Source: Bacillus sp. (in: firmicutes) | Lineage (GTDB): Bacteria > Bacillota > Bacilli > Bacillales > Bacillaceae | DNA length: 59,370 nt | Direction: 5' to 3' | NCBI GenBank assembly: GCA_031180405.1 | Contig: JAPSLU010000007.1 | Location: 1 to 59,370 of the forward strand | Shown: positions 1-59,370 of the stretch, piece after piece | Numbering within the stretch: position 1 is the first letter of the stretch | Layout of the letters: every line of letters begins with the position of its first letter | Translations under genes and position numbers: made by a program | The notes under the pieces: model-generated | Told to the model about the DNA's origin: nothing | Database searches by the model: none | The model's input: the letters and a program-made list of their open reading frames with translations, nothing else

Positions 1-61
1 TCCCCCGAAAACCGATAGAAATCTGCTACACCCAGGGAATCACAAAACGTGAGACCAACCC

Positions 62-1519
62 TCAATCCCTATATTTATATACCACACTACACGAAACGGG
101 ACGAGAAACCTGTCCCCTTGTCCCTAAGACGATGTCCTTTCCTTTCTCCTGGTCATAGGCTGTGAAGCTCACAACTTTTTCACCAGAGTTTATGAATAGT
201 TCCACAGAATGAAGATCAAGGAAAAACTCGAGCAGAATGTTGACTTGGCTGCTTGTTGAAAGCTCTTCTACCTTTATTAACCCTTGATTCCCGTAATCAG
301 ATGAAATTGATAGAGAGTTATTTTCCACATCTACTTGAACAGTTGTCGATTTTGTTTCATTTTTGTTAAGTATGATCTCAAATTTCCCACTTGTATTAGG
401 TACTTTCACTTTCAAATAGCCAGTAGATTTCCCTGCAATTGTTACTTCTTCCCCTTCACCAAACTGAACATTATCATAGGTAACCTCAGAGGAGAAATAG
501 CTTTCTTGATCAATAAGGGGCCGTTGTATGAGTTGACCGTCCTTAATACTGAGCTTTCTTGGTAATGACATCATTCCATTAAACCCATATTCCTTCGGTG
601 GAGTTGTTTCATGCCAACGGTGCATCCAACCGATTAATAATCGCTCCCCATCCTTTCCCTCTGTCGATTGTGGTGCATAGAAGGTTTGGCCGTAATCTAG
701 TAACCCCTTATTTTCTGAAGTAAAAGTCCCTCTTTCAAAGTCCATTTGCCCAATTACATATGCTGTCTTATTTTGAATTTCTTCTGCAAATTCAGGATCA
801 CATGGCATTTCTGAAAATAAGAGCACATCCTTCCCATCAATTCTGAACAAATCCGGGCATTCTAATAAGGTGTTTTCCTCAAATTTAGATTGATAGATTG
901 AAGAATGGAACGTCCATTCTAATAAATCCTTTGATTTAAACATAATGTTTTCTCCGCGCCTTTGAGCATTTCTTACAGATAATACACAGTAATAAACACC
1001 ATCAACCTCCATTACCTTTGGATCTCTAAAATCACAGATAAGATAATCCTCTGGTAACTGTTTTTCGCTAATAACAGGGTTTAACTTATATTTTTCAAAA
1101 TTCACCCCGTCTTCTGAGAATGCAATACATTGACGTTCAGCAATTTCCGGCTCATCTCTGTCATAGCCCATGTTTGGATCTATATGACCTGTGTACATTA
1201 AATAAAGCTTGCCATCCTTTTCAATCGCACTTCCTGAAAAGCAACCATTCGCATCATAGGCTTTGTCATTTGCCATCGCAACAGGAAGGTGCTCCCAGTT
1301 AACAAAATCCTCTGTTGTCGCATGTCCCCAGTGCATATCGCTCCAAACGATATCATACGGGTTATATTGATAGAACAGATGGTATTTTCCTTGATAATAC
1401 GTAAATCCATTCGGATCGTTCATCCACCCAATTTCAGGGGAGAAATGATAAATTGGTCTGTTTGATGCTTTATGTTTGTTTTGCTGAATATAGTCATTTG
1501 CTTTTTGTAATCGATTCAT
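62..1519 (-). CDS. Glycoside hydrolase family 32 beta-fructosidase (sucrose/fructo-oligosaccharide hydrolase)
   Basis: Cytoplasmic enzyme of 485 residues, close to the usual length of SacA/ScrB-type sucrases, with no signal peptide. The GH32 nucleophile motif WMNDPNG is at about residues 32-38 (Asp35), followed by FRDP near 165 and an ECPDLF motif (acid/base Glu) near 220; a C-terminal beta-sandwich follows. It should cleave terminal beta-fructosyl residues from sucrose or short fructans. It is the last gene of an ABC-importer operon, 12 bases after the permease, with RBS GAGGTG. Because import is by ABC rather than PTS, unphosphorylated substrate is more likely than sucrose-6-phosphate (inference). 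The last ~20 codons run through a palindromic repeat at 98-124, so the C-terminal tail after about LG-TRGQ is probably not ancestral. Confidence 0.93.
   Translation of the reverse strand: MNRLQKANDYIQQNKHKASNRPIYHFSPEIGWMNDPNGFTYYQGKYHLFYQYNPYDIVWSDMHWGHATTEDFVNWEHLPVAMANDKAYDANGCFSGSAIEKDGKLYLMYTGHIDPNMGYDRDEPEIAERQCIAFSEDGVNFEKYKLNPVISEKQLPEDYLICDFRDPKVMEVDGVYYCVLSVRNAQRRGENIMFKSKDLLEWTFHSSIYQSKFEENTLLECPDLFRIDGKDVLLFSEMPCDPEFAEEIQNKTAYVIGQMDFERGTFTSENKGLLDYGQTFYAPQSTEGKDGERLLIGWMHRWHETTPPKEYGFNGMMSLPRKLSIKDGQLIQRPLIDQESYFSSEVTYDNVQFGEGEEVTIAGKSTGYLKVKVPNTSGKFEIILNKNETKSTTVQVDVENNSLSISSDYGNQGLIKVEELSTSSQVNILLEFFLDLHSVELFINSGEKVVSFTAYDQEKGKDIVLGTRGQVSRPVSCSVVYKYRD
98..124 (+). repeat. REP-like palindromic element, copy 1 (inside the GH32 coding end)
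   Basis: Arms GGGAC and GTCCC enclose the core AACCTGTCCCC. Read in the sense of the GH32 gene the core is GGGGACAGGTT. It encodes part of the C-terminal tail of the enzyme. Confidence 0.7.
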
Positions 1520-1531
1520 TTTGCACCTCGT

Positions 1532-2365
1532 TTATTTAATTCCACTCTGCATGGAGCCTTCAACAATGTATTTTTGGAAAATGATATAGAGCACAACGAT
1601 CGGAATGGTGACAATCGTTAAGGCCGCCATAACATGACTTGTGTAAATATTATACGTATCACTGAAAATTGCATTTAATGCAACCTGAATCGGCATTAGG
1701 TCTGCATTTGAAAGCGCCATGACCGGCCATAAGAAGTCATTCCAGGATGCTAGGAAGGTTAAAATTCCCACAGTGATATACATGTTCAAGCTCGATGGAA
1801 TAACAATTCGGAAAAAGCAGCCCATTTCACTTAGTCCATCAATTTTCCCTGATTCAATTAACTCACCTGGAAATGATAGAAAGTGCTGTCTGAACAAGAA
1901 AATATTCATGACATTGATGATAAAGGGCATCAAATAACCTGGCACTGTGTTAATTAAGCCCATTTCATTCACAACTAAAAATAACGGAAGAATTGTCGCC
2001 TCAATTGGAACAATCATTAATGCGATAATAAAAATGAGTATGCCGTCTTTAAACGGAAATTGAAATCTTGCTAGGGCATATCCCGCTAACGAGTTAATTG
2101 TTAACCCAAAAACAACAGTTACTGAGGCGTAAATCAGACTATTGCCGACATTTTTGAAAATATTATAAAAGCCTAGTAACTCTGTATAGGACTTTAACGA
2201 TAAATCTGAGAATCTCGGAATGATTGCATAGATTGACCCAATATCTCTGTAAATCACTTCATCAATTTTAAAAGAAGACAGAATCATCCATAGAAGAGGA
2301 ACTAAAAACTGTAATGCAACAACAGATGCTAGTAAGTAAAACAAGATTTTCTTCACCTTCTTCAT
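1532..2365 (-). CDS. Sugar ABC transporter permease, MalG type
   Basis: Inner-membrane permease of 277 residues with six predicted hydrophobic segments. The cytoplasmic EAA-type loop (ESGKIDGLSEMG followed by FRIVIPSS, about residues 170-195) docks the ATPase. It pairs with the MalF-type permease upstream, which it overlaps by 4 bases (ATGA), the usual sign of translational coupling; RBS AGGAG lies in the upstream gene. No ATPase gene is present, so the system probably borrows a shared MsmX-type ATPase, as many Bacillus CUT1 importers do (established for the family, inferred here). The substrate is inferred from the neighbouring GH32 enzyme. Confidence 0.93.
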   Translation of the reverse strand: MKKVKKILFYLLASVVALQFLVPLLWMILSSFKIDEVIYRDIGSIYAIIPRFSDLSLKSYTELLGFYNIFKNVGNSLIYASVTVVFGLTINSLAGYALARFQFPFKDGILIFIIALMIVPIEATILPLFLVVNEMGLINTVPGYLMPFIINVMNIFLFRQHFLSFPGELIESGKIDGLSEMGCFFRIVIPSSLNMYITVGILTFLASWNDFLWPVMALSNADLMPIQVALNAIFSDTYNIYTSHVMAALTIVTIPIVVLYIIFQKYIVEGSMQSGIK

Positions 2366-3300
2366 GCCGTCCGCTCCTCTCTAAATAATTTTTTAATCAC
2401 AATTGACACAACTACTAAGAAAACAGTAAATACAAGGGTGATCGCACTCGCATATCCGATGTTTCGATGTCTAAATCCATATTCATAGATGTATTGCAAA
2501 GTCGTCATCGTGGAGTAATCCGGTCCGCCACCAGTCATAACCATTGGTTGAACAATTAACTTAAATGCCTGAATCGTAGTGGTGATGACTAAAAACATCA
2601 GGATTGGTTTTAATGAAGGAATCGTAATAAATAAGAACTTTTGAAACCCATTCGCTCCATCAATATCTGCTGCTTCATATAAACTGTTATCAATATTTTT
2701 TAATCCCGCTAAGAAAATCATCATTTGATAACCACACCCTGACCATGCGGAAATCGCCACAATTGTGTACATCGCTTGATCAGCACTAGATAGGAATGGT
2801 TGTTTCGCAATTCCTATACTCGCTAATATTTCATTGATCAGTCCAGATGTCGGGTTTAACATAACAGTCCAAAGAATAGATATGACAACGAGTGACAACA
2901 CCGCTGGTGAAAAGTATGCTGTCCGGAAAAAGCCAACTCCCTTGATTTTTTTATTCACAATCAACGCTAGCCCAAGTGCCATCGCGAGTTGAAGTGGTAC
3001 AACAAACACCACAAACTTAATGGTGTTCAAAAAGCTTTGAATGAGCACCTCATCTGTCAGCATTCGTTTGAAATTTTCTATACCGATAAATTGCTTATCA
3101 TTCGGTTTTAATAAATAGTAATCTGTAAATCCGTACGTAAATGCTAGAACAATAGGTAAAACGATAAATAGAATGGAAAGCACCATTGCTGGTGTTAAAA
3201 ATCCATAGGCAGAAACAACTTCACCTTTTTTATAATGCTCACTGTTTCGGTAATGTTCTGTTGTATTTCTCACTTTCACATAGTTTTTTACCGTTTTCAT
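2362..3300 (-). CDS. Sugar ABC transporter permease, MalF type
   Basis: Permease of 312 residues with an N-terminal cytoplasmic stretch of about 35 residues, six hydrophobic segments and an EAA loop EAADIDGANGFQKF near residue 215. An ATG at 3300 follows an in-frame GTG at 3303; both are served by AAGGGTG, and the ATG is preferred. It lies between the binding-protein gene and the MalG-type gene. The 93-base gap to the binding-protein gene holds a hairpin at 3340-3362, which would let the solute-binding protein be made in excess over the permeases. Confidence 0.93.
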   Translation of the reverse strand: MKTVKNYVKVRNTTEHYRNSEHYKKGEVVSAYGFLTPAMVLSILFIVLPIVLAFTYGFTDYYLLKPNDKQFIGIENFKRMLTDEVLIQSFLNTIKFVVFVVPLQLAMALGLALIVNKKIKGVGFFRTAYFSPAVLSLVVISILWTVMLNPTSGLINEILASIGIAKQPFLSSADQAMYTIVAISAWSGCGYQMMIFLAGLKNIDNSLYEAADIDGANGFQKFLFITIPSLKPILMFLVITTTIQAFKLIVQPMVMTGGGPDYSTMTTLQYIYEYGFRHRNIGYASAITLVFTVFLVVVSIVIKKLFREERTA

Positions 3301-3339
3301 CACTTCACACCCTTTACACTTGGCTTTTAAATTGCAAAA

Positions 3340-3362
3340 GCCTCTCTTATAAGGGAAGAGGC
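3340..3362 (-). terminator. Intercistronic hairpin between binding-protein and permease genes
   Basis: GCCTCT pairs with AGAGGC around an inner TTATAAG palindrome. On the minus strand only a short TTTT follows, so it is more likely a partial terminator or mRNA-stabilising hairpin than a full stop. Confidence 0.55.
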
Positions 3363-3393
3363 GAGGTCAATACCCCACCCCCTCCTAACAAAA

Positions 3394-4776
3394 TTATTTT
3401 TGATATTTTTTAAATTCTAAATCAATCTTCTTTACTGCATCATCTAAGTATTGCTTAATCGTTGCTTCATCCGTGACTTTATTTTGACCAATTTTCAAGA
3501 TGACATCTTTTGCAAATGTTTCAGATAAGTATGGGTATCCAGGTGAAACAGGACGAGATTTATTTGTGTTTTCAACCTGATATTTTAAAACAGTCCAAGC
3601 TTCATTATGGTATGGATTGTCTGTATTTGTATCAATTGCACCAATTGAATTTACACGAGTTGGGATTGATCCATTTGCAAGATAATATTCTTCAGATGCT
3701 TCGTCATTGGTTAACCATTCCATAACCTCTACTACTTGCTTAATACGTTCTTCATCTTCTTCTTGTCCGTTTCTGACAAATGCCCAGCTTCCTGATGGAG
3801 TGTATAAACCATCATAGTCTTCACTCATTTTCGGATAACGAACAGTTTTAAATTTTAAGTTTGGATAGTTACTCGTTAATTCACTTACATACCAGAAACC
3901 GCTTACAGATAAAGCTGTTTTACCAGAATGGAATGCTTTTTCTGACTCAGATGCACTCGCAAGCTGTGGATCTGCAAACAATTGAGCATATTTTGTTAGT
4001 GCTTCTACACTCTTATCACTGTTTAATACACCATCAACTGTAATCCCATCTTCACCAACAATATTTGTATCGTTACCCCAAAGAAGTGGTGTAAAATAGT
4101 ACGTTCCTGTTTCATATGCACCAGCTGTAATATCAGGTAATAATAAGCTTACAGCACTTTCATAGCCCTCAAATGCTGGATCGTCAGTTGTTTTTGCAAA
4201 ATCATCAATCTTTCTTGCTAGCTCAACAAATTGGTCCCATGTCCAATCTTGATCAGATGTTGGAACTAGTGCCTTGACATCTTCAGGTAATGCATTGATC
4301 ATATCCTCGTTATACATAATTGCTACACCGGAATCTGAATATCCCATTCCATAAAACTTGTCATCAACGGTTCCTTGATCGATGATTGCTTCCGTGAATC
4401 CCTCTTTAAATCCTTCACTCATATATCCATCTAACTCACCAAGAAGTCCTGAATCCACATATGCCGCGATATCTGGACCATCTAGCGTAAAAATATCCGG
4501 CATGTCATTTGCCGTAATGGCTGCATTTAATTTATCGATATACCCGGAACCCGCACCTGCACGAGTAATATTTTGAATTTCCACTTGAGGCTTATCTGGA
4601 TGCTCTTCATTGTAGCTCTTTACACGATCAGCAAACATCTTCCCTTCAGGATGATCGGCAGCAGCTTGTGTCCAAATTACAATCTTGTCATCGCTACCAC
4701 CTGTTTCATTCGAGCTACACGCTACTAACGAAAGAGATAAAACTAACATTGAAACAAACAAAATTAATTTTTTCAT
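3394..4776 (-). CDS. Sugar ABC transporter substrate-binding lipoprotein
   Basis: Extracellular solute-binding protein of 460 residues, family 1 (CUT1). The signal peptide ends in a lipobox LSLVAC with the lipidated cysteine at residue 20, followed by a Ser/Asn/Gly linker. It is the first gene of the operon, transcribed from a near-consensus sigma-A promoter at 4838-4866. An operator-like palindrome sits in the leader and a cre-like box lies just upstream of the promoter. It should capture sucrose or fructo-oligosaccharides at the membrane surface and deliver them to the two permeases; the ligand is inferred from the GH32 neighbour only. Confidence 0.93.
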   Translation of the reverse strand: MKKLILFVSMLVLSLSLVACSSNETGGSDDKIVIWTQAAADHPEGKMFADRVKSYNEEHPDKPQVEIQNITRAGAGSGYIDKLNAAITANDMPDIFTLDGPDIAAYVDSGLLGELDGYMSEGFKEGFTEAIIDQGTVDDKFYGMGYSDSGVAIMYNEDMINALPEDVKALVPTSDQDWTWDQFVELARKIDDFAKTTDDPAFEGYESAVSLLLPDITAGAYETGTYYFTPLLWGNDTNIVGEDGITVDGVLNSDKSVEALTKYAQLFADPQLASASESEKAFHSGKTALSVSGFWYVSELTSNYPNLKFKTVRYPKMSEDYDGLYTPSGSWAFVRNGQEEDEERIKQVVEVMEWLTNDEASEEYYLANGSIPTRVNSIGAIDTNTDNPYHNEAWTVLKYQVENTNKSRPVSPGYPYLSETFAKDVILKIGQNKVTDEATIKQYLDDAVKKIDLEFKKYQK

Positions 4777-4808
4777 ACTTTCATAGACCCCCTAGTCTGA
4801 ATAATTGG

Positions 4809-4822
4809 TGAAAACGTATTCA
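4809..4822. promoter_or_regulatory. Probable LacI-family operator
   Basis: TGAAAACGTATTCA, a near-palindrome with the central CG typical of LacI-family sites. It lies just downstream of the transcription start expected for the binding-protein operon. It shares CGTATTC with the site at 5001-5012 on the other side of the divergent region. Confidence 0.6.
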
Positions 4823-4837
4823 CGCTTTCTGATTTTT

Positions 4838-4866
4838 ATGTTACGATAGACAAAAATAAATGTCAA
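4838..4866 (-). promoter_or_regulatory. Sigma-A promoter of the fructoside transport operon
   Basis: On the minus strand a perfect -35 TTGACA (4861-4866) and a -10 TAACAT (4838-4843) are separated by 17 bases. Confidence 0.75.
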
Positions 4867-4874
4867 CACGTTTT

Positions 4875-4888
4875 TATAAGCGTTTTCA
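4875..4888. promoter_or_regulatory. cre-like box (CcpA or the local LacI-family repressor)
   Basis: TATAAGCGTTTTCA differs from the cre consensus TGWAARCGYTWNCW at one base. It lies just upstream of the -35 of the transport operon. The local LacI-type protein could also bind it. Confidence 0.5.
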
Positions 4889-4917
4889 AACGTGTTTATT
4901 CTAGCCGTTCTATTAAA

Positions 4918-4945
4918 TTTACGGTTACCTAAACTATGATATAAT
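4918..4945 (+). promoter_or_regulatory. Probable promoter of the lacI-type gene
   Basis: TTTACG and TATAAT are separated by 16 bases; the -10 is perfect and the -35 is weak. Confidence 0.45.
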
Positions 4946-5000
4946 TACTTTATACCATCCAAAACAATAACTTAATACCAAGAATAATATTCATATATTA

Positions 5001-5012
5001 GAATACGTATTC
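5001..5012. promoter_or_regulatory. Probable autoregulatory LacI-family operator
   Basis: GAATACGTATTC is a perfect 12-base palindrome just upstream of the RBS of the lacI-type gene. Its half-site matches the operator at 4809-4822, which suggests one repressor controls both divergent units. Confidence 0.6.
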
Positions 5013-5029
5013 AAACGGAGGAGTAACTT

Positions 5030-6010
5030 ATGAGTAAACTCACTATGAAAGAAATCGCCAAACTTGCAAACGTTTCCCAATCAACTGTTTCACGAGTAAT
5101 TAACGGAAATAAAGGAGTCAATGAAGATGCCATGAAACGTGTTCTTCAAGTCATTGAAGAAAGTGGTTATGTACCTAACAAAGCAGCTCAAACCTTAAAA
5201 AAGAGCCAATCAAAAATTATCGGGGTTTGCTTAACAGAGACGTACAATCCCTATTTCGTAGAATTGATTGATGCACTAGAATCAGAAGCCCGCAAAAACG
5301 GCTATAGCATTCTACTGCACAATTCAAAACACAATCCAATTATCGAATGGGAAAGCATCCAAAACTTTATTGCCCGCCAGGTAGACGGTATGATTCTCGT
5401 CCCTACAGGTGAATACAATATTCAAAGAATAAGTAAGCTTGCGATCCCTTCTGTTGTCATGACACAAAACCGAAAGCCCCTTGACAGTGTAGGCCTTGAC
5501 CATATGAAAGCAGGAAAAATGGTTGGAGAAAAATTTATCCATGCAGGTCATCGAAAATTTGGATTTGTCGGAACAATACCCGATGATAAATTTCTAGGTT
5601 ACAAAAGCGCCTTGTACGAAAACGGTTTCGAATTTGACGAGAAACATTATATCCAGCTTGAAGAAACCTCAACGAATAACTTTTTAATGCGAAGAGATAT
5701 TGAGAACTATTTAAACTCTGTCAAATCACTTGATTTCACCTGTTTGTTTACAGCTAATGATATTATGGCGCTAGAATTTATGAAGGCAGCAAAAGAAAGG
5801 AATATCAGAATTCCTGAAGATATAAGCGTGATCGGATTCGATGATACGTACCTTGCAAAAATCATGGGCATTTCCAGTATTCATCAGCCAATCGAAGAAA
5901 TGGTGAATACAACAATTGAAATACTATTAAACAGAATGGAAAATGAGGTTTCAACGGAGGCTATACAAATTAAGTTGGATCCTACTTTGATTGAGCGGAC
6001 TAGTTCTTAG
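5030..6010 (+). CDS. LacI-family transcriptional regulator of the fructoside locus
   Basis: Regulator of 326 residues. The N-terminal helix-turn-helix and hinge (MKEIAKLANVSQSTVSRVING, then GYVPNKAAQTLKKSQS) occupy residues 1-60, and a periplasmic-binding-protein-like sensor domain occupies about 62-326. RBS GGAGGAG fixes the ATG. It is divergent from the transport operon, and paired palindromes in the shared 250-base region fit repression of both sides with relief by the transported sugar (inference). The stop codon is followed within 7 bases by an 8-bp hairpin of the REP-like family. Confidence 0.92.
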   Translation: MSKLTMKEIAKLANVSQSTVSRVINGNKGVNEDAMKRVLQVIEESGYVPNKAAQTLKKSQSKIIGVCLTETYNPYFVELIDALESEARKNGYSILLHNSKHNPIIEWESIQNFIARQVDGMILVPTGEYNIQRISKLAIPSVVMTQNRKPLDSVGLDHMKAGKMVGEKFIHAGHRKFGFVGTIPDDKFLGYKSALYENGFEFDEKHYIQLEETSTNNFLMRRDIENYLNSVKSLDFTCLFTANDIMALEFMKAAKERNIRIPEDISVIGFDDTYLAKIMGISSIHQPIEEMVNTTIEILLNRMENEVSTEAIQIKLDPTLIERTSS

Positions 6011-6110
6011 AGGGTCGGAGGGACAGGTTCATCGTCCCTCCCTTCCAATCTAGAGTTAAATTAAAATAAGTATGTTCAAACTTGGGACAACTCACCTGTC
6101 CCCTTGTCCC
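6011..6110. repeat. Composite REP-like unit: two hairpins facing each other
   Basis: The first hairpin, 6017-6041, has an 8-bp perfect stem GGAGGGAC/GTCCCTCC and a core reading GGACAGGTT on the plus strand. The second, 6084-6110, has a 7-bp perfect stem GGGACAA/TTGTCCC and a core reading GGGGACAGGT on the minus strand. The ~42-base spacer contains AGTTAAAT. The same arrangement recurs at 9569-9687. The first hairpin follows the lacI-type stop and the second overlaps the end of the SGNH gene, so the unit fills a convergent gap. Confidence 0.7.
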
Positions 6111-6946
6111 TGCTTCCCTGTAAAGTAATTACCCAAGTATTCAGCCCATACTTTATGTCCAGATTTATTTGGTTGATTTGATGCTGTTACATACTCTTTT
6201 AGTTTTTTATTGTCTAGAGCAGGCCAGTTTTCCCAGTGGTCTATGTATGTGATGCTATTTTCTTTTGCGAAATTTTTAATTTCATCTACTTGCTTTGGGT
6301 AATATATGGCATTGTGGATTGGGTTTGAAGGCTGTAGGAGAACAGTAATTCCTTCATTTTCTGCTTCCCATGAATTTATGATCTTTTGAATATAACCTGT
6401 ACGATTTTGCATGGAGACTTTTTCATTATTATCACGAATCATGAACGGCTCAAATAGGGCAATGTCTGGATTTAGCTCATTTACCTTTTTATATGATTTT
6501 GTTCTAATCACATCTACAGTTGTTTTGTTCACTTCTGATAAGATTTCCACATTAAAGAGGTCTTTTCCGTAGGTTTCTGTTAAATGCTGCTTTAATAGAT
6601 CTGGCCATGCCTCTTTTTCACTTGAAGAGCTCTCAGATCCGTATATCACCATATTTAATGTTTGTCCATTTTGGGATGCGTCTATGATTTTCTTTTGAAG
6701 TTCCTGTGGTAGATTACGAGTGTATGTAGAAAGATCCTGTTTATTTTCCTCTTTTTTAACCTGTTGTGTTGTTTTTTCCTCTATGGGTTCTGTATTTTTC
6801 TCCACTACTTGGTTTACGACTATGGAATCATCTTTTTTTACGATTTGTTGGGCTTGAGCCGAGAGTTTTTGATTCCAATGAATGTTTCCAGCAATGATCG
6901 CTCCAGCACTTATGGTGACGATAACGCCACATATCAGATTCTTCAT
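6092..6946 (-). CDS. Exported SGNH/GDSL-type hydrolase
   Basis: Protein of 284 residues with an N-terminal membrane anchor or uncleaved signal (about residues 3-22), a charged linker to about residue 75 and an SGNH hydrolase fold. The nucleophile block is VIYGSESSSSE, an atypical GxS block, and the C-terminal block SGHKVWAEYL supplies the probable catalytic His. Such proteins often de-esterify surface polysaccharides; the substrate here is unknown. RBS GGGGGA supports the start. The last codons (GQGDR and TGA) lie inside a REP-like element, so the natural C-terminus was probably a few residues different. Confidence 0.75.
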   Translation of the reverse strand: MKNLICGVIVTISAGAIIAGNIHWNQKLSAQAQQIVKKDDSIVVNQVVEKNTEPIEEKTTQQVKKEENKQDLSTYTRNLPQELQKKIIDASQNGQTLNMVIYGSESSSSEKEAWPDLLKQHLTETYGKDLFNVEILSEVNKTTVDVIRTKSYKKVNELNPDIALFEPFMIRDNNEKVSMQNRTGYIQKIINSWEAENEGITVLLQPSNPIHNAIYYPKQVDEIKNFAKENSITYIDHWENWPALDNKKLKEYVTASNQPNKSGHKVWAEYLGNYFTGKQGQGDR

Positions 6947-7320
6947 GATATCCCCCAGTTTTTTTGTTATAGTGAAATCGATTTCTGGTATGTTTCACCT
7001 TTGCTCTCAAATCTATTTAATAGATTATTCATAAGCATACTACCATTATATGGGGTGACTCTATCATTGCCTATCATATTCGGTTGACAAATCCCGGGCG
7101 ATCCTTACATTCCAACAAGATTTTGACGTCTTCACCCTTCTTTCGATATCAGTTTGTGACGATGAGACTCAGGGATTGTCTTATTTTTTACAATGCTTGG
7201 TGCAAATCTATGGAATATATTGACCCTTTAGTTGTCTACTAAACCATACCTTTCTCCCTGTATCAGAACAAGGGACCTCCCCCCTGATCATGCCCCTTTT
7301 GCCTTAAGATTGAGCAATAA
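6947..7320. other. Intergenic stretch without a convincing gene
   Basis: No reading frame here has an RBS with protein-like composition. A stretch at 7264-7290 (GAACAAGGGACC then a C-run) could be a badly decayed REP-like element, but its arms do not pair. Confidence 0.4.
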
Positions 7321-7352
7321 AAGAGCCGAAGTATCAGTACTCCGGCTCTTTA
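7321..7352 (-). terminator. Terminator after the TTE-repeat protein gene
   Basis: AAGAGCCG and CGGCTCTT pair with an inner AGTA/TACT. On the minus strand the hairpin is followed by TTTTATTG, 9 bases past the stop codon. Confidence 0.75.
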
Positions 7353-7360
7353 TCAAAAAC

Positions 7361-8344
7361 TTATTCTTTTACAGCTTCTACTTCTGTTTCTACTTCTACT
7401 TCTGTTTCTACTTCTACTTCTGTAGTAGCTTCTGCATCAGCTTCTTCTGTTGGTTCTTCAGTTGTTGCTTCTTCCTCAACAGCTACTGCATGAACAGCAG
7501 CGTTCATATGTGCGTGAGATTTTGCTGTTTCACTTGCGTGTGCACTTGCTTGTGCTTCAGCTTTGTTTACAATAGATGGATTTACTTCTTCTGTTGTTTC
7601 TGTTGTTTCTTCTGCTACTGTTTCAGCTACTTCTGTTGTTTCCTCTACTTCTGTTTCAGCTGCTTCTGTTGTTTCTTCTACTTCTGTTTCAACTGCTTCT
7701 GTCGTTTCTTCTACTTCTGTTTCAGTTGCTTCTGTCGTTTCCTCTACTTCTGTTTCAATTGCTTCTGTTGTTTCTTCTACTTCTGTTTCAATTGCTTCTG
7801 TTGTTTCTTCTACTTCTGTTTCAATTGCTTCTGTTGTTTCTTCTGTTACTGTTGCCTCTGCTTCTGTTGTTGCCTCTGCTTCTGTTGTTGCCTCTGCTTC
7901 TGTTGTTTCTTCAGCAACTGCATGAACAGCCGAGTTTTCATTTGCATGTAGCTTAGCATTTTCACTCGCATGTTCATTTGCTTGTGATTTTACTTTATTG
8001 ACTGCAGATTTATTTACTTTAACTTCTTCAATAACAGCTTCAGTTTGCTCTTCTTCTGTTACCTCAGGTTTTACATTAACTGTAGTAACAACTTTTGTTT
8101 TACCATGTACTGCAGCATTTGGTGCCGCGTTTTCTTTTGCTGTTGCACTAGCGTTCACACTTGCCTGAGCTTTCTTCTCTTTCAATTCTTTGTTTGAGTC
8201 TGAAGTTTTTTCAACTTTTACCGTTTTAACTGCTTTTGCATCTACTGGAGCAGCTGCTTCACTAATTTGTCCACCTACAAAAACACCTACTGATACGACT
8301 CCGGCTAACACCAATGATTTTACTACATTATTTTTAAATTTCAT
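7361..8344 (-). CDS. Secreted protein with an 11-residue EETTEAIETEV tandem repeat
   Basis: Exported protein of 327 residues with no recognised enzyme domain. The signal peptide covers about residues 1-31 (hydrophobic LVLAGVVSVGVFVGG, cleavage near SEAAA). The mature part has three copies of a ~27-residue Ala/His/Asn-rich motif of the form QAxxHASENAKxHAxxNxAVHA. Between copies two and three lies an acidic low-complexity region: EATTEA units, then about seven EETTEAxETEV units (33-bp period). A TEVEVETEV tail ends the protein. It has no LPxTG-type signal, so it is probably released or held by charge. RBS AAGGAGAG decides the start. It lies 46 bases after the gene for another Ala/Lys-rich exported protein and probably shares its transcript. 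Function unknown. Confidence 0.8.
   Translation of the reverse strand: MKFKNNVVKSLVLAGVVSVGVFVGGQISEAAAPVDAKAVKTVKVEKTSDSNKELKEKKAQASVNASATAKENAAPNAAVHGKTKVVTTVNVKPEVTEEEQTEAVIEEVKVNKSAVNKVKSQANEHASENAKLHANENSAVHAVAEETTEAEATTEAEATTEAEATVTEETTEAIETEVEETTEAIETEVEETTEAIETEVEETTEATETEVEETTEAVETEVEETTEAAETEVEETTEVAETVAEETTETTEEVNPSIVNKAEAQASAHASETAKSHAHMNAAVHAVAVEEEATTEEPTEEADAEATTEVEVETEVEVETEVEAVKE
7590..7920 (-). repeat. 33-bp tandem repeat array in the secreted protein gene
   Basis: About seven near-identical 33-bp units encode EETTEAxETEV, preceded by shorter EATTEA units. Unit length is a multiple of three, so copy-number change would alter protein length without a frameshift. Confidence 0.8.
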
Positions 8345-8390
8345 TTTATATGACTCTCCTTTTTGTTTTAAAATTTATTTACATTCATTT

Positions 8391-9299
8391 TTAAATAAAA
8401 GGAAAATCTTGTGGTGGTGGAGAAGGAGGTGCGTGATCCCATTGATTGCGTAACTCATACTGCCGAGAAACAAATGGCTGAATTCTCTTTAAACTCAAAT
8501 ACTTTTCCGATTCAAGTAAGAATTTATCAAAGATACTACTTGTATACGACCCATTTCCTGAACGATCCTTTGATGGTCCTTCTGATGCCTTTTGGTTCGT
8601 TAAAGAATGAATTTTCACCTTTGCATTAAAACCGTTATCCGGATTAGATGGAAGGTTCTTTTCTTCTTCAACTTCAGGCTGCTCATACGCATCTTCAGCT
8701 TCTTTCATGGGTTTTACAGTTTGATTAGCGTCTGATCTATCAAGGATTTTAGGAGTTGTCTTTTCGACATTTTTTCTTTTACTAACAGGCTTCGCAGATT
8801 TTTCGGAAGCTTTTACATCTTTCTTCGAAGCCTCTTTTGACGTCTCCATCTGCTTTTCACTTGTTTGTGTATTTTCCTTATTTTGACCAGAGACTGATTT
8901 CTTTACTGTTTGTTTCACCTTTTTTTCAGTAGTATGTATAACTTTTAAAGCCCTTTTACTTTTTTCCTTACCTTCTTCGGTTGCTTGCTGAGCCTTTTCA
9001 TTTGCTATCTGTGGCAGCGGTTTTTTTTCCTTTTGCCCAGCTTTTTCACTTGCCTGAGCAGGAAAAACTCTAGACTTCTCGACCACTTTCTTTATAGACT
9101 GCTTCGGCTCTTGTTTTTTCGAATTTTCATCAGAGGAAGCATTAGAGGTTGAATCCAGGTCCTTCACCGCTTCAACAATTTCTTTTGATTCACTAGGCTT
9201 CTCAGCTTTATCAGGCTTTTCAGCGAATGCATCGAAAGGAAAAAATAACCCTGCACAAACGATAGAACCACTTAAAAGTAAGCTCCGTAATTTCATCAT
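8391..9299 (-). CDS. Secreted Lys/Glu-rich protein of unknown function
   Basis: Protein of 302 residues. The signal peptide is about residues 1-26 (LLLSGSIVCAGLFFPFDAFA). The rest is highly charged and mostly disordered, rich in Lys, Glu, Ser and Thr, ending in a Pro-rich tail (HAPPSPPPQDF). Residues 80-115 carry QASEKA...ANEKAQQATEEGKEKSK, a lysine-rich relative of the Ala/His/Asn motif in the downstream protein. The two genes are 46 bases apart on the same strand and look like a pair. RBS AAGGTGGTGA. No catalytic motif is visible. Confidence 0.75.
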   Translation of the reverse strand: MMKLRSLLLSGSIVCAGLFFPFDAFAEKPDKAEKPSESKEIVEAVKDLDSTSNASSDENSKKQEPKQSIKKVVEKSRVFPAQASEKAGQKEKKPLPQIANEKAQQATEEGKEKSKRALKVIHTTEKKVKQTVKKSVSGQNKENTQTSEKQMETSKEASKKDVKASEKSAKPVSKRKNVEKTTPKILDRSDANQTVKPMKEAEDAYEQPEVEEEKNLPSNPDNGFNAKVKIHSLTNQKASEGPSKDRSGNGSYTSSIFDKFLLESEKYLSLKRIQPFVSRQYELRNQWDHAPPSPPPQDFPFI

Positions 9300-9789
9300 T
9301 TCACCACCTTTCTTTGAAAAAATGATTACAGATATAGTATTTCAACAAAATTCAGCATTTTTTGTCCGTTGTAATTTTTTTATTTAAAGGCTCTTTTCTG
9401 AAAGCTTGTTGCTAATTGTTCTAATTAAATGGAAGAAAACGTTATTTATAGCATATAAGGTACTATTTTAATAAAAAAAGAGGCTACTAGACTTGATACA
9501 TACAGAGCGGTCTCTTCAAGTTACCTAATTGCAACAAAGTGTACGAAAAAAGTCTTATTAAAAAAAGAGGGCCGGAGGGACATGTTCATCGTCTCTCTGA
9601 CCTTAAACTAGGGTTAAATGTTTATGTATGTATGTCCAATTTTTTACTTTATCATAATTGGGTCAACTCACCTGTCCCCTTGTCCCATGTCCAATAATTG
9701 AAATGACAGGCTACTAATAATCTTTAAAGTTTAGTGTTACAGTTTTCAATTCAAGCATTTATGTATCCTCATAATCTTATTTTCATCCT
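9300..9789. other. Intergenic stretch holding the second composite REP-like unit
   Basis: Apart from the composite repeat at 9569-9687 no gene or strong promoter is visible. Confidence 0.5.
9569..9687. repeat. Composite REP-like unit, second copy
   Basis: A first hairpin at 9574-9598 (GGAGGGAC then GTCTCTCT, partly decayed) and a second at 9659-9687 (TGGGTCAA/TTGTCCCA with one T-T mismatch around a CCTGTCCCC core). Order, orientation and spacer words (CTAGGGTTAAAT, TATGT) match the unit at 6011-6110, so the ~110-base assembly itself was copied. Confidence 0.7.
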
Positions 9790-9957
9790 TTAAGATACTT
9801 GCATTGAACTGAGTTGAACGAGCTTTTCCTCATGATATTCATATTTATTCCGTAACTTAGCTTTTAATTTATAATCAAGACAACTTTCAATTAACTCTTC
9901 ATGATAGTTCCTTCTAACATAATGCCACGCATAAAGCATTTTAGATATTAAAGACAT
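9790..9957 (-). CDS. Small conserved-looking protein, paralogue of the gene at 39701
   Basis: A 55-residue basic protein starting MSLISKMLYAWHYVRRNY. The ATG at 9957 is chosen over upstream codons because GGAGGCGG sits just ahead of it. A second protein in this window (39701-39865) shares MSL-SK-LY-WH--R-NY, ELI/VxSCxD and LKARLxNKxEYH, with the same RBS, so both frames are surely real. Probably helical; no known domain recognised. Confidence 0.75.
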   Translation of the reverse strand: MSLISKMLYAWHYVRRNYHEELIESCLDYKLKAKLRNKYEYHEEKLVQLSSMQVS

Positions 9958-10243
9958 AAATGACCGCCTCCACAATCTTAGTTAATGGATAGTATACCTT
10001 TAAGTAAGCGCATACAGAAAGAGCCATACTATTCATTCTTATATAGGATGTTTATCCCAAAGTAACCGGTTAAGGATCCTGATAATACAGGATTCTAAGC
10101 ATGCCTTAATGGGTCTTAGTAATCATCGGATAAATGAGTCAATTGTCAATATCGCCCATACTCTCTTTATTTTACAAAAATAACAATCTCCGACAATAAA
10201 CATGGTAGAATATTGACATAAATAACAGCAGAGGTGAAGATAC

Positions 10244-11290
10244 ATGTCGATATATGATGACATTCAAAAGATAAAAGAAATACTACAAGAAGAGCAAAAG
10301 GGATCTTTAAGAATTGCGCTATTTGGGCAACCTGGTTCTGGAAAATCTTCATTGATTAATAAATTAATAGGGAAAAATGTTGCGAAAACAGGTGCGTCTA
10401 CAGATGTTACGGTAGATGCTAACTTTTATGAGCATGATGAATTGCTTTTTGTGGATTTACCTGGATATGGAACGTCTAAATTTCCTCCTAACCAATGGAT
10501 GAATGAATTTACACCTGAACAATTCGACTTATTCCTATGTGTTTTTTCAGGGAAGTTTCACGAAGACGATACGACATTCTTTAGGGAACTTCGTGAAAAA
10601 AATCGTGTCTGCTTGTTTGTACGCAATATGCATGATCAGCTTTGGGATCCTGATAAATCAACAGAACAAATTGAGAAAGAGATCATAGAAGATGTTCGGC
10701 AACAAGTCGGTTCATCTGTTCCTGTTTACTTCACAAGCTGCCGTTCAGGTTATGGATTTGATTCTTTACAGGAAGCAATTCAAGGATCATTAGACCCTGC
10801 ACAAAGTGATAAATATGCTCGTAGCGCAAAGGCTTACAGCTCTAAGCACATACAACGCAAAAAGGAACAATGCAAAAAGCTTGTCTACCGTTATGCTGGA
10901 ATTGCAGCTGCAAATGGCCTAAACCCTATTCCAGGCGTAGACATAAGTGTTGATGTTGGAATTATGCTAAAGCTTTTCAAAGAATTAAGAGAATCGTATG
11001 GTATTGAGGAATCTAAAATCCGCAATCTTGGTCCTGCATTGCTTCCAATTGCAAATCGTGTCATTGAATATGCAACAAAAGAAGGCGCCATTATCATTCT
11101 AAAAAGATACGCAACGAATGTAGCAGTGAAGAATACAGCAAAATTTGTACCCTTCGTTGGACAAGCAATCGCTGCAACCGCTGCTTACGCAATGACAGTT
11201 GCTGCAGGATTATCATATCTCGATGATGTCCACATGTTGGCTGAGGAAATCATCAATACAGAATTAGCAAAGGAAAAGACTCACAGTTAA
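10244..11290 (+). CDS. Dynamin/IRG-like P-loop GTPase with C-terminal hydrophobic domain
   Basis: Protein of 348 residues. The G1 motif GQPGSGKSS is at 28-36 and the G3 motif DLPGYG at 71-76; a G4-like position near 125 is not canonical. The C-terminal half (about residues 215-340) contains NGLNPIPGVDISVDVGIM and two hydrophobic stretches, a layout seen in DUF697/YcjF-type and interferon-inducible-GTPase-like bacterial proteins that act at membranes. RBS AGAGGTGA. The next gene, another GTPase, starts on the last base of this stop codon. The molecular role is unknown. Confidence 0.82.
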   Translation: MSIYDDIQKIKEILQEEQKGSLRIALFGQPGSGKSSLINKLIGKNVAKTGASTDVTVDANFYEHDELLFVDLPGYGTSKFPPNQWMNEFTPEQFDLFLCVFSGKFHEDDTTFFRELREKNRVCLFVRNMHDQLWDPDKSTEQIEKEIIEDVRQQVGSSVPVYFTSCRSGYGFDSLQEAIQGSLDPAQSDKYARSAKAYSSKHIQRKKEQCKKLVYRYAGIAAANGLNPIPGVDISVDVGIMLKLFKELRESYGIEESKIRNLGPALLPIANRVIEYATKEGAIIILKRYATNVAVKNTAKFVPFVGQAIAATAAYAMTVAAGLSYLDDVHMLAEEIINTELAKEKTHS

Positions 11291-11940
11291 TGCTTTGGAA
11301 GCTAGGATCTTCATTAGTAACAAAGCATTTCGCCAAAGTAGCCGTAGATTATTATCATCAAAAATATACTATACTTGAGCGAAATTTCCTGCGCCTTTCG
11401 GACATTCTTATGGAAAATAACGAACCAACAGTAGCCATATTCGGTCAGCCTGGTGCAGGAAAATCAACATTACTTCACACACTGACAGAAGGGAAATGTA
11501 ACCCTAAGCCCTTCATTAGTCAAAAAACAGATGCAACAGATTGGTCAACAAATCCAGAAGTGACACTGATGCACTCCTATACAAATAATGGTAAGCTTAC
11601 GCATTTTATCGATACACCTGGTTACGGAACAGCCAAGCACCCTTTATGTAGCTATGATCATTTTCCTTATGATGAGATGACAAAGATTGTCTTTGTCATC
11701 AGGGGCAAAGTGCAACAAGCTGATGAAGAAATGTTTTCTCAGCTCATCATGAGGGGACTTTCTGAAAAAATACTTTTAGTTCGATCACTCTCAGAAGATT
11801 TAGCTGCAGATGATAGAATAAAAGTAAAAGTAGATTTGAACAGAAACATACGATATAAACATGTACATATTCCGCTTATTTTTACTAGCAGTCGAACAGG
11901 TGAAGGGATTTCATCTATTCGAGAGTGGTTGTGGGGATAG
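11290..11940 (+). CDS. Second P-loop GTPase, partner of the upstream gene
   Basis: Protein of 216 residues. G1 GQPGAGKST is at about 53-61 and G3 DTPGYGTAKHP near 110. The motifs mirror those of the upstream protein (DLPGYGTSKFP), so the pair is paralogous, but this one lacks the long hydrophobic C-terminal domain. The ATG overlaps the upstream TAA (TAATG), so the two are almost certainly co-translated. Fixed co-production of a membrane-tailed and a tail-less GTPase suggests a heteromeric complex (inference). Confidence 0.8.
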   Translation: MLWKLGSSLVTKHFAKVAVDYYHQKYTILERNFLRLSDILMENNEPTVAIFGQPGAGKSTLLHTLTEGKCNPKPFISQKTDATDWSTNPEVTLMHSYTNNGKLTHFIDTPGYGTAKHPLCSYDHFPYDEMTKIVFVIRGKVQQADEEMFSQLIMRGLSEKILLVRSLSEDLAADDRIKVKVDLNRNIRYKHVHIPLIFTSSRTGEGISSIREWLWG

Positions 11941-12094
11941 TATTTATCCCTCAACCTTTTCATGCATATACATTGACTTGTCTTCTATATACTCACAATA
12001 GTAAGTTGCACCCTATCAACCTCTTCATATCTAACTATCTATCCACCCTTCGTCAAATTTTAGGTGGCGACTCTGGTTGACCCGGAATAAATAA

Positions 12095-12125
12095 GCGGGT
12101 CAGGGGACCTGTCCCCTTGTCCCGC
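12095..12125 (+). repeat. REP-like element after the fructokinase gene
   Basis: GCGGGtCA and TTGtCCCGC pair except for one T-T mismatch, with an inner GGGGAC/GTCCCC. It lies directly beyond the stop codon of the fructokinase gene; in the gene's sense direction the core reads GGGGACAGGT. Confidence 0.7.
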
Positions 12126-12126
12126 T

Positions 12127-13011
12127 TTACATTCCCTTATTATATGCCTCTTGACCTAATCTTATCGCTCCGATTAGCCCGGCTTTGTCACCTAGTTTAG
12201 GCAAGACGATATAACGATCAATATTACCTTCGGCTAATTCTCCAACAGGAACATATCCATTTAGTAGTTTACGTACATTTTCTCGTACGAGAGGTAATAA
12301 TTGTTCTTGTTTCATTACTCCTCCGCCACATACGATTTTTTTTGGTGATAAAGTAAGAATATAATTCATTATTCCCTGTGCAAGGTAATACGCTTCTAAT
12401 TCCCATACTTCTTTATGATTAGATAGGTCTTCCGCTTTTTTATTCCATCTTTTTTCGATGGCCGGACCTGCTGCCATTCCTTCCAAACAGTTTCCATGAT
12501 AAGGACAGAATCCTTCAAATTGATCTTCAGGATGACAACGGACTAAGATATGGCCCATTTCCGGGTGTGTCATACCCTCCACTATCTTTCCATTATTGAT
12601 TGCTCCTGCACCAATTCCTGTCCCAACCGTTATATATAAACAGCTATCCAATCCTTTTGCAGCACCCCATGTTACTTCGGCTAATGCTGCAGCGGTAACA
12701 TCTGTGTGAAACCCAACTGGAACGGGAAAATGCTTTTGGATTTCTCCAACAATATGATAGTTTTTCCATCTTGTTTTAGGCGTTTCGGTTATATAACCAT
12801 AGGTCTTACTCTCTTTATTGATATCAATCGGCCCGAATGAACCAATTCCAATCGCTTCAATTGATTTATCTTGAAAAAAAGAAATAACTTGTCCCATCGT
12901 TTCTTCAGGAACTGTCGTTGGAAATGTGACTTGGTCGATAATTTCCCCATGTTCATTGCCAACCCCACAGACAAATTTGGTTCCTCCAGCTTCAATTCCT
13001 CCAATTAGCAA
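12127..13011 (-). CDS. scrK: ROK-family fructokinase
   Basis: Cytoplasmic sugar kinase of 294 residues phosphorylating free fructose with ATP. The phosphate-binding start GGIEAGGTKF, the phosphate-2 block ITVGTGIGAG and the ROK zinc cluster (GHILVRCHPEDQFEGFCPYHGNC, with His and three Cys) are all present. Length matches GmuE/ScrK-type enzymes. The start is TTG, preceded by CGGAG. It would handle fructose released by the GH32 enzyme at 62-1519, though the genes are 10 kb apart. It is followed on the same strand by nothing but a REP-like element. Confidence 0.9.
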   Translation of the reverse strand: MLIGGIEAGGTKFVCGVGNEHGEIIDQVTFPTTVPEETMGQVISFFQDKSIEAIGIGSFGPIDINKESKTYGYITETPKTRWKNYHIVGEIQKHFPVPVGFHTDVTAAALAEVTWGAAKGLDSCLYITVGTGIGAGAINNGKIVEGMTHPEMGHILVRCHPEDQFEGFCPYHGNCLEGMAAGPAIEKRWNKKAEDLSNHKEVWELEAYYLAQGIMNYILTLSPKKIVCGGGVMKQEQLLPLVRENVRKLLNGYVPVGELAEGNIDRYIVLPKLGDKAGLIGAIRLGQEAYNKGM

Positions 13012-13151
13012 TTCCGTTCAACTCCGATCAAATTCACTGTTTTCATTTTTCATCATCTTTAATGTGAAAGCTCCTGCATATTTTCACAGTTCAGGTTCCT
13101 AGCAGCGTTTGTGCTAATCCACTATCTTGCAGAAAACAATATTACTATTTT

Positions 13152-14150
13152 TTAAGAATGATGAATAATTCCTTTTATCACCTTTAAGCTTTGATATTCC
13201 TTCATAATCTCTGGTAGCTCATCCATAGTAAACTGGTGACTTAATAAAGGTTTAATTTGAATTTTCTCTTGCTGAACTAACGAGATCGCAAGGTCATGAG
13301 TATGTGGATTAATAAATGACCCTTTTATCGTTAGCTCCTTTGAAAAAATGTCGAATGGCTGAACTTCAATTTTTGTATCTGGAGCTGACACACCAAACAA
13401 TAACACCGTCCCGCCTTTTTTTGCCATGTTTACTGCTTGTGTCATACTTTCTTTTCGACCGACACACTCTATCACAACATCAAATCCATCTTTACCATCA
13501 AGCTCCTCGGGATTAACAGCTTCGGTTCCTCCTAGCTGGATCGCTAAACCATGCTTTGTCACATCAGGCTCACTTACGACGATTGGAGATGCCCCGTACA
13601 TTTTCACTACTTGAAGCATCATTAAACCGATATATCCTCCCCCAATAATAAGCACAGATGCCCCTGGCCAAACCTTAATTTGGTTAAATCCATGGAGAAC
13701 ACAGCCGAGCGGCTCTATCATTGCCCCTTCTTCATAAGATAATTCAGCTGGTAGTGTGTAACACTTTGCTGCAGGAACAGCACAGTATTCACCCATTCCT
13801 CCGTTTCTTGTTACCCCAACAGCCTGCAGATTATCGCAAAGATGCGCTCGATTCCCTCTACAAAAATCACACTGACCACAATAAATATTAGGATCAATTG
13901 ATACTCGATCCCCTACCGAAAATTGTGTTACTTGTTCACCTACTTGGACAACCTCACCAGATAATTCGTGACCTAGTACAATCGGAAACTGTACCTCTGC
14001 TGAGCCTGGTTGACCATGGTAAATATGTTGATCCGTTCCACAAATTCCACAAGCCTTAACCTTCACAATAACTTCATGATCTAATGGAGCAGGAACAGCC
14101 AGTTCCTGTATCTCCATTTTCATTTTTCCTGTTAAAACAGCTGCCTTCAT
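13152..14150 (-). CDS. Zinc-dependent medium-chain alcohol/polyol dehydrogenase
   Basis: MDR dehydrogenase of 332 residues, sorbitol-dehydrogenase-like. Catalytic zinc ligands lie in CGICGTD and GHELSGEV; the structural zinc cluster is CGQCDFCRGNRAHLC with four cysteines; the Rossmann motif is GGGYIGL near 170. It should oxidise a polyol or secondary alcohol with NAD(P). Lying 140 bases upstream of the fructokinase on the same strand, it could interconvert a polyol and fructose (inference). RBS GGAGAG. Confidence 0.88.
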   Translation of the reverse strand: MKAAVLTGKMKMEIQELAVPAPLDHEVIVKVKACGICGTDQHIYHGQPGSAEVQFPIVLGHELSGEVVQVGEQVTQFSVGDRVSIDPNIYCGQCDFCRGNRAHLCDNLQAVGVTRNGGMGEYCAVPAAKCYTLPAELSYEEGAMIEPLGCVLHGFNQIKVWPGASVLIIGGGYIGLMMLQVVKMYGASPIVVSEPDVTKHGLAIQLGGTEAVNPEELDGKDGFDVVIECVGRKESMTQAVNMAKKGGTVLLFGVSAPDTKIEVQPFDIFSKELTIKGSFINPHTHDLAISLVQQEKIQIKPLLSHQFTMDELPEIMKEYQSLKVIKGIIHHS

Positions 14151-14185
14151 TTTCTTCTCTCCTACTCTTTTGATTGCCGAAACCT

Positions 14186-14395
14186 TTAATTCATCCGAAT
14201 TATCTTTTCATTTTCAAGATGACCGATTTGGATTCTCTTACTTTCACCTGGTACACTGAAGGAAATCTTCTCGGCTGGAATCTGTACCTTTATATTCTTG
14301 CAACATGGTCTGAAGTCCTGTTTCACGAGAATGCTCAATCTTATATTTCAACCTTCTACTGTGTATCCATTGAATAATTCATATACTCTTAACTA
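14186..14395 (-). pseudogene. Remnant of a gene end upstream of the dehydrogenase
   Basis: On the minus strand a coding-like C-terminus (QIPAEKISFSVPGESKR, then IQIGHLENEKIIRMN and TAA) is open for about 50 codons. It then continues in another frame as YKIEHSRETGLQTML. This is best read as the frameshifted 3' end of a lost gene that may have preceded the dehydrogenase in an operon. Family not recognised. Confidence 0.4.
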
Positions 14396-14489
14396 TTCTT
14401 CAGGATGCCTGCATATCCCTCCATTAGTAATATTTCTTTTTGTGGTGATAGTGTTTGGAATTAGTGGTGATGATAAAGACCTTGTTTTC

Positions 14490-14735
14490 TATTTTCATGG
14501 ATACGATGTTAGGAAATGATAATTATGCACCATTTAAAGTGAATGATATGGATATCAACTATGAAAAGCATTTACTGGAGATCAATTACCTGAAACATTT
14601 ACCGTCTACGATAATAATCCTTTCACAGCTAAAACAAGTGAAAAGATACTCTTTCATTTCCCAAATATTAAAGGGTTTGATGATCTAATTAAAACCTTTA
14701 ATGAAAATACCCAAACCTGCCTTATACGTAGGAAA
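14490..14735 (+). pseudogene. Decayed fragment related to the N-terminal domain of the giant surface lipase
   Basis: In one frame FMDTMLGNDNYAPFK, and after a frameshift GDQLPETFTVYDNNPFTAKTS. These align in order with MLDTMIGNNDGAPFR and DSLPNYFHVVNNLENPTIV in the protein encoded at 48011-54127. There is no start, and the frame breaks near 14577. This is a relic of a second copy of that domain family. Confidence 0.55.
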
Positions 14736-15113
14736 CAAAGGGTTTTCCTTTTTTGCTTAATCGCTTTTCACGTCAATAAAAAAAAGAATCTTTCATGTTG
14801 TAACATGCAAGACTCTCTTAGCTTTATTGCTATTAAACTAGTAAACACTTTCATCGTTCACACGGAAAATATTGTATCTTATCTTCTCCACAAAACATGC
14901 ACTATATAAACATAGAAGTGGCGTTTTTCTCACAAACTCAAGACGATCCATCTTTTGTACAGGTGCTACTGTTTCTGTATTTTCAAAGATAACACTTCGC
15001 TTAGAAGATTCAGTGCAGCTGGCTGATGTGAGAGATAGAAAATCACAGGAGCTTTATCCAAATTAATGATATCGTTATTATCCTTTATTCAGACCTAATA
15101 CTGCCCAGGCACC
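14736..15113. other. Decayed intergenic region with a minus-strand terminator
   Basis: A hairpin at 14778-14819 with an eight-T run on the minus strand looks like a real terminator but has no intact gene before it. Coding-like minus-strand pieces (PVIFYLSHQPAALNLL near 15040; ENTETVAPVQKMDRLEFV near 14950) in different frames suggest a lost gene. Confidence 0.4.
14778..14819 (-). terminator. Orphan intrinsic terminator
   Basis: CTTGCATGTT pairs with AACATGAAAG (one mismatch), followed on the minus strand by a run of eight T. Confidence 0.6.
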
Positions 15114-17222
15114 TTAGATACCTTTTACTCTAAAGGGTAATTCATGTTTATCAGCAGGCAAAGGCTTGCTAAAATAATAGCCCTGTCCTTCATCACATTG
15201 CTCTTCTTGGAGATAGGTTAGTTGTGTGTTATTTTCAATCCCTTCACCAATAACTCCCATTTTTAGTTTATGAGCCAAGGTAATTATTGTTGAAGTAATC
15301 GCCTTTCCGTTTAAGTCGCTATTAATGTCATTGATAAAGCTGCGATCAATTTTCACGCGATCAAACGAAAATTGCCTTAAATAGCTAAGTGATGTATAAC
15401 CGGTACCAAAATCATCAATTGCAATGGAAACAGGTAATTTCTTCAACTTTGCCAAATTTTCCTTCAAATGTTCTGTGTCCTCCATTAAAATACTTTCTGT
15501 TACTTCGAGCTCAAGCCATTTTGATTCCAGCCCTGTTTCCTCCAAAATTTTCTTTAACATTTCAACAAAATTTTGGTGCTGGAGCTGAATGGTTGAAATG
15601 TTGACCGAAATCTTAAACGGTGGATGACCTTCATTTTGCCATTGTTTATTTTGAGAGCAGGCTGTCTGTAACACCCACTTCCCAATCAAGGCAATTTGCC
15701 CGCTTTCTTCAGAAATAGGGATGAATTGATCAGGTGATAAAAGGCCAAAATGAGGATGATTCCAACGAATTAACGCCTCCATCCCACTGAGTTCACCCGT
15801 CTTTAAATCGACAATCGGCTGATAATGAAGCACAAACTCATTATTTCTAATGGCAGACTTTAAATCCTTTTCAATCGTCAGTTTATAGGTTGTATTAAGA
15901 TCTAATTCCTCAGAATAAACCGTATAATTATTTTTACCGAATTTCTTTGTATAGTACATGGCGGTATCCGCTTTTTTCACTAAGTCATTGTCACTTTCCT
16001 CTCCACCATTACCAAAAGCAATACCAATGCTTGCAGAAACAGTGACGGAATGTCCTAATATTTCAAACGGTTCACCTAATACTTTGTTAAGGCGTTTAGC
16101 CAGATTAATTGCTTCTTCTCTGCTTGTTTTAGCTAATAGAATCGCAAATTCATCACCAGCAAATCTTCCGATTGTATCTGTTTTACGGAGATTTTGTTTT
16201 AATCTTATGGAAACTGCCTTTAAAAATTCATCACCCAGATGGTGGCCTAAAGAATCATTAATAAATTTAAAACGATCGAGGTCTAAGAAGAGGACAGCCG
16301 TCTGGTACTTATTTTCAGCCGAGTATGCAACAACTTGCTGCAACCGATCCTCAAATAATCTTCGATTCGGCAGCTTTGTTAAGGGATCATAAAAAGCAAG
16401 CTCCTCGATTTGTTTACTATATTCAACCTTCTCCGTCATATCTTTGGCAATGCCGTAGGCTCCCACTGTTTTTCCATCAACGACCATTGGAAAATTAGTG
16501 ACGTTCAGATGTCTTAGCTTTCCATCCTTACCCGTAATGGAGATATCATAGGTATGAGTAAACCCCTTTGTTGCTTTCTCAAAATGTTTTATCGCGATCG
16601 GTAAATCTTCAGAAAGAATAAGCGGAGTAAACGTCATCTCCATTAATTCACTAACCGAATAACCTGTTAAAGCCTCGCACCCCGGGTTTGCATTTGTGAA
16701 CTTCCCCTCTAAATCCAGAGTGAAAATTGCGTCCGGATTATTAAAAAAGAGTGACTTAAAGCGATTCTCACTTTCTTTCAGTTTTAGACGAGCCGTTACT
16801 TCCTCTGTTACATCAATCACACTTCCCACAAAAGCAATGTTTCCATTTGTCATCACCTTTGAGGCGTGAATTTCTACATGAAGCAAACTGCCGTCTTTTC
16901 TGATCACTCTCAATCGATACCGGGAATTCTTTTCTTTCCCTTCTAGCCGCCTGTTCGTACTTTCTTTGTATAGAATTTGGTCATCAGGATGGATAAGTTG
17001 TTCAGGTGTACAGACCTGTGACATAAATTCATCTTCCTGGTAGCCAAAGAGTTGACATAATTGGCGGTTGATAAAGGTAAATCTTCCATCCTCAATAATA
17101 TACATCCCTACAGAGGCCTCTTGGATCATGAAATGTAACATCTCACTACATAGCAATTCATGTAATTTCTTATTATTATGATCATTTATATGATTGTTCT
17201 TATTTTCGTCCAGGCGACTCAT
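15114..17222 (-). CDS. PAS-PAS-GGDEF-EAL c-di-GMP phosphodiesterase, probably GGDEF-inactive
   Basis: Cytoplasmic protein of 702 residues without membrane segments. Two PAS domains (about 30-135 and 150-270) are followed by GGDEF (275-435) and EAL (445-695). The GGDEF active-site motif is degenerate (RFAGDEF, first Gly replaced by Ala), while an allosteric RxxD site (RKTD) is kept five residues before it. The EAL domain is intact: EALIRW near 480, EVTES, DDFGTGY, KIDRSF, GEGIE. The protein is therefore expected to break c-di-GMP, with GGDEF acting as a sensor (inference). RBS GGAGG. It is divergent from the second such protein at 18038. Confidence 0.9.
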   Translation of the reverse strand: MSRLDENKNNHINDHNNKKLHELLCSEMLHFMIQEASVGMYIIEDGRFTFINRQLCQLFGYQEDEFMSQVCTPEQLIHPDDQILYKESTNRRLEGKEKNSRYRLRVIRKDGSLLHVEIHASKVMTNGNIAFVGSVIDVTEEVTARLKLKESENRFKSLFFNNPDAIFTLDLEGKFTNANPGCEALTGYSVSELMEMTFTPLILSEDLPIAIKHFEKATKGFTHTYDISITGKDGKLRHLNVTNFPMVVDGKTVGAYGIAKDMTEKVEYSKQIEELAFYDPLTKLPNRRLFEDRLQQVVAYSAENKYQTAVLFLDLDRFKFINDSLGHHLGDEFLKAVSIRLKQNLRKTDTIGRFAGDEFAILLAKTSREEAINLAKRLNKVLGEPFEILGHSVTVSASIGIAFGNGGEESDNDLVKKADTAMYYTKKFGKNNYTVYSEELDLNTTYKLTIEKDLKSAIRNNEFVLHYQPIVDLKTGELSGMEALIRWNHPHFGLLSPDQFIPISEESGQIALIGKWVLQTACSQNKQWQNEGHPPFKISVNISTIQLQHQNFVEMLKKILEETGLESKWLELEVTESILMEDTEHLKENLAKLKKLPVSIAIDDFGTGYTSLSYLRQFSFDRVKIDRSFINDINSDLNGKAITSTIITLAHKLKMGVIGEGIENNTQLTYLQEEQCDEGQGYYFSKPLPADKHELPFRVKGI

Positions 17223-17680
17223 GTTGCTTTTCCTCCAAAATAATCTTTTTTTTATATATAAATAAGTAAATCTCCTCTATTAAACTAGAATAAGAGATCT
17301 GTTTACTAGCAGTTATATCAACATTTAAACCAACCTAAGGAAAAAAGATCTTCCATTATATAAAAATTCAGGTAATTACGATCAATTCTATAGGAAAATA
17401 AATGTTAAGGCAAAAGAGGAATATTGGGATCTATGTGGATGTTGATGTATCAGATTTACAAAACCTTAAACCTGTTCGTTCTACATCTTCGTCTTTTCTG
17501 TAACATTCTCGTTTTATGAGGATTTTAAAGGGTACTAATACGCAAAAAAAACGGATGAGTTTTTTATCATTTTAATTATTGTATCCTTTTCTAGTCCAAT
17601 TGCAAAAGGAATAATGTAGGAAATTACTTGACCCCTGATCTTCCTGTCCATGTTTTATAAAAGGTTTATAATATCGGAGG
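17223..17680. other. Divergent intergenic region between the two c-di-GMP enzymes
   Basis: AT-rich leader sequence without a gene. TATAAT at 17667-17672 precedes the RNA element at about 17690, but its -35 is poor. Confidence 0.4.
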
Positions 17681-17689
17681 TTGCTCACA

Positions 17690-17817
17690 ATTAAAACGTT
17701 AGGTCTTCACCAGGTAAGGGGCATCCCCTCGAAAGGCAAACGTTAGGAATCAGTCTGAGGGCTAGAAATATTACTTTGTCGACACACACACGTAACCAGT
17801 TTTGGTTACGTTTTTTT
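17690..17817 (+). ncRNA. Unidentified structured RNA with its own terminator
   Basis: Starts about 15 bases after TATAAT (17667-17672). It holds a short GGGG-CAT-CCCC hairpin and two copies of AACGTTAGG, and ends in a strong intrinsic terminator: CGTAACC/GGTTACG followed by seven T (17791-17817). There is no reading frame with an RBS. It could be a small RNA or a riboswitch-style leader. I do not match it to a known class. It lies directly upstream of the c-di-GMP riboswitch. Confidence 0.5.
17791..17817 (+). terminator. Intrinsic terminator of the unidentified RNA
   Basis: Seven-bp stem CGTAACC/GGTTACG, six-base loop, then TTTTTTT. Confidence 0.85.
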
Positions 17818-17886
17818 ATGTTGGTGTTACATTCATTATTTGTCTATATCAGAAACTTGTTGAAAAAATTTGGTAATATAAATAAA

Positions 17887-17983
17887 AATCTCAGTAAAGG
17901 CAAACCTATTGAAATAAGGAACGCAAAGTCAAGGTCCTAAAACACTGTTATGGAAACCGAGTACACAATTGGATGTAGAGATT
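17887..17983 (+). ncRNA. c-di-GMP-I (GEMM-I) riboswitch
   Basis: P1 AATCTC (17887-17892) pairs with GAGATT (17978-17983). Inside are the class I hallmarks: AAAGGCAAACC, a GAAA loop, GGAACGCAAAGTC and GGTCCTAA. It lies 55 bases before the start of a PAS-GGDEF-EAL gene, so c-di-GMP probably controls expression of its own metabolic enzyme. Confidence 0.88.
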
Positions 17984-18037
17984 AATATGTCTATACAATG
18001 CAGCCATAATGAACGTGTTTTTATGGAGGGATAAATA

Positions 18038-21000
18038 ATGTTGGAGGAAGCTTTTGCAAAGACTGTATTAGGGCAATTGACTGAACCGATAGCAGTCATC
18101 AAAGTAGAAGAAAATCAAAATTTATTCGTTTTTTATGTAAATGAGGCGCTTGTCAAAACAGGCCTTATTTACAAGGAGAACATCGGAAAAGGAATTAGTG
18201 ATGTTTTCCCAGCAACGCTTGCACCAGAAATACTTCATTCATGTCGTAAAGTGCTTGAATTAAATCAGCTACATTACTATCAAACTACAATTGGCACATT
18301 AATATGTTCACCCATTTTTGAAAACGGCATATGTACGAGTTTGACCATTTTGTTCAATAGCTCTGAGAATACATTATTGCAAGTAAGTGAACAACGCTAT
18401 AAGTCTTTAAGTGACCATAATCCCGATGCGGTGTTTTCCTTTAATCTTGAAGGTGCTTTTACCGGTGCAAATAAAAAGACAAGAAAAATATTAGGATATA
18501 GTGAAGAACAATTGCTTGGCTTATCCTTCGAACAGTTTCTACATCCAGACGATTTAGCCTCGGCGCAACATAATTTTCAACTTGCCGTTGATGGTGCCAT
18601 CAAGTCGTCTGAATATCGGATATTACATAAGTCAGGAACCTACGTTAACTTGTCAGTAACTAACCTACCGATTTATGTAAATGGGCAGGTAGTAGGCGTT
18701 TATGGTATAGGAAAAGATATAACGGCTTTTAACCGAGTTCAGCGCGAACTGGAGGAAAGTGAGCAACGCTTTCGTTCTTTGTTTGACCATCATCCGGATG
18801 CGGTGTTTTCTTTTAATTTGAAGGGTGAAATTACAAGCTTTAACGAACGGACAAGTGCAATGTCAGGTTATCCAGCTGACGAATTGCTAGGCAAATCTAT
18901 TTATAAGTTTTGTCACCCTGATGATATCGACATAGCTTTCCAAAACGTTAAGCAGGTTATAACTACGGGGGAAGGGAAGAGTTACGAAGTTAGAATTTTG
19001 CACCGGGAAACGGGCCATTACTTTGTTATGAATGTAACGAATTTGCCAATGACTGTTCATGGTGAGATTATTGGGCTCTATTCTATTGCTAAAGATGTAA
19101 CCCCTTTGCGTGAGGCTGAACGTGAATTAAAAGAGAGTGAGCAACGTTATAAATCGTTGTTTGACTATAATCCTGATCTTGTCTTTACGCTAGATGAGCA
19201 GGGACGATTTCAAAGTTCCAACCATGCTGCTCTTGAAAAGTTAGGATATCAATTAGACGAAATAAAAGGAAAACCCTTCGAACAGTTCGTTCATCCTGAT
19301 GATTTGGCCCATACGAAGGAAAGTTTTCAAGCAGCATTGCAAGGAGAGATTAGGCAATACCAGTTGCGTGCAATACGAAAAAATGAGGATTTCTATACAA
19401 CATTTCGTATTACCAATATTCCAATAAATATCAATAATCGAATCGAAGGTGTTTTTGGAATCGCTAAAAATATAACCGAACTTGTTAGCGCACAGCAAGA
19501 GTTAGAGGAAAGTGAGGAACGTCACCGTAAATTGACCGATATTTCGCCTGAAGCCATTATCGTTCATCGTTTGGGCGTAATTGACTACGTGAACCAGGCT
19601 GCTGTTCAATGTTTACGGGCAAATACACGTGAAGATCTAATCGGAAAAGCAGTTGATAGCATTTTTGCTGAGGAATCCTTGAATACGGCTGCTATTTTAG
19701 AAAAGGAACTCCAGCAAACCGGTTCTGCAAATAAAGTGCGAGAGTTTCACTTACAACGGATGGATGGTTCAAAAGGTCATGCTGAAGTTGTTGGAACGCG
19801 TTTTTATACAAAGGGGCAATCATTGTCATTATTAATTGTTCGTGATATCACCGAGCGAAAAAAATCAGAACAATTAATTGAGTTTATGGCTTACCATGAT
19901 TCGTTAACGAAACTTTCGAATCGAGAAAGTTTTCAAATGAAGGTGAAGGAGCATCTTAAACGAGAAGAGAACGGGGCGATGTTGTTTATAGATTTAGATC
20001 GATTTAAGATGATTAATGATACACTCGGACACCGAACCGGTGATTTACTACTTATTGAGGTAAGTAGAAGGTTAAAAGTATATGAGGAAGGGCTACTTTC
20101 AAGGCAAGGTGGAGATGAATTTACAATTTATTTCCCTAACTTTTGTAAAAAGCAAGCTAAGGAAAAGACTGAGGAAATTCTCGAAAGCTTATCAAAGCCT
20201 TACATCATTGAAGGTCAAGAGCTATTTATAACTCCGAGCGTGGGAATAAGCATTTTTCCTACGGATAGTCGAGACTATGATATGTTAATTCAGCAAGCCG
20301 ATGTTGCATTATATGAATCGAAAGCTGTAGGAGGAAATACGTACACGTTTTATAGCGCTGCATCAAAAGAAGTTAATGAGAAAAAAATGACCATCAGTAA
20401 TGATCTTCGCAAAGCTCTGCTTAAAGAAGAATTTTATTTGTGTTATCAACCGATATTTGACACGAGAACGCGTGAAATTGTCGGAGCTGAGGCTTTACTA
20501 AGGTGGAACCATCCCGTGCGTGGTTTTATTGCACCTGATGAATTTATCCCCATCGCTGAAGAAACAGGCTTAATTATTCCAATTGGAGAGTGGGTAATTC
20601 GCACAGCATGTCAACAAATGAAGCTGTGGTATGAAGAAGGGTTTAGTTTTCAAATTTCAGTAAATTTATCATTAAGACAGTTCATACAGCATAATTTAGT
20701 TGAGATGATTGAAAAGACTTTAAAACAAGTCAATTTACCCCCACATTTACTAAACCTTGAAGTAACGGAAAGTGTTCCACTTCTTGATGTTGAGGCATCA
20801 ATTAAGAAGTTGAACGACTTAAAAACTCTTGGAATAACGATTTCACTTGATGATTTTGGCACCGGCTATTCTTCGTTGAATCATATCCGGTTACTGCCAT
20901 TTGACTATTTGAAAATTGATCGCTCATTCGTTCAAAATATAGAAACGGATAATGTTAGTTCATCAATCGTTCAATCTGTAATTTCTCTTGCCCATATTAT

Positions 21001-21157
21001 GGGGAAAAGAGTGGTCGCAGAAGGAGTCGAAACGGAACAACAATTATCATTGTTACATGGGACAATGTGTGATGAAGCCCAGGGCTACTATTTAAGCAAA
21101 CCAGTTGAAGTTGAGTTATTTAATCAGCTCCTTAATAAGATAAAAAAGACAAAATGA
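18038..21157 (+). CDS. Multi-PAS GGDEF-EAL c-di-GMP enzyme
   Basis: Cytoplasmic protein of 1039 residues. An N-terminal PAS-like segment (1-110) is followed by four further PAS repeats (about 115-235, 240-360, 365-485, 490-600), GGDEF (605-765) and EAL (775-1035). The second to fourth PAS units are strikingly similar (SLFDHHPDAVFSFN, SLFDYNPDLVFTLD), indicating internal duplication. GGDEF is intact (RQGGDEF near 688) but lacks an RxxD inhibitory site. EAL motifs are complete (EALLRW near 817, EVTES, DDFGTGY, KIDRSF, AEGVE). It may be bifunctional. RBS GGAGGG. A c-di-GMP riboswitch lies in its leader. Confidence 0.92.
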   Translation: MLEEAFAKTVLGQLTEPIAVIKVEENQNLFVFYVNEALVKTGLIYKENIGKGISDVFPATLAPEILHSCRKVLELNQLHYYQTTIGTLICSPIFENGICTSLTILFNSSENTLLQVSEQRYKSLSDHNPDAVFSFNLEGAFTGANKKTRKILGYSEEQLLGLSFEQFLHPDDLASAQHNFQLAVDGAIKSSEYRILHKSGTYVNLSVTNLPIYVNGQVVGVYGIGKDITAFNRVQRELEESEQRFRSLFDHHPDAVFSFNLKGEITSFNERTSAMSGYPADELLGKSIYKFCHPDDIDIAFQNVKQVITTGEGKSYEVRILHRETGHYFVMNVTNLPMTVHGEIIGLYSIAKDVTPLREAERELKESEQRYKSLFDYNPDLVFTLDEQGRFQSSNHAALEKLGYQLDEIKGKPFEQFVHPDDLAHTKESFQAALQGEIRQYQLRAIRKNEDFYTTFRITNIPININNRIEGVFGIAKNITELVSAQQELEESEERHRKLTDISPEAIIVHRLGVIDYVNQAAVQCLRANTREDLIGKAVDSIFAEESLNTAAILEKELQQTGSANKVREFHLQRMDGSKGHAEVVGTRFYTKGQSLSLLIVRDITERKKSEQLIEFMAYHDSLTKLSNRESFQMKVKEHLKREENGAMLFIDLDRFKMINDTLGHRTGDLLLIEVSRRLKVYEEGLLSRQGGDEFTIYFPNFCKKQAKEKTEEILESLSKPYIIEGQELFITPSVGISIFPTDSRDYDMLIQQADVALYESKAVGGNTYTFYSAASKEVNEKKMTISNDLRKALLKEEFYLCYQPIFDTRTREIVGAEALLRWNHPVRGFIAPDEFIPIAEETGLIIPIGEWVIRTACQQMKLWYEEGFSFQISVNLSLRQFIQHNLVEMIEKTLKQVNLPPHLLNLEVTESVPLLDVEASIKKLNDLKTLGITISLDDFGTGYSSLNHIRLLPFDYLKIDRSFVQNIETDNVSSSIVQSVISLAHIMGKRVVAEGVETEQQLSLLHGTMCDEAQGYYLSKPVEVELFNQLLNKIKKTK

Positions 21158-21229
21158 TTTAAGTGTTAAAAAAGAAAAAATTTAAAATTTGGGGCTCCAG
21201 GCAACTATGTCGAGAGAACGGTACCCTGG

Positions 21230-21266
21230 CAGCATAGAGGTCAGGGGTTCGAGCCCCATATGCTCT
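21230..21266 (+). other. tRNA 3'-half-like sequence
   Basis: AGAGGTCAGGGGTTCGAGCC resembles the variable/T-arm of a tRNA and is enclosed by AGCATA/TATGCT. No D arm or anticodon arm can be drawn upstream and there is no CCA. It could be a tRNA relic, an old integration site, or chance. Confidence 0.3.
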
Positions 21267-21272
21267 TTCAGG

Positions 21273-21295
21273 AAAACCCTTGAGTAAGGGTTTTT
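21273..21295 (+). terminator. Intrinsic terminator downstream of the multi-PAS gene
   Basis: AAAACCCTT/AAGGGTTTT with a four-base loop and a T-rich tail. Confidence 0.7.
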
Positions 21296-21396
21296 CTTAT
21301 TTTCTAACAAGCCCGTCCCCATCAGCTTTAATAGTACATACCTAGTCACTTAATTTAAGAGTAGTCTGACTTAAAAATTAGGAATACATTAAACAC

Positions 21397-22131
21397 TTAG
21401 CTAACATATCGACAACTCGGAAAATTACTACACCCTTTAAAAGCACCATACTTCCCCTTACGATCAACTAAGCTACCCCCGCATCTTGGACAGATATTTG
21501 CATTCGCCTTTTTCTTCTCTTCACTCAATGTAGTCTTAATTGTTTGAACATGCTCGCGTTTTTCCGTACGATTCGGTACCTTTAGCTGCTCGAGCTTCGT
21601 CACAAACTGGTTCACCAGAAAATGACTTAATCTCGGCTTTTGATGCATCAAAATAATTTTATTGACTCTCGGAATATAGGTAACAGTCGTTCTTGGATCA
21701 TGTATCTCAATCTTCTTTAATGTTGCTCTCATACTAAACGCAATCACAGAATAAAAAACGGTCGCATCCTCAATCTGTAAATATTCTTTAATCGCTTTTA
21801 AGTGACCATAATTTTGAAAAATAGGATTATAAAATTTCTCCTTACGTTGGTATATTACTTGTGTCCAATACTTACTTTTTTCAGAGCCATATATCCAGCC
21901 TTTATAATTTTTTGTTTCAACAACAAATATCCCATACCTTGAAACAATTAGATGATCAATTTGCGTTGTTTTTCCATTAGCTGTTGGAACATATAAATCA
22001 TGAAAAACTCGGTATTCCTTAGGATTTAGCTTGCTTAAAAACAAAGCAACAGACTTCTCTCCTAAAATACCTTTTACTTTAGGTAAACTAAAAATGAATG
22101 CAATAACGATCATTATGATAAAAAATTCCAT
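21397..22131 (-). CDS. NERD-domain protein with C-terminal topoisomerase-type zinc finger
   Basis: Membrane-anchored protein of 244 residues from the ATG at 22131, which has AAGGAGGTGG ahead of it; an upstream frame extension lacks an RBS. An N-terminal hydrophobic segment (1-18) is followed by a NERD domain (about 25-130), a predicted PD-(D/E)xK nuclease-related fold, with QIDHLIVSRYGIFVVETKNY supplying the D and ExK positions. The C-terminus has a four-cysteine finger, CPRCGGSL then GCSNFPSC, as in DNA topoisomerase I. A DNA-processing role is plausible but untested. Confidence 0.85.
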   Translation of the reverse strand: MEFFIIMIVIAFIFSLPKVKGILGEKSVALFLSKLNPKEYRVFHDLYVPTANGKTTQIDHLIVSRYGIFVVETKNYKGWIYGSEKSKYWTQVIYQRKEKFYNPIFQNYGHLKAIKEYLQIEDATVFYSVIAFSMRATLKKIEIHDPRTTVTYIPRVNKIILMHQKPRLSHFLVNQFVTKLEQLKVPNRTEKREHVQTIKTTLSEEKKKANANICPRCGGSLVDRKGKYGAFKGCSNFPSCRYVS

Positions 22132-22214
22132 ATTCCACCTCCTTACCAATTATACAAATAATGGTTAATTTCGACCAGCTTCTCGGATATTCCTTAATAA
22201 CTAGAATCAAGAAC

Positions 22215-23042
22215 TCAAATCGATTCCTCTCCATTCAAAAAATCATGTAACTCCCAGAACAGATTCCCTTTGCTCTCCCTACGCAGCTTTACAGTCAAAT
22301 TCTCCTGAACAACTCGATAAAAATAACCTTCAAACGTAGTATGGATCTTCCGCATCTTCATCGCAAAAACAGTTTGCTTAAATGCACTAATGATACAGTC
22401 CATAAAATCATCAATTGTTCTGCCATGATCAAATTTGTTATAAACGATCATGACCCGATTCCACAAATTGTATATGTCCACCGCATTAAAAAATGGTTTT
22501 GCAGCTCTCTTAAATTCTTCCGGAATCGATTCTGGTAGATAACTAGCATCCAAGTCCTGCAATGATGGTTCAGATGCATTCTTTACGTTATTTCGTTTAT
22601 TATTTTTATTCTCACAGAGTGAGCTATGTTTATTCTCTGTTTTATTAGGAGTGACAGATGCAGTGACAGCCTGGGGTGACATATTCGTTTTGATAGAATC
22701 GATAGACTCAAAAGCTTGAATGACCAAAAGATTTACTCCTTGTTTACCATTCATTCTTGCAGTAGGAACCTTCTTTATGATTCCTATCTCCTCCAACAAT
22801 TTCACTGCACGAATCACCGTACGTTTACTTAGGCTGACTTGTTCAGCAATATAGTCATATTTTGCAAAAGAAACACCGACAACTTTAACGGAATGCTTCC
22901 AAACCAAATGAAGAACAGCTAAGGTTCCCTCAGACAATTCGGCCTTATGCTTATATAAGAAGCCTCGAACAGATTTGTCCATGTCCTCTATTGTTTCAAA
23001 TGATTGATACTTTTGGATCGTGTCGTAATTCAGCTTTTCCAT
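22215..23042 (-). CDS. Helix-turn-helix protein, replication- or plasmid-type regulator
   Basis: Protein of 275 residues from the ATG at 23042, chosen because GGGTGAGAG precedes it; the longer frame to 23102 has no RBS. A winged HTH lies near residues 60-110 (YDYIAEQVSLSKRTVIRAVK then LLEEIGIIKK). An Asn/Lys-rich linker and a second helical domain (190-270) follow. Such architecture occurs in proteins related to plasmid/phage replication initiators and in chromosomal Bacillus proteins of unknown role. Relics on its upstream side (sigma fragment at 23185) point to a region with transferred material. Confidence 0.7.
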   Translation of the reverse strand: MEKLNYDTIQKYQSFETIEDMDKSVRGFLYKHKAELSEGTLAVLHLVWKHSVKVVGVSFAKYDYIAEQVSLSKRTVIRAVKLLEEIGIIKKVPTARMNGKQGVNLLVIQAFESIDSIKTNMSPQAVTASVTPNKTENKHSSLCENKNNKRNNVKNASEPSLQDLDASYLPESIPEEFKRAAKPFFNAVDIYNLWNRVMIVYNKFDHGRTIDDFMDCIISAFKQTVFAMKMRKIHTTFEGYFYRVVQENLTVKLRRESKGNLFWELHDFLNGEESI

Positions 23043-23184
23043 GTTAACTCTCACCCTATCACTATGTATTCGGAAATATATCTTCCACCGTTTATATAGC
23101 AATTTTTAGGAATGGAGTAGCGTGTAAAATAAAATTTTTTTCAATTACGTAATACTCGACAAATATCCTAAAAAATATTCTTTC

Positions 23185-23394
23185 ATGTACGAGGTTGCGA
23201 GTTTTGAGAAGCTATTTTAGCAATTTAAAGCATTGATTTATCATGCGATGTATAGATTAGCTATTTTTTAAAAACAAGAGTTTTACCCGGATTGGATGTA
23301 TTGCATGATGGGATGCTTCGCTGCGGTTTAATGTGGAAAACGGAGAATTTACGTCATATTATTCCTTTATCATAGATCGAATGAAAAGAAAAAA
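23185..23394 (+). pseudogene. Broken copy of the sigma-like factor gene at 36189
   Basis: Nucleotide similarity to the start of the gene at 36189 is obvious: ATG-TACGAGGTTGCGAGTTTT against ATG-CACGAGGATGCGAGTTTT, then TTTATCATGCGAT and GATGCTTC. An in-frame TAG follows at codon 12, and there are further deletions. The similarity stops near ATGAAAAGAA, and region 4 is missing. Confidence 0.8.
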
Positions 23395-23435
23395 GTGGAG
23401 AGCGAAGGAAAAAGTCCTTTCGCTTCTCCACTTTT
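23391..23435. terminator. Bidirectional terminator
   Basis: AAAAGTGGAGA and TCTCCACTTTT flank an inner GCGAAGG/CCTTTCGC stem. It could serve the GH42 gene on the minus strand. Confidence 0.7.
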
Positions 23436-23462
23436 AATAGAGAACACCATTTAACTACAGTT

Positions 23463-23490
23463 GGGACAGTTGACCTGTCACCGTGTATTC
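23463..23490 (+). repeat. REP-like element, decayed, at the end of the GH42 gene
   Basis: GGGACA, ACCTGTC and TGTATT remain. The stop codon of the GH42 gene (TGA in CGGTGACAGG on the minus strand) lies inside it. Confidence 0.55.
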
Positions 23491-25538
23491 TTTACAATCC
23501 TTACCTCATATTTTTCAAGTGTAATCCCACCAGCTAACTCTTCTCCAGTTACCAAATCTATTACTGGAGAATTAAATGTAACAGGCTGGTTTTCTTCTGT
23601 AAAATTCATCATGAAAATATAGTCATTGTTCTGATCTTGTCTAACTTGTACGGATACTCCTTTGCCGTGCTTTACGTTGAACACTGGTTCAAGAGCTAAC
23701 TCTTTAATTAAGTTATCATAAAAATCCCGATGGAATTGATCCTCTAGACGTGCTCCAATGTAGTACGATTTTCCCTTTTTATATGAATGGCTTGTTATTG
23801 CCGGTGTGTTCACATAAAAATCTTCCTGATAGATTCCGTCAGCATTTGCTGTATTCAGATCAATGACTGTTGCATAATCTTTTACCTGGTATGTTTTATT
23901 TTGAAAGCTTACATGATTTTTATCGTTTGGATATAATGTATCTGTTTCAACAGGCTTCATTCCAAAAATCTCCTGTAGATCATTATGCCACCCGCCTAAA
24001 TACGTTAAATCATATTCATTTACGAGACCAGTTAGATAGGTCATCACCAATGTGCCGCCGTTTGCGACAAATGCCTTTAAGCGTGAAATCGTTTCTTCAC
24101 TCACTAAATAAAGCATAGGAACAATCAATAATTTATAGTTCGAAAAATCCTGTTCCTTCGTAATAACATCTACTGGAATATCCTGTTCCCAGAAGGTGCG
24201 ATAGTGTTGCTGCAATGTTTGCGGATACCTCTTCGTCTCCATCCCAAAGCCTTGTGCGTCATTGATCGCCCAATTGTTCTCCCAATCATACAGAATTCCA
24301 ACATCAGACGTACGAGTCGTTCCAACTACCTCAGACAGGCTTTCTAATATTTTACCAACGCCTGCAACATCTTTAAAAACGCGGTTTTCTGAACTATTGT
24401 CATGATCTACAACAGCACCATGGAATTTTTCCGACGAGCCGCGGGATTTTCGCCATTGGAAATACAATATACTATCAGATCCATGTGCCAGCATTTGCAT
24501 CGATGACAGCAAATGCATTCCTGGGCGCTTAGATTTATTGACATTATGCCAGTTAACTGCACTTGGGGTCGATTCCATCAACAAGAATGGTTGTTGTTTT
24601 AGGCTTCGGTACAAGTCATTGATAAAGCCGACCTTCATTGCCAGATCCGCGGTCGATTCCCAATCGTTGTGCCAGGAAGGATACGCATCCCAGCTTATAA
24701 CATCAAGATGCTTGGCAAACTTGCTATAGTCAAGTGCTTGAAATGGAATCAAATCAGGTGTGTCCGCCATAAAATTCGTGGTAATTGGGATGTTAGGCGA
24801 TAATTCTTTAATAGGCACAATTTCATTTTCATAGAAAGAAATGGTTTGGTCAGTAACAAACCGGCGCCAGTCCAAATTTAAGCCATGTACGGCATTTTCT
24901 CCAAGTGGTGAAGGAGATTCAATTTGTGACCAATCATTGTACGTATGGCTCCAAAATGAATTCCACCATGCAGCATTCAGAGCTTTCAAATCATGACTAT
25001 ATTTCACTTTAAGCCATTCTCTAAAGGCATCCTGACATTGATCACAATGACATTCCCCGCCATATTCGTTCGAGATATGCCACATTAGTAATGCTGGGTG
25101 ATTCCCATACCTTTCAGCTAACAAACGATTGATTTCCTGTGTTTTTTTACGGTAAACCTCTGAAGTTAGACAATGATTATGTCTTCCGCCATGCAATTGC
25201 TTCATCCTGCTTTCATTCACACGCAAAACTTCAGGATATGTTTGCGACAGCCAGGCAGGTCGTGCCCCACTAGGTGTCGCTAAAATAACCCGACCGCCGT
25301 TTTGATAGATATTATTGAAAATATCATCCAGCCAGTCAAAATGATAGACCCCTTCTTCCGGTTCAAGTGCACTCCAGGCAAAAATTCCAACAGAAAACGT
25401 ATTTGTGTGGGAAAGTTTCATCAATTTAAGATCATCCGCTAAAATTTCCGGATGGTCCAGCCATTGATCAGGATTGTAGTCCCCCCCATGAAGCATAAAG
25501 TTAGCTTGAGTTACATATGTTTTTTCATATTTTGACAT
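23478..25538 (-). CDS. ganA: Beta-galactosidase, glycoside hydrolase family 42
   Basis: Intracellular enzyme of 686 residues, the same length class as Bacillus GanA. A TIM barrel with the catalytic acid/base is in HISNEYGG (near 156) and the nucleophile is in LLMESTPS (near 322). The GH42 zinc cysteines (CHCDQC with an upstream HNHC) are present; trimerisation and C-terminal beta domains follow. It should release galactose from galacto-oligosaccharides of arabinogalactan type. It is the last gene of the galactoside cluster, about 300 bases after lacZ, with RBS AGGAGAAT. The stop codon falls in a REP-like element. Confidence 0.92.
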   Translation of the reverse strand: MSKYEKTYVTQANFMLHGGDYNPDQWLDHPEILADDLKLMKLSHTNTFSVGIFAWSALEPEEGVYHFDWLDDIFNNIYQNGGRVILATPSGARPAWLSQTYPEVLRVNESRMKQLHGGRHNHCLTSEVYRKKTQEINRLLAERYGNHPALLMWHISNEYGGECHCDQCQDAFREWLKVKYSHDLKALNAAWWNSFWSHTYNDWSQIESPSPLGENAVHGLNLDWRRFVTDQTISFYENEIVPIKELSPNIPITTNFMADTPDLIPFQALDYSKFAKHLDVISWDAYPSWHNDWESTADLAMKVGFINDLYRSLKQQPFLLMESTPSAVNWHNVNKSKRPGMHLLSSMQMLAHGSDSILYFQWRKSRGSSEKFHGAVVDHDNSSENRVFKDVAGVGKILESLSEVVGTTRTSDVGILYDWENNWAINDAQGFGMETKRYPQTLQQHYRTFWEQDIPVDVITKEQDFSNYKLLIVPMLYLVSEETISRLKAFVANGGTLVMTYLTGLVNEYDLTYLGGWHNDLQEIFGMKPVETDTLYPNDKNHVSFQNKTYQVKDYATVIDLNTANADGIYQEDFYVNTPAITSHSYKKGKSYYIGARLEDQFHRDFYDNLIKELALEPVFNVKHGKGVSVQVRQDQNNDYIFMMNFTEENQPVTFNSPVIDLVTGEELAGGITLEKYEVRIVKNTR

Positions 25539-25660
25539 AATATTCTCCTTTTAAATAAGAAAAGTACGAGGGGTCCGATTTTACTATTTTCACAGTAAAG
25601 TTAGACTTCTTGCGTCAGACATCTAACCTAGGTTCAAATTTTATACTTAACATAAGAAGG

Positions 25661-25705
25661 CAAGTAGGAATAGAAGGGTGTTCATCACCTTCAATTCCTA
25701 CCTTG
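25661..25705. terminator. Hairpin between lacZ and the GH42 gene
   Basis: CAAGTAGGAAT and ATTCCTACCTTG pair around AGAAGG/CCTTCA. There is no T run, so it is probably an mRNA-stabilising or attenuating structure. Confidence 0.5.
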
Positions 25706-25709
25706 ACTA

Positions 25710-25742
25710 GATCCTAGAGCCGATGGCGCCTGGAGCTAGACA
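25710..25742 (-). repeat. Fragment of a widespread Bacillus intergenic repeat
   Basis: On the minus strand GTGTCTAGCTCCAGGCGCC resembles the start of a dispersed repeat common in Bacillus intergenic regions (TGTCTAGCTCCAGCGCC). Only the first ~30 bases are present. Recognised from memory. Confidence 0.4.
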
Positions 25743-25835
25743 CCAAAACTAAGTTGAAATTAAATACGTTCTTACCTTTTTTAAAAAACGATATGATAAT
25801 AACTTTTAAGCATTATCATTATCATTATCATTCTA

Positions 25836-28800
25836 TTAAATTCGCTGAATCATAAATTCAAATTCCATATCTTCATCTGCTTTAAGCAAATATTCATCAT
25901 GAACAGGTGCACCCCAGCTGTCATCACCGCCAACACCCATTTGTCTTCCTGCAACTGTTACAACCGTATAATGTATATTCGGTAGCTCATAATGATGCTT
26001 GGCATTCTCAAGCTCAAACGCTGTATACGGTGTAATCGTACATTCGAATGGATCAGCTGTGTTTGAAAGGTTTATGCCTTTTCCCTTACTGTTTGTTATG
26101 CTCACACGACGTACTCCGGTGCGATTACCTGATTCCTGTGGCATCACATAGCCGGAAACATTGTCAGATACCTTGTTTTTAAAGATTCCTAATCTTGCAC
26201 CCATCGAGCGGTCTGAATAGTTCTCTTCAGGGCCCATCGCATACCATTCAAGTTGATCATAGTCAGCAGGAACCTTAAACGATACGGCAAAAATCGGTAG
26301 TTGAGGAAGTCCTTCCGCACCATGATAAACGGATTTCACGCGGATACTTCCATCTTGATACACGAAATAAGATAGCTTAACTTCAAGTTCAGGATGTATC
26401 GAAAATTTATACGTAAAGGTAACATTTACGAAATCTTTGTCTTCTACGATATCCATACCAATACACTTACGAGCAAGGCTAGCTGCAAACCAGACTCCCG
26501 AATGATAATCTTGGGCATATCCTCTATCATTATCTGTTGTTGCCCTCCAAAACATCGGTGAAGGTGGAACAGCAATCATTTCTTTGCCTTCATAGTTTAA
26601 CGATACAAGGCTTCCTACATGCTTGGAAAACATGATGGTGAAATCTCTGCCATGAACACCAACGTTAACATCACCGTGTGCTACTCTTAAATCCCCATTA
26701 TGTTCTATATTATTTATGGTAGGTTTGTTTACTTTAAACACATGCTGTCCAAAAGCAATCTCATAGCCTGCTTCAGCCCAAGTTTTAATTTCCTTCAATT
26801 TGAAAGCAGCATGAATACAATATTCTCCTGCATCATTTATTAAGTCACTTGGAAGGTCAAATTCAACTCTTCCAGTAGTCTGAGGTGCTACAAGTACATC
26901 AAGCTTGTTTCGATACAATTCCTTTCCTTCCAGGTAAAGGATATATTCGAAATCATAATCTGATAGATCTGAGAATAGATTGTCATTTATTATCGTTACA
27001 CCTAGTCGATCTACATTAAGCTTTATATTTTGGTATAAATACTTCACTTCCTGCATCTTTGGAGATTCTTCTCGATTTGCATAAACGATACCATTTGTAC
27101 AGAATCCATAGTCAGATGGACGATCATCAAAATCTCCGCCATAAGCTAAATATTCCTTCCCAAAGCGATCCTTTTTTACAATGGATTGATCAATATAATC
27201 CCATATGAATCCACCTTGGTACATTGGGTATTTCGCCTCTAAATCTGTATATTTATCCATCCCACCAAGCGAATTCCCCATTGCATGCATATATTCACAA
27301 CTTATATAAGGCTTTTCTGGATTTTCCGTTAAATATTTCTCAATATCTGCCGGCTTCGCATACATACGACTTTCCATATCACTTGTGTCATTATATTCAC
27401 GATTGTGAAAAACACCTTCATAATGGACGAGACGGCTGGAGTCAACTGATTTAAAATATCGTGTAACATTTAGAATCACTTCACCTGCATATGACTCATT
27501 CCCACATGACCAGATAAGGATGGACGGATGGTTCTTGTCTCTCTCAAACATCGAAACAGCGCGGTCCAGCACAATGTTCTGCCATTCCGGCTTATTCCCT
27601 GGAATGTTCCAGGATGGTTCTACCTTACCAAGCTTTTGCCATGAACCATGAGTTTCTAAATTCATCTCATCGATCACATAAATTCCATATTCATCACAAA
27701 GCTGATACCAATAGCTCTGATTCGGATAGTGAGATGTACGCACTGCGTTAATATTATTTCGTTTTAATGTTTTGATATCCCATAGCATATCTTCTTTTGT
27801 AACTGCACGACCCTTATAACAATTAAATTCATGTCGATTCACACCTTTAAAAACGATACGCTTTCCATTAAGACACATAATCTTGTCAATTAGTTCAAAT
27901 CTTCTAAAGCCGACTTTCTGCGGGATCACTTCTACAAGATTATCTGATTCATTGTATAGCTGAATATATAACGTATATAAATATGGATCCTCTGCACTCC
28001 ATAGTTTCGGTTCATCTACAGCCATTGTAAGAGAAGACTGATCACCAGTTAGATTATCTCTCTTCTTTGCTACTAAGTTATTCTGTGCATCATACAATTC
28101 CAGGACTATCGCTGAATGTTTAGGAATATTTGATAGAAATGCAACATCAGCATGAAGGATCCCACTTGTGTATGAATCATCCAGTTCGGCACGAACATGG
28201 GCATCATACACATGGAGTTCAGGTACTGTATAAAGATAAACATCACGGAAAATACCTGAAAAACGCCAGAAATCCTGATCTTCAAGCCAGCTACCCGTAC
28301 TTCTTTGGTATACTTCAACCGCTAGCTTATTTTCCCCTTCCTTTAAATAAGGAGTTAGCTCAAACTCTGCAGGTGTGAAGCTGTCTTCGCTATACCCGAC
28401 GAATTCGCCATTTAACCATACATAAAAAGCAGACTCTACACCTTGAAACGAAATGTAAACAGGTTTGTTTTGCATAGTAGCGGGCGTATGGAAAAACTTT
28501 ACATAACTTCCTACTGGGTTATGGTCTGTTGGTATAGCAGGTGGACGAATCTCATTATGCCCATCCCAAGGGTAAATCGTATTAACATATTGAGGCTTTC
28601 CATACCCCTGTAACTGGATATGTCCCGGTACCTCAATATCACCCCAGCCTTCACATTCAAAATCTTGTCGATAAAAATGCTCCGGTCTGTTTTGCGGATT
28701 GACTGCATAGTTAAATTTCCAGTTTCCGTTCAATTCATATCGCATATTCATAGAAGCACTGCTTCTTGCTTCCTCCATCGATTCATAGTACATGTGATCT

Positions 28801-28895
28801 GAATGAGCAGGAAGTCGATTAACAGCAAACACATTCAAATCAGTAAGCCAACTAATATCTGGTTTTATGCTAGTTTTAGTAGTTGTTGTAGCCAT
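25836..28895 (-). CDS. lacZ: Beta-galactosidase LacZ, glycoside hydrolase family 2
   Basis: Full-length cytoplasmic enzyme of 1019 residues from the ATG at 28895; a TTG seven codons upstream overlaps the RBS AAAGGGAG and is unlikely. Sugar-binding, Ig-like, TIM-barrel and C-terminal small-chain domains are in the E. coli LacZ order. The acid/base Glu is in WSCGNESY (near 463) and the nucleophile in CEYMHAMGN (near 535). It hydrolyses lactose and other beta-galactosides imported by the ABC system encoded just upstream. After the stop there is a short ATTATC microsatellite (25815-25833). Confidence 0.95.
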   Translation of the reverse strand: MATTTTKTSIKPDISWLTDLNVFAVNRLPAHSDHMYYESMEEARSSASMNMRYELNGNWKFNYAVNPQNRPEHFYRQDFECEGWGDIEVPGHIQLQGYGKPQYVNTIYPWDGHNEIRPPAIPTDHNPVGSYVKFFHTPATMQNKPVYISFQGVESAFYVWLNGEFVGYSEDSFTPAEFELTPYLKEGENKLAVEVYQRSTGSWLEDQDFWRFSGIFRDVYLYTVPELHVYDAHVRAELDDSYTSGILHADVAFLSNIPKHSAIVLELYDAQNNLVAKKRDNLTGDQSSLTMAVDEPKLWSAEDPYLYTLYIQLYNESDNLVEVIPQKVGFRRFELIDKIMCLNGKRIVFKGVNRHEFNCYKGRAVTKEDMLWDIKTLKRNNINAVRTSHYPNQSYWYQLCDEYGIYVIDEMNLETHGSWQKLGKVEPSWNIPGNKPEWQNIVLDRAVSMFERDKNHPSILIWSCGNESYAGEVILNVTRYFKSVDSSRLVHYEGVFHNREYNDTSDMESRMYAKPADIEKYLTENPEKPYISCEYMHAMGNSLGGMDKYTDLEAKYPMYQGGFIWDYIDQSIVKKDRFGKEYLAYGGDFDDRPSDYGFCTNGIVYANREESPKMQEVKYLYQNIKLNVDRLGVTIINDNLFSDLSDYDFEYILYLEGKELYRNKLDVLVAPQTTGRVEFDLPSDLINDAGEYCIHAAFKLKEIKTWAEAGYEIAFGQHVFKVNKPTINNIEHNGDLRVAHGDVNVGVHGRDFTIMFSKHVGSLVSLNYEGKEMIAVPPSPMFWRATTDNDRGYAQDYHSGVWFAASLARKCIGMDIVEDKDFVNVTFTYKFSIHPELEVKLSYFVYQDGSIRVKSVYHGAEGLPQLPIFAVSFKVPADYDQLEWYAMGPEENYSDRSMGARLGIFKNKVSDNVSGYVMPQESGNRTGVRRVSITNSKGKGINLSNTADPFECTITPYTAFELENAKHHYELPNIHYTVVTVAGRQMGVGGDDSWGAPVHDEYLLKADEDMEFEFMIQRI

Positions 28896-28930
28896 AAAAG
28901 TCACGCTCCCTTTCAATATCTAGTAACCTG

Positions 28931-29755
28931 TTATTTAACTGAACCCATCATCCCTGCAACAAAGTGCTTTTGCATAATGAAATAAATGATTGCCGCTGGT
29001 AGAGTTGCTATGACGATGGCTGTCATAATAACCCCAAAATCAGGTGTATAACCAGAACCCAGATTAGAAATCAGCAATGGCAATGTCTGATTTTCAGGTG
29101 ATTGCAACACAATCAATGGCCATAAATAATTATTCCAGCTACCCATAAATGTTATAATCGCTGCAGCTGCGTATGTTGTCTTCATTGTTGGAACATAAAT
29201 TCTAAAAAATACACCTAATTCACTTAATCCATCGATACGACCAGCTTCAAGAATATCTTTAGGAAACATCTTTGTACTCTGACGGAAGAAAAAAATGAGA
29301 AATGCTGTTGTAACAGATGGTAAAATTGCAGCCGTTAATGTATCTATCCCCAAGAAAGGCATTGTAAGTGAAATTGTTCCAAACATACGGAATAACGGAA
29401 CCATCAATGCAGCAAAAGGAATCATCATCGATAATAAAAGAATATTAAACACAATATCCTTTGATTTACTTCTATAAATTTCAAAACCATATCCAGCTAG
29501 AGATGCAATTAATAATGATAGTAATGTTGTAACAATCGATATTTTTGCCGAATTCATTAACGCCGGTATTAGATCAACCGTATTTAGTAAACTCTTAAAG
29601 TTTTCTATTAAATGCCCTCCAGGTAATAGTCTTCCCTGTGTTACGTCTACTGATTTGTTTGTTGCGCTTACAATCATCCATAAAAATGGGAATATTGAGA
29701 TAATAGTAGCAATTGTTAAGAAAATATAGCTTAAAGGTCGTTTAAGTTTACCCAT
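28931..29755 (-). CDS. Galactoside ABC transporter permease, MalG type
   Basis: Membrane protein of 274 residues with six hydrophobic segments and an EAA loop EAGRIDGLSELGVF near 170. The ATG at 29755 is preferred: AGGTGAT lies at the right distance, and it overlaps the end of the partner permease gene (ATGGGTAA). It forms the transmembrane pair with the MalF-type protein upstream. No ATPase gene accompanies it. Confidence 0.93.
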   Translation of the reverse strand: MGKLKRPLSYIFLTIATIISIFPFLWMIVSATNKSVDVTQGRLLPGGHLIENFKSLLNTVDLIPALMNSAKISIVTTLLSLLIASLAGYGFEIYRSKSKDIVFNILLLSMMIPFAALMVPLFRMFGTISLTMPFLGIDTLTAAILPSVTTAFLIFFFRQSTKMFPKDILEAGRIDGLSELGVFFRIYVPTMKTTYAAAAIITFMGSWNNYLWPLIVLQSPENQTLPLLISNLGSGYTPDFGVIMTAIVIATLPAAIIYFIMQKHFVAGMMGSVK

Positions 29756-30677
29756 TTTTATCACCTGCCACTTTGAATTGAATAATAGAGAAGATTACGA
29801 TCATAATAACAATTGCATAGGAGACAGTTGCCGCATATCCAAAATCAGGAGTATATTTAAAGGATAAATCATAAATATACTGAGAAATTGTCATCGTTGC
29901 ATTACCTGGTCCGCCTTTTGTAATGTTCATTACTTCATCAAATAACTGTAATGTACCAATTGTTGAGGTAATTGAGGTAAATAGAATGATTGGTTTTAAC
30001 ATCGGGATCGTTATCTTAAAGAATTGCTGGATAGACGATGCACCATCGATTTTTGCAGCTTCATAAATAGATTGATCAATATTTTGTAAGGATGATAAAT
30101 AGAAAATCATATTATATCCTGTCCAACGCCATGTGATCGCAATAACAATCGCTATTTTTGCCCAAAATGGATCTGTAAGCCATTGGATAGGTTCAGCTAT
30201 AATTGATACCTTCATTAGGAACATATTAATAATGCCATCAGTTCCGAATAAATATTTAAAGATAACTGAATAAGCAACAAGAGATGTAACACATGGCAAA
30301 AAGATAGCAGTCCGGAAAAAACCTTTCAGCTTTAGTGTTTTATCATTTAATAATACCGATAAAAATAATGCTAAGAGAATCATGACTGGAACCTGGATGA
30401 TAAGGTAAAATACAGTATTTTTTACTGCTGTAATAAACGTAGGATCCTTAAATAATCGAATATAATTATCAAAACCAATGAAAGTCAGATTAGTTCCTGC
30501 ACCTGATTGAAAAGACAATAGCAAGGCTTGAAACATTGGATAAAAATAAAACAAAATAATCAGCAATGCGGCAACTGCTATAAAAGACCAGCCAATAACA
30601 GCATTTTTAATTCGAAGATTCCTGTTTACCTTTACCGTCGGAACATATTGAGTCTGAGTCGTTTTAGTCGGTATCAA
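29748..30677 (-). CDS. Galactoside ABC transporter permease, MalF type
   Basis: Membrane protein of 309 residues, six hydrophobic segments, EAA loop EAAKIDGASSIQQF near 215. It starts with TTG, with a strong RBS AAGGAGTGA ahead. It lies 99 bases after the binding-protein gene, the gap being filled by a perfect 10-bp hairpin. It lacks the long extra N-terminal part of B. subtilis GanP, so direct orthology with GanP is unlikely. Confidence 0.92.
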   Translation of the reverse strand: MIPTKTTQTQYVPTVKVNRNLRIKNAVIGWSFIAVAALLIILFYFYPMFQALLLSFQSGAGTNLTFIGFDNYIRLFKDPTFITAVKNTVFYLIIQVPVMILLALFLSVLLNDKTLKLKGFFRTAIFLPCVTSLVAYSVIFKYLFGTDGIINMFLMKVSIIAEPIQWLTDPFWAKIAIVIAITWRWTGYNMIFYLSSLQNIDQSIYEAAKIDGASSIQQFFKITIPMLKPIILFTSITSTIGTLQLFDEVMNITKGGPGNATMTISQYIYDLSFKYTPDFGYAATVSYAIVIMIVIFSIIQFKVAGDKNG

Positions 30678-30713
30678 TTGCTTTCACTCCTTAACTTGTC
30701 AAAATAAGAGAAG

Positions 30714-30767
30714 AGCCTTAGGATCCGCCTGAAACCGGCTAGAGGAAGCAGGTGTGTTCCTAAGGCT
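30714..30767 (-). terminator. Intercistronic hairpin after the binding-protein gene
   Basis: AGCCTTAGGA and TCCTAAGGCT form a perfect 10-bp stem with a long loop and no T run. Same position as the hairpin in the first sugar operon (3340-3362). Confidence 0.6.
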
Positions 30768-30776
30768 ATTTATCAT

Positions 30777-32072
30777 TTATTTTAGTTGTGTTTCTGCTTG
30801 TTTCTGTGCATCTTCAAGCACTTGATCAATATCTTTACCGTTAAGGTAATTTTGCATTTCAACAACTAAAATATCCTCGATTGCATATGTGTGTAAACCG
30901 TAGTTAATTTGAGGAATTTCCTCCATCCATTTTGAGAAATCAGTGATAGTAGTCTGACCTCCAAAAAACTCATCTGCCGCTTTGTATGCTTCACCTTCTG
31001 CAGCTGGGATATATGTTCCAATTGCACCAATTTCAGTTACTAAATCCTGGTAAAAGTCAACATTTGAACCAAATGTTTTTGCTAGGAATTCCGCCGCTGC
31101 TTCTTTACCTGGAACATTAAGGACATACCATGAACTTCCACCTAAGTTAGAAGCATTTACAGAGCTGTCCATACCAGGAATTTTCGGGATAGGAGCAACT
31201 GCCCACTTTCCTGATTGAGATGCTTCTGCCTTAATAGATGCAGTAATCCAGTTCCCCGTAGGTACGGAAGCAACTTCTCCACTATTAAATCCTTCTAATA
31301 ATTGATTCCAATCAGATATTGGTCTAGCGATATCTGCTTCAACAAGATTTTTATATACTTCAAAAGATTTCTTTAATGCTTCATTACCAGCTAATTGCGG
31401 TGTAACGCCATCTTCTTCCGTAAACCAGGAACCTGCTGATTGAACCATTACACGAACGATTCCCATGTCGTTAGGGTCAAGAGATAACATGAACTTTCCT
31501 GTTTTTTCTTTTACTGCTTTTCCAATCTCAATATACTTATTCCAGTCAGCATTATTAAGATCTTCTAACGTATATCCTGCTTCTTCTAAATAATCAGTTC
31601 TTACGTACAGACCTGTAACACCTGTGTCGAAAGGCAGACCATAATTTTTGCCATCTATGCTAGTTGGTCCAAGTTTATATGAAGCAAAATCTTCTGCATT
31701 AAAAGAGCCGGTTAACTCGTGAAAAGCATCTGGATATGCTTGAAGAAAGCTTTGTGCACGATAATCTTCAATAAGAACAATATTCGGCAACCCTTTTGTC
31801 GTACCAGAGCTTAAACTTGTGTTTAGCTTTTGCACAACATCCTCTTGTGCATTTTCAATAACTTTAATTTTTAGATCCGGATTTTCAGCTTTATATGCTT
31901 CTGCTGCCATATTCATAGCCTTCACGTTAAAATTTGGATCCCAAGTCCAAACAGTCAGTTCATTTGAATCTGATGAATCACTGGACTCCGATTGTGTTTT
32001 TTCACTAGATCCTGATGAACATGCCGTCAACAACAAGATACTAATTAAAAATAATGCAAATAACTTCTTCAT
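30777..32072 (-). CDS. Galactoside ABC transporter substrate-binding lipoprotein
   Basis: Lipoprotein of 431 residues. Signal peptide with lipobox LLLTAC (Cys near 18) and a Ser-rich linker, then a family 1 solute-binding fold (about 40-430). It is the first structural gene after the two-component regulators and has its own leader with a perfect cre box. It should bind galactosides or galactan oligomers on the cell surface; specificity is inferred from the two beta-galactosidases encoded downstream. Confidence 0.92.
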   Translation of the reverse strand: MKKLFALFLISILLLTACSSGSSEKTQSESSDSSDSNELTVWTWDPNFNVKAMNMAAEAYKAENPDLKIKVIENAQEDVVQKLNTSLSSGTTKGLPNIVLIEDYRAQSFLQAYPDAFHELTGSFNAEDFASYKLGPTSIDGKNYGLPFDTGVTGLYVRTDYLEEAGYTLEDLNNADWNKYIEIGKAVKEKTGKFMLSLDPNDMGIVRVMVQSAGSWFTEEDGVTPQLAGNEALKKSFEVYKNLVEADIARPISDWNQLLEGFNSGEVASVPTGNWITASIKAEASQSGKWAVAPIPKIPGMDSSVNASNLGGSSWYVLNVPGKEAAAEFLAKTFGSNVDFYQDLVTEIGAIGTYIPAAEGEAYKAADEFFGGQTTITDFSKWMEEIPQINYGLHTYAIEDILVVEMQNYLNGKDIDQVLEDAQKQAETQLK

Positions 32073-32103
32073 ACATATACCCCCATATTTATATTTTTTA
32101 ATT

Positions 32104-32117
32104 TGTAAGCGCTATCT
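32104..32117. promoter_or_regulatory. cre box (CcpA site) before the galactoside operon
   Basis: TGTAAGCGCTATCT fits the consensus TGWAARCGYTWNCW at every position. It lies in the leader between the probable promoter and the binding-protein gene, a typical roadblock position for catabolite repression. Confidence 0.75.
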
Positions 32118-32132
32118 TTCTTGCATATCTTT

Positions 32133-32160
32133 ATGTTAGCACCTATAGGGACTTTTCAAA
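32133..32160 (-). promoter_or_regulatory. Possible promoter of the galactoside operon
   Basis: -10 TAACAT (32133-32138) with a weak -35 TTTGAA (32155-32160), 16-base spacing. A poor -35 would suit activation by the YesN-type regulator. Confidence 0.4.
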
Positions 32161-32255
32161 TAGGACGATATTTTTGTAAACTTGTCATATTTTTGTACAA
32201 TGTATACGCTTTCCTTTTGCTAGATTTGTATTATTTTTAGATAATAGGAAAATTT

Positions 32256-34022
32256 TCACCCAACATGAATAGGAATTGTTACTTTAACACTTGTTCCTTC
32301 ACCTCGTTTACTAGAAATCGCCACTCCATACTGGTCACCGTAGATTAATTGGATGCGCTCATGGACATTACGTACACCAATACCTGTAAAATGTTGTTTT
32401 TTCTGTTTTGTTTCTGGCAGATTACTTACAGAAGAAACCTCCATTCCGTCTCCATTGTCCATTACTTCACAAATTAATGTATTACCTTTTTTCCATACCA
32501 TTACATTAATAAAACCCTCCGTCTTAAAATTGAACCCATGGAAAAAAGCATTTTCAATAAATGGCTGCAAAATAAGCTTTGGTATTTGATATTCAACACA
32601 ATCTGGGGCAATAAAGTAATTAACTTTGATCCGGTCACCATACCTTTTTTGATTAATTAAAACATAGTCTTTTAAATTTTCAATTTCCTGTTTAATCGAA
32701 ATCTTTTCGCTAACATTTCCTACCGTATTCTGGAGCAAAGAGATTAACGAATTAATTGTTTCTTCCGCTTCAGCTTTTCCTCCTTGCAGAACCATGAATT
32801 TGATTGAAGCTAATGTATTGTATAAGAAATGCGGATTAATTTGTTGTTGCAGGGCAGCAAGCTCTGCATGACGTTTTTCCTTTTGCGATAAAACAAGCTT
32901 TTCTAAGTATTCATGGAGTTCATCAAGCATAGAGTTGAAGGCATGCCCTATTTGTCTCGTCTCATAAGTACCTGACACTGAAACGTACTGATCGAAATTG
33001 TACTTCGAAGCATTTTCAATTTGTTTTACCAATGTTGATAATGAATTTGTTAATCTTTTTGTGACAAGAAAAACAAGAAGAAGTGCAACTAAAGCGATCC
33101 CAATAGATAGTAATACAATTTGCTTTTTATTGATTAAATCTCCGATTGCAATTTTTTTATCAATCACATTAACGAGATACAAATCCTGTGAAGGAAGATA
33201 TTCCGTAAAGATAATTTTTTCTTTTCCCTTAAATTCACCCATCGAATAATGATTTGATTCATCATTATTTTTCTTGGTGTAGCTAAGAAGCTCATCTGCT
33301 TGTTGCCCAATGAGTTCTGTTTGATTGCTTGAAAGGATAAGTCCCGAGTTGTTTAAAATGAAAACATCATTTCCAGAACTAGTGAAATGATGGTAAAGCT
33401 TTTTAAATTCACTTTCCTTCATAGCAAAATACATGGATCCATACACTTTTCCGGAGATGCGTTCCATTAATGCCTTGGATACGACAATAAATTGAGTATC
33501 TGTTACTTTCAGCTCCTTACGATCATCTAATTGGTAGTTTAGTCTAGTAGGTTTTATACGTGTATTTACAGAGATGGTATCTGTTTTTAATTCTTGATAA
33601 GAAATTGGCCAATACGCCCAGTTGGTAGAATAGCTAAATTCATTTACTCCTGTAACCATCACTTCGATCTCATACGTATCCAGAGGGGATTTGATGCGTT
33701 TCATCTGTTGTTTCATTTCAAAAATTGAATTCAGCTTTTGAGCATTGGTTTGTTCCTCTGTAAGAATTCTCTTTATTGTACCGCTTTGCAATATATTGTT
33801 TGAGGCAATGACAATCGAGTAATGAAATGATTCAAAGCTTTCAGTCAACTGATCCATCACTTTTGCATTGGTAATACTGAACTTTTCAATAAAAAACCTC
33901 TCAGACATTCGAAAGGTCGTAAACGTAATAATGATTGAAACTGAAATAATGGTGATTACGGTTACAAAGAACATGATGCTAAATAATCCGTTATGCTTGA
34001 AATGTTCATGTATAAATTTCAT
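32256..34022 (-). CDS. YesM-type sensor histidine kinase
   Basis: Membrane kinase of 588 residues. TM1 is near 15-35, an extracellular dCache-like sensor follows to about 295, then TM2 near 300-318, HAMP (320-370), a His_kinase domain with the phospho-acceptor His in QQQINPHFLYN (near 394), and HATPase with VMDNGDGM (near 530). It lies 15 bases after the response-regulator gene and just before the galactoside transport operon, so it probably senses extracellular sugar or the loaded binding protein (inference, as for YesMN-type systems). Confidence 0.92.
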   Translation of the reverse strand: MKFIHEHFKHNGLFSIMFFVTVITIISVSIIITFTTFRMSERFFIEKFSITNAKVMDQLTESFESFHYSIVIASNNILQSGTIKRILTEEQTNAQKLNSIFEMKQQMKRIKSPLDTYEIEVMVTGVNEFSYSTNWAYWPISYQELKTDTISVNTRIKPTRLNYQLDDRKELKVTDTQFIVVSKALMERISGKVYGSMYFAMKESEFKKLYHHFTSSGNDVFILNNSGLILSSNQTELIGQQADELLSYTKKNNDESNHYSMGEFKGKEKIIFTEYLPSQDLYLVNVIDKKIAIGDLINKKQIVLLSIGIALVALLLVFLVTKRLTNSLSTLVKQIENASKYNFDQYVSVSGTYETRQIGHAFNSMLDELHEYLEKLVLSQKEKRHAELAALQQQINPHFLYNTLASIKFMVLQGGKAEAEETINSLISLLQNTVGNVSEKISIKQEIENLKDYVLINQKRYGDRIKVNYFIAPDCVEYQIPKLILQPFIENAFFHGFNFKTEGFINVMVWKKGNTLICEVMDNGDGMEVSSVSNLPETKQKKQHFTGIGVRNVHERIQLIYGDQYGVAISSKRGEGTSVKVTIPIHVG

Positions 34023-34037
34023 TATGAATCACATCAC

Positions 34038-35594
34038 TTATTTTAAGGATTTTTTTCTTCTGTATTGACTAGGGGATAATCCCTTTATTTTCTTAAAAAC
34101 TTTACAAAAATAGCTATGGTCTGAATATCCGACGATTCCGCTTATTTCGGATATAGGTAAGTTTTCATTGATTAGTAACTTGGCAGCTTCTTCTATGCGG
34201 ATTTTATTTAAATATTCAATGAATCCCTCACTATGATTAGAAGCAAAATAACTTGATAGATAAGAAGCATTGAAATGGAAATGATTTGCTACCCCAGTAA
34301 GAGTGAGGGGCTCAGCATAATGTTCTTCAATATATTCCAAAATCAGCTTCATATTTGACTTTGAGGCCTTTTTGCCTTTCAAGGAAATAATTTTTTGTGC
34401 TTCAGCTATAAACTGATTTAGCAATTCTACAACATCCCTTGCTGAGCTTGCTTCATCAATCGAATTAAAGTACATAAACTTCTTATTTTCCAGGTCCTTC
34501 ACATCATATTCCATATTACCGAAAAGCACGGTAATCGTAAAAATGATATTTTCAAAGAATGACTTATATTCAAAAACATCTGTCTTATAGCACCCAGATA
34601 ATGTTGTTACATAGTCTTGTAAATACCCGAAAGCTGAATCAAACCGCTCATGTTTGATTTCATTCGTAAACCTATCTAAGTTCAACGAGGAGCATGTAGG
34701 AGCATCATTCGGTATGTCTTCCTGGCTTAACACGTTTTTCTCTGGAAAATAAAATCGATATTGCAGCATTTCCCTGATTTCTTTATTCGTAATAGATCCT
34801 AGTTGAGAAAAGTCTGTGAACCCCTTACTAATAACAAAACCAATCCCACTCTCAGAATGTGCCAAATGATTTGCAAGGCTTATTACATTTGAAAGCTTGT
34901 CTTTATTTAAATTGATCAGAAATATAAGTATACTTTTATCAAGGTTAAAGGGATAATTTATGGAATTTCCCAACTTTTCTTCGACTGCTGTTTCAATCCT
35001 CTTCTTAAAATATCTTAAAAAATCCTCCGTTCCTCCGGAAGGATGATTCTTAAAATCAACTCCCATTAAACAAAAATGATTATGTGGAAATGCCTTCGAA
35101 ATGGCCTCTGAATAATCCTCATCGGTATAACCTGAAATCAACTTGTCTATTATATAACCAACCGAAACTGTCATCTCCGATTTCTTTTCGTTATCCTGAG
35201 GAGAAGGTATTTTACTTGCTGCAGTCCTTAATACCTTTAACAGTCCCTGACCATCAAGCTTTGGCTTTAATATATAGTCTACAGCACCACTTTGGAGGGT
35301 TGACCGTACGTAGTCAAATTCTCCATAACTACTCAAAATGATGATTTGGATATGAGGATATTTCGATTTAACGACTCTTGTCAATTCTTCCCCATCCATG
35401 ATTGGCATGACGATATCAGTAAGTATAATATGTGGATTGTTTAATTCAATGAATTCAAGTGCTTCCTGACCATTGGAGGCTTCCCCGATAACTTGAAAAC
35501 CCTCTTGCTCCCAATTTATATAATGCTTAATGCCTTGTCTTATTAATTTTTCATCATCCACAATTAGTATTTTGAATAAGTCTCCAGATCTCAT
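34038..35594 (-). CDS. YesN-type response regulator with AraC DNA-binding domain
   Basis: Response regulator of 518 residues. The receiver domain covers 7-125 with phospho-acceptor Asp60 in ILTDIVMPIMDG and acidic pair DD at 13-14. A variable linker domain follows, then two HTH units of AraC type at the C-terminus (about 415-515; GVANHFHFNASYLSSYF then ISGIVGYSDHSYFCKVFKK). RBS TAGGAGGGG. It should activate the galactoside operon downstream when phosphorylated by the adjacent kinase. Confidence 0.92.
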   Translation of the reverse strand: MRSGDLFKILIVDDEKLIRQGIKHYINWEQEGFQVIGEASNGQEALEFIELNNPHIILTDIVMPIMDGEELTRVVKSKYPHIQIIILSSYGEFDYVRSTLQSGAVDYILKPKLDGQGLLKVLRTAASKIPSPQDNEKKSEMTVSVGYIIDKLISGYTDEDYSEAISKAFPHNHFCLMGVDFKNHPSGGTEDFLRYFKKRIETAVEEKLGNSINYPFNLDKSILIFLINLNKDKLSNVISLANHLAHSESGIGFVISKGFTDFSQLGSITNKEIREMLQYRFYFPEKNVLSQEDIPNDAPTCSSLNLDRFTNEIKHERFDSAFGYLQDYVTTLSGCYKTDVFEYKSFFENIIFTITVLFGNMEYDVKDLENKKFMYFNSIDEASSARDVVELLNQFIAEAQKIISLKGKKASKSNMKLILEYIEEHYAEPLTLTGVANHFHFNASYLSSYFASNHSEGFIEYLNKIRIEEAAKLLINENLPISEISGIVGYSDHSYFCKVFKKIKGLSPSQYRRKKSLK

Positions 35595-35699
35595 TTTTTC
35601 CCCTCCTATGGTGAAGAACCTAAAAGCTTCAAATTTAATTTAAAGTCATTATACACTTTATAACTACTGATTAGCATTAAGTATTTCCCAGTTTTACAG

Positions 35700-35826
35700 C
35701 GGGCCTTTTGGATAGGTACTTTGTCCAAAGTCTTTACTATTGATAGTAGCTCTTGGGTCTAGGGGAGGGTCTAGGGGACAGGTACTTTGTCCCAAAGTCT
35801 TTACTTTTAATAGTAGCCCTCAAGTG
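35700..35826. repeat. Tandem duplication carrying a short REP-like hairpin
   Basis: Two ~65-base units (35710-35765 and 35775-35826) share GGTACTTTGTCC, AAGTCTTTACT and ATAGTAGC. The second has a perfect hairpin GGGACA/TGTCCC (35775-35793); the first has lost one pair. Confidence 0.65.
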
Positions 35827-36000
35827 TAGATAGTAACATACTGCTCCACAGGTGGAATTTTTCAGCTGAAAAGGGATAAAAATTCAAAGGTTTTTCAGTT
35901 GAGTTAAATGTGAAATCCTATGTATTTCCTTAAAGAGAATTTCCCTTACACCTCTCCCTGCAACTTCTTAAAGGACCACCCTAAAAATTATTTAAAAATT

Positions 36001-36027
36001 GGTACAGTGAACCTGTCCCCATGTACC
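36001..36027 (+). repeat. REP-like element with GGTACA/TGTACC arms
   Basis: Perfect 6-bp arms GGTACA (36001-36006) and TGTACC (36022-36027) around AACCTGTCCCC. The arm bases differ from those of the other copies but are still complementary. Confidence 0.75.
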
Positions 36028-36034
36028 TTCCCCA

Positions 36035-36075
36035 CTAATATCAAGCATATCCCATAGTAAAATGCTTGATATTAG
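36035..36075. repeat. Perfect 14-bp inverted repeat
   Basis: CTAATATCAAGCAT (36035-36048) and ATGCTTGATATTAG (36062-36075) with a 13-base loop. No T run. It lies between a REP-like element and the sigma-like gene; an operator or RNA hairpin is possible. Confidence 0.6.
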
Positions 36076-36188
36076 CCTAACAAACCCTTCAATTTGCTTC
36101 ATATCGTAAGTTTTCTCTATCTTCAGAGCTTGCTATTCTCAAATTACCGCGGAATACATAAGAATGCATTCTTAAAAAGGATTTTTCC

Positions 36189-36677
36189 ATGCACGAGGAT
36201 GCGAGTTTTGAGAAGCTGCTTCAGCATTTTGAACCAATGATTTATCATGCGATTCATAGATTAGCTATTTATAAAAATGAACAAGAGTTTTACCAGATTG
36301 GTTGTATTGCACTATGGGATGCTTCTCTGCGATTTAATAATAAAAAAGGAAACTTTAAGTCTTATGCCTATTCCTATATCATTGGTCGAATGAAAAGAGC
36401 ACTTACAGAAGAAAGAAAGAGGCTTAAAAAGGAAAGTCTGATAGAAGAGGCTTTGGTCACAGAAGAAAAGAGTAATGATGATTTTGCAGCTATCCTAACG
36501 GAAAGTTTGATTGAAAAAGTCTCCCCCCTCTTGACTGAAAATCAAAACAAGTGGGTAAAAGCTTATTATTTCTACGGTAAAACACCTACAGAAATTGCCG
36601 AAGATGAGGGTGTTTCAGCTGCTGCTGTAAAAGCTTGGCGTAGGGATGCAATTGCTAATTTGAGGAAGTATTTTTAA
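36189..36677 (+). CDS. Sigma-70-like transcription factor
   Basis: Protein of 162 residues. A region 2-like domain spans about 5-80 (FYQIGCIALWDASLRFN, then FKSYAYSYIIGRMKRAL) and a region 4 HTH spans about 108-160 (GKTPTEIAEDEGVSAAAVKAW). No region 1 or 3, as in small alternative or phage-type sigma factors. AAGGA precedes the ATG. A truncated duplicate lies at 23185-23394. No anti-sigma gene is recognisable beside it. Confidence 0.82.
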   Translation: MHEDASFEKLLQHFEPMIYHAIHRLAIYKNEQEFYQIGCIALWDASLRFNNKKGNFKSYAYSYIIGRMKRALTEERKRLKKESLIEEALVTEEKSNDDFAAILTESLIEKVSPLLTENQNKWVKAYYFYGKTPTEIAEDEGVSAAAVKAWRRDAIANLRKYF

Positions 36678-36724
36678 TGATGAAGAGTCTAGTAATTAGT
36701 AATAAATAACGAGGAGATGTGAAT

Positions 36725-36751
36725 ATGCTTCTATTATTATTGTACGTTTAA
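36725..36751 (+). other. Eight-codon reading frame with a strong RBS
   Basis: GAGGAGATGT precedes ATG with good spacing. The frame encodes MLLLLLYV and a stop. It may be a leader peptide or the relic of a longer small gene. Confidence 0.3.
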
Positions 36752-36909
36752 GTGAATAATTCGGGATAGTATATTCCATTTTTTACTATCGTGTATGAAT
36801 ACATCAAAATATACTATATTTATGACAGGATGAAACTTTCTTAAATTTAAAACGTAAATATGTAAGAAGATCTAGTAAGTTGAAGTCTTAATATTATTGG
36901 AGGCGTATT

Positions 36910-37188
36910 ATGGTTTTCTATATTTTCCTATCTATTTTTATTGTTTATCTTATTATTTCCTTATTAATTTTACCTCTTCAGTACCGCTTCTTAGTTACTT
37001 TAAAAGAAGAAGAAAAGAAATATAAATTAATAGGTAAAACTCAAGGTGAAATATATGATGAAATGAATGCAGGTAAATTAGTTTTACATGAAAATATGCA
37101 GGGAAACCCTTTATTCTTCCTCACAAATATTATGGCTTCTATTCTTTATCGGATTAAACATCCAAAGAAAAAAGCTATAAATATATAG
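36910..37188 (+). CDS. Small membrane protein (possibly DUF3949)
   Basis: Protein of 92 residues: one N-terminal hydrophobic segment (about 3-25), a charged middle, and a conserved-looking block with ENMQGNPLFFLTNIMAS and a basic tail. The layout fits small Bacillus membrane proteins filed as DUF3949; the family assignment is from memory. RBS GGAGGCG. It is followed by a strong terminator. Confidence 0.7.
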   Translation: MVFYIFLSIFIVYLIISLLILPLQYRFLVTLKEEEKKYKLIGKTQGEIYDEMNAGKLVLHENMQGNPLFFLTNIMASILYRIKHPKKKAINI

Positions 37189-37240
37189 AGAGAAAATAAC
37201 TACTAAAAGGCATTATGCCCCACAACCCATAAAATGCAAA

Positions 37241-37279
37241 GGAGAGCCAATCATTCTATGATTGGCTCTCCTTTCTTTT
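37241..37279 (+). terminator. Intrinsic terminator
   Basis: GGAGAGCCAATCAT and ATGATTGGCTCTCC form a perfect 14-bp stem with a 3-base loop and a TTTCTTTT tail. Confidence 0.9.
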
Positions 37280-37386
37280 ACTAAACCTATTTTACAAATT
37301 TCGGATACTGACAGGCACCCAAAACTATTCACTTTTCTTCAAATACAGACCTTGATCAATCCACATATATTAGATGGTAAATTTTT

Positions 37387-37566
37387 TCACTTTCGATCGA
37401 CTTGCATCAAATAACTATACTGATTTAACTTTTCATCTAAGATTTGACTTATATGGACTAACTGTGGATGACATAAACTATTAACCTCTTTTTTTATATC
37501 ATACATTAAATTTTTCAAGACTGTAATTTCATTGATAACTTTTTCCACTGAGTACTCTTGTTCCAA
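37387..37566 (-). CDS. Spo0E-like aspartyl-phosphate phosphatase, TTG start
   Basis: Protein of 59 residues starting from TTG with AGGAGGGG seven bases ahead; the intervening ATG is followed at once by a stop. Residues 38-50 read VHISQILDEKLNQ, the SQxLDxxLN signature of the Spo0E family, with an upstream helix EITVLKNLMYDIK. Spo0E-type proteins dephosphorylate Spo0A~P and hold back sporulation. A second family member lies nearby at 38082-38306 on the other strand. Confidence 0.8.
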   Translation of the reverse strand: MEQEYSVEKVINEITVLKNLMYDIKKEVNSLCHPQLVHISQILDEKLNQYSYLMQVDRK

Positions 37567-37761
37567 ATTACATCCCCTCCTACTATATTATGAGGACTCG
37601 GATTCGATAACTGGCTAACATATTGGCAATTAAAACCAACTTAGTCCCTATAGCTTTGCGTCATCATTTTTCAATGATTTTGCCATTTTCGTACATCGTG
37701 CAATCTGGAATGATCTATTTGTGATAGGAAGAAAGTGTTACCTTTAATTTAACTCAATAGA

Positions 37762-37983
37762 TCAATCTATACAACACATTACCGTTCGACAAATTTCGGT
37801 TAAGTCATAAGCACTATGAACCGTTACTTTATTCTCATCAACCTTTGCATTGACAAAATACTGGATATCACCATTGCTTACCCGTTGACTATTTGCGGTC
37901 AACGAATCATCTGTATTCGGGTGGGAACAGCCCCCAATACAAAATAGGAACCCCTTCCTATCAAATCCCCAAACCTTCAGCAC
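37762..37983 (-). CDS. Small Cys-containing hypothetical protein
   Basis: Protein of 73 residues from a GTG with AGGAG very close ahead. It has Cys pairs near both ends (FCIGGC and ICRTVMCC) and a beta-like middle (GDIQYFVNAKVDENKVTVHS). It resembles short Bacillus zinc-ribbon-like proteins (DUF3973-like) only loosely. Start uncertain. Confidence 0.5.
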   Translation of the reverse strand: MLKVWGFDRKGFLFCIGGCSHPNTDDSLTANSQRVSNGDIQYFVNAKVDENKVTVHSAYDLTEICRTVMCCID

Positions 37984-38081
37984 ACACTCCTATATAGGAA
38001 CAGTTTAAAAATAGAAAATAAGAACTGGTGGCGATATACAAATAGTATCATTTAAACGAAAATAAACTTACATTAAACAAA

Positions 38082-38306
38082 ATGATGGTGTTGTCAGACA
38101 CCTCTAGAAGGCTGGTGTTCAAGGTGAATTTTCCAAACAACAAACTTATCGAAAAAATAGAAGAGACAAGGGAAAATATGATTGTCGCAGGCTTAAATTT
38201 AGGTTTTACACACCAAGATACTGTTCTATTAAGTACAAAACTAGATCATTTATTGAATGAATTGCATAACCGTGAAAATAACTTCCTGCCGCTTTTTGAT
38301 TTTTAA
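38082..38306 (+). CDS. Spo0E-like aspartyl-phosphate phosphatase
   Basis: Up to 74 residues. The core KIEETRENMI-(x7)-GFTHQDTVLLSTKLDHLLNEL follows the B. subtilis Spo0E pattern (helix, GFTGHDT turn, SxxLDxLxN helix). Expected to remove phosphate from Spo0A~P. The ATG at 38082 has no RBS; a GTG at 38124 with GGTG seven bases ahead gives a 60-residue protein and may be the true start. Confidence 0.82.
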   Translation: MMVLSDTSRRLVFKVNFPNNKLIEKIEETRENMIVAGLNLGFTHQDTVLLSTKLDHLLNELHNRENNFLPLFDF

Positions 38307-38413
38307 GGATATGCCTCTTTAAGTAATGACGCGTGTTTAGTGACACGATCAAGATAAGTAAGGTTTATTCCTACCTTTAGCTTAAATGCATGAGAGATCT
38401 TATATCAACAAAA

Positions 38414-38452
38414 AGCGACCTTGTTATTCTTAGTAGAATAAACAAGCTCGCT
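38414..38452. terminator. Terminator between convergent small genes
   Basis: AGCGA-CTTGTT-ATTCT pairs with AGAAT-AACAAG-TCGCT. The T run is on the minus strand, serving the 47-residue gene at 38495-38638. Confidence 0.7.
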
Positions 38453-38494
38453 TATATTATTTCTATACTCATCACTTTTTTTATATCCCTTCAA

Positions 38495-38638
38495 TTAATG
38501 AATCGATTGTTTTAAATGTTTATCTACCGAATGATCCCTAGTATCAGCCTTAAATTTATCAAATAAATACGTTAAGTAAGAATTTAATTCGAATCGATCT
38601 CCATTAACAAAATAAGATAAAATATGTTTTTTCTCCAT
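38495..38638 (-). CDS. Small hypothetical protein of 47 residues
   Basis: ATG at 38638 with GAGGGGG ahead, a frame of 47 codons and a T-tailed terminator 43 bases after the stop make this a convincing gene. The product starts MEKKHILSYFVNGDRF and is probably helical. Family not recognised. Confidence 0.65.
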   Translation of the reverse strand: MEKKHILSYFVNGDRFELNSYLTYLFDKFKADTRDHSVDKHLKQSIH

Positions 38639-38758
38639 ATCACTTTCCCCCTCGGTTATTCTTAACTATATGATTCCCACACTATTAATCTCTTATACAT
38701 TCAAAATAAATATTTTGTCATTAAAGGGAATCTTGAGTTAATGATGAAAATTAGTTTG

Positions 38759-38865
38759 TTCCATTACGTCCAGACACTTCGCGGGGAGGAAGCCGAGCTC
38801 TAGCTTCGTCTTTGAGGTTTCAGCCTTCCTCTTCTCCCGCAGGAGTCTAGTGTCTTCCGCTCCAT
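38759..38865. repeat. Dispersed Bacillus hairpin repeat
   Basis: AGACACT/AGTGTCT, CGCGGG/CCCGCA and GAGGAAG/CTTCCTC pair in order to form one long interrupted hairpin. The words CTTCGCGGGGAGGAAGCC and CCCGCAGGAGTCTAGTGTC recur between genes in many Bacillus genomes (from memory). Confidence 0.65.
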
Positions 38866-38917
38866 TCACTATAGAATAAAGATATTTTAAACAACAACAA
38901 TCCTTGCGAAAACAGCT

Positions 38918-39127
38918 TTATTGAATAAAACTTTGCTTGCGTATCACCTTTAATTCCTCCGTTAATCGTAAGAATTCCTCTTTATTTCTACTCTCCAAGG
39001 ACTGGTCGATTCCCTTAAGAATTCGATCTAAATGGAAATTATGAATTGCTTTGTCTAACACCATTTCAGCATAATCAGAATTATTTATTACAAGGTGTTG
39101 TGATGCATTAATCGAGGACTTTTTCAT
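38918..39127 (-). CDS. IDEAL-domain protein
   Basis: Protein of 69 residues. The C-terminal half (IHNFHLDRILKGIDQSLESR then NKEEFLRLTEELKVI) matches the IDEAL domain, a short helical segment found in small Bacillus proteins and in ComZ/YpiB-type regulators. RBS TAGGAG. Probably a protein-protein adaptor; partner unknown. Confidence 0.78.
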   Translation of the reverse strand: MKKSSINASQHLVINNSDYAEMVLDKAIHNFHLDRILKGIDQSLESRNKEEFLRLTEELKVIRKQSFIQ

Positions 39128-39221
39128 CAGTAATCAACTCCTATAATTTTATTTATCACACTAAAGTAATAACGTAAAAAGTTAAGGATATGCAGCTTAA
39201 ATGACTATGGTAAAGTGGCAA

Positions 39222-39326
39222 TTAAATCACAAGCTTTACATCTTCAAGCAGTTTAAAGTCCCTAAAAAGTTCCAGATAATTATCGTTCTCACCTTCACCA
39301 AATACTTTAATGACCGCTTGTGCCAT
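39222..39326 (-). CDS. Possible small protein of 34 residues
   Basis: ATG at 39326 preceded by AAGGAAGG with short spacing. The product MAQAVIKVFGEGENDNYLEL... is acidic and looks coding, but it is very short and has no terminator. Confidence 0.35.
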   Translation of the reverse strand: MAQAVIKVFGEGENDNYLELFRDFKLLEDVKLVI

Positions 39327-39700
39327 CCCACCTTCCTTCATTATAATTGTAACCGCTTACATAAGTAAAGCGTATTAGATGTAAAGTTTTATAATTGTAG
39401 AGGAATAAAATGAAAATTGAGTTTATTTGTTGTAATTATACATAAGTTTAGAATACCCGTCATTTTAAAACAATTATTTTGAAAGAAAATATTACGTTGT
39501 ATTTTAAATTTCACTCAGATTAACGGATATATTTGTTACGTCTATTTAAAATTTACTGATAAGGTCCTAGTTACTAGTGTTAATTTTACCGGTGTAGCCT
39601 TAGTTATATTTCTCTTCTTCAGACTATTTTTTAACTAACCTTCAAGATTCTGTTTTATTACCATAATATCTGGGTAATAGAGAATTGGGGAGGCGATAGA
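39327..39700. other. Intergenic stretch, nothing recognised
   Basis: AT-rich sequence. No gene, hairpin or repeat supported. Confidence 0.4.
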
Positions 39701-39865
39701 ATGTCTTTAACATCTAAGATTCTTTATTGGTGGCATTTTATACGGATGAATTATTATTATGAATTAGTCGATAGTTGTATTGATGATGAATTGAAAGCAC
39801 GATTAAAAAATAAATTAGAATATCACAAGGGAAAATTGAATCAATTCGAGGAAGCATCTATCTAA
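39701..39865 (+). CDS. Small protein, paralogue of the gene at 9790
   Basis: Protein of 54 residues: MSLTSKILYWWHFIRMNY, ELVDSCIDDELKARLKNK, LEYHKGKL. RBS GGGGAGGCG five bases ahead. It aligns end to end with the protein at 9790-9957, including the Cys. Function unknown. Confidence 0.72.
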   Translation: MSLTSKILYWWHFIRMNYYYELVDSCIDDELKARLKNKLEYHKGKLNQFEEASI

Positions 39866-39888
39866 TAGGTGCTATTTATTATGAACTC

Positions 39889-40116
39889 TTGACAGAAAAT
39901 ACAACGAATTTAATATATCGAGGAATTAGTGTTTTACACCTTCCTGCACCTTTAGTTGCTGCAAAAGGTGACGGAACAACCGAAGATCAAGATGTTATTA
40001 ATTCAATTATCAGCCATCCTTATAACAATGGAATAGAGTGCGTATTTTCACCGGAGAAAACCTACTTAATAACGGATATGAAACCAATAAAAATATTGAT
40101 TATAATCGTTTGGTGA
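39889..40116 (+). pseudogene. Truncated beta-helix (pectate-lyase-3-like) protein fragment
   Basis: The frame encodes LPAPLVAAKGDGTTEDQDVI, then VFSPEKTYLITDMKPIKI. This is the hallmark N-terminal stretch of right-handed beta-helix proteins of the pectate lyase/GH28/tailspike type (AKGDGxTDDTxAI ... FPxGTYLI). It stops after 75 codons where such proteins run for 400 or more, and has no RBS. A relic. Confidence 0.6.
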
Positions 40117-40316
40117 TTGACCAATATCAACGGCTATAATACCCATACATTTGCAATATCAATCCAATTTTCTCTTTTTAGGATAGTACCTCCAATTAAT
40201 TTTTCTTTAATATTAGCATATGAAATCTGACATTTATATTGGAAGGTATAACATTAATGTGTATTGATATTCACTTGTAAATGTCAGACAATTATTACCA
40301 AGTGAGGTGATGTTGT

Positions 40317-40487
40317 TTGGCAACTAAAAGAGTGAACATCACGGTAGATCCGGTAATGCTTGATGAGTTTTATCGACTAGCAGCTAAGAATGGAATTCCA
40401 TTTTCTACATGGGTGCAAGTCAAAATGGAAGAATTCATAGAGGAAGAGAAAATGATTGAAGAATATTTGCAAAAAGAAGCGCTCTGA
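40317..40487 (+). CDS. Ribbon-helix-helix DNA-binding protein, TTG start
   Basis: Protein of 56 residues. TTG at 40317 with GAGGTGA six bases ahead. KRVNITVDPVMLDEFYRLAA then NGIPFSTWVQVKMEEF fits a CopG/Arc-type fold: N-terminal beta strand, then two helices. No toxin gene lies beside it, so it is either an orphan antitoxin-like regulator or a small transcription factor. Confidence 0.72.
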   Translation: MATKRVNITVDPVMLDEFYRLAAKNGIPFSTWVQVKMEEFIEEEKMIEEYLQKEAL

Positions 40488-40575
40488 ATGACAGGGTGCT
40501 CTTTTATCAACTCTCTTTCAACAAACGGTGAAGTTTTTCTACCATTGACACCAATGCAAAATACTGCTATTTTTT

Positions 40576-40581
40576 TATAAT
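40576..40581 (+). promoter_or_regulatory. Probable -10 box before the riboswitch
   Basis: TATAAT about 25 bases before the aptamer. The nearest good -35 (TTGACA at 40545) is too far away (25 bases). Confidence 0.4.
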
Positions 40582-40603
40582 GTATGAATAGGTCTTTTAA
40601 CCT

Positions 40604-40684
40604 ACGAAAAAGGCAAAACTGTTGAAAGACAGTGACGCAAAGCCACAGGTCTAAGGTGAAACGCTATGATAGCTGGATTATCGA
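40604..40684 (+). ncRNA. c-di-GMP-I (GEMM-I) riboswitch
   Basis: AAGGCAAAACTG, GAAA loop, CAGTGACGCAAAGCC and GGTCTAAGG match the class I consensus closely. It ends about 12 bases before the ATG of a GGDEF gene with no terminator between, so control is probably at translation initiation. Confidence 0.9.
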
Positions 40685-40696
40685 AAAGGGGTTTGT

Positions 40697-41527
40697 ATGG
40701 ATAGAAAAATTGTATTAGGTACACTTATTATCATTACAATTATTTTACCGTTTGTTCTTTTTATGATTTTTCCTCACGTTGCTATATGGTCGATGTTGAT
40801 TATCCCAGGATTTTTAACCATTATTACCTACCCAAAGTGGAGTGTTGCTGTTTCAATTGCATTATTTTTAAGTGCGTTAAAATACACGGCGGTTTTAGAG
40901 GAATCGGGTTTTTCCTCAAAAATTTTATTTGACTTAATTATCGGTACAATCGAAAACTATTTGATATTTTTTATGGTAGCATATTATATAATTAAGAATG
41001 CAAAATTACTAAAAGAGGTTCAAGAACTTACGTTGGTTGACCAACTTACAGGGGCTTATAACCGAAGATATTTCGATTTGTATATGGCTAAGGCAGTAGT
41101 AATAAGTGAAAGAGCTGAATTGCCAATTCACCTAATTCTTCTAGATATTGACCACTTTAAACCTCTAAATGATACCTATGGACACGTCTTTGGTGATGAA
41201 GTTTTAAAAAAAATTACTGAGGTTATTAAAGCCAATAGTAGAGCATCCGATGATTTGGTTCGTGTAGGTGGTGAAGAGTTTGCAATTTTAGTACCTGAAA
41301 CAAGAACGGAAGATTGCCTTAAAATTGCGGAACGTGTTAGACAAACCGTAGAGGAAACTGATATTAGCTATAAAGATAAAAAAGCTAATATCACAATTAG
41401 TTTAGGGGTAACTAGATACCAAAAAGGAACATCAGTAGCCCAATTATTTGAACAAGCGGATAAAGCACTGTATCAGGCTAAAAAAAATGGTCGGAATCAA
41501 GTTGTAGTAAATACCTATAATAATTGA
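40697..41527 (+). CDS. Membrane diguanylate cyclase
   Basis: Protein of 276 residues. About four hydrophobic segments in residues 5-105 form an uncharacterised membrane sensor, followed by a GGDEF domain (115-272). The active-site motif is GGEEF (191-195), and an inhibitory RxxD site (RASD) lies exactly five residues before it, so the enzyme should make c-di-GMP and be product-inhibited. A c-di-GMP riboswitch covers its leader, giving a second feedback level. RBS AGGGG. Confidence 0.93.
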   Translation: MDRKIVLGTLIIITIILPFVLFMIFPHVAIWSMLIIPGFLTIITYPKWSVAVSIALFLSALKYTAVLEESGFSSKILFDLIIGTIENYLIFFMVAYYIIKNAKLLKEVQELTLVDQLTGAYNRRYFDLYMAKAVVISERAELPIHLILLDIDHFKPLNDTYGHVFGDEVLKKITEVIKANSRASDDLVRVGGEEFAILVPETRTEDCLKIAERVRQTVEETDISYKDKKANITISLGVTRYQKGTSVAQLFEQADKALYQAKKNGRNQVVVNTYNN

Positions 41528-41585
41528 GGGTTTATTATATTAGTTTTTCCTTAATTAATAATCGAGTGCATTAGTTGAATAAAAA

Positions 41586-41623
41586 GGGAGAAGTCAATAT
41601 ATAATGTTGACTTCTCCCTTTTT
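41586..41623 (+). terminator. Intrinsic terminator of the diguanylate cyclase gene
   Basis: GGGAGAAGTCAA/TTGACTTCTCCC, nine-base loop, then TTTTT. Confidence 0.9.
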
Positions 41624-42290
41624 ATGTCGCAATTTATAAGTATAAGTGTTAAAAAAAAGTACTTATAAATGCTGATATACCAGTATTTTTGTCAATACAA
41701 AAAGTTTGGAGAAAATTCCGTAGTTGACTACAAAGAAAGTTACTATCACAATCGATTCAGAGAAACTCGATGAATTCCATAGCCCCAGCCAATAATCCAT
41801 TCCCCCTTTTTTAAAAACTTCCTTAGCTCTTAGTTTTTCTAGCATCTCTTCAATGTTATTATTTATCGGAAAACTGCTGTAAATCACCTGAGCCTTATTT
41901 TTTGATTAAGCCATCGTTGGGTTACGGAGGTTTTGAGCATACTTCCTTTACCTCCAATTGAAATCAGGAGGAAAATGATTTTGAGGGGATGGTTCAATAT
42001 CCCCCTTCTCACAGACGGCTTTTTCCAATATTCAGTATACTATTAATAGAAGTTTGAAAGATTAGTAAACTAAAATAGTACAGGTCTTTGTCTCAAATCT
42101 GCTTTTATAAAACTAGTAGAGAAGATATAAATATACAGGCTGGAAAGAGGTTATATCTTTCAAAAATTTATAATTGAGGTTTTACTTCTGATTAATGAGA
42201 GATGGGCATTTTTAGATTCATAACCATAAATTATGTCATCGTGTTAGGTAATTGGAAAGTTTAATGAAGAAGGTAGAGACTTAAAGGTTT
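41624..42290. other. Intergenic stretch without a convincing gene
   Basis: A minus-strand frame at 41663-41887 contains a plausible stretch (NNNIEEMLEKLRAKEVFKKG) after a GTG with weak RBS, but the rest is low quality. No other structure was seen. Confidence 0.35.
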
Positions 42291-42545
42291 TCATTTAAAA
42301 TAGCCAGGGAAACGCAAGAACCGTCCCCATGTTTCATAGATTTCTACAAGCTCAAATAAATCATTAGATCCTGCTCCTTCGATATGACTATTTGGTTTGT
42401 CATCAGGATATACTTCAGTAAAAATGACAGGCATTTGTTCTTCTGTGTTATCTTGTTGAGTAGAACCAATAATGGCATGTGCAGCGTTTACAAATGGATT
42501 TAAAACGACTAGTAAACAAAGAATAGTAGCAACTATCCTCTTCAT
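42291..42545 (-). pseudogene. Truncated exported lamin-tail-domain protein
   Basis: Signal peptide (about 1-26, LCLLVVLNPFVNAAHA) followed by PVIFTEVYPDDKPN and GSNDLFELVEIYE. This is the first strand region of a lamin tail domain, as found at the N-terminus of large Bacillus surface nucleases and phosphoesterases (usual pattern EVxPD...GSDAFEFVEIYN). The frame then runs straight into a REP-like element (42309-42335) and stops, so the rest of the domain and any enzyme part are gone. Confidence 0.6.
42309..42335 (+). repeat. REP-like element with GAAACG/TGTTTC arms
   Basis: Arms GAAACG and TGTTTC pair with one G-T wobble around AACCGTCCCC. It forms the last codons of the truncated lamin-tail gene. 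Confidence 0.7.
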
Positions 42546-42927
42546 TTCTCCCTCTCTCTCCGACTATAATAGTCTACTCACTTTTAACTAAAAATAACTG
42601 CAGAATTTGACAAATTCACTAATAAACTACCACCCTACCTCCTTACGTCCTATATTCTGACAAAATCCTGTACTCTGTAAATTATAAAACCCTAATGTAA
42701 AATGAATGTTCCGCTTTTGTAAAATTTTGTTTTATTTATCAGAAAAATGTAAATCTATGAAGAGTTAAATTCCATGCTCTCTTTATGCCCGACATGTAAA
42801 GACAAAAATTGGAATAGCGGTTCTCTGAATTAAGTTGAACAGAATATCTATTTATATATATCCCCTTAGATGGATATATCCAAAGTTCCTCACAGCTGCC
42901 ATTGCAATACTTACCGAAAACAAAAAA

Positions 42928-42966
42928 GGGAGAGTCAATCACATACCCATAGTGATTGACCCTCCC
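42928..42966. terminator. Terminator-like hairpin
   Basis: GGGAGAGTCAATCAC and GTGATTGACCCTCCC pair nearly perfectly. It is flanked by A- and T-rich tails and so could act in both directions. No obvious gene ends here. Confidence 0.6.
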
Positions 42967-43024
42967 GATCTTTTATTATATCTATACAAAAGTTTGATAG
43001 GTTCTTTTATTCCAAGAGATTTTT

Positions 43025-43051
43025 GGAACACCAGAACCGTCCCGATGTTCC
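43025..43051 (+). repeat. REP-like element with GGAACA/TGTTCC arms
   Basis: Perfect 6-bp arms (43025-43030, 43046-43051) around AACCGTCCC. Confidence 0.75.
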
Positions 43052-43071
43052 TTGCTAGCAACCAATTATGT

Positions 43072-43099
43072 GGGTCAATGAACCTGTCCCCCTTGTCCC
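43072..43099 (+). repeat. REP-like element with GGGTCAA/TTGTCCC arms
   Basis: Arms pair except for a central T-T mismatch, the same mismatch as in the copies at 9659 and 12095. Core AACCTGTCCCC. Confidence 0.65.
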
Positions 43100-43188
43100 T
43101 CATTCATATTTTACTCTATTATCACTTTAATTAATTAAAACACTAAATTATAATAGACATATACTATATGATTTTGGGGGTAACAATT

Positions 43189-44778
43189 ATGAAAAAGAAA
43201 GTGGCTATCCTTGGTAGCAGTGGAGGGAATCTTTATTCTCTTGGCGGGAAAGAACCAGAGAAACTTCTTGGGGAACTTCTCTTGCAGCTAGAATCAGCAG
43301 GGATGGAGTGCAACGCTCTCCAGTTTATCGCAGCTAAAGGGTCAATGGACTCAGTGAAAGAGTCAACGGAAGCCGTCCTATATGTGTGGGATGAACAAGC
43401 GAGTAAGCCATATATTAAACTAGAAGGAACATTAAAAGAGGTTAATAAGGAAGCGGTAAAAACAGATCTAGAAATTTCAGAAAAGATAAACAATGGGGAG
43501 ATTGATGGACTAATCTTCATGAGTGCTGATCCAAATGGCACTAACAAGAATGCAGTCGAAGCTGCAGCAAAAGCGAATCTGCCGGCAACAGGGACTGGCG
43601 GTACCTCTATGGCAGCGATTAGTTCAAAAGGAGTCAATGTCATTTCCACATCGGGAACGACTGGAACGACCAATCGTACTCGCGCGGTAACCTTTGTTAC
43701 ATCATTAAGCAAGCATTGGGGGATTTCTTATCGTCCGATTATCGGAAAAGCAACGGCTTCCGATCAGACGCAAGAAACGTCTCCTTGGAAAAGAATCAAT
43801 ATTCGTGGGATGATGCTTGCTTCTCTACCTGGTTTTATTGCGATGGCATTAGTTCTCGCATTAAGTAAGATCCCTGCTTTATCGATGCTCGGGGATGTTT
43901 TTGATCTAATGATCAATGCCCTGCCAATTATTCTTGCTGTTATTGCCGCAAAACAAGTGGCTGATCTTGATGATGTTTCCATCGTTGCTGGCATTGTGGC
44001 AGGCGTATTGTCCACAGGCGGTGGAATTATCGGTGGAATTATTGGTGGGATTGGTGCAGGACTTTTAGTTCAATATATTTTCAGAAAATGTGTAGAATGG
44101 AAATTTCCAGCTACGACTGTCAATATTGCTGCTGGTGGGATTGCAGGATTAATCTCAGGATTAATCGTCTATTTTCTTTTCGCTCCAATCGCTCTTCAGC
44201 TTGGTGAAGGAATTCGAACATTAATTGATACACTTGTCGCAATGAATCCAATTCTTGCAGGATTAATTGCAGGTTTACTTATCTGGCCAGCAATTATCGG
44301 AGGAATCTATCACGCTGCTATTCTTCCAATCGTCTTATTGGAAATGGAACGTACAGGGAACAGTTTTCTAGGTGCCGTAGATATGGTCGGCTTAGTCATG
44401 GTATCCGCCGGCATCACGTTAGCCAATATTGTTGCACCTCGAGATAAAGGAGAAGCCGCAGTAGCAACACCAGGCTTTTTAATTAACATAGGATTTGGTA
44501 CTTTTGTAGAAGCTGCTTATCCCTTCATGTTCTCAAACAAACTTATCTTTGCTGGAGCGATTGTATCATCCGGTTTAGGCGGTCTGCTTGTTGGTCTCTT
44601 TGATGTACGCGGAACAGCTTATGTACCATCCATTATGGCTCCTTTCCTTTCAGATAATATGAGTGGCTTTATCATTGCAATGGTAGGAAGTATGGTATGT
44701 GCGTTTGTAATTACACTATTTGTTAATTTGATTGCTAAGAAAAAGGCTAGGAATAAGGACGAATTATTATCGGCATGA
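43189..44778 (+). CDS. PTS EIIC-like membrane protein with a soluble N-terminal domain
   Basis: Protein of 529 residues from the ATG at 43189, preceded by GGGGGT; an upstream ATG lacks an RBS. Residues 1-190 form a soluble Gly/Ser-rich domain (KVAILGSSGGNLYSLGGKEP; NLPATGTGGTSMAAISS; STSGTTGTTNRTRA). Residues 205-520 hold about ten hydrophobic segments resembling the fructose-type EIIC permease (ATPGFLINIGFGTFVEAAYPF). No EIIA or EIIB phosphorylation motif is visible and no PTS gene is nearby. The N-terminal domain family is not recognised; it may bind a ligand or nucleotide. The gene ends at a REP-like hairpin. Confidence 0.75.
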   Translation: MKKKVAILGSSGGNLYSLGGKEPEKLLGELLLQLESAGMECNALQFIAAKGSMDSVKESTEAVLYVWDEQASKPYIKLEGTLKEVNKEAVKTDLEISEKINNGEIDGLIFMSADPNGTNKNAVEAAAKANLPATGTGGTSMAAISSKGVNVISTSGTTGTTNRTRAVTFVTSLSKHWGISYRPIIGKATASDQTQETSPWKRINIRGMMLASLPGFIAMALVLALSKIPALSMLGDVFDLMINALPIILAVIAAKQVADLDDVSIVAGIVAGVLSTGGGIIGGIIGGIGAGLLVQYIFRKCVEWKFPATTVNIAAGGIAGLISGLIVYFLFAPIALQLGEGIRTLIDTLVAMNPILAGLIAGLLIWPAIIGGIYHAAILPIVLLEMERTGNSFLGAVDMVGLVMVSAGITLANIVAPRDKGEAAVATPGFLINIGFGTFVEAAYPFMFSNKLIFAGAIVSSGLGGLLVGLFDVRGTAYVPSIMAPFLSDNMSGFIIAMVGSMVCAFVITLFVNLIAKKKARNKDELLSA

Positions 44779-44787
44779 TGTTTTTGA

Positions 44788-44821
44788 GTGGGAAACAGGG
44801 GGACGGTTCCTTTGTTCCCAC
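44788..44821 (-). repeat. REP-like element with extended GTGGGAAACA/TGTTCCCAC arms
   Basis: A 9-bp stem with one bulged A around GGGGGACGGTT. It lies 9 bases after the stop codon of the EIIC-like gene with the core in the sense direction of that gene. Confidence 0.75.
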
Positions 44822-44878
44822 GAAGCACTTAATTTCTTTTACATGTACGATTTCATTGTAGAAATTTTTCAAACGAAT

Positions 44879-44918
44879 AAAAAAGAGAGTCATTATATAC
44901 ATAATGACTCTCTTTTTT
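44879..44918. terminator. Bidirectional intrinsic terminator
   Basis: AAAAAAGAGAGTCATTAT and ATAATGACTCTCTTTTTT pair perfectly around a short loop. It separates the convergent EIIC-like and sortase genes. Confidence 0.9.
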
Positions 44919-44933
44919 CACTTTTTTGGAAAC

Positions 44934-45575
44934 TCACAAAGGACTACTCTTTAACTTTGTATAAACGATGTAACGATCTGGTGCATTACCGATAAAATCA
45001 AAGGGATAGCAGGTGGTTAACGTAAGTGTCTCATAGTCTTTCGCTACAGCAATTGTTTCATCTTCTGCATCAACGATTTTAAAATCAGTTGCCTCATAAA
45101 TGAAATCACCGTATGGAGTAGTAAAAGTAATTTCATCGCCAACTTTTAAATGCTCTAGCTTTCTAAACACTGTATCACGATGTCCACTTAAGATAACATG
45201 TCCACCTTGACCAGGGAGAGCACTTCCTGCCATATGGCCAATTCCCTTTTTTAGTTCCTCATCATGTGTGCCTTGTACGACAGGATATTGCAATTCAAGG
45301 GAGGATATCGCTAATTTCCCGATTTGTGAACCTGGATCAGGCAATGTTGACCATGCCTCTGTTTTAAAAGTTCGTTCCTTAATCTCAGGTTCGTATGGGG
45401 TCACAACAGTCTTTGCTAATAGAGTCGTTTCCTTTGTCATTTCCCACCCGAAAACAGCAATGATGACAACACCTGTAAGAATAAAAGAAAAAGGAATACC
45501 GAGCAAGAACCATTTTAAAACTCGCTTACTTTTCTTCTTTTTTCTTTTACGTTTTCGTTTTCGCTGTTCTTCCAT
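44934..45575 (-). CDS. Class D sortase
   Basis: Membrane transpeptidase of 213 residues from the ATG at 45575, four bases after the upstream stop codon; translation is probably coupled. A very basic N-terminus (RKRKRKRKKKKSKR) is followed by one TM segment (about 25-47) and the sortase barrel. The catalytic triad is His in LSGHRDTVF (near 132), Cys in TLTTCYPF (near 188) and Arg in APDRYIVY (near 200). The TLTTC context is that of class D enzymes, which attach LPDTx/LPNTA-type proteins to the peptidoglycan. The preceding gene encodes an LPDTA protein, an obvious substrate; the lipase at 48011 has IPNTA. Confidence 0.9.
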   Translation of the reverse strand: MEEQRKRKRKRKKKKSKRVLKWFLLGIPFSFILTGVVIIAVFGWEMTKETTLLAKTVVTPYEPEIKERTFKTEAWSTLPDPGSQIGKLAISSLELQYPVVQGTHDEELKKGIGHMAGSALPGQGGHVILSGHRDTVFRKLEHLKVGDEITFTTPYGDFIYEATDFKIVDAEDETIAVAKDYETLTLTTCYPFDFIGNAPDRYIVYTKLKSSPL

Positions 45576-45579
45576 TGGA

Positions 45580-46278
45580 TTATGCTTGGCTATCCATTCT
45601 ACGAGCAGCACGGATAGATGGTACTAGCGCTAATCCACCTAGAATAACAAGTAAACCACCAAGTGCAATTCCTTTAGGAAGCTCTGATGCAGTGTCTGGT
45701 AATTTAGAAGCAGGCATTGGAACAAACGCTTCCGCTTCATCAAGCTCAACCTTTGCTTCTACTGCTGTTTTTAATGCTGCTAATTTACTGTTTAAAGCCG
45801 CAGGTTTTAGATCGTCAAGTTTTGGATCAATTGACGCTAAAACATTACCTTTGGTGTCTTTAATTTGAATCATCAATTGCTTTGCATTTTCTAAGTTTAT
45901 ATCTTTTAAATCAATAGCATTTCCATTTTTATCAACAAATGCTACTTGCAAGTGCGCCTTTTGTGCACTATCTAGAAATAAACGACCGATTTTTGCTCTG
46001 TTAGCATCTGAAAGCTCTTCTGGAGATGAGACAGTTTGTAATATTTTAGAAGCCTCTTCAGCATTTTTGATAATGCTCTTATACTCTTTGTCTGTAATTT
46101 CAACAGATTGTAGGTAAGTGTATAAGTAGTCAACATTATCTAATCCCAAGCCCTTTAAAGCATCGACTAACTTTTGTGCTGATTCATTCGTTGCAGCTTC
46201 TGCTTCATTGCTCGCAAAAGGATTTAGTGCTGTTAACCCTAAACTTAATACAGCGACAACTATTGCCTTCTTAAACAT
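45580..46278 (-). CDS. LPDTA cell-wall-anchored surface protein, sortase substrate
   Basis: Protein of 232 residues from the ATG at 46278 (AAAGGA nine bases ahead). Signal peptide about 1-30, then a helical domain of about 165 residues of unknown fold. The sorting signal is LPDTA near 196, followed by a hydrophobic segment (GIALGGLLVILGGLAL) and a basic tail (RAARR). It forms an operon with the class D sortase and is presumably its dedicated substrate. Confidence 0.85.
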   Translation of the reverse strand: MFKKAIVVAVLSLGLTALNPFASNEAEAATNESAQKLVDALKGLGLDNVDYLYTYLQSVEITDKEYKSIIKNAEEASKILQTVSSPEELSDANRAKIGRLFLDSAQKAHLQVAFVDKNGNAIDLKDINLENAKQLMIQIKDTKGNVLASIDPKLDDLKPAALNSKLAALKTAVEAKVELDEAEAFVPMPASKLPDTASELPKGIALGGLLVILGGLALVPSIRAARRMDSQA

Positions 46279-46439
46279 GCATATCATTCCTTTTCTTTTA
46301 ATTTTTTACACTTCTCTATATTTTAGCATAATTCGACTTTCCATTCTATTAAATCTATGTAAATATTCATAGATTCCAAAACTTGTTATATAACTCTCCT
46401 AAATAGTTGGTTCTTTATCCTACTTCAATAGTACTATAT

Positions 46440-46470
46440 TGAGAACATGGGGACGGTTCTTTTGTTCTCA
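46440..46470 (-). repeat. REP-like element abutting the RAYT gene
   Basis: Perfect 8-bp arms TGAGAACA and TGTTCTCA around GGGGACGGTT. It ends at the base next to the stop codon of the transposase gene. Relative to that gene the core is in the opposite orientation to the other gene-end copies. Confidence 0.75.
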
Positions 46471-47247
46471 TTATGATTTAAAAACTAGATTCAACGATAC
46501 TCCAAAAATTCTAGCGATTTGACGCAGTGATAGCCCCTCAATTCCTTTAACCTTTAGTAAAATTTCATTTCTTTGTACCTTCGGAAGACTTTTTACTTGT
46601 GCAATTTCAATCATACCAAGTAGTTTCTTGATTTCTATCCTCGCTTCCTCATCTGATATTTTCCTTTTATTCACTTGATCACCTAGACATGTATCACTAT
46701 TTTTTCTTTCATTAAATTCTTTAAATCGTTCTACAGCAGTTACACTATCAGTAGAAAACATTTTTAATATATTTTCACAGTCCAACATATCCTTAAGATA
46801 GGGTGTTTTACCATAATATCCAGAACAGCTGCTCCACCTCCATTCTTCACTTTGTAAAACGATGCCGGCCTTAACAGGATTTTGATGGATATACCTCACA
46901 ACTGTCAGTAAATATTTATTATTTTCTACATTTTCACTTTTGAATCGATCCTGAAATAAATGTCCAGTTGTACTGTATTTCAAGTTATAGTATCTGACAA
47001 AGCTAACCCCAACCCGTTTCATAGTAATCGAGATATCTTCACATCCCTCTTTTATTAATAGATGGATATGATTGCTCATCAAGCACCAAGCATATATGGA
47101 CAATTCACATTTCAACTTATATTTATGGAGTATATCTAGAAATTTCTCATTGTCCTCATCATCATGAAATATTTCCTGCCGATTAGCTCCTCTCCATATG
47201 ATATGGTAGATTCCAGTTTCACTTTTAACCCTAGCTTTACGAGGCAC
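46471..47247 (-). CDS. REP-associated tyrosine transposase (RAYT, Y1/HUH family)
   Basis: Protein of 258 residues. The GTG at 47247 is chosen because the family begins PRKARVKSETGIYHI and GGTGA lies ahead; the upstream extension has no RBS. The HUH motif is SNHIHLL (near 61), the likely catalytic Tyr is in FVRYYNLKY, and RYIHQNPVKAGIV is a hallmark of the TnpA_REP family. A C-terminal HTH follows (LSLRQIARIFGVSLN). RAYTs are single-copy domesticated relatives of IS200/IS605 transposases linked to dispersal of REP palindromes in Gram-negative bacteria. No terminal repeats of an IS are visible, but a REP-like hairpin of the local family touches its stop codon. Confidence 0.88.
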   Translation of the reverse strand: MPRKARVKSETGIYHIIWRGANRQEIFHDDEDNEKFLDILHKYKLKCELSIYAWCLMSNHIHLLIKEGCEDISITMKRVGVSFVRYYNLKYSTTGHLFQDRFKSENVENNKYLLTVVRYIHQNPVKAGIVLQSEEWRWSSCSGYYGKTPYLKDMLDCENILKMFSTDSVTAVERFKEFNERKNSDTCLGDQVNKRKISDEEARIEIKKLLGMIEIAQVKSLPKVQRNEILLKVKGIEGLSLRQIARIFGVSLNLVFKS

Positions 47248-47768
47248 ATCTATCACCACTTTCCACCAAAATTTATGAATTCTCATGATGTGATGCTAGC
47301 CTTTCAAATGGTGCTCATCTTTGATTCTTGACTACTTTCTAAATGCGAGACTAGTACATGCATAGAAACGACTATTATTTGATCGTATTTACTCCATTGT
47401 TGCTAAGATGAAACTTATAATTCGAAGCAGAAAATTTATTGTTATAGGATTGATTGGATTTGTTTGAGTCTCGATGTTCAGTAAGATATGGGATCAATTG
47501 AGGAAATGAGAATAAAAGAAGATAGAAACGTAATCGTAGATTTGACCCTTCCCTAATTAACAAGTAATAAGGGCTCAAGCCCTTTATAAACCAATGTGAC
47601 TGAATTTTTTAATGTTTGAAGAAAATAAGAAGGAGTAAGGTTAACTAGATTGGAGGAAATTTTTCAATTCATGTTCTTTATTCTGCAGTTAATTCTATAT
47701 TCCTTTATTTATTGCAGGAAAATTATTATGTACAAAAGAACATCGTAGTTTTCTAAATACTGTTAAAC
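47248..47768. other. Intergenic stretch upstream of the RAYT gene
   Basis: No convincing gene. A small GGGCT/AGCCC hairpin lies near 47571. No second REP-like hairpin is found on this side of the transposase gene until the cluster at 47880. Confidence 0.4.
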
Positions 47769-47774
47769 AAAAGA

Positions 47775-47822
47775 GAGAATCAATCACTTACCCTTAATGA
47801 TTGATTCTCCCTTTCTATTTTT
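47775..47822. terminator. Terminator-like hairpin
   Basis: GAGAATCAATCA/TGATTGATTCTC followed by CCTTTCTATTTTTTG on the plus strand. No plus-strand gene is intact before it. Confidence 0.65.
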
Positions 47823-47879
47823 TGTTAGGCACTGTGAAAAAGATATAACTCTCTATTATTCTAGGAGATTTTCAGACCA

Positions 47880-47991
47880 CCAGGACTGTCCTCCCCGCTG
47901 TTTATCCAGGAGATATTAGAACACCAGAACCGTCCCCACCGTTTCACCGTTTTACTGTTACAGCAAACGCAAGAACCGTCCCCCTTGTTCC
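47880..47991 (+). repeat. Cluster of three REP-like elements after the giant lipase gene
   Basis: A degraded copy at about 47880-47910 (CCAGGACTGTCC), a copy at 47919-47945 (GAACA, AACCGTCCCC, CGTTTC) and one at 47963-47991 (GCAAACG, AACCGTCCCCC, TTGTTCC). All share orientation; the arms are imperfect. They lie 20-130 bases past the stop of the gene at 48011. Confidence 0.65.
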
Positions 47992-48010
47992 TTGTTTCCC
48001 CGCCGTTCTG

Positions 48011-51000
48011 TTACAAAGATCTTCTCCACTTCCTTCGAACCAAAATACCTGCTGACAACAACAAGATTCCAAATAAAAGATAATTATAATGGTTCATGGC
48101 TGTATTCGGTATTTCTCCCTTGCTGGTCTGCACTTTCTCTTTTTCTATCGATTTTTCTGACTCTTCTAGTTGTTCTGATACACTTTTTGAACCAGATTCT
48201 GGTGTGACTGTATCTTTATCTCCAGCATTTGAATCAGTTTTTGGTTCTTCTGAATCCTCTTCCCCTCCGTTTGAATCCGTTCTTGAATCTTCTGGAGATT
48301 TTTCTCCTCCGTCCGGATCAGTTCCTGGATCTTCTGGAGATTCTTCTCCTTCGCCCGGGTCAGTTCCTGGATCTTCTGGGGACTCTTCTCCTTCATCAGG
48401 ATCAGTTCCCGGATCTTCTGGAGACTCTTCTCCTTCATTTGGATCAGTTTCTGGTTCTCCCGCTTCGTCTTCATCACCAACCCCTAATGCTTCCGGATGG
48501 AATACCGCGAATGTACTGAAGTGATCTGTTTTCGCTTCGATAAAGCCGTCTTTATATGTGCCTCCAATTAAATGGAATTGACCGTTTTCATCGATATAGT
48601 AAACTTTAAGGTCTTCTGGATGTACCTCTTCATCATTCATGTTAACCGGAAACATTAATGTGACAGGTTCGTTAAAAGTAGAAACATATTGATTATTTTG
48701 GATAATTTTGAATGAATATGCTGTACTATATGAGCCTTTTTGATTAGGTAACCTTTCCATTGAAATTGATACATCATAATTTTCATTTAGGTTCGATGTA
48801 GGTATCTGAATACGAACATCGTCTCGATGCAATTCAAATGATACGCCTTGTTCTTTTAATTGCTTTAATTGCTCTGTTGTTACATCAAAGTAAACCTTTT
48901 GTTGACTTTCCATTGTGGAAAGGTCTAATACAGGATTCTCTTGTCCAAGAAACTTTTCAACCATTTCATCTGTTAAGCTTGCTCGATCATTCGCTATATT
49001 TGGTGTTATTACTGCTGGCTCCTCACCGGAATCCTCTTCTTCATCACCTGTACCATCGTCAGGAGCGTGATCATCCAAATGATCAACAACTTGTTCTATT
49101 GATCCATGTGACTCAAAATGCGGATAAAAATTAATAATACTATGCTCATGAATATCAACAATAATTTGGTCTAGCATTGCTTTACGACCTACATGATAGG
49201 CAAGACCTAATGTTTCACCAACCGGGTCATTCTTAATAATGTAATTTGTTATGTCTTCACTAAATTCATGTTCCAATGCTTCCCATTCTTCAACTGAATC
49301 CCACCAACAAACGCCAACCGTACATGTGTTAGAACCATCAATTAAGCCAGCTGATACGCTGAGGAATCCGGTTGTAAATCCTGGTGCATTAAAAGTGGAT
49401 GTACCCACAAAATTAAAATCATTATTTGGCAACAAATTACCTCTTAATAATTCATATGTTGTTGCCTGAGCTATAAACCCTCCTAGTGAATGTCCGGTTA
49501 AGGTGATATTATGATCTGGATAATTTTTTAGAATATCGTTAACAAAGACAATTCCATCTAAAACCTGAAGGTGGAAACCTTGAAAAGCAATTCCTAAGTT
49601 TAAAAACCAGTCCATTGCTTGTTGCGATCCTCTAAATGCTATAACAATATCTTTGCCATTTTTAAAGGCTGTTCCATTAAAGTTTGACGTTCCAATATCT
49701 CGGTGATCAAGAACTTCCCAATCACCTACTTCTTCAATCACATTCTTCATGTCATCTTGACTATATACTTTTAACAAATCTTCACTTAGTTTATCGAACT
49801 CTTCTGCTTTAAATAAAGGAATGTCTTTCAACTCTACTCCTTTATAAGCTGAAAATGGGAAATAAGATAAGTGGCTAAATACCAGTAAATCTCGCGCATC
49901 ATTCGGACTATAATAAACAATCTCTGCATCGATATCTGCATTTCCACCCGTTTTAATAATGTCTGATGCATTTAAATTAAATGTACCTGTTTTATAAGGA
50001 ATAAGCGTATAAGTAAACCATTCAATGTCGCCAGCTTGAAGAACAGATATCATCTGGGTCAGGCTTTGTCCAGGTGCATAGTCATACCCAACTCTTCCCT
50101 CTTCTTTTAACTCTAAAGTAACGTTATAAGCTGGGATATTAGATTTGTTTTTGATGCCGAATTTCACTTCAATTGGTACACCCTGTACAGTTCGACTCGG
50201 TGCAACAACATACATCTCCAACATATCTTCTCCCCAAACTTTGATAGGGTCTTTCGTTTCGAATACGGTTTGAACTTCCTGTCCAAAAGGCTGCAACATC
50301 CCTTTAAACGCTGCTTCAATATTGTATTCCCCTTTTTTGTCACCTCTTATAATCCAGTTTTGAAGAACACTTTCTCCTCCTGCAATAACCCCTAGATCTA
50401 CTTTCAGATTTTGCTCGTCATTTGTCGGAGCGAGTACAAGACCTTCAGGTAATTTTAACTCTACCTCACTATCAGTAATATCAAATCCTTCTCCGGCAGC
50501 ATTTTCCATGACCAAACTAACTTCAAAAAATTCTTTTAGCCATCTTGCTTCTCCAGGGATGATTAAATAAGCGATAGACGGAGTTGATTTTTCATAATCT
50601 CCTTCTATTGGCCAAAATACATATGGAATAGCCTTACGTCCATCTCCTAACGGAAAAGATGCTGGTGTGCCAACAAAATTGCCGCTTTCATTTACATACA
50701 CTTTATTACTTAGTCTTTTTTCTCCATACTCTAATACTACCTTGAATTCATACACATTTTGGTTTGCCGGGTCATTTACATCGATTCCCGCTTCCTTAAT
50801 TTCTTCTAATGTGAGCCTTTTCACCTCAAGATCTCCAAGTGCAACCTGACCACTCTCTAGCTCAATCGTTACAACACGTTCTTTCCCGTCCTCAACTTGA
50901 GCTGTTATCACACCTGGTCTATAGTCTTTTTTATATCCATAAATTTTGTAGGTTCCTTGTCCAACTGTCACCGATACTTGACCATTGTGATCAGTCGTAA

Positions 51001-54000
51001 ACTGCTCTTGGCTACCGCCAGCATATTCAAACATGACATTAGCATCACGAATTGGAGCTTTAGTCTCTTTATCCACAACTTTTATCTTTAAATCCTTATC
51101 ATGGTTCACTGCAGATACTTCTACAGAAACCGTGTCTGTAGTTGTTTCACCTTTGTCATTATAAATCGTTAATGTGGCTGTGTATGTCCCTGCTTTATTG
51201 TAAGTATGAGTGACAATGTTGCCTTCAGCTGTGTTTCCATCTCCAAAATCCCATACATAGCGAGATATCTGATTGGCAGGGGTTGATTTTTCAGCATTAA
51301 ACGTGATCTCAAGACCTTCTTCAGTAACTCGATCTTCACCGGCATTCGCTCTTAATGGAGGACCATCATCCGGCTCTATTTTTAAATATTCCTCTGCCTC
51401 TATAAGTTTTTGATATCCGTCTATTTCTGTAGCTGGAGTATTTAGTGATAAAAGCTCGTCTACACTTACTCTTATTTGATTAATTCGTTCCACATCAGCT
51501 TCGGTGAGACTACTTATCTCAGGTATTTCAGACAATGCCTTTTCAACAGTTTCTATTTTTCTCATAATCTCACTTACTTTTTCCTGCACATCTCGGAAAT
51601 GTGTAAGGTTTTGAATATCACTTTCATCTGCTGACTGGAGAGCCTTGTCAACTAATTCTTTCACCTTGTTCAATTGTTCCCTTGTTTGATAATTTACTTC
51701 CTCTATGTTTGGGAGAAGGGTGATTTCCTCTTGTGTTTGCTTCACTAATTCTTGAATTTCTTCTATTGTTTGTTGGGCGATACGCAGCTTCTGAACATTT
51801 GTGATGTCATCCTCTATGACCCCAACATCTAATGCAGCAACGACTTTTTCATTAGCTTGATCAACAACCGACTTATGACTAAGCTTTAAAGGATCGATAG
51901 CTGTTACCTCGTTAATCGCATCAGATGCTACTTTAATTGCTTCTGTCATTAGATTAATCTTATCTTCTGCTTGCTCTAGTTGTTCAAGACTTTCGATATC
52001 ACTTTCACTCGCTCCAAAACTTAATGCAAATTCAACCTTTTGTCTTGCCTCTTCCACAACTGTTCTCATATCATAGCGGAGTTCTGAAATAGAAGGTAAA
52101 GCGCTAATAGCTTCTGTTGCTGATTTCAAAGCTTCCTCTATTTCACTTATTCTAGTCTCCAATTCAACTAGTTTCGGTAGCTGATCAAAATCCTCCTCCA
52201 CAGCAAACGATAAAGCTTCATCTATTTTATTTCTAGCTTCTTCTACAAGTTGTTTATCTTTTAGTTTTAATTCCTCAATTGAAGGTAAATTAGCTATGCT
52301 CTCATTGGCGCTTACAACAATTTCGATAATTTCCTGAATTCTTACCTCAGAGTCCTCCAATTTACCGATATTTGTAATATCCTCTAAGGCAATCCCTTTA
52401 TTAAGAGTTTGATCAACTTTTTGACGTGCTAATTCAATATCTGCTGAATGAGCATATTTTAATTCCTCGTTCTCAGGGATTGCTTCAATTGCTTGGACTA
52501 CTTGATTAAGAATTTCTTCCATGTTAGCTAATTCCGATTCTAGCTCAGTAAGCTTTTCCATATTTGATAGGTCAGCCATAACCGCACCTTGCTGGAATGC
52601 CTCTTCGACTAAAGCTCTCGCATGTTCTACATTATATTTGTCTTTATACTTCAAAGAAGTAGATGAAGGTAGCTCACTTATTGCATTGACTGCCTTTTCA
52701 ACTGATTCTTCAATAGTATGAATCTTATTTTCAGCTTCTGTAAAAGCAGCAAAATTAGAAATGTCCTGTTCTTTTCCACCTAGAAACAAAACATAATCAA
52801 TTTTCTCCATAGCTTGTTCTACTTTATCCTTTTGAGCTAACGTTAATTCATTTATAGGTAATAATTCCTCAATAGCTGAAACCGCTTCTTCAACAGCTTG
52901 TGGAATAAAATAACTTTTCTCAATTGCTGGAACATGAATCTCCATATCTAATTGACTTTCATTATATGTATCTGACTCAAGCTTTATGGCATAGCGATAA
53001 TCCTTTTGTTCATAATGTGGTTCAATCGCAACTTCCCAACTAACTTGTTTTTCCTGACCTATCTCAAGGTCACCAATCTCTATCGTTTCATTCGAATCCA
53101 CGAGTGTTAATCCTTCAGGAAGTTCAATGGTCACATTTGTGTTTGACGACAACTGTTCTCCAGCATTAATAATATAGGCAGTTACCTGAAAAGGATTTGG
53201 TGAATAATTCCCTTCTTTAACCTCGACTTCACGATCAGCGGCCGCATTAATAACCAATCCATCTGAGGACTCTGAGTTAAACTCACTAAGGCCATAGTAC
53301 ATGGTGAAGGTTTTTGTTTCGTTTGCCTTAAAGGTCCCTTCATTCCATTTAGCCACAATCGCACTATCCGAAATGATAAAGTTACCATTCACTTGATAAT
53401 CCCAGTCATTCCCATAAACATTACCCCAGTTCGTAAACTGAACATAGTCAGGCTTTACTTCCCCAAAAGAACCCTGTGCCACAATTGTTGGATTCTCTAG
53501 ATTATTCACTACATGAAAATAATTTGGAAGACTATCTTTAGAGATTTCTGCTTCCCGCGTAATATTTCCAACACCCGGTACTCTAAATGGAGCCCCGTCA
53601 TTATTCCCAATCATGGTATCCAGCATCATTCGAAGACCTACCTCATGTTGGGTGTCATTCGTGTTTGTCACCGTATATTTCATTAAAACCTGATCATTCT
53701 TTTGGGTGACAGAATTACGGACAATACTTATCTCCTGAATAATTTCAACACCATTAACAGACATGACATTTTTAACTTGTAAATCCTTATTATTAACTGT
53801 TTGTTTACTTGCTCGAAACTGAAACGTCTCTCCATCAATACCAATAGTTGGATAAGAGGTCGTACCATGAGGATATCCATACAAAAGGTTTATCCCCTCT
53901 GAAGTTCCTATGCTTATCTGCCCTGTTCCATTGACTGTATATCCGATTAAATCATTATTCATCTTGACAGAAGCAGGATTTAGGTTATCTTCCCATGAAG

Positions 54001-54127
54001 CTGAATCAACACTTTCTATAGGTTCAGCATTGCCTACAGGTACAAACGGTAAAAATAGCTGAACTAGCAAAATAAAAATGAGGAAAAGTGGCATTCCAAC
54101 TTTTCCTCCTATATGCCTATAAAACAT
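48011..54127 (-). CDS. Giant wall-anchored multidomain lipase/adhesin
   Basis: Surface protein of 2038 residues. Signal peptide about 1-34, then a beta-rich N-terminal domain (35-300) and an alternative CARDB/DUF11-like domain (300-400). Eight helical repeats of about 64 residues follow (about 409-919; consensus IxxLPxxxELKxxDxxxVExARxKVxxAL). A PKD domain spans about 929-1002 (YVWDFGDG), a carboxypeptidase-regulatory-like domain about 1005-1100, and further CARDB-like strands to 1420. The class 3 lipase domain (about 1430-1640) has the nucleophile in LTGHSLGG near 1547. A beta domain, a Pro/Glu/Asp-rich repeat stalk (about 1886-1966), the sorting signal IPNTA near 2007, a TM segment and a basic tail end the protein. 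It probably acts on lipids or esters outside the wall; substrate unknown. RBS AGAGGG. Confidence 0.88.
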   Translation of the reverse strand: MFYRHIGGKVGMPLFLIFILLVQLFLPFVPVGNAEPIESVDSASWEDNLNPASVKMNNDLIGYTVNGTGQISIGTSEGINLLYGYPHGTTSYPTIGIDGETFQFRASKQTVNNKDLQVKNVMSVNGVEIIQEISIVRNSVTQKNDQVLMKYTVTNTNDTQHEVGLRMMLDTMIGNNDGAPFRVPGVGNITREAEISKDSLPNYFHVVNNLENPTIVAQGSFGEVKPDYVQFTNWGNVYGNDWDYQVNGNFIISDSAIVAKWNEGTFKANETKTFTMYYGLSEFNSESSDGLVINAAADREVEVKEGNYSPNPFQVTAYIINAGEQLSSNTNVTIELPEGLTLVDSNETIEIGDLEIGQEKQVSWEVAIEPHYEQKDYRYAIKLESDTYNESQLDMEIHVPAIEKSYFIPQAVEEAVSAIEELLPINELTLAQKDKVEQAMEKIDYVLFLGGKEQDISNFAAFTEAENKIHTIEESVEKAVNAISELPSSTSLKYKDKYNVEHARALVEEAFQQGAVMADLSNMEKLTELESELANMEEILNQVVQAIEAIPENEELKYAHSADIELARQKVDQTLNKGIALEDITNIGKLEDSEVRIQEIIEIVVSANESIANLPSIEELKLKDKQLVEEARNKIDEALSFAVEEDFDQLPKLVELETRISEIEEALKSATEAISALPSISELRYDMRTVVEEARQKVEFALSFGASESDIESLEQLEQAEDKINLMTEAIKVASDAINEVTAIDPLKLSHKSVVDQANEKVVAALDVGVIEDDITNVQKLRIAQQTIEEIQELVKQTQEEITLLPNIEEVNYQTREQLNKVKELVDKALQSADESDIQNLTHFRDVQEKVSEIMRKIETVEKALSEIPEISSLTEADVERINQIRVSVDELLSLNTPATEIDGYQKLIEAEEYLKIEPDDGPPLRANAGEDRVTEEGLEITFNAEKSTPANQISRYVWDFGDGNTAEGNIVTHTYNKAGTYTATLTIYNDKGETTTDTVSVEVSAVNHDKDLKIKVVDKETKAPIRDANVMFEYAGGSQEQFTTDHNGQVSVTVGQGTYKIYGYKKDYRPGVITAQVEDGKERVVTIELESGQVALGDLEVKRLTLEEIKEAGIDVNDPANQNVYEFKVVLEYGEKRLSNKVYVNESGNFVGTPASFPLGDGRKAIPYVFWPIEGDYEKSTPSIAYLIIPGEARWLKEFFEVSLVMENAAGEGFDITDSEVELKLPEGLVLAPTNDEQNLKVDLGVIAGGESVLQNWIIRGDKKGEYNIEAAFKGMLQPFGQEVQTVFETKDPIKVWGEDMLEMYVVAPSRTVQGVPIEVKFGIKNKSNIPAYNVTLELKEEGRVGYDYAPGQSLTQMISVLQAGDIEWFTYTLIPYKTGTFNLNASDIIKTGGNADIDAEIVYYSPNDARDLLVFSHLSYFPFSAYKGVELKDIPLFKAEEFDKLSEDLLKVYSQDDMKNVIEEVGDWEVLDHRDIGTSNFNGTAFKNGKDIVIAFRGSQQAMDWFLNLGIAFQGFHLQVLDGIVFVNDILKNYPDHNITLTGHSLGGFIAQATTYELLRGNLLPNNDFNFVGTSTFNAPGFTTGFLSVSAGLIDGSNTCTVGVCWWDSVEEWEALEHEFSEDITNYIIKNDPVGETLGLAYHVGRKAMLDQIIVDIHEHSIINFYPHFESHGSIEQVVDHLDDHAPDDGTGDEEEDSGEEPAVITPNIANDRASLTDEMVEKFLGQENPVLDLSTMESQQKVYFDVTTEQLKQLKEQGVSFELHRDDVRIQIPTSNLNENYDVSISMERLPNQKGSYSTAYSFKIIQNNQYVSTFNEPVTLMFPVNMNDEEVHPEDLKVYYIDENGQFHLIGGTYKDGFIEAKTDHFSTFAVFHPEALGVGDEDEAGEPETDPNEGEESPEDPGTDPDEGEESPEDPGTDPGEGEESPEDPGTDPDGGEKSPEDSRTDSNGGEEDSEEPKTDSNAGDKDTVTPESGSKSVSEQLEESEKSIEKEKVQTSKGEIPNTAMNHYNYLLFGILLLSAGILVRRKWRRSL

Positions 54128-54439
54128 ACAATAAGTTCCCTCTTTTCTTTGACAAAATTTTTAGACCTTTATTAATTACGGTATAAGTGTGTAAAGTCCT
54201 GCAGTAATATGTAATTTTTTACATAAATAGCAGGAGTAAAGTCACAATAAACGTTAAGAGTTTAGGACATAGATCCTACCCTTACCTTCAATATCCTACA
54301 TTATAGATAAAAATGTGGAAGAGGATATCAATAAAGGTCTGTTGATCTACTTACGACTACAGCAGTGATTGGAGTCAATCTTAGTAGTGGGTTACATGAA
54401 TGGTTTGAAGCGCGTCTATGCCTTGATTTCTCATGATGC

Positions 54440-54695
54440 TCATCAATTTCTAACTATTTAAGAAGAAGAACTTCACAGCTGCTTGTACGGAGGATGCTCC
54501 TGTATCTTTCATATAATTAATCACAATCCTTAAATGTAATATCACCGATTATATAATGCGTTTGTACATCAATCCTTGTTCCTGTAAAAGAGCAATCCCT
54601 TCTCTTAATACCGATAAATTAACCTTATACTTATCCGAAGTTATTTTAAAAGAATCAATACCTTTTAAGTAATGTTCTTCTGCAAGTATTTTTGT
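54440..54695 (-). pseudogene. Possible decayed gene fragment
   Basis: A minus-strand frame without start reads ILAEEHYLKGIDSFK, then KVNLSVLREGIALLQEQGLM. After a stop and frame change MKDTGASSVQAAVKFFF and SIMRNQGIDALQTIHV follow. The composition is strongly protein-like. Family not identified. Confidence 0.35.
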
Positions 54696-54713
54696 TTGTT
54701 TTCAATTAATTTT

Positions 54714-54777
54714 TAGTCATAAAAAACTACACCCCAATTGTTAATTATCTCTAACAATTGAGGTGCAGTTATGACTA
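54714..54777 (-). terminator. Large intrinsic terminator of the polysaccharide operon
   Basis: ACTGCACCTCAATTGTTA pairs with TAACAATTGGGGTGTAGT, followed on the minus strand by TTTTTTATG. The stem extends through TAGTCATAA/TTATGACTA. It lies about 100 bases past the ligase gene. Confidence 0.8.
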
Positions 54778-54872
54778 AACAAGGACGGCTTCGCTTTATC
54801 CATCTACCATTTACGGACCTAAATCTAGCCTATTACGACAAACTTCAAGTAGTGACATTCATCCAAAACAAC

Positions 54873-56192
54873 CTACGTTTCCCTACCCGCCTGATTCAAA
54901 ACAACTGCACACAGTCCCAGAAAAAACCACAAATATCGCCAATGTAAAGTATCAATAAACATACTATTTAACATGATTCCGATAAAAACAGATAAAAACA
55001 AATAAATTGGTAAATTCCACACTTCTCTTTTCCGTAAAATAAAAAGCTGAAAGAAAAAATAAAGGAGAACTGATACAAACAGAAGAAATGCCAACCAACC
55101 ATTTTCAGCAATAATCCGAACAAATAAATTGTGTGTAGCATAGCCGTAATAGTATTCAAATTGTCCCGGTCCGATTCCGAGTAAATGAGAAGAACCTAAG
55201 AATATACCTTGTAACTGATAAAAAAACCGGTCAGTATCATACTGTTGAAGAACAGTAACATTAGACGTATTTGAAAATCTTATAGATAAGTAATTTGTTA
55301 TCGAATCACCAGCTACTATTAATGTTAGAGCAGCTAATACAATCATTGCACCTAAAAACAGCACCACTTGTCCATACCTTTTCTTATATAAGATGGTATA
55401 AAAAAAGTAAATAATCATGACAATTCCAAAATTTAAAAGTGCAGCCCTTGACATTGCAGCCAATAAGGTAATTATTACAAGTACTGACAGACTGATATAA
55501 GCAAAATACGAAAAGGTAGTATAGTGGTACGTAAAGGCCCTTTCCATTAAAAGAAAAATAGCTAAGATTAAGAAAGGAGAAAAATCATTCGGATCCATAA
55601 AAAAACCCTGTGCACGAACCCCCTGAAACCACGTACCAATATAGCCAATAAATCCGAACTTTTCAGCAAATACCGCAATGACTGAGAAGAGGACTGTACA
55701 AATATATCCCCAAATAATGGCATTAAACTCCCATTTTTCACGAATCATCATAGCCAGAAAATAAAAGATTATAACCATAAATACTGTATGGATAAAATAA
55801 CTGATACCTAAGTTAATATTCATACTTCCAATAATAGAGAGCATGGAAACAAGTAAAAACATAAGTAGTCCATAATGAACAAACCGGATCTTTCTTAGCA
55901 TGATCAGCTTTTGCTTTTTTCCAATAAAGAAAAGACCGGCTATCAAAACGAAAAGAAGATCAAATGGTTTTATTGACATATTCATGATTCCAAAACTACT
56001 GAAAAGCACAAATAAAAACATAGCCGATCGATAAGTAACACCCAGATAAACTAATAAAATTAGAAGGAAAAGACCAATAATTATATAGCTTCCATGAATT
56101 AAAGAAGGACTAAAAATGGAAATAAAAACCCCTATACAAAGACTGAAGATAACCAATGGTATTTGATAGATTACAAGGCCCTTTTCTTCCAT
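54873..56192 (-). CDS. O-antigen ligase/polymerase family membrane protein
   Basis: Membrane protein of 439 residues with about eleven or twelve hydrophobic segments and a large extracellular loop (about 280-340) holding GIGPGQFEYYYGYATHNLFV, the conserved Wzy_C-type stretch with its His. Expected to polymerise or ligate lipid-linked polysaccharide repeat units on the outer face of the membrane. RBS AGGAGGGA. It is the last gene of the cluster and is followed by a strong terminator. Confidence 0.87.
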   Translation of the reverse strand: MEEKGLVIYQIPLVIFSLCIGVFISIFSPSLIHGSYIIIGLFLLILLVYLGVTYRSAMFLFVLFSSFGIMNMSIKPFDLLFVLIAGLFFIGKKQKLIMLRKIRFVHYGLLMFLLVSMLSIIGSMNINLGISYFIHTVFMVIIFYFLAMMIREKWEFNAIIWGYICTVLFSVIAVFAEKFGFIGYIGTWFQGVRAQGFFMDPNDFSPFLILAIFLLMERAFTYHYTTFSYFAYISLSVLVIITLLAAMSRAALLNFGIVMIIYFFYTILYKKRYGQVVLFLGAMIVLAALTLIVAGDSITNYLSIRFSNTSNVTVLQQYDTDRFFYQLQGIFLGSSHLLGIGPGQFEYYYGYATHNLFVRIIAENGWLAFLLFVSVLLYFFFQLFILRKREVWNLPIYLFLSVFIGIMLNSMFIDTLHWRYLWFFLGLCAVVLNQAGRET

Positions 56193-56219
56193 TTAAAATC
56201 CCTCCTTCATTCTGCTCTG

Positions 56220-57689
56220 TTAAGTCCTCATCTGTTTTAAAGGATTTTCACGAAAAACAATTACTAGTCCAATATAAAATAAGAAAAAAGGTGTACCTAT
56301 AATCATTCTAACGAGCGGTATCATATCTTCCGACACATATTGATTCACCAACATTATTGGAACCATTAAAACGAGAGCAATTAAGGTTACTTTCATCAAA
56401 GCCACCCATGGAATCTTCCACTTAATGTGATTATATGAACAAATAAATAGCAAACAGCTATATACGATAAAGCCGATTGATGTTGAAATTGCCGCACCAA
56501 TAAATCCCCATTTCGGAATAAATAAGAGATTGAGTCCAAAGTTACATACAGCAGCCACCAAAATAAAATAAAACATGGCTTTTGTTCTCTCAGCAATTTG
56601 ATATGTTAATTGACCATAGAGTCCGATATTCCATGCGAAGAAACCAATAATTAAAATTGGGATAATCATGGCCCCGCTTGTAAATTGATCACCAAGGATA
56701 ATCTCACTTATTTCTTCTCGATATATAGAAAAATAGACACCGAAGGGCATTGTTATAATAATAAAGATCCGCGTAAATAATGAAATTCTCTCCTCAATAT
56801 ATGCCTTTGAAGTATTCTGTTGAATTTCATTCATTATAAGTGGTTGTATAGCAAAAAACAATGGATTGCAAATAAGCGCTACAGCTTGGACAGCAATCGT
56901 AAAATTTGCTGAGTACACCCCTACCTCATTAGAAGAACGAAAATATTCAATCATATAGCGATCTGTAAGATTTAATATAGTTGTCCCAATATACCATCCG
57001 ATTAAAGGAAAACCATATGTCCAAAGCTTCTTTACAAAAGCTAAAAATGACTGCATATTTCTGTGGATCTCAGAAAACATTTTATCAGTTTCTACATAGC
57101 GAAGCATAGGCACTATCACAAGGACCTGGGCGAAAAAAGCTCCCCATATAAAAGAAACCGGATCAAAGTTAATGAGTACAATCAGTAGGAAAGTCAACAC
57201 TAGCTTTAAAACAGATTGAACAACATTAAAATTACGAACATGCTTTGCCAGCAAATCAACCTGGTAAACTCCTCCGAACACCATAAAATAAATAGAGCTA
57301 ATAACAAAGAGGAAAGATGGCCAATAATAGATTTGATAACTTTGTAAAAGTTCGGGCAAGAAAATATAAAGAATACTGGAGACTAGTAAAAAAACTAGTG
57401 TGATAACAAGCAAAAGATAATTGAGGTTACGATTAAATTCCCCAATGTTACCAGCCCGGCTATATTCCGGACGATAACGTTGAACAGATAAGACAATCCA
57501 CTGTGCAAGCAGGGAGGAAATAATAATAGTTGTGTTGACAACAATCGTATACGTACCGTATTGCATAGGGGTAAAAAACCGCGTAAAAGTCATTAATAAT
57601 ACAATATTAATAAGTGCAGGAGTGAGAAATACAGGAATATAGATAACCGTATCTTTGCTTATTCGGCTTATGCCATTTAATGCTACCAT
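56220..57689 (-). CDS. Polysaccharide flippase (Wzx, MATE/PST family)
   Basis: Membrane protein of 489 residues with about fourteen hydrophobic segments, starting with the typical amphipathic GISRISKDTVIYIPVFL. It should flip lipid-linked oligosaccharide to the outer face before polymerisation by the downstream ligase/polymerase. RBS AAGGGGAT. It lies between a glycosyltransferase gene and the ligase gene with short gaps, so they are co-transcribed. Confidence 0.9.
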   Translation of the reverse strand: MVALNGISRISKDTVIYIPVFLTPALINIVLLMTFTRFFTPMQYGTYTIVVNTTIIISSLLAQWIVLSVQRYRPEYSRAGNIGEFNRNLNYLLLVITLVFLLVSSILYIFLPELLQSYQIYYWPSFLFVISSIYFMVFGGVYQVDLLAKHVRNFNVVQSVLKLVLTFLLIVLINFDPVSFIWGAFFAQVLVIVPMLRYVETDKMFSEIHRNMQSFLAFVKKLWTYGFPLIGWYIGTTILNLTDRYMIEYFRSSNEVGVYSANFTIAVQAVALICNPLFFAIQPLIMNEIQQNTSKAYIEERISLFTRIFIIITMPFGVYFSIYREEISEIILGDQFTSGAMIIPILIIGFFAWNIGLYGQLTYQIAERTKAMFYFILVAAVCNFGLNLLFIPKWGFIGAAISTSIGFIVYSCLLFICSYNHIKWKIPWVALMKVTLIALVLMVPIMLVNQYVSEDMIPLVRMIIGTPFFLFYIGLVIVFRENPLKQMRT

Positions 57690-57710
57690 TTCAATAAATC
57701 CCCTTTTTCC

Positions 57711-58829
57711 CTATCCAAAATAAACCTTATTTGTTTCTGAGCACATTCTTTCAACCGTAACATTTCTTGCTAGCTTAATACTTTCCGTACCAATGTATTC
57801 ACGTAAGAGATCGTCTGAAAGCAATGTCTTTAAGCGAAGATACATAGATTCATCATCATTAATTGGGACAATCAATTTCTTTTCATTATTTGGATCCAGC
57901 AATTGTTTAACTCCCCCTACATCCGTACTCACAACAGGAAGCCCCCTACTGCACGCTTCTAGGAGTACATAAGGCAGTCCTTCTTTATGGGAGGTGATGA
58001 TCATCACATGCATTCGGTCTATCCATTCATAGACATTGTCCTGATTTCCTTTAAATAAAACAATAGATTGCAAATCTTCCTTTACAACTTCCTGTTTATA
58101 ATGCTCGATTAACGGACCCTCTCCAACGATCCAAAATTCTGGGTTCTCAAGTCCTCTTTCTTTAAAAAGTTTTGCCACCCTGATGAGCATATCTATATTC
58201 TTTTCAGAAACGATTCGTCCAACTAATCCGACAATTCTTTTAGCACACTTCCGGAGTGCTTCCTGCCTGACTTCCAATTCTAAGGGGGAACATATGGTCC
58301 CAGATGGAATACCATTTTGAATAACATGCATTTTGTTTTTATTTATCCCCATGGCTTTTCCTTTTTCATAATCAAAGGCTGACACGGTAATAATCTTTGT
58401 TGAAACCCAACTGCAAACTCTTTCAAGAAATATATATATAGCTTTCATTTTCTTTGACAAGGTGGGGTCCGTAAAAACAAATCCGTGTGCTGTAAAAATA
58501 TTCCTACTGACTCCATTAAAAAATCCGGCGAACCTTGTCAGTATTCCTGCCTTTGAACTATGTGAATGGACTAGATCATATTTTCCTTTTTTTATAAAAA
58601 CAAATAAATTAAAAAAGGCTTTTAAGTCCTTTCTTAATTCAACCCTTCTCGATATTTCAATAACCGTCACACCAATGTTGCGGTCTATTAACTCCTTAAT
58701 TAGCGGACCATTTTCACCGACAACCACATGAACATCATGTCCTAAATTCTTAAACCACTCAGATAAGTAAAGTAAATGACGTTGGGCGCCTCCAATATCT
58801 GCGCCGGTAATAACATATAGAATTTTCAT
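57711..58829 (-). CDS. Glycosyltransferase family 4 (GT-B fold)
   Basis: Cytoplasmic enzyme of 372 residues. The N-terminal Rossmann half starts MKILYVITGADIGGAQRHLL; HSHSSKAGILTRF lies near 92. The C-terminal half has GLVGRIVSEKNIDMLI, the nucleotide-sugar block VGEGPL and the ExxxxGLPxV motif (HKEGLPYVLLEACSRGLPVV). It transfers a sugar to a lipid carrier during polysaccharide assembly. The ATG follows the stop codon of the previous gene directly (TAAATG). Confidence 0.9.
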   Translation of the reverse strand: MKILYVITGADIGGAQRHLLYLSEWFKNLGHDVHVVVGENGPLIKELIDRNIGVTVIEISRRVELRKDLKAFFNLFVFIKKGKYDLVHSHSSKAGILTRFAGFFNGVSRNIFTAHGFVFTDPTLSKKMKAIYIFLERVCSWVSTKIITVSAFDYEKGKAMGINKNKMHVIQNGIPSGTICSPLELEVRQEALRKCAKRIVGLVGRIVSEKNIDMLIRVAKLFKERGLENPEFWIVGEGPLIEHYKQEVVKEDLQSIVLFKGNQDNVYEWIDRMHVMIITSHKEGLPYVLLEACSRGLPVVSTDVGGVKQLLDPNNEKKLIVPINDDESMYLRLKTLLSDDLLREYIGTESIKLARNVTVERMCSETNKVYFG

Positions 58830-59370
58830 TTATTCAATGGTGTTAATTACACCTGCCACTCCTTTTATAAATGATTCTTTCGTAAAATAGGCTTCATATC
58901 TTTTTCTTGCTTGATGTCCCATCGTTTTACATAATAAAGGCTGTGTTAGGAGAATTTTCAGCTTACTAACTAAGTCATCCAAATCATCAGGGTTAATAAT
59001 AAAACCCGTTTCTTCATGAACAATTAACTCTGATATTCCGCCGACATTTGTTGATATTGACGGAATGCCCATTGCCATAGCTTCGATAATGGATAGCGGT
59101 AGGCCCTCGGTATCTGATGGTAAGATGACAACATTGGATTGGCTAACCTTTTCAAAAGGATTTTCTAGCCAACCTAAGAAAGAAACAGTATCTGATAAAT
59201 TAAATTCTTGGATTTTTCCTTGTAAAGAATCCATATATTCATTCGAATGCCAAGGTGGTTTTTCCCCGATAATATTTAGTTGAACATTAAAGCCTGCTTG
59301 TTTTAACTTGGCACAAGCAGTAATCGCAAGATCTTGTCTTTTTCCTACAATAATTGTTCCTACCATACTA
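58830..59370 (-). CDS. Glycosyltransferase family 4, partial (5' end outside the window)
   Basis: The C-terminal half of a GT-B glycosyltransferase, 178 visible residues. The first visible stretch (VGTIIVGKRQDLAI) corresponds to the middle of the family, just before the nucleotide-sugar domain. The usual ExxGLPLSIIEAMAMGIP follows. The Met at 59366 is therefore almost certainly internal and the gene continues past the window edge. Confidence 0.88.
   Translation of the reverse strand, partial: SMVGTIIVGKRQDLAITACAKLKQAGFNVQLNIIGEKPPWHSNEYMDSLQGKIQEFNLSDTVSFLGWLENPFEKVSQSNVVILPSDTEGLPLSIIEAMAMGIPSISTNVGGISELIVHEETGFIINPDDLDDLVSKLKILLTQPLLCKTMGHQARKRYEAYFTKESFIKGVAGVINTIE

Follow-up and report, generated by a model that had tools for sequence, protein, structure and literature searches.

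Two families of palindromic repeats in a Bacillus contig as probable recognition elements of RAYT transposases with a C-terminal helix-turn-helix

The closest known system to the repeats described here is TIRYT/TIRtrons, which are tyrosine transposases with flanking inverted repeats, some of which share the motif GGGGWSAS (Di Nocera, De Gregorio, Rocco 2013, PMC3733652). According to the same study, TIRYT repeat families are moderately abundant, and some of the TIRs are self-complementary. The RAYTs studied here are likewise Y1 transposases with HuH and a catalytic Tyr, and their genes are flanked by terminal inverted repeats; the core of our repeat family A (GGGGACAG) fits GGGGWSAS, and that of family B (GGGGACGG) departs from it by one base, G for A at position 7. 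Unlike the present elements, those in the available part of PMC3733652 come without a constant loop combined with a changing paired stem and without a link between stem and helix-turn-helix (HTH), and the word 'bacillus' occurs there only twice, in other contexts. The initial annotation of this DNA, which knew of no defined class of this form in Bacillaceae, was thus half right: TIRs with GGGGWSAS had been described in 2013, but, as far as the available text goes, neither for Bacillaceae nor with this logic of stem and loop.

TnpAY1 subclass 2.1 consists of class 2 Y1 proteins with a C-terminal HTH_23/HTH_28/Bac_DnaA_C-like domain, which are among the longest TnpAY1 (median 238 aa) and were suggested to be TIRYTs (Quentin, Siguier, Chandler, Fichant 2018, PMC6006769). 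In the part of that paper available, automatic and manual searches by its authors found no REP-like sequences for this subclass, and the role of the C-terminal domain in target recognition was left open. The RAYTs here share the HTH_23/HTH_28-like domain, but 87 of 143 2.1-like genes have a REP-like element, and their Y motif is YIHQNP instead of the YIELNP or Y[IV]HLNP given there; because of this motif, we call them 2.1-like rather than members. GTAG REPs and TnpAREP groups 2 and 3 also pair a Y1 transposase with a palindromic, intergenic cognate repeat, the two co-evolving (Corneloup and colleagues 2021, PMC8266576). In the available portion of that study, the GTAG foot outside the stem is conserved and no HTH is described, whereas here the loop is conserved and an HTH is present; of 152 paired elements, 6 carry GT[AG]G within the 15 nt of the 5' foot and 12 carry the reversed motif there. 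IS200/IS605 elements (IS608, ISDra2) share the HUH fold and hairpin-bearing ends, but the Y---NP motif and C-terminal HTH seen here differ from the Y---Q motif that the accessible text of PMC6006769 gives for IS200. No HTH-stem link was apparent in the titles or abstract openings of the open-licence literature searched, and among the open-licence papers listed as containing the exact core strings, the titles were unrelated.

The window, which is the whole 59,370-nt stretch of Bacillus sp. contig JAPSLU010000007.1 that was analysed, had been annotated with about 18 REP-like palindromes. A covariance model (R1), built from 61 elements that all come from other genomes, recovered 14 of the 18 sites at E<=0.22 and matched nine sites of the window at E<0.001 (Table 1). 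The other four (9574, 23463, 35710 and 47880) had no R1 match within the window; site 9574 resembles a weakened copy (two core mismatches, 6/8 pairs), and site 47880 is paired at 1/8 positions. The excess over shuffled sequence proposed as a check was found, with exact GGGGACRG occurring 13 times where 30 dinucleotide shuffles averaged 0.9 each, and exact cores whose flanking arms reach a net score of at least 5 occurring nine times against 0.1. Instead of one repeat with a single near-constant core, as had been described, the sites represent two families with different cores, GGGGACAGG (family A, eight of the 14 recovered sites) and GGGGACGGTT (family B, six of the 14). A single family with compensating copies was considered and rejected, as the listed sites mix the two families and family B gains nothing over within-genome permutation. 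The perfect arm pairs quoted as changing together are the best cases: among the 18 sites, all eight positions are paired only at 46440, where the stem is TGAGAACA/TGTTCTCA, and five sites (23463, 35710, 43072, 47880 and 47919) are paired at three positions or fewer.

Copies number in the tens per genome, not in the hundreds also envisaged, since scoring 150 of 829 candidates in the 5.16 Mb assembly with R1 gave 23 matches at E<0.01. Eight of the 23 lie inside the window, which makes up 1.15% of the assembly, and one (C59:14) is an overlap copy of window site 94. The pattern ACANGGGGACRG has 20 matches, compared with two for its reverse. The element at 6010 has a counterpart at the same place in three other genomes (G003, G005 and G006). 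As to position, 13 of the 14 recovered sites fall at least partly outside the ORFs taken as genes.

Table 1. The transposase gene and the repeat elements recovered in the window.
Feature	Position	Strand	Evidence
Family A element	94..126	-	R1 31.4 bits
Family A element behind gene 5030-6010	6010..6042	+	R1 13.3 bits, E 0.22
Family A element GGGACA/TGTCCC	6080..6112	-	R1 25.8 bits
Family A element GGGACA/TGACCC, single arm mismatch	9656..9688	-	R1 22.1 bits, E 0.00033
Family A element, single arm mismatch	12093..12125	-	R1 30.9 bits
Family A element, left arm partially missing	35765..35797	+	R1 16.0 bits, E 0.03
Family A element GGTACA/TGTACC, compensated variant	35997..36029	-	R1 25.5 bits
Family B element GAAACA/CGTTTC	42305..42337	-	R1 31.7 bits
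Family B element GGAACA/TGTTCC	43021..43053	-	R1 25.8 bits
Family A element, one extra base in left half	43069..43100	-	R1 17.1 bits, E 0.013
Family B element, one extra A in left arm	44790..44822	+	R1 30.9 bits
Family B element, downstream inverted flank of RAYT-B	46440..46472	+	R1 41.2 bits, E 2.2e-10
RAYT-B, Y1/HUH transposase gene, 271 aa, C-terminal helix-turn-helix	46471..47286	-	Pfam Y1_Tnp E 8.6e-17
Family B element, upstream flank of RAYT-B, gene's strand, degraded arms	47914..47947	-	R1 14.8 bits, E 0.073
Family B element, upstream flank of RAYT-B, degraded arms	47965..47992	-	R1 13.9 bits, E 0.14

Taken as a whole, the repeats are probably recognition elements (REP/TIR) of RAYT transposases, with families A and B each having its own Y1/HUH RAYT, whose HTH would read the stem. 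RAYT-B sits between its own family B elements (core GGGGACGGTTC). The RAYT of family A is probably located 3.5 kb past the window's left end: window bases 1-126 are identical to C59:14-139, and the far end of C59 holds the N-terminal half of RAYT-A. Relatives of RAYT-B are 55-75% identical to it, and many have the same kind of flanking element. Its AF2 model (pLDDT 88.1) has 4er8_A as best PDB match (E 4.5e-7) and places C-terminal helices at 254-261 and 265-270. Y1_Tnp (Pfam) was found in all 31 RAYTs aligned, in which H73, H75, the Y motif YIHQNP and its residues Y132, N136 and P137 are invariant; the C-terminal domain matches HTH_23 in 23 and HTH_28 in 14 of the 31 at E<=0.1, the HTH_23 match of RAYT-B being weak (E 0.036). 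Most RAYTs that share a genome have diverged from each other (e.g., in G000 and G003), but G114 and G233 hold pairs with equal scores.

Among 143 RAYT loci examined in the host's phylum, 120 have GGGGAC within 600 nt and 23 have none within that distance, and at 87 a nearby stem is paired at at least five of seven positions, the stems varying widely yet pairing. Each element consists of an arm, a 15-nt loop beginning N-GGGGAC and a complementary arm; in 45 of the 51 elements with a unique placement the arms are 15 nt apart, and pairing extends to the 7th-8th pair in many. Of the 152 paired elements, 77 lie downstream on the opposite strand and 64 upstream on the same strand, so that 141 are in the inverted-flank layout; both flanks are paired at 33 loci, with a stem identity of 0.90 between them. 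Copies are clustered around their own RAYT, with 35 of 94 family A copies (3.6 expected) and 11 of 18 family B copies (0.7 expected) less than 100 kb away, suggesting action near the gene.

The initial annotation was correct that a fixed loop is combined with complementary, changing arms, and the covariation of arm columns is very strong between lineages, where 86 elements preselected for pairing gave 226 both-sided changes against 69.1 (sd 9.1) in shuffled data and a score of 0.771 against 0.199. When the nearest element of each RAYT was picked regardless of pairing, 0.694 was paired against 0.394. Within genomes, uncompensated changes dominate. Arm complementarity in family B was 0.682, compared with 0.680 for arms dealt among same-genome copies (p 0.46); family A showed a small excess (0.707 against 0.680, p 0.002; host genome alone, 0.58 against 0.50, p 0.025) in a pooled set that includes chance core matches fitting neither arm. 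Against each genome's consensus, one-sided and compensated changes stood at 79:4 in family B and 122:7 in family A, after the removal of 8 B and 21 A copies that were not elements and of genomes with fewer than five copies; in the host genome compensated cells are few, with eight one-sided and two compensated cells for B, and 12 and one for A. The data therefore do not mainly show that each hairpin is selected for or copied from a template, as the arms covary between lineages and hardly between copies of the same genome. In three counts, G.T mismatches were no commoner than A.C mismatches (22:21, 32:44 and 25:20), which lends no support to resident copies being folded as single strands.

The C-terminal HTH is the protein region most associated with stem sequence, and this association is new. 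In a scan of 47 discovery RAYTs, the top four protein windows all fell within 250-270 (r up to 0.30), and in 35 new RAYTs the top two of 84 were again in the HTH (p 0.0025, best of six pre-stated windows). Because the new set's maximum across the scan, 0.307, is within the range of permuted maxima, which were computed on one third of the windows (mean 0.178, highest of 200 0.358), this replication rests on the pre-stated place. In a set of 80 non-redundant RAYTs, the top-ranking column among 244 is residue 265 for stem pairs 3, 4 and 5 (z = 14.3, 13.1 and 9.2), and when the permutation of stems was confined to core-identity clusters, protein windows starting at 256 and 259 gave p 0 of 1000. 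Restricting the scan to upstream stems left the HTH window on top and N-terminal windows near zero, so the signal is not simply 3'-end linkage. Columns 67, 93, 106 and 254, all counted as outside the HTH, also rank high. RAYT pairs with cores at least 65% identical had a stem similarity of 0.33 when their helices were unlike (0.3-0.5; 13 pairs) and 0.84 when these were alike (at least 0.7; 48 pairs). The host's second RAYT (C366) carries the helix GISKSVIQR, which is paired with GGGACA stems elsewhere, and GGGACA is the arm of family A.

According to the preferred reading, RAYTs would be IS200-like Y1/HUH enzymes with an added C-terminal HTH, the gene usually being bracketed by its own element as inverted ends, with solitary copies dense around it (over a third within ~100 kb) and others scattered. 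The element would have two parts. One is the near-constant 15-base loop, which is shared across the enzyme group and is probably read as a single strand by the conserved HUH domain; the other is the pair of complementary arms, which would form a short duplex of lineage-specific sequence, read by the HTH chiefly via residues of the recognition helix near position 265. The flanking master elements would change together with the HTH of their RAYT, and later copies would inherit the new stem, which may be why arms covary between lineages and hardly between copies. A more specific proposal, to which we give close to an even chance, is an evolvable two-part address, in which a fixed HUH reads a fixed loop, a changeable HTH reads a free stem, and recognition-helix residues set the stem base pairs (SR-CCA, NR-GTCA, K-GAC, P-A[AG]CA, F-CACA, Y-TCA). 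A first residue rule partly failed (R to C in L223, L227 and L230; K to A in L235), and a refined fixed-register residue-to-base code failed a pre-stated third test on unseen divergent RAYTs (5/16 cells, chance 0.34). Only a register-free reading fits, with motif counts of 35/45, 33/37 and 7/12 (3.2 expected in the third set), this reading being post hoc for the third set and some classes of the second having been named after seeing the data. REP systems still pose the question of how a domesticated transposase and its repeats can both diversify without losing recognition, and what the HTH tail does in this large branch is a question left from 2018; 87 RAYTs with an assigned cognate stem, a near-constant loop and a short stem-tracking protein segment make this directly testable. 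If the two-part address is true, new RAYT-REP families would arise via a few HTH residue changes, and stems would be predictable from protein sequence.

The arms might instead be two inverted half-sites for a dimeric HTH on double-stranded DNA, without any hairpin, the 15-bp spacer being about two helical turns. The HTH-stem association, the lack of a G.T excess over A.C, the one-sided changes of resident copies (36:1 in a trio of species, comparisons counted in both directions) and the near absence of in-place change at some single arm positions are all consistent with half-sites, and we regard them as a real possibility, somewhat short of even. A single HTH usually reads fewer than 7-8 base pairs, and the pairing of many elements goes beyond that reach; moreover, the related solved complexes 4er8, IS608 and ISDra2 contain, by their titles, REP hairpin or stem-loop end DNA, which speaks against half-sites. 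That selection or templated (quasi-palindrome) correction keeps each copy in hairpin form, as initially read, is very unlikely. Compensated copies do exist (e.g., GGTACA/TGTACC at 35997), both-sided cells slightly exceed expectation (10 against 6.0 and 9 against 7.6), and the family A excess points the same way within its mixed set, but family B shows none, and one-sided changes prevail both against the consensus and between orthologous copies.

The HTH-stem association could also stem from co-inheritance of the RAYT gene and its flanking elements alone, the HTH not reading the stem. Gene and element do adjoin, columns 67, 106 and 254 rank high too, and within-cluster permutation leaves some tree structure; yet catalytic-core identity had already been removed, upstream stems alone still point to the HTH and not to the N-terminus that adjoins them, and stems differ with the helix where cores are similar, which makes co-inheritance alone unlikely. 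Least probable are RNA elements (terminators or mRNA-end hairpins) without relation to a transposase, for which the position of 13 of 14 sites relative to the chosen ORFs would speak: no Rfam family reaches its gathering score at these sites, wobble pairs are not in excess, and the elements are linked to RAYTs in an inverted flanking layout.

No clean new insertion or empty site was found in the selected stretches compared among three species of ~94% identity, and nearly all tested loci were shared. Among the loci without an exact core, three have an altered core at the same place, and two are ambiguous in comparison (G006 83377 against G020, and G005 145320, in a repeated stretch). Two apparent absences at locus L180 were an alignment artefact, since the element is seen in both other genomes. 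Indels of at least 8 nt (69 pairs) numbered 17 at -30 to -1, four at -120 to -31 and 28 at +30 to +139; the pile-up just 5' of the stem could reflect cleavage at the foot, slippage in G-rich arms or nearby genes on the left. With the core ascertained and pairs counted both ways, divergence was 0.044 in the right stem against 0.085 in the right flank, and 0.056 in the left stem against 0.052 in the left flank.

The assembly that holds the window (as contig C296) comprises 5.16 Mb in 438 contigs and is 89% complete with 6.5% contamination. Exact GGGGACRG occurs 13 times in the window versus 0.9 in dinucleotide shuffles, and nine times versus 0.1 when arms are required as well, which bears out the excess expected in the initial annotation. 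On the G-rich strand, each element reads arm, N, GGGGAC.. (14 nt) and complementary arm. The core is GGGGACAGG in family A and GGGGACGGTTC in family B, and the two families have an identical register and an identical 15-nt arm-to-arm distance. The initial annotation had described REP-like palindromes at about 18 sites with one nearly constant core. This is partly confirmed: a covariance model built from 61 elements adjoining RAYT genes (REP-type transposases with a C-terminal helix-turn-helix, HTH) in other genomes, and none from the host genome, recovers 14 of the 18 in a search of the window, nine at E<0.001, while the cores are two. Beyond these 14, the window holds nothing at E<=0.22, the next match being 12095 on the reverse strand (E 0.48). 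Genome-wide, 23 matches were found at E<0.01, eight of them inside the window (150 of 829 candidates scored), so that the suggested tens of copies per genome stand but hundreds do not.

The family B elements of the window, six out of six, lie within ~5 kb of its transposase gene, RAYT-B; one copy is on the opposite strand 25 nt behind the stop, and two same-strand copies are ~640-690 nt before the start. The AF2 model of RAYT-B (pLDDT 88.1, pTM 0.69) best matches PDB entry 4er8, the E. coli TnpAREP-REP complex (E 4.5e-7), followed by the ISDra2 and IS608 transposases. The second RAYT of the host genome, RAYT-A, is split by a contig end, with the N-terminal piece ending C59 and the C-terminal piece beginning C366; these contigs have 127 identical bases in common. 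The first 126 bases of the window match C59:14-139 exactly, and 13 further C59 bases are not in common, in order, with the window. If the contig overlaps reflect true neighbours, RAYT-A would lie ~3.5 kb outside the window, and the side facing that position carries the densest family A copies. In related genomes, RAYT-A proteins share 39-48% identity with RAYT-B, and most of their genes adjoin family A elements.

RAYT matches were present in 47 of 149 drawn genomes of the phylum at E<=1e-3 and in 83 of 398 at E<=1e-40, the host genome being counted in both times; named RAYT-B relatives (14 loci) belong to Bacillus, Neobacillus, Mesobacillus, Paenisporosarcina, and others. Among 143 RAYT loci picked from the two draws and the named relatives, 120 have GGGGAC within 600 nt and 87 have a stem paired at at least five of seven positions. 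Of the 152 paired elements, the downstream ones are on the opposite strand in 77 cases and on the same strand in 4, and the upstream ones on the same strand in 64 and on the opposite strand in 7; the flanks are therefore inverted ends. Among 51 elements with a unique placement, 45 have their arms 15 nt apart; when arms are dealt among RAYTs, 4.4 per round are still at 15 nt, because some stems are common to several RAYTs. A third RAYT type (L061 in G013 and L063 in G008), 36% identical, is adjoined by self-complementary GGGGACAGTCCCC repeats, the GGGGAC motif in another form. RAYTs of differing types lie ~40-170 kb apart on the chromosome in G002, G003, G009, G063, G086, G089, and G095.

The HTH is associated with the stem sequence, judging from alignment scans in which the identity of 12-residue segments was correlated with stem similarity after removal of catalytic-core identity (partial correlation). 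In the first scan (58 RAYTs), the top four segments lay at 250-270. Six HTH segments were named before new RAYTs were gathered, and one automatic procedure served the discovery and new sets. The discovery set (47 RAYTs) gave 253-264 and 259-270 as best segments (r 0.30). In the new set (35 RAYTs, each <90% identical to every discovery RAYT), the top two of 84 segments were 259-270 (r 0.307) and 256-267 (0.232), the best of the six pre-named segments had p 0.0025, and segments starting at 244 to 253 gave no signal. Scan-wide maxima under permutation had a mean of 0.178 and a highest value of 0.358 in this set, which would make it weaker alone, were the place not named beforehand. Among 80 non-redundant RAYTs, segments starting at 256 and 259 reached p 0 of 1000 by permutation inside core-identity clusters, and residue 265 came out on top of all 244 columns at each of stem pairs 3, 4, and 5 (z 14.3, 13.1, and 9.2). 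With upstream stems only, that is, elements at the opposite gene end from the HTH codons (n 52), the HTH segment was again top (r 0.29), followed by 73-87 and 130-141 (0.21-0.22), and N-terminal segments were near zero. The signal sits at the recognition helix predicted by AF2 (265-270).

At residues 264-265, SR goes with C at stem pair 3 (7/7) and NR with T at pair 3 (8 of 10 defined); P goes with G at pair 3 (11/13) and A at pair 4 (12/12 defined), K with A at pair 3 (15/19) and G at pair 4 (15/17), F with C at pair 4 (5/5), and Y with T (4/6). A first residue-base rule, derived from the first set, was borne out for P and in part for K, but three R cases contradicted it. A refined rule, fixed before the third set, was right in 5 of 16 cells, about chance (0.34), with 12 of 20 divergent RAYTs scorable. 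Since both written rules failed in part or whole, only the HTH-stem association is claimed, and a residue-to-base code is put forward as a hypothesis. Several stems of the third set look displaced by a pair or two; a post hoc, register-free count there gave 7 of 12 versus 3.2 expected.

The joint change of the arms had been taken to imply selection for, or templated copying of, each hairpin. Between lineages, the arms do change together. When the nearest element was taken for each RAYT, whether paired or not (n=105), Watson-Crick pairing was seen at 69.4% of the first seven stem positions, versus 39.4% with right arms dealt among RAYTs (highest of 2000 deals, 45.3%). In 86 elements selected for a paired stem, changes at stem pairs 3 to 6 are both-sided in 162 cases and one-sided in three, and the arm columns covary as anticipated (score 0.771 versus 0.199 shuffled and <=0.219 slid; 0.753 versus 0.210 in the 61-element set). 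Within genomes, family B (115 copies, 22 genomes) has a complementarity of 0.682, compared with 0.464 dealt between genomes and 0.680 dealt within them (p 0.46), which speaks against the hairpin reading, as do the changes relative to each genome's own consensus: 79 one-sided and four compensated in family B, and 122 and seven in family A. In favour of it, both-sided changes are slightly above expectation (10 versus 6.0 in family B, 9 versus 7.6 in family A), and family A, with 147 core hits in 20 groups, chance hits among them, has 0.707, compared with 0.625 dealt between and 0.680 dealt within (p 0.002), a small excess over within-genome dealing also found in the host genome alone (p 0.025). 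Three species at ~94% identity differ by 36 one-sided changes and one compensated. G.T and A.C mismatches are about equally frequent, so the resident copies bear no trace of an RNA hairpin or a wobble-tolerant DNA hairpin. The earlier interpretation is thus supported in part: because covariation is strong between lineages and one-sided changes dominate within genomes, joint arm change is mainly a lineage-level event, together with the flanking master copies, after which resident copies would decay. Two family A copies in G016 (L107, L117) have lost the left arm; their remaining right arm, TGTCCC, could instead pair with GGGACA of the core.

Copies cluster around their cognate genes: 35 of 94 family A copies lie within 100 kb of RAYT-A versus 3.6 expected (six genomes), and 11 of 18 family B copies within 100 kb of RAYT-B versus 0.7 (two genomes). 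On G003 contig C2, where the two genes are 61 kb apart, all seven family B matches are at 80-108 kb, around RAYT-B, and 7 of 11 family A matches at 117-165 kb, around RAYT-A. The copies are old, since nearly all tested copies are common to G005, G006, and G020, and the window copy 6010 has an element at the equivalent place behind the same gene (81-82% identical) in G003, G005, and G006. In G005, G006, and G020, indels of at least 8 nt cluster in the 30 nt 5' of the stem (17 events in 69 pairs), which may reflect cleavage or slippage.

In the description of subclass 2.1 (Quentin 2018, PMC6006769), REP-like sequences are reported absent. As described there, the RAYTs here match HTH_23 (23/31 proteins) and HTH_28 (14/31), but their Y motif, YIHQNP, does not fit, and we therefore call them 2.1-like. 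Their inverted-end flanks resemble those of TIRtrons as presented by Di Nocera 2013 (PMC3733652); family A fits by layout and motif, whereas the family B core is one base off the TIRtron motif. The RAYTs and their elements may work like REPtrons; the GT[AG]G foot is not enriched (6 of 152 elements versus 12 of 152 for the reversed motif). Systems of this type are already known; this variant is new and comes with a testable proposal of the means by which a RAYT picks out the repeats that belong to it.

Coordinates of genes and riboswitches in the window
Feature	Position	Strand	Remark
RAYT-B, Y1_Tnp gene	46471-47286	minus	between family B elements
c-di-GMP-I riboswitch (Rfam RF01051)	17889-17968	+	Rfam match
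c-di-GMP-I riboswitch (Rfam RF01051)	37603-37694	-	Rfam match
c-di-GMP-I riboswitch (Rfam RF01051)	40602-40685	+	Rfam match
ORF, 327 aa	7361-8344	-	long internal 15/18-nt repeat arrays, ~7346-7951

Three c-di-GMP-I riboswitches thus fall within one 59 kb window. A separate ~190-nt repeat (9377-9567), with many 72-80% copies in the host genome, G001, G004, and G012, ends just before the weak copy 9574. Finally, 23166-23359 and 36170-36365 are mutually 78-83% alike; the latter takes in the beginning of a sigma-70-type gene (36189-36677), and the former is possibly left over from a second copy.
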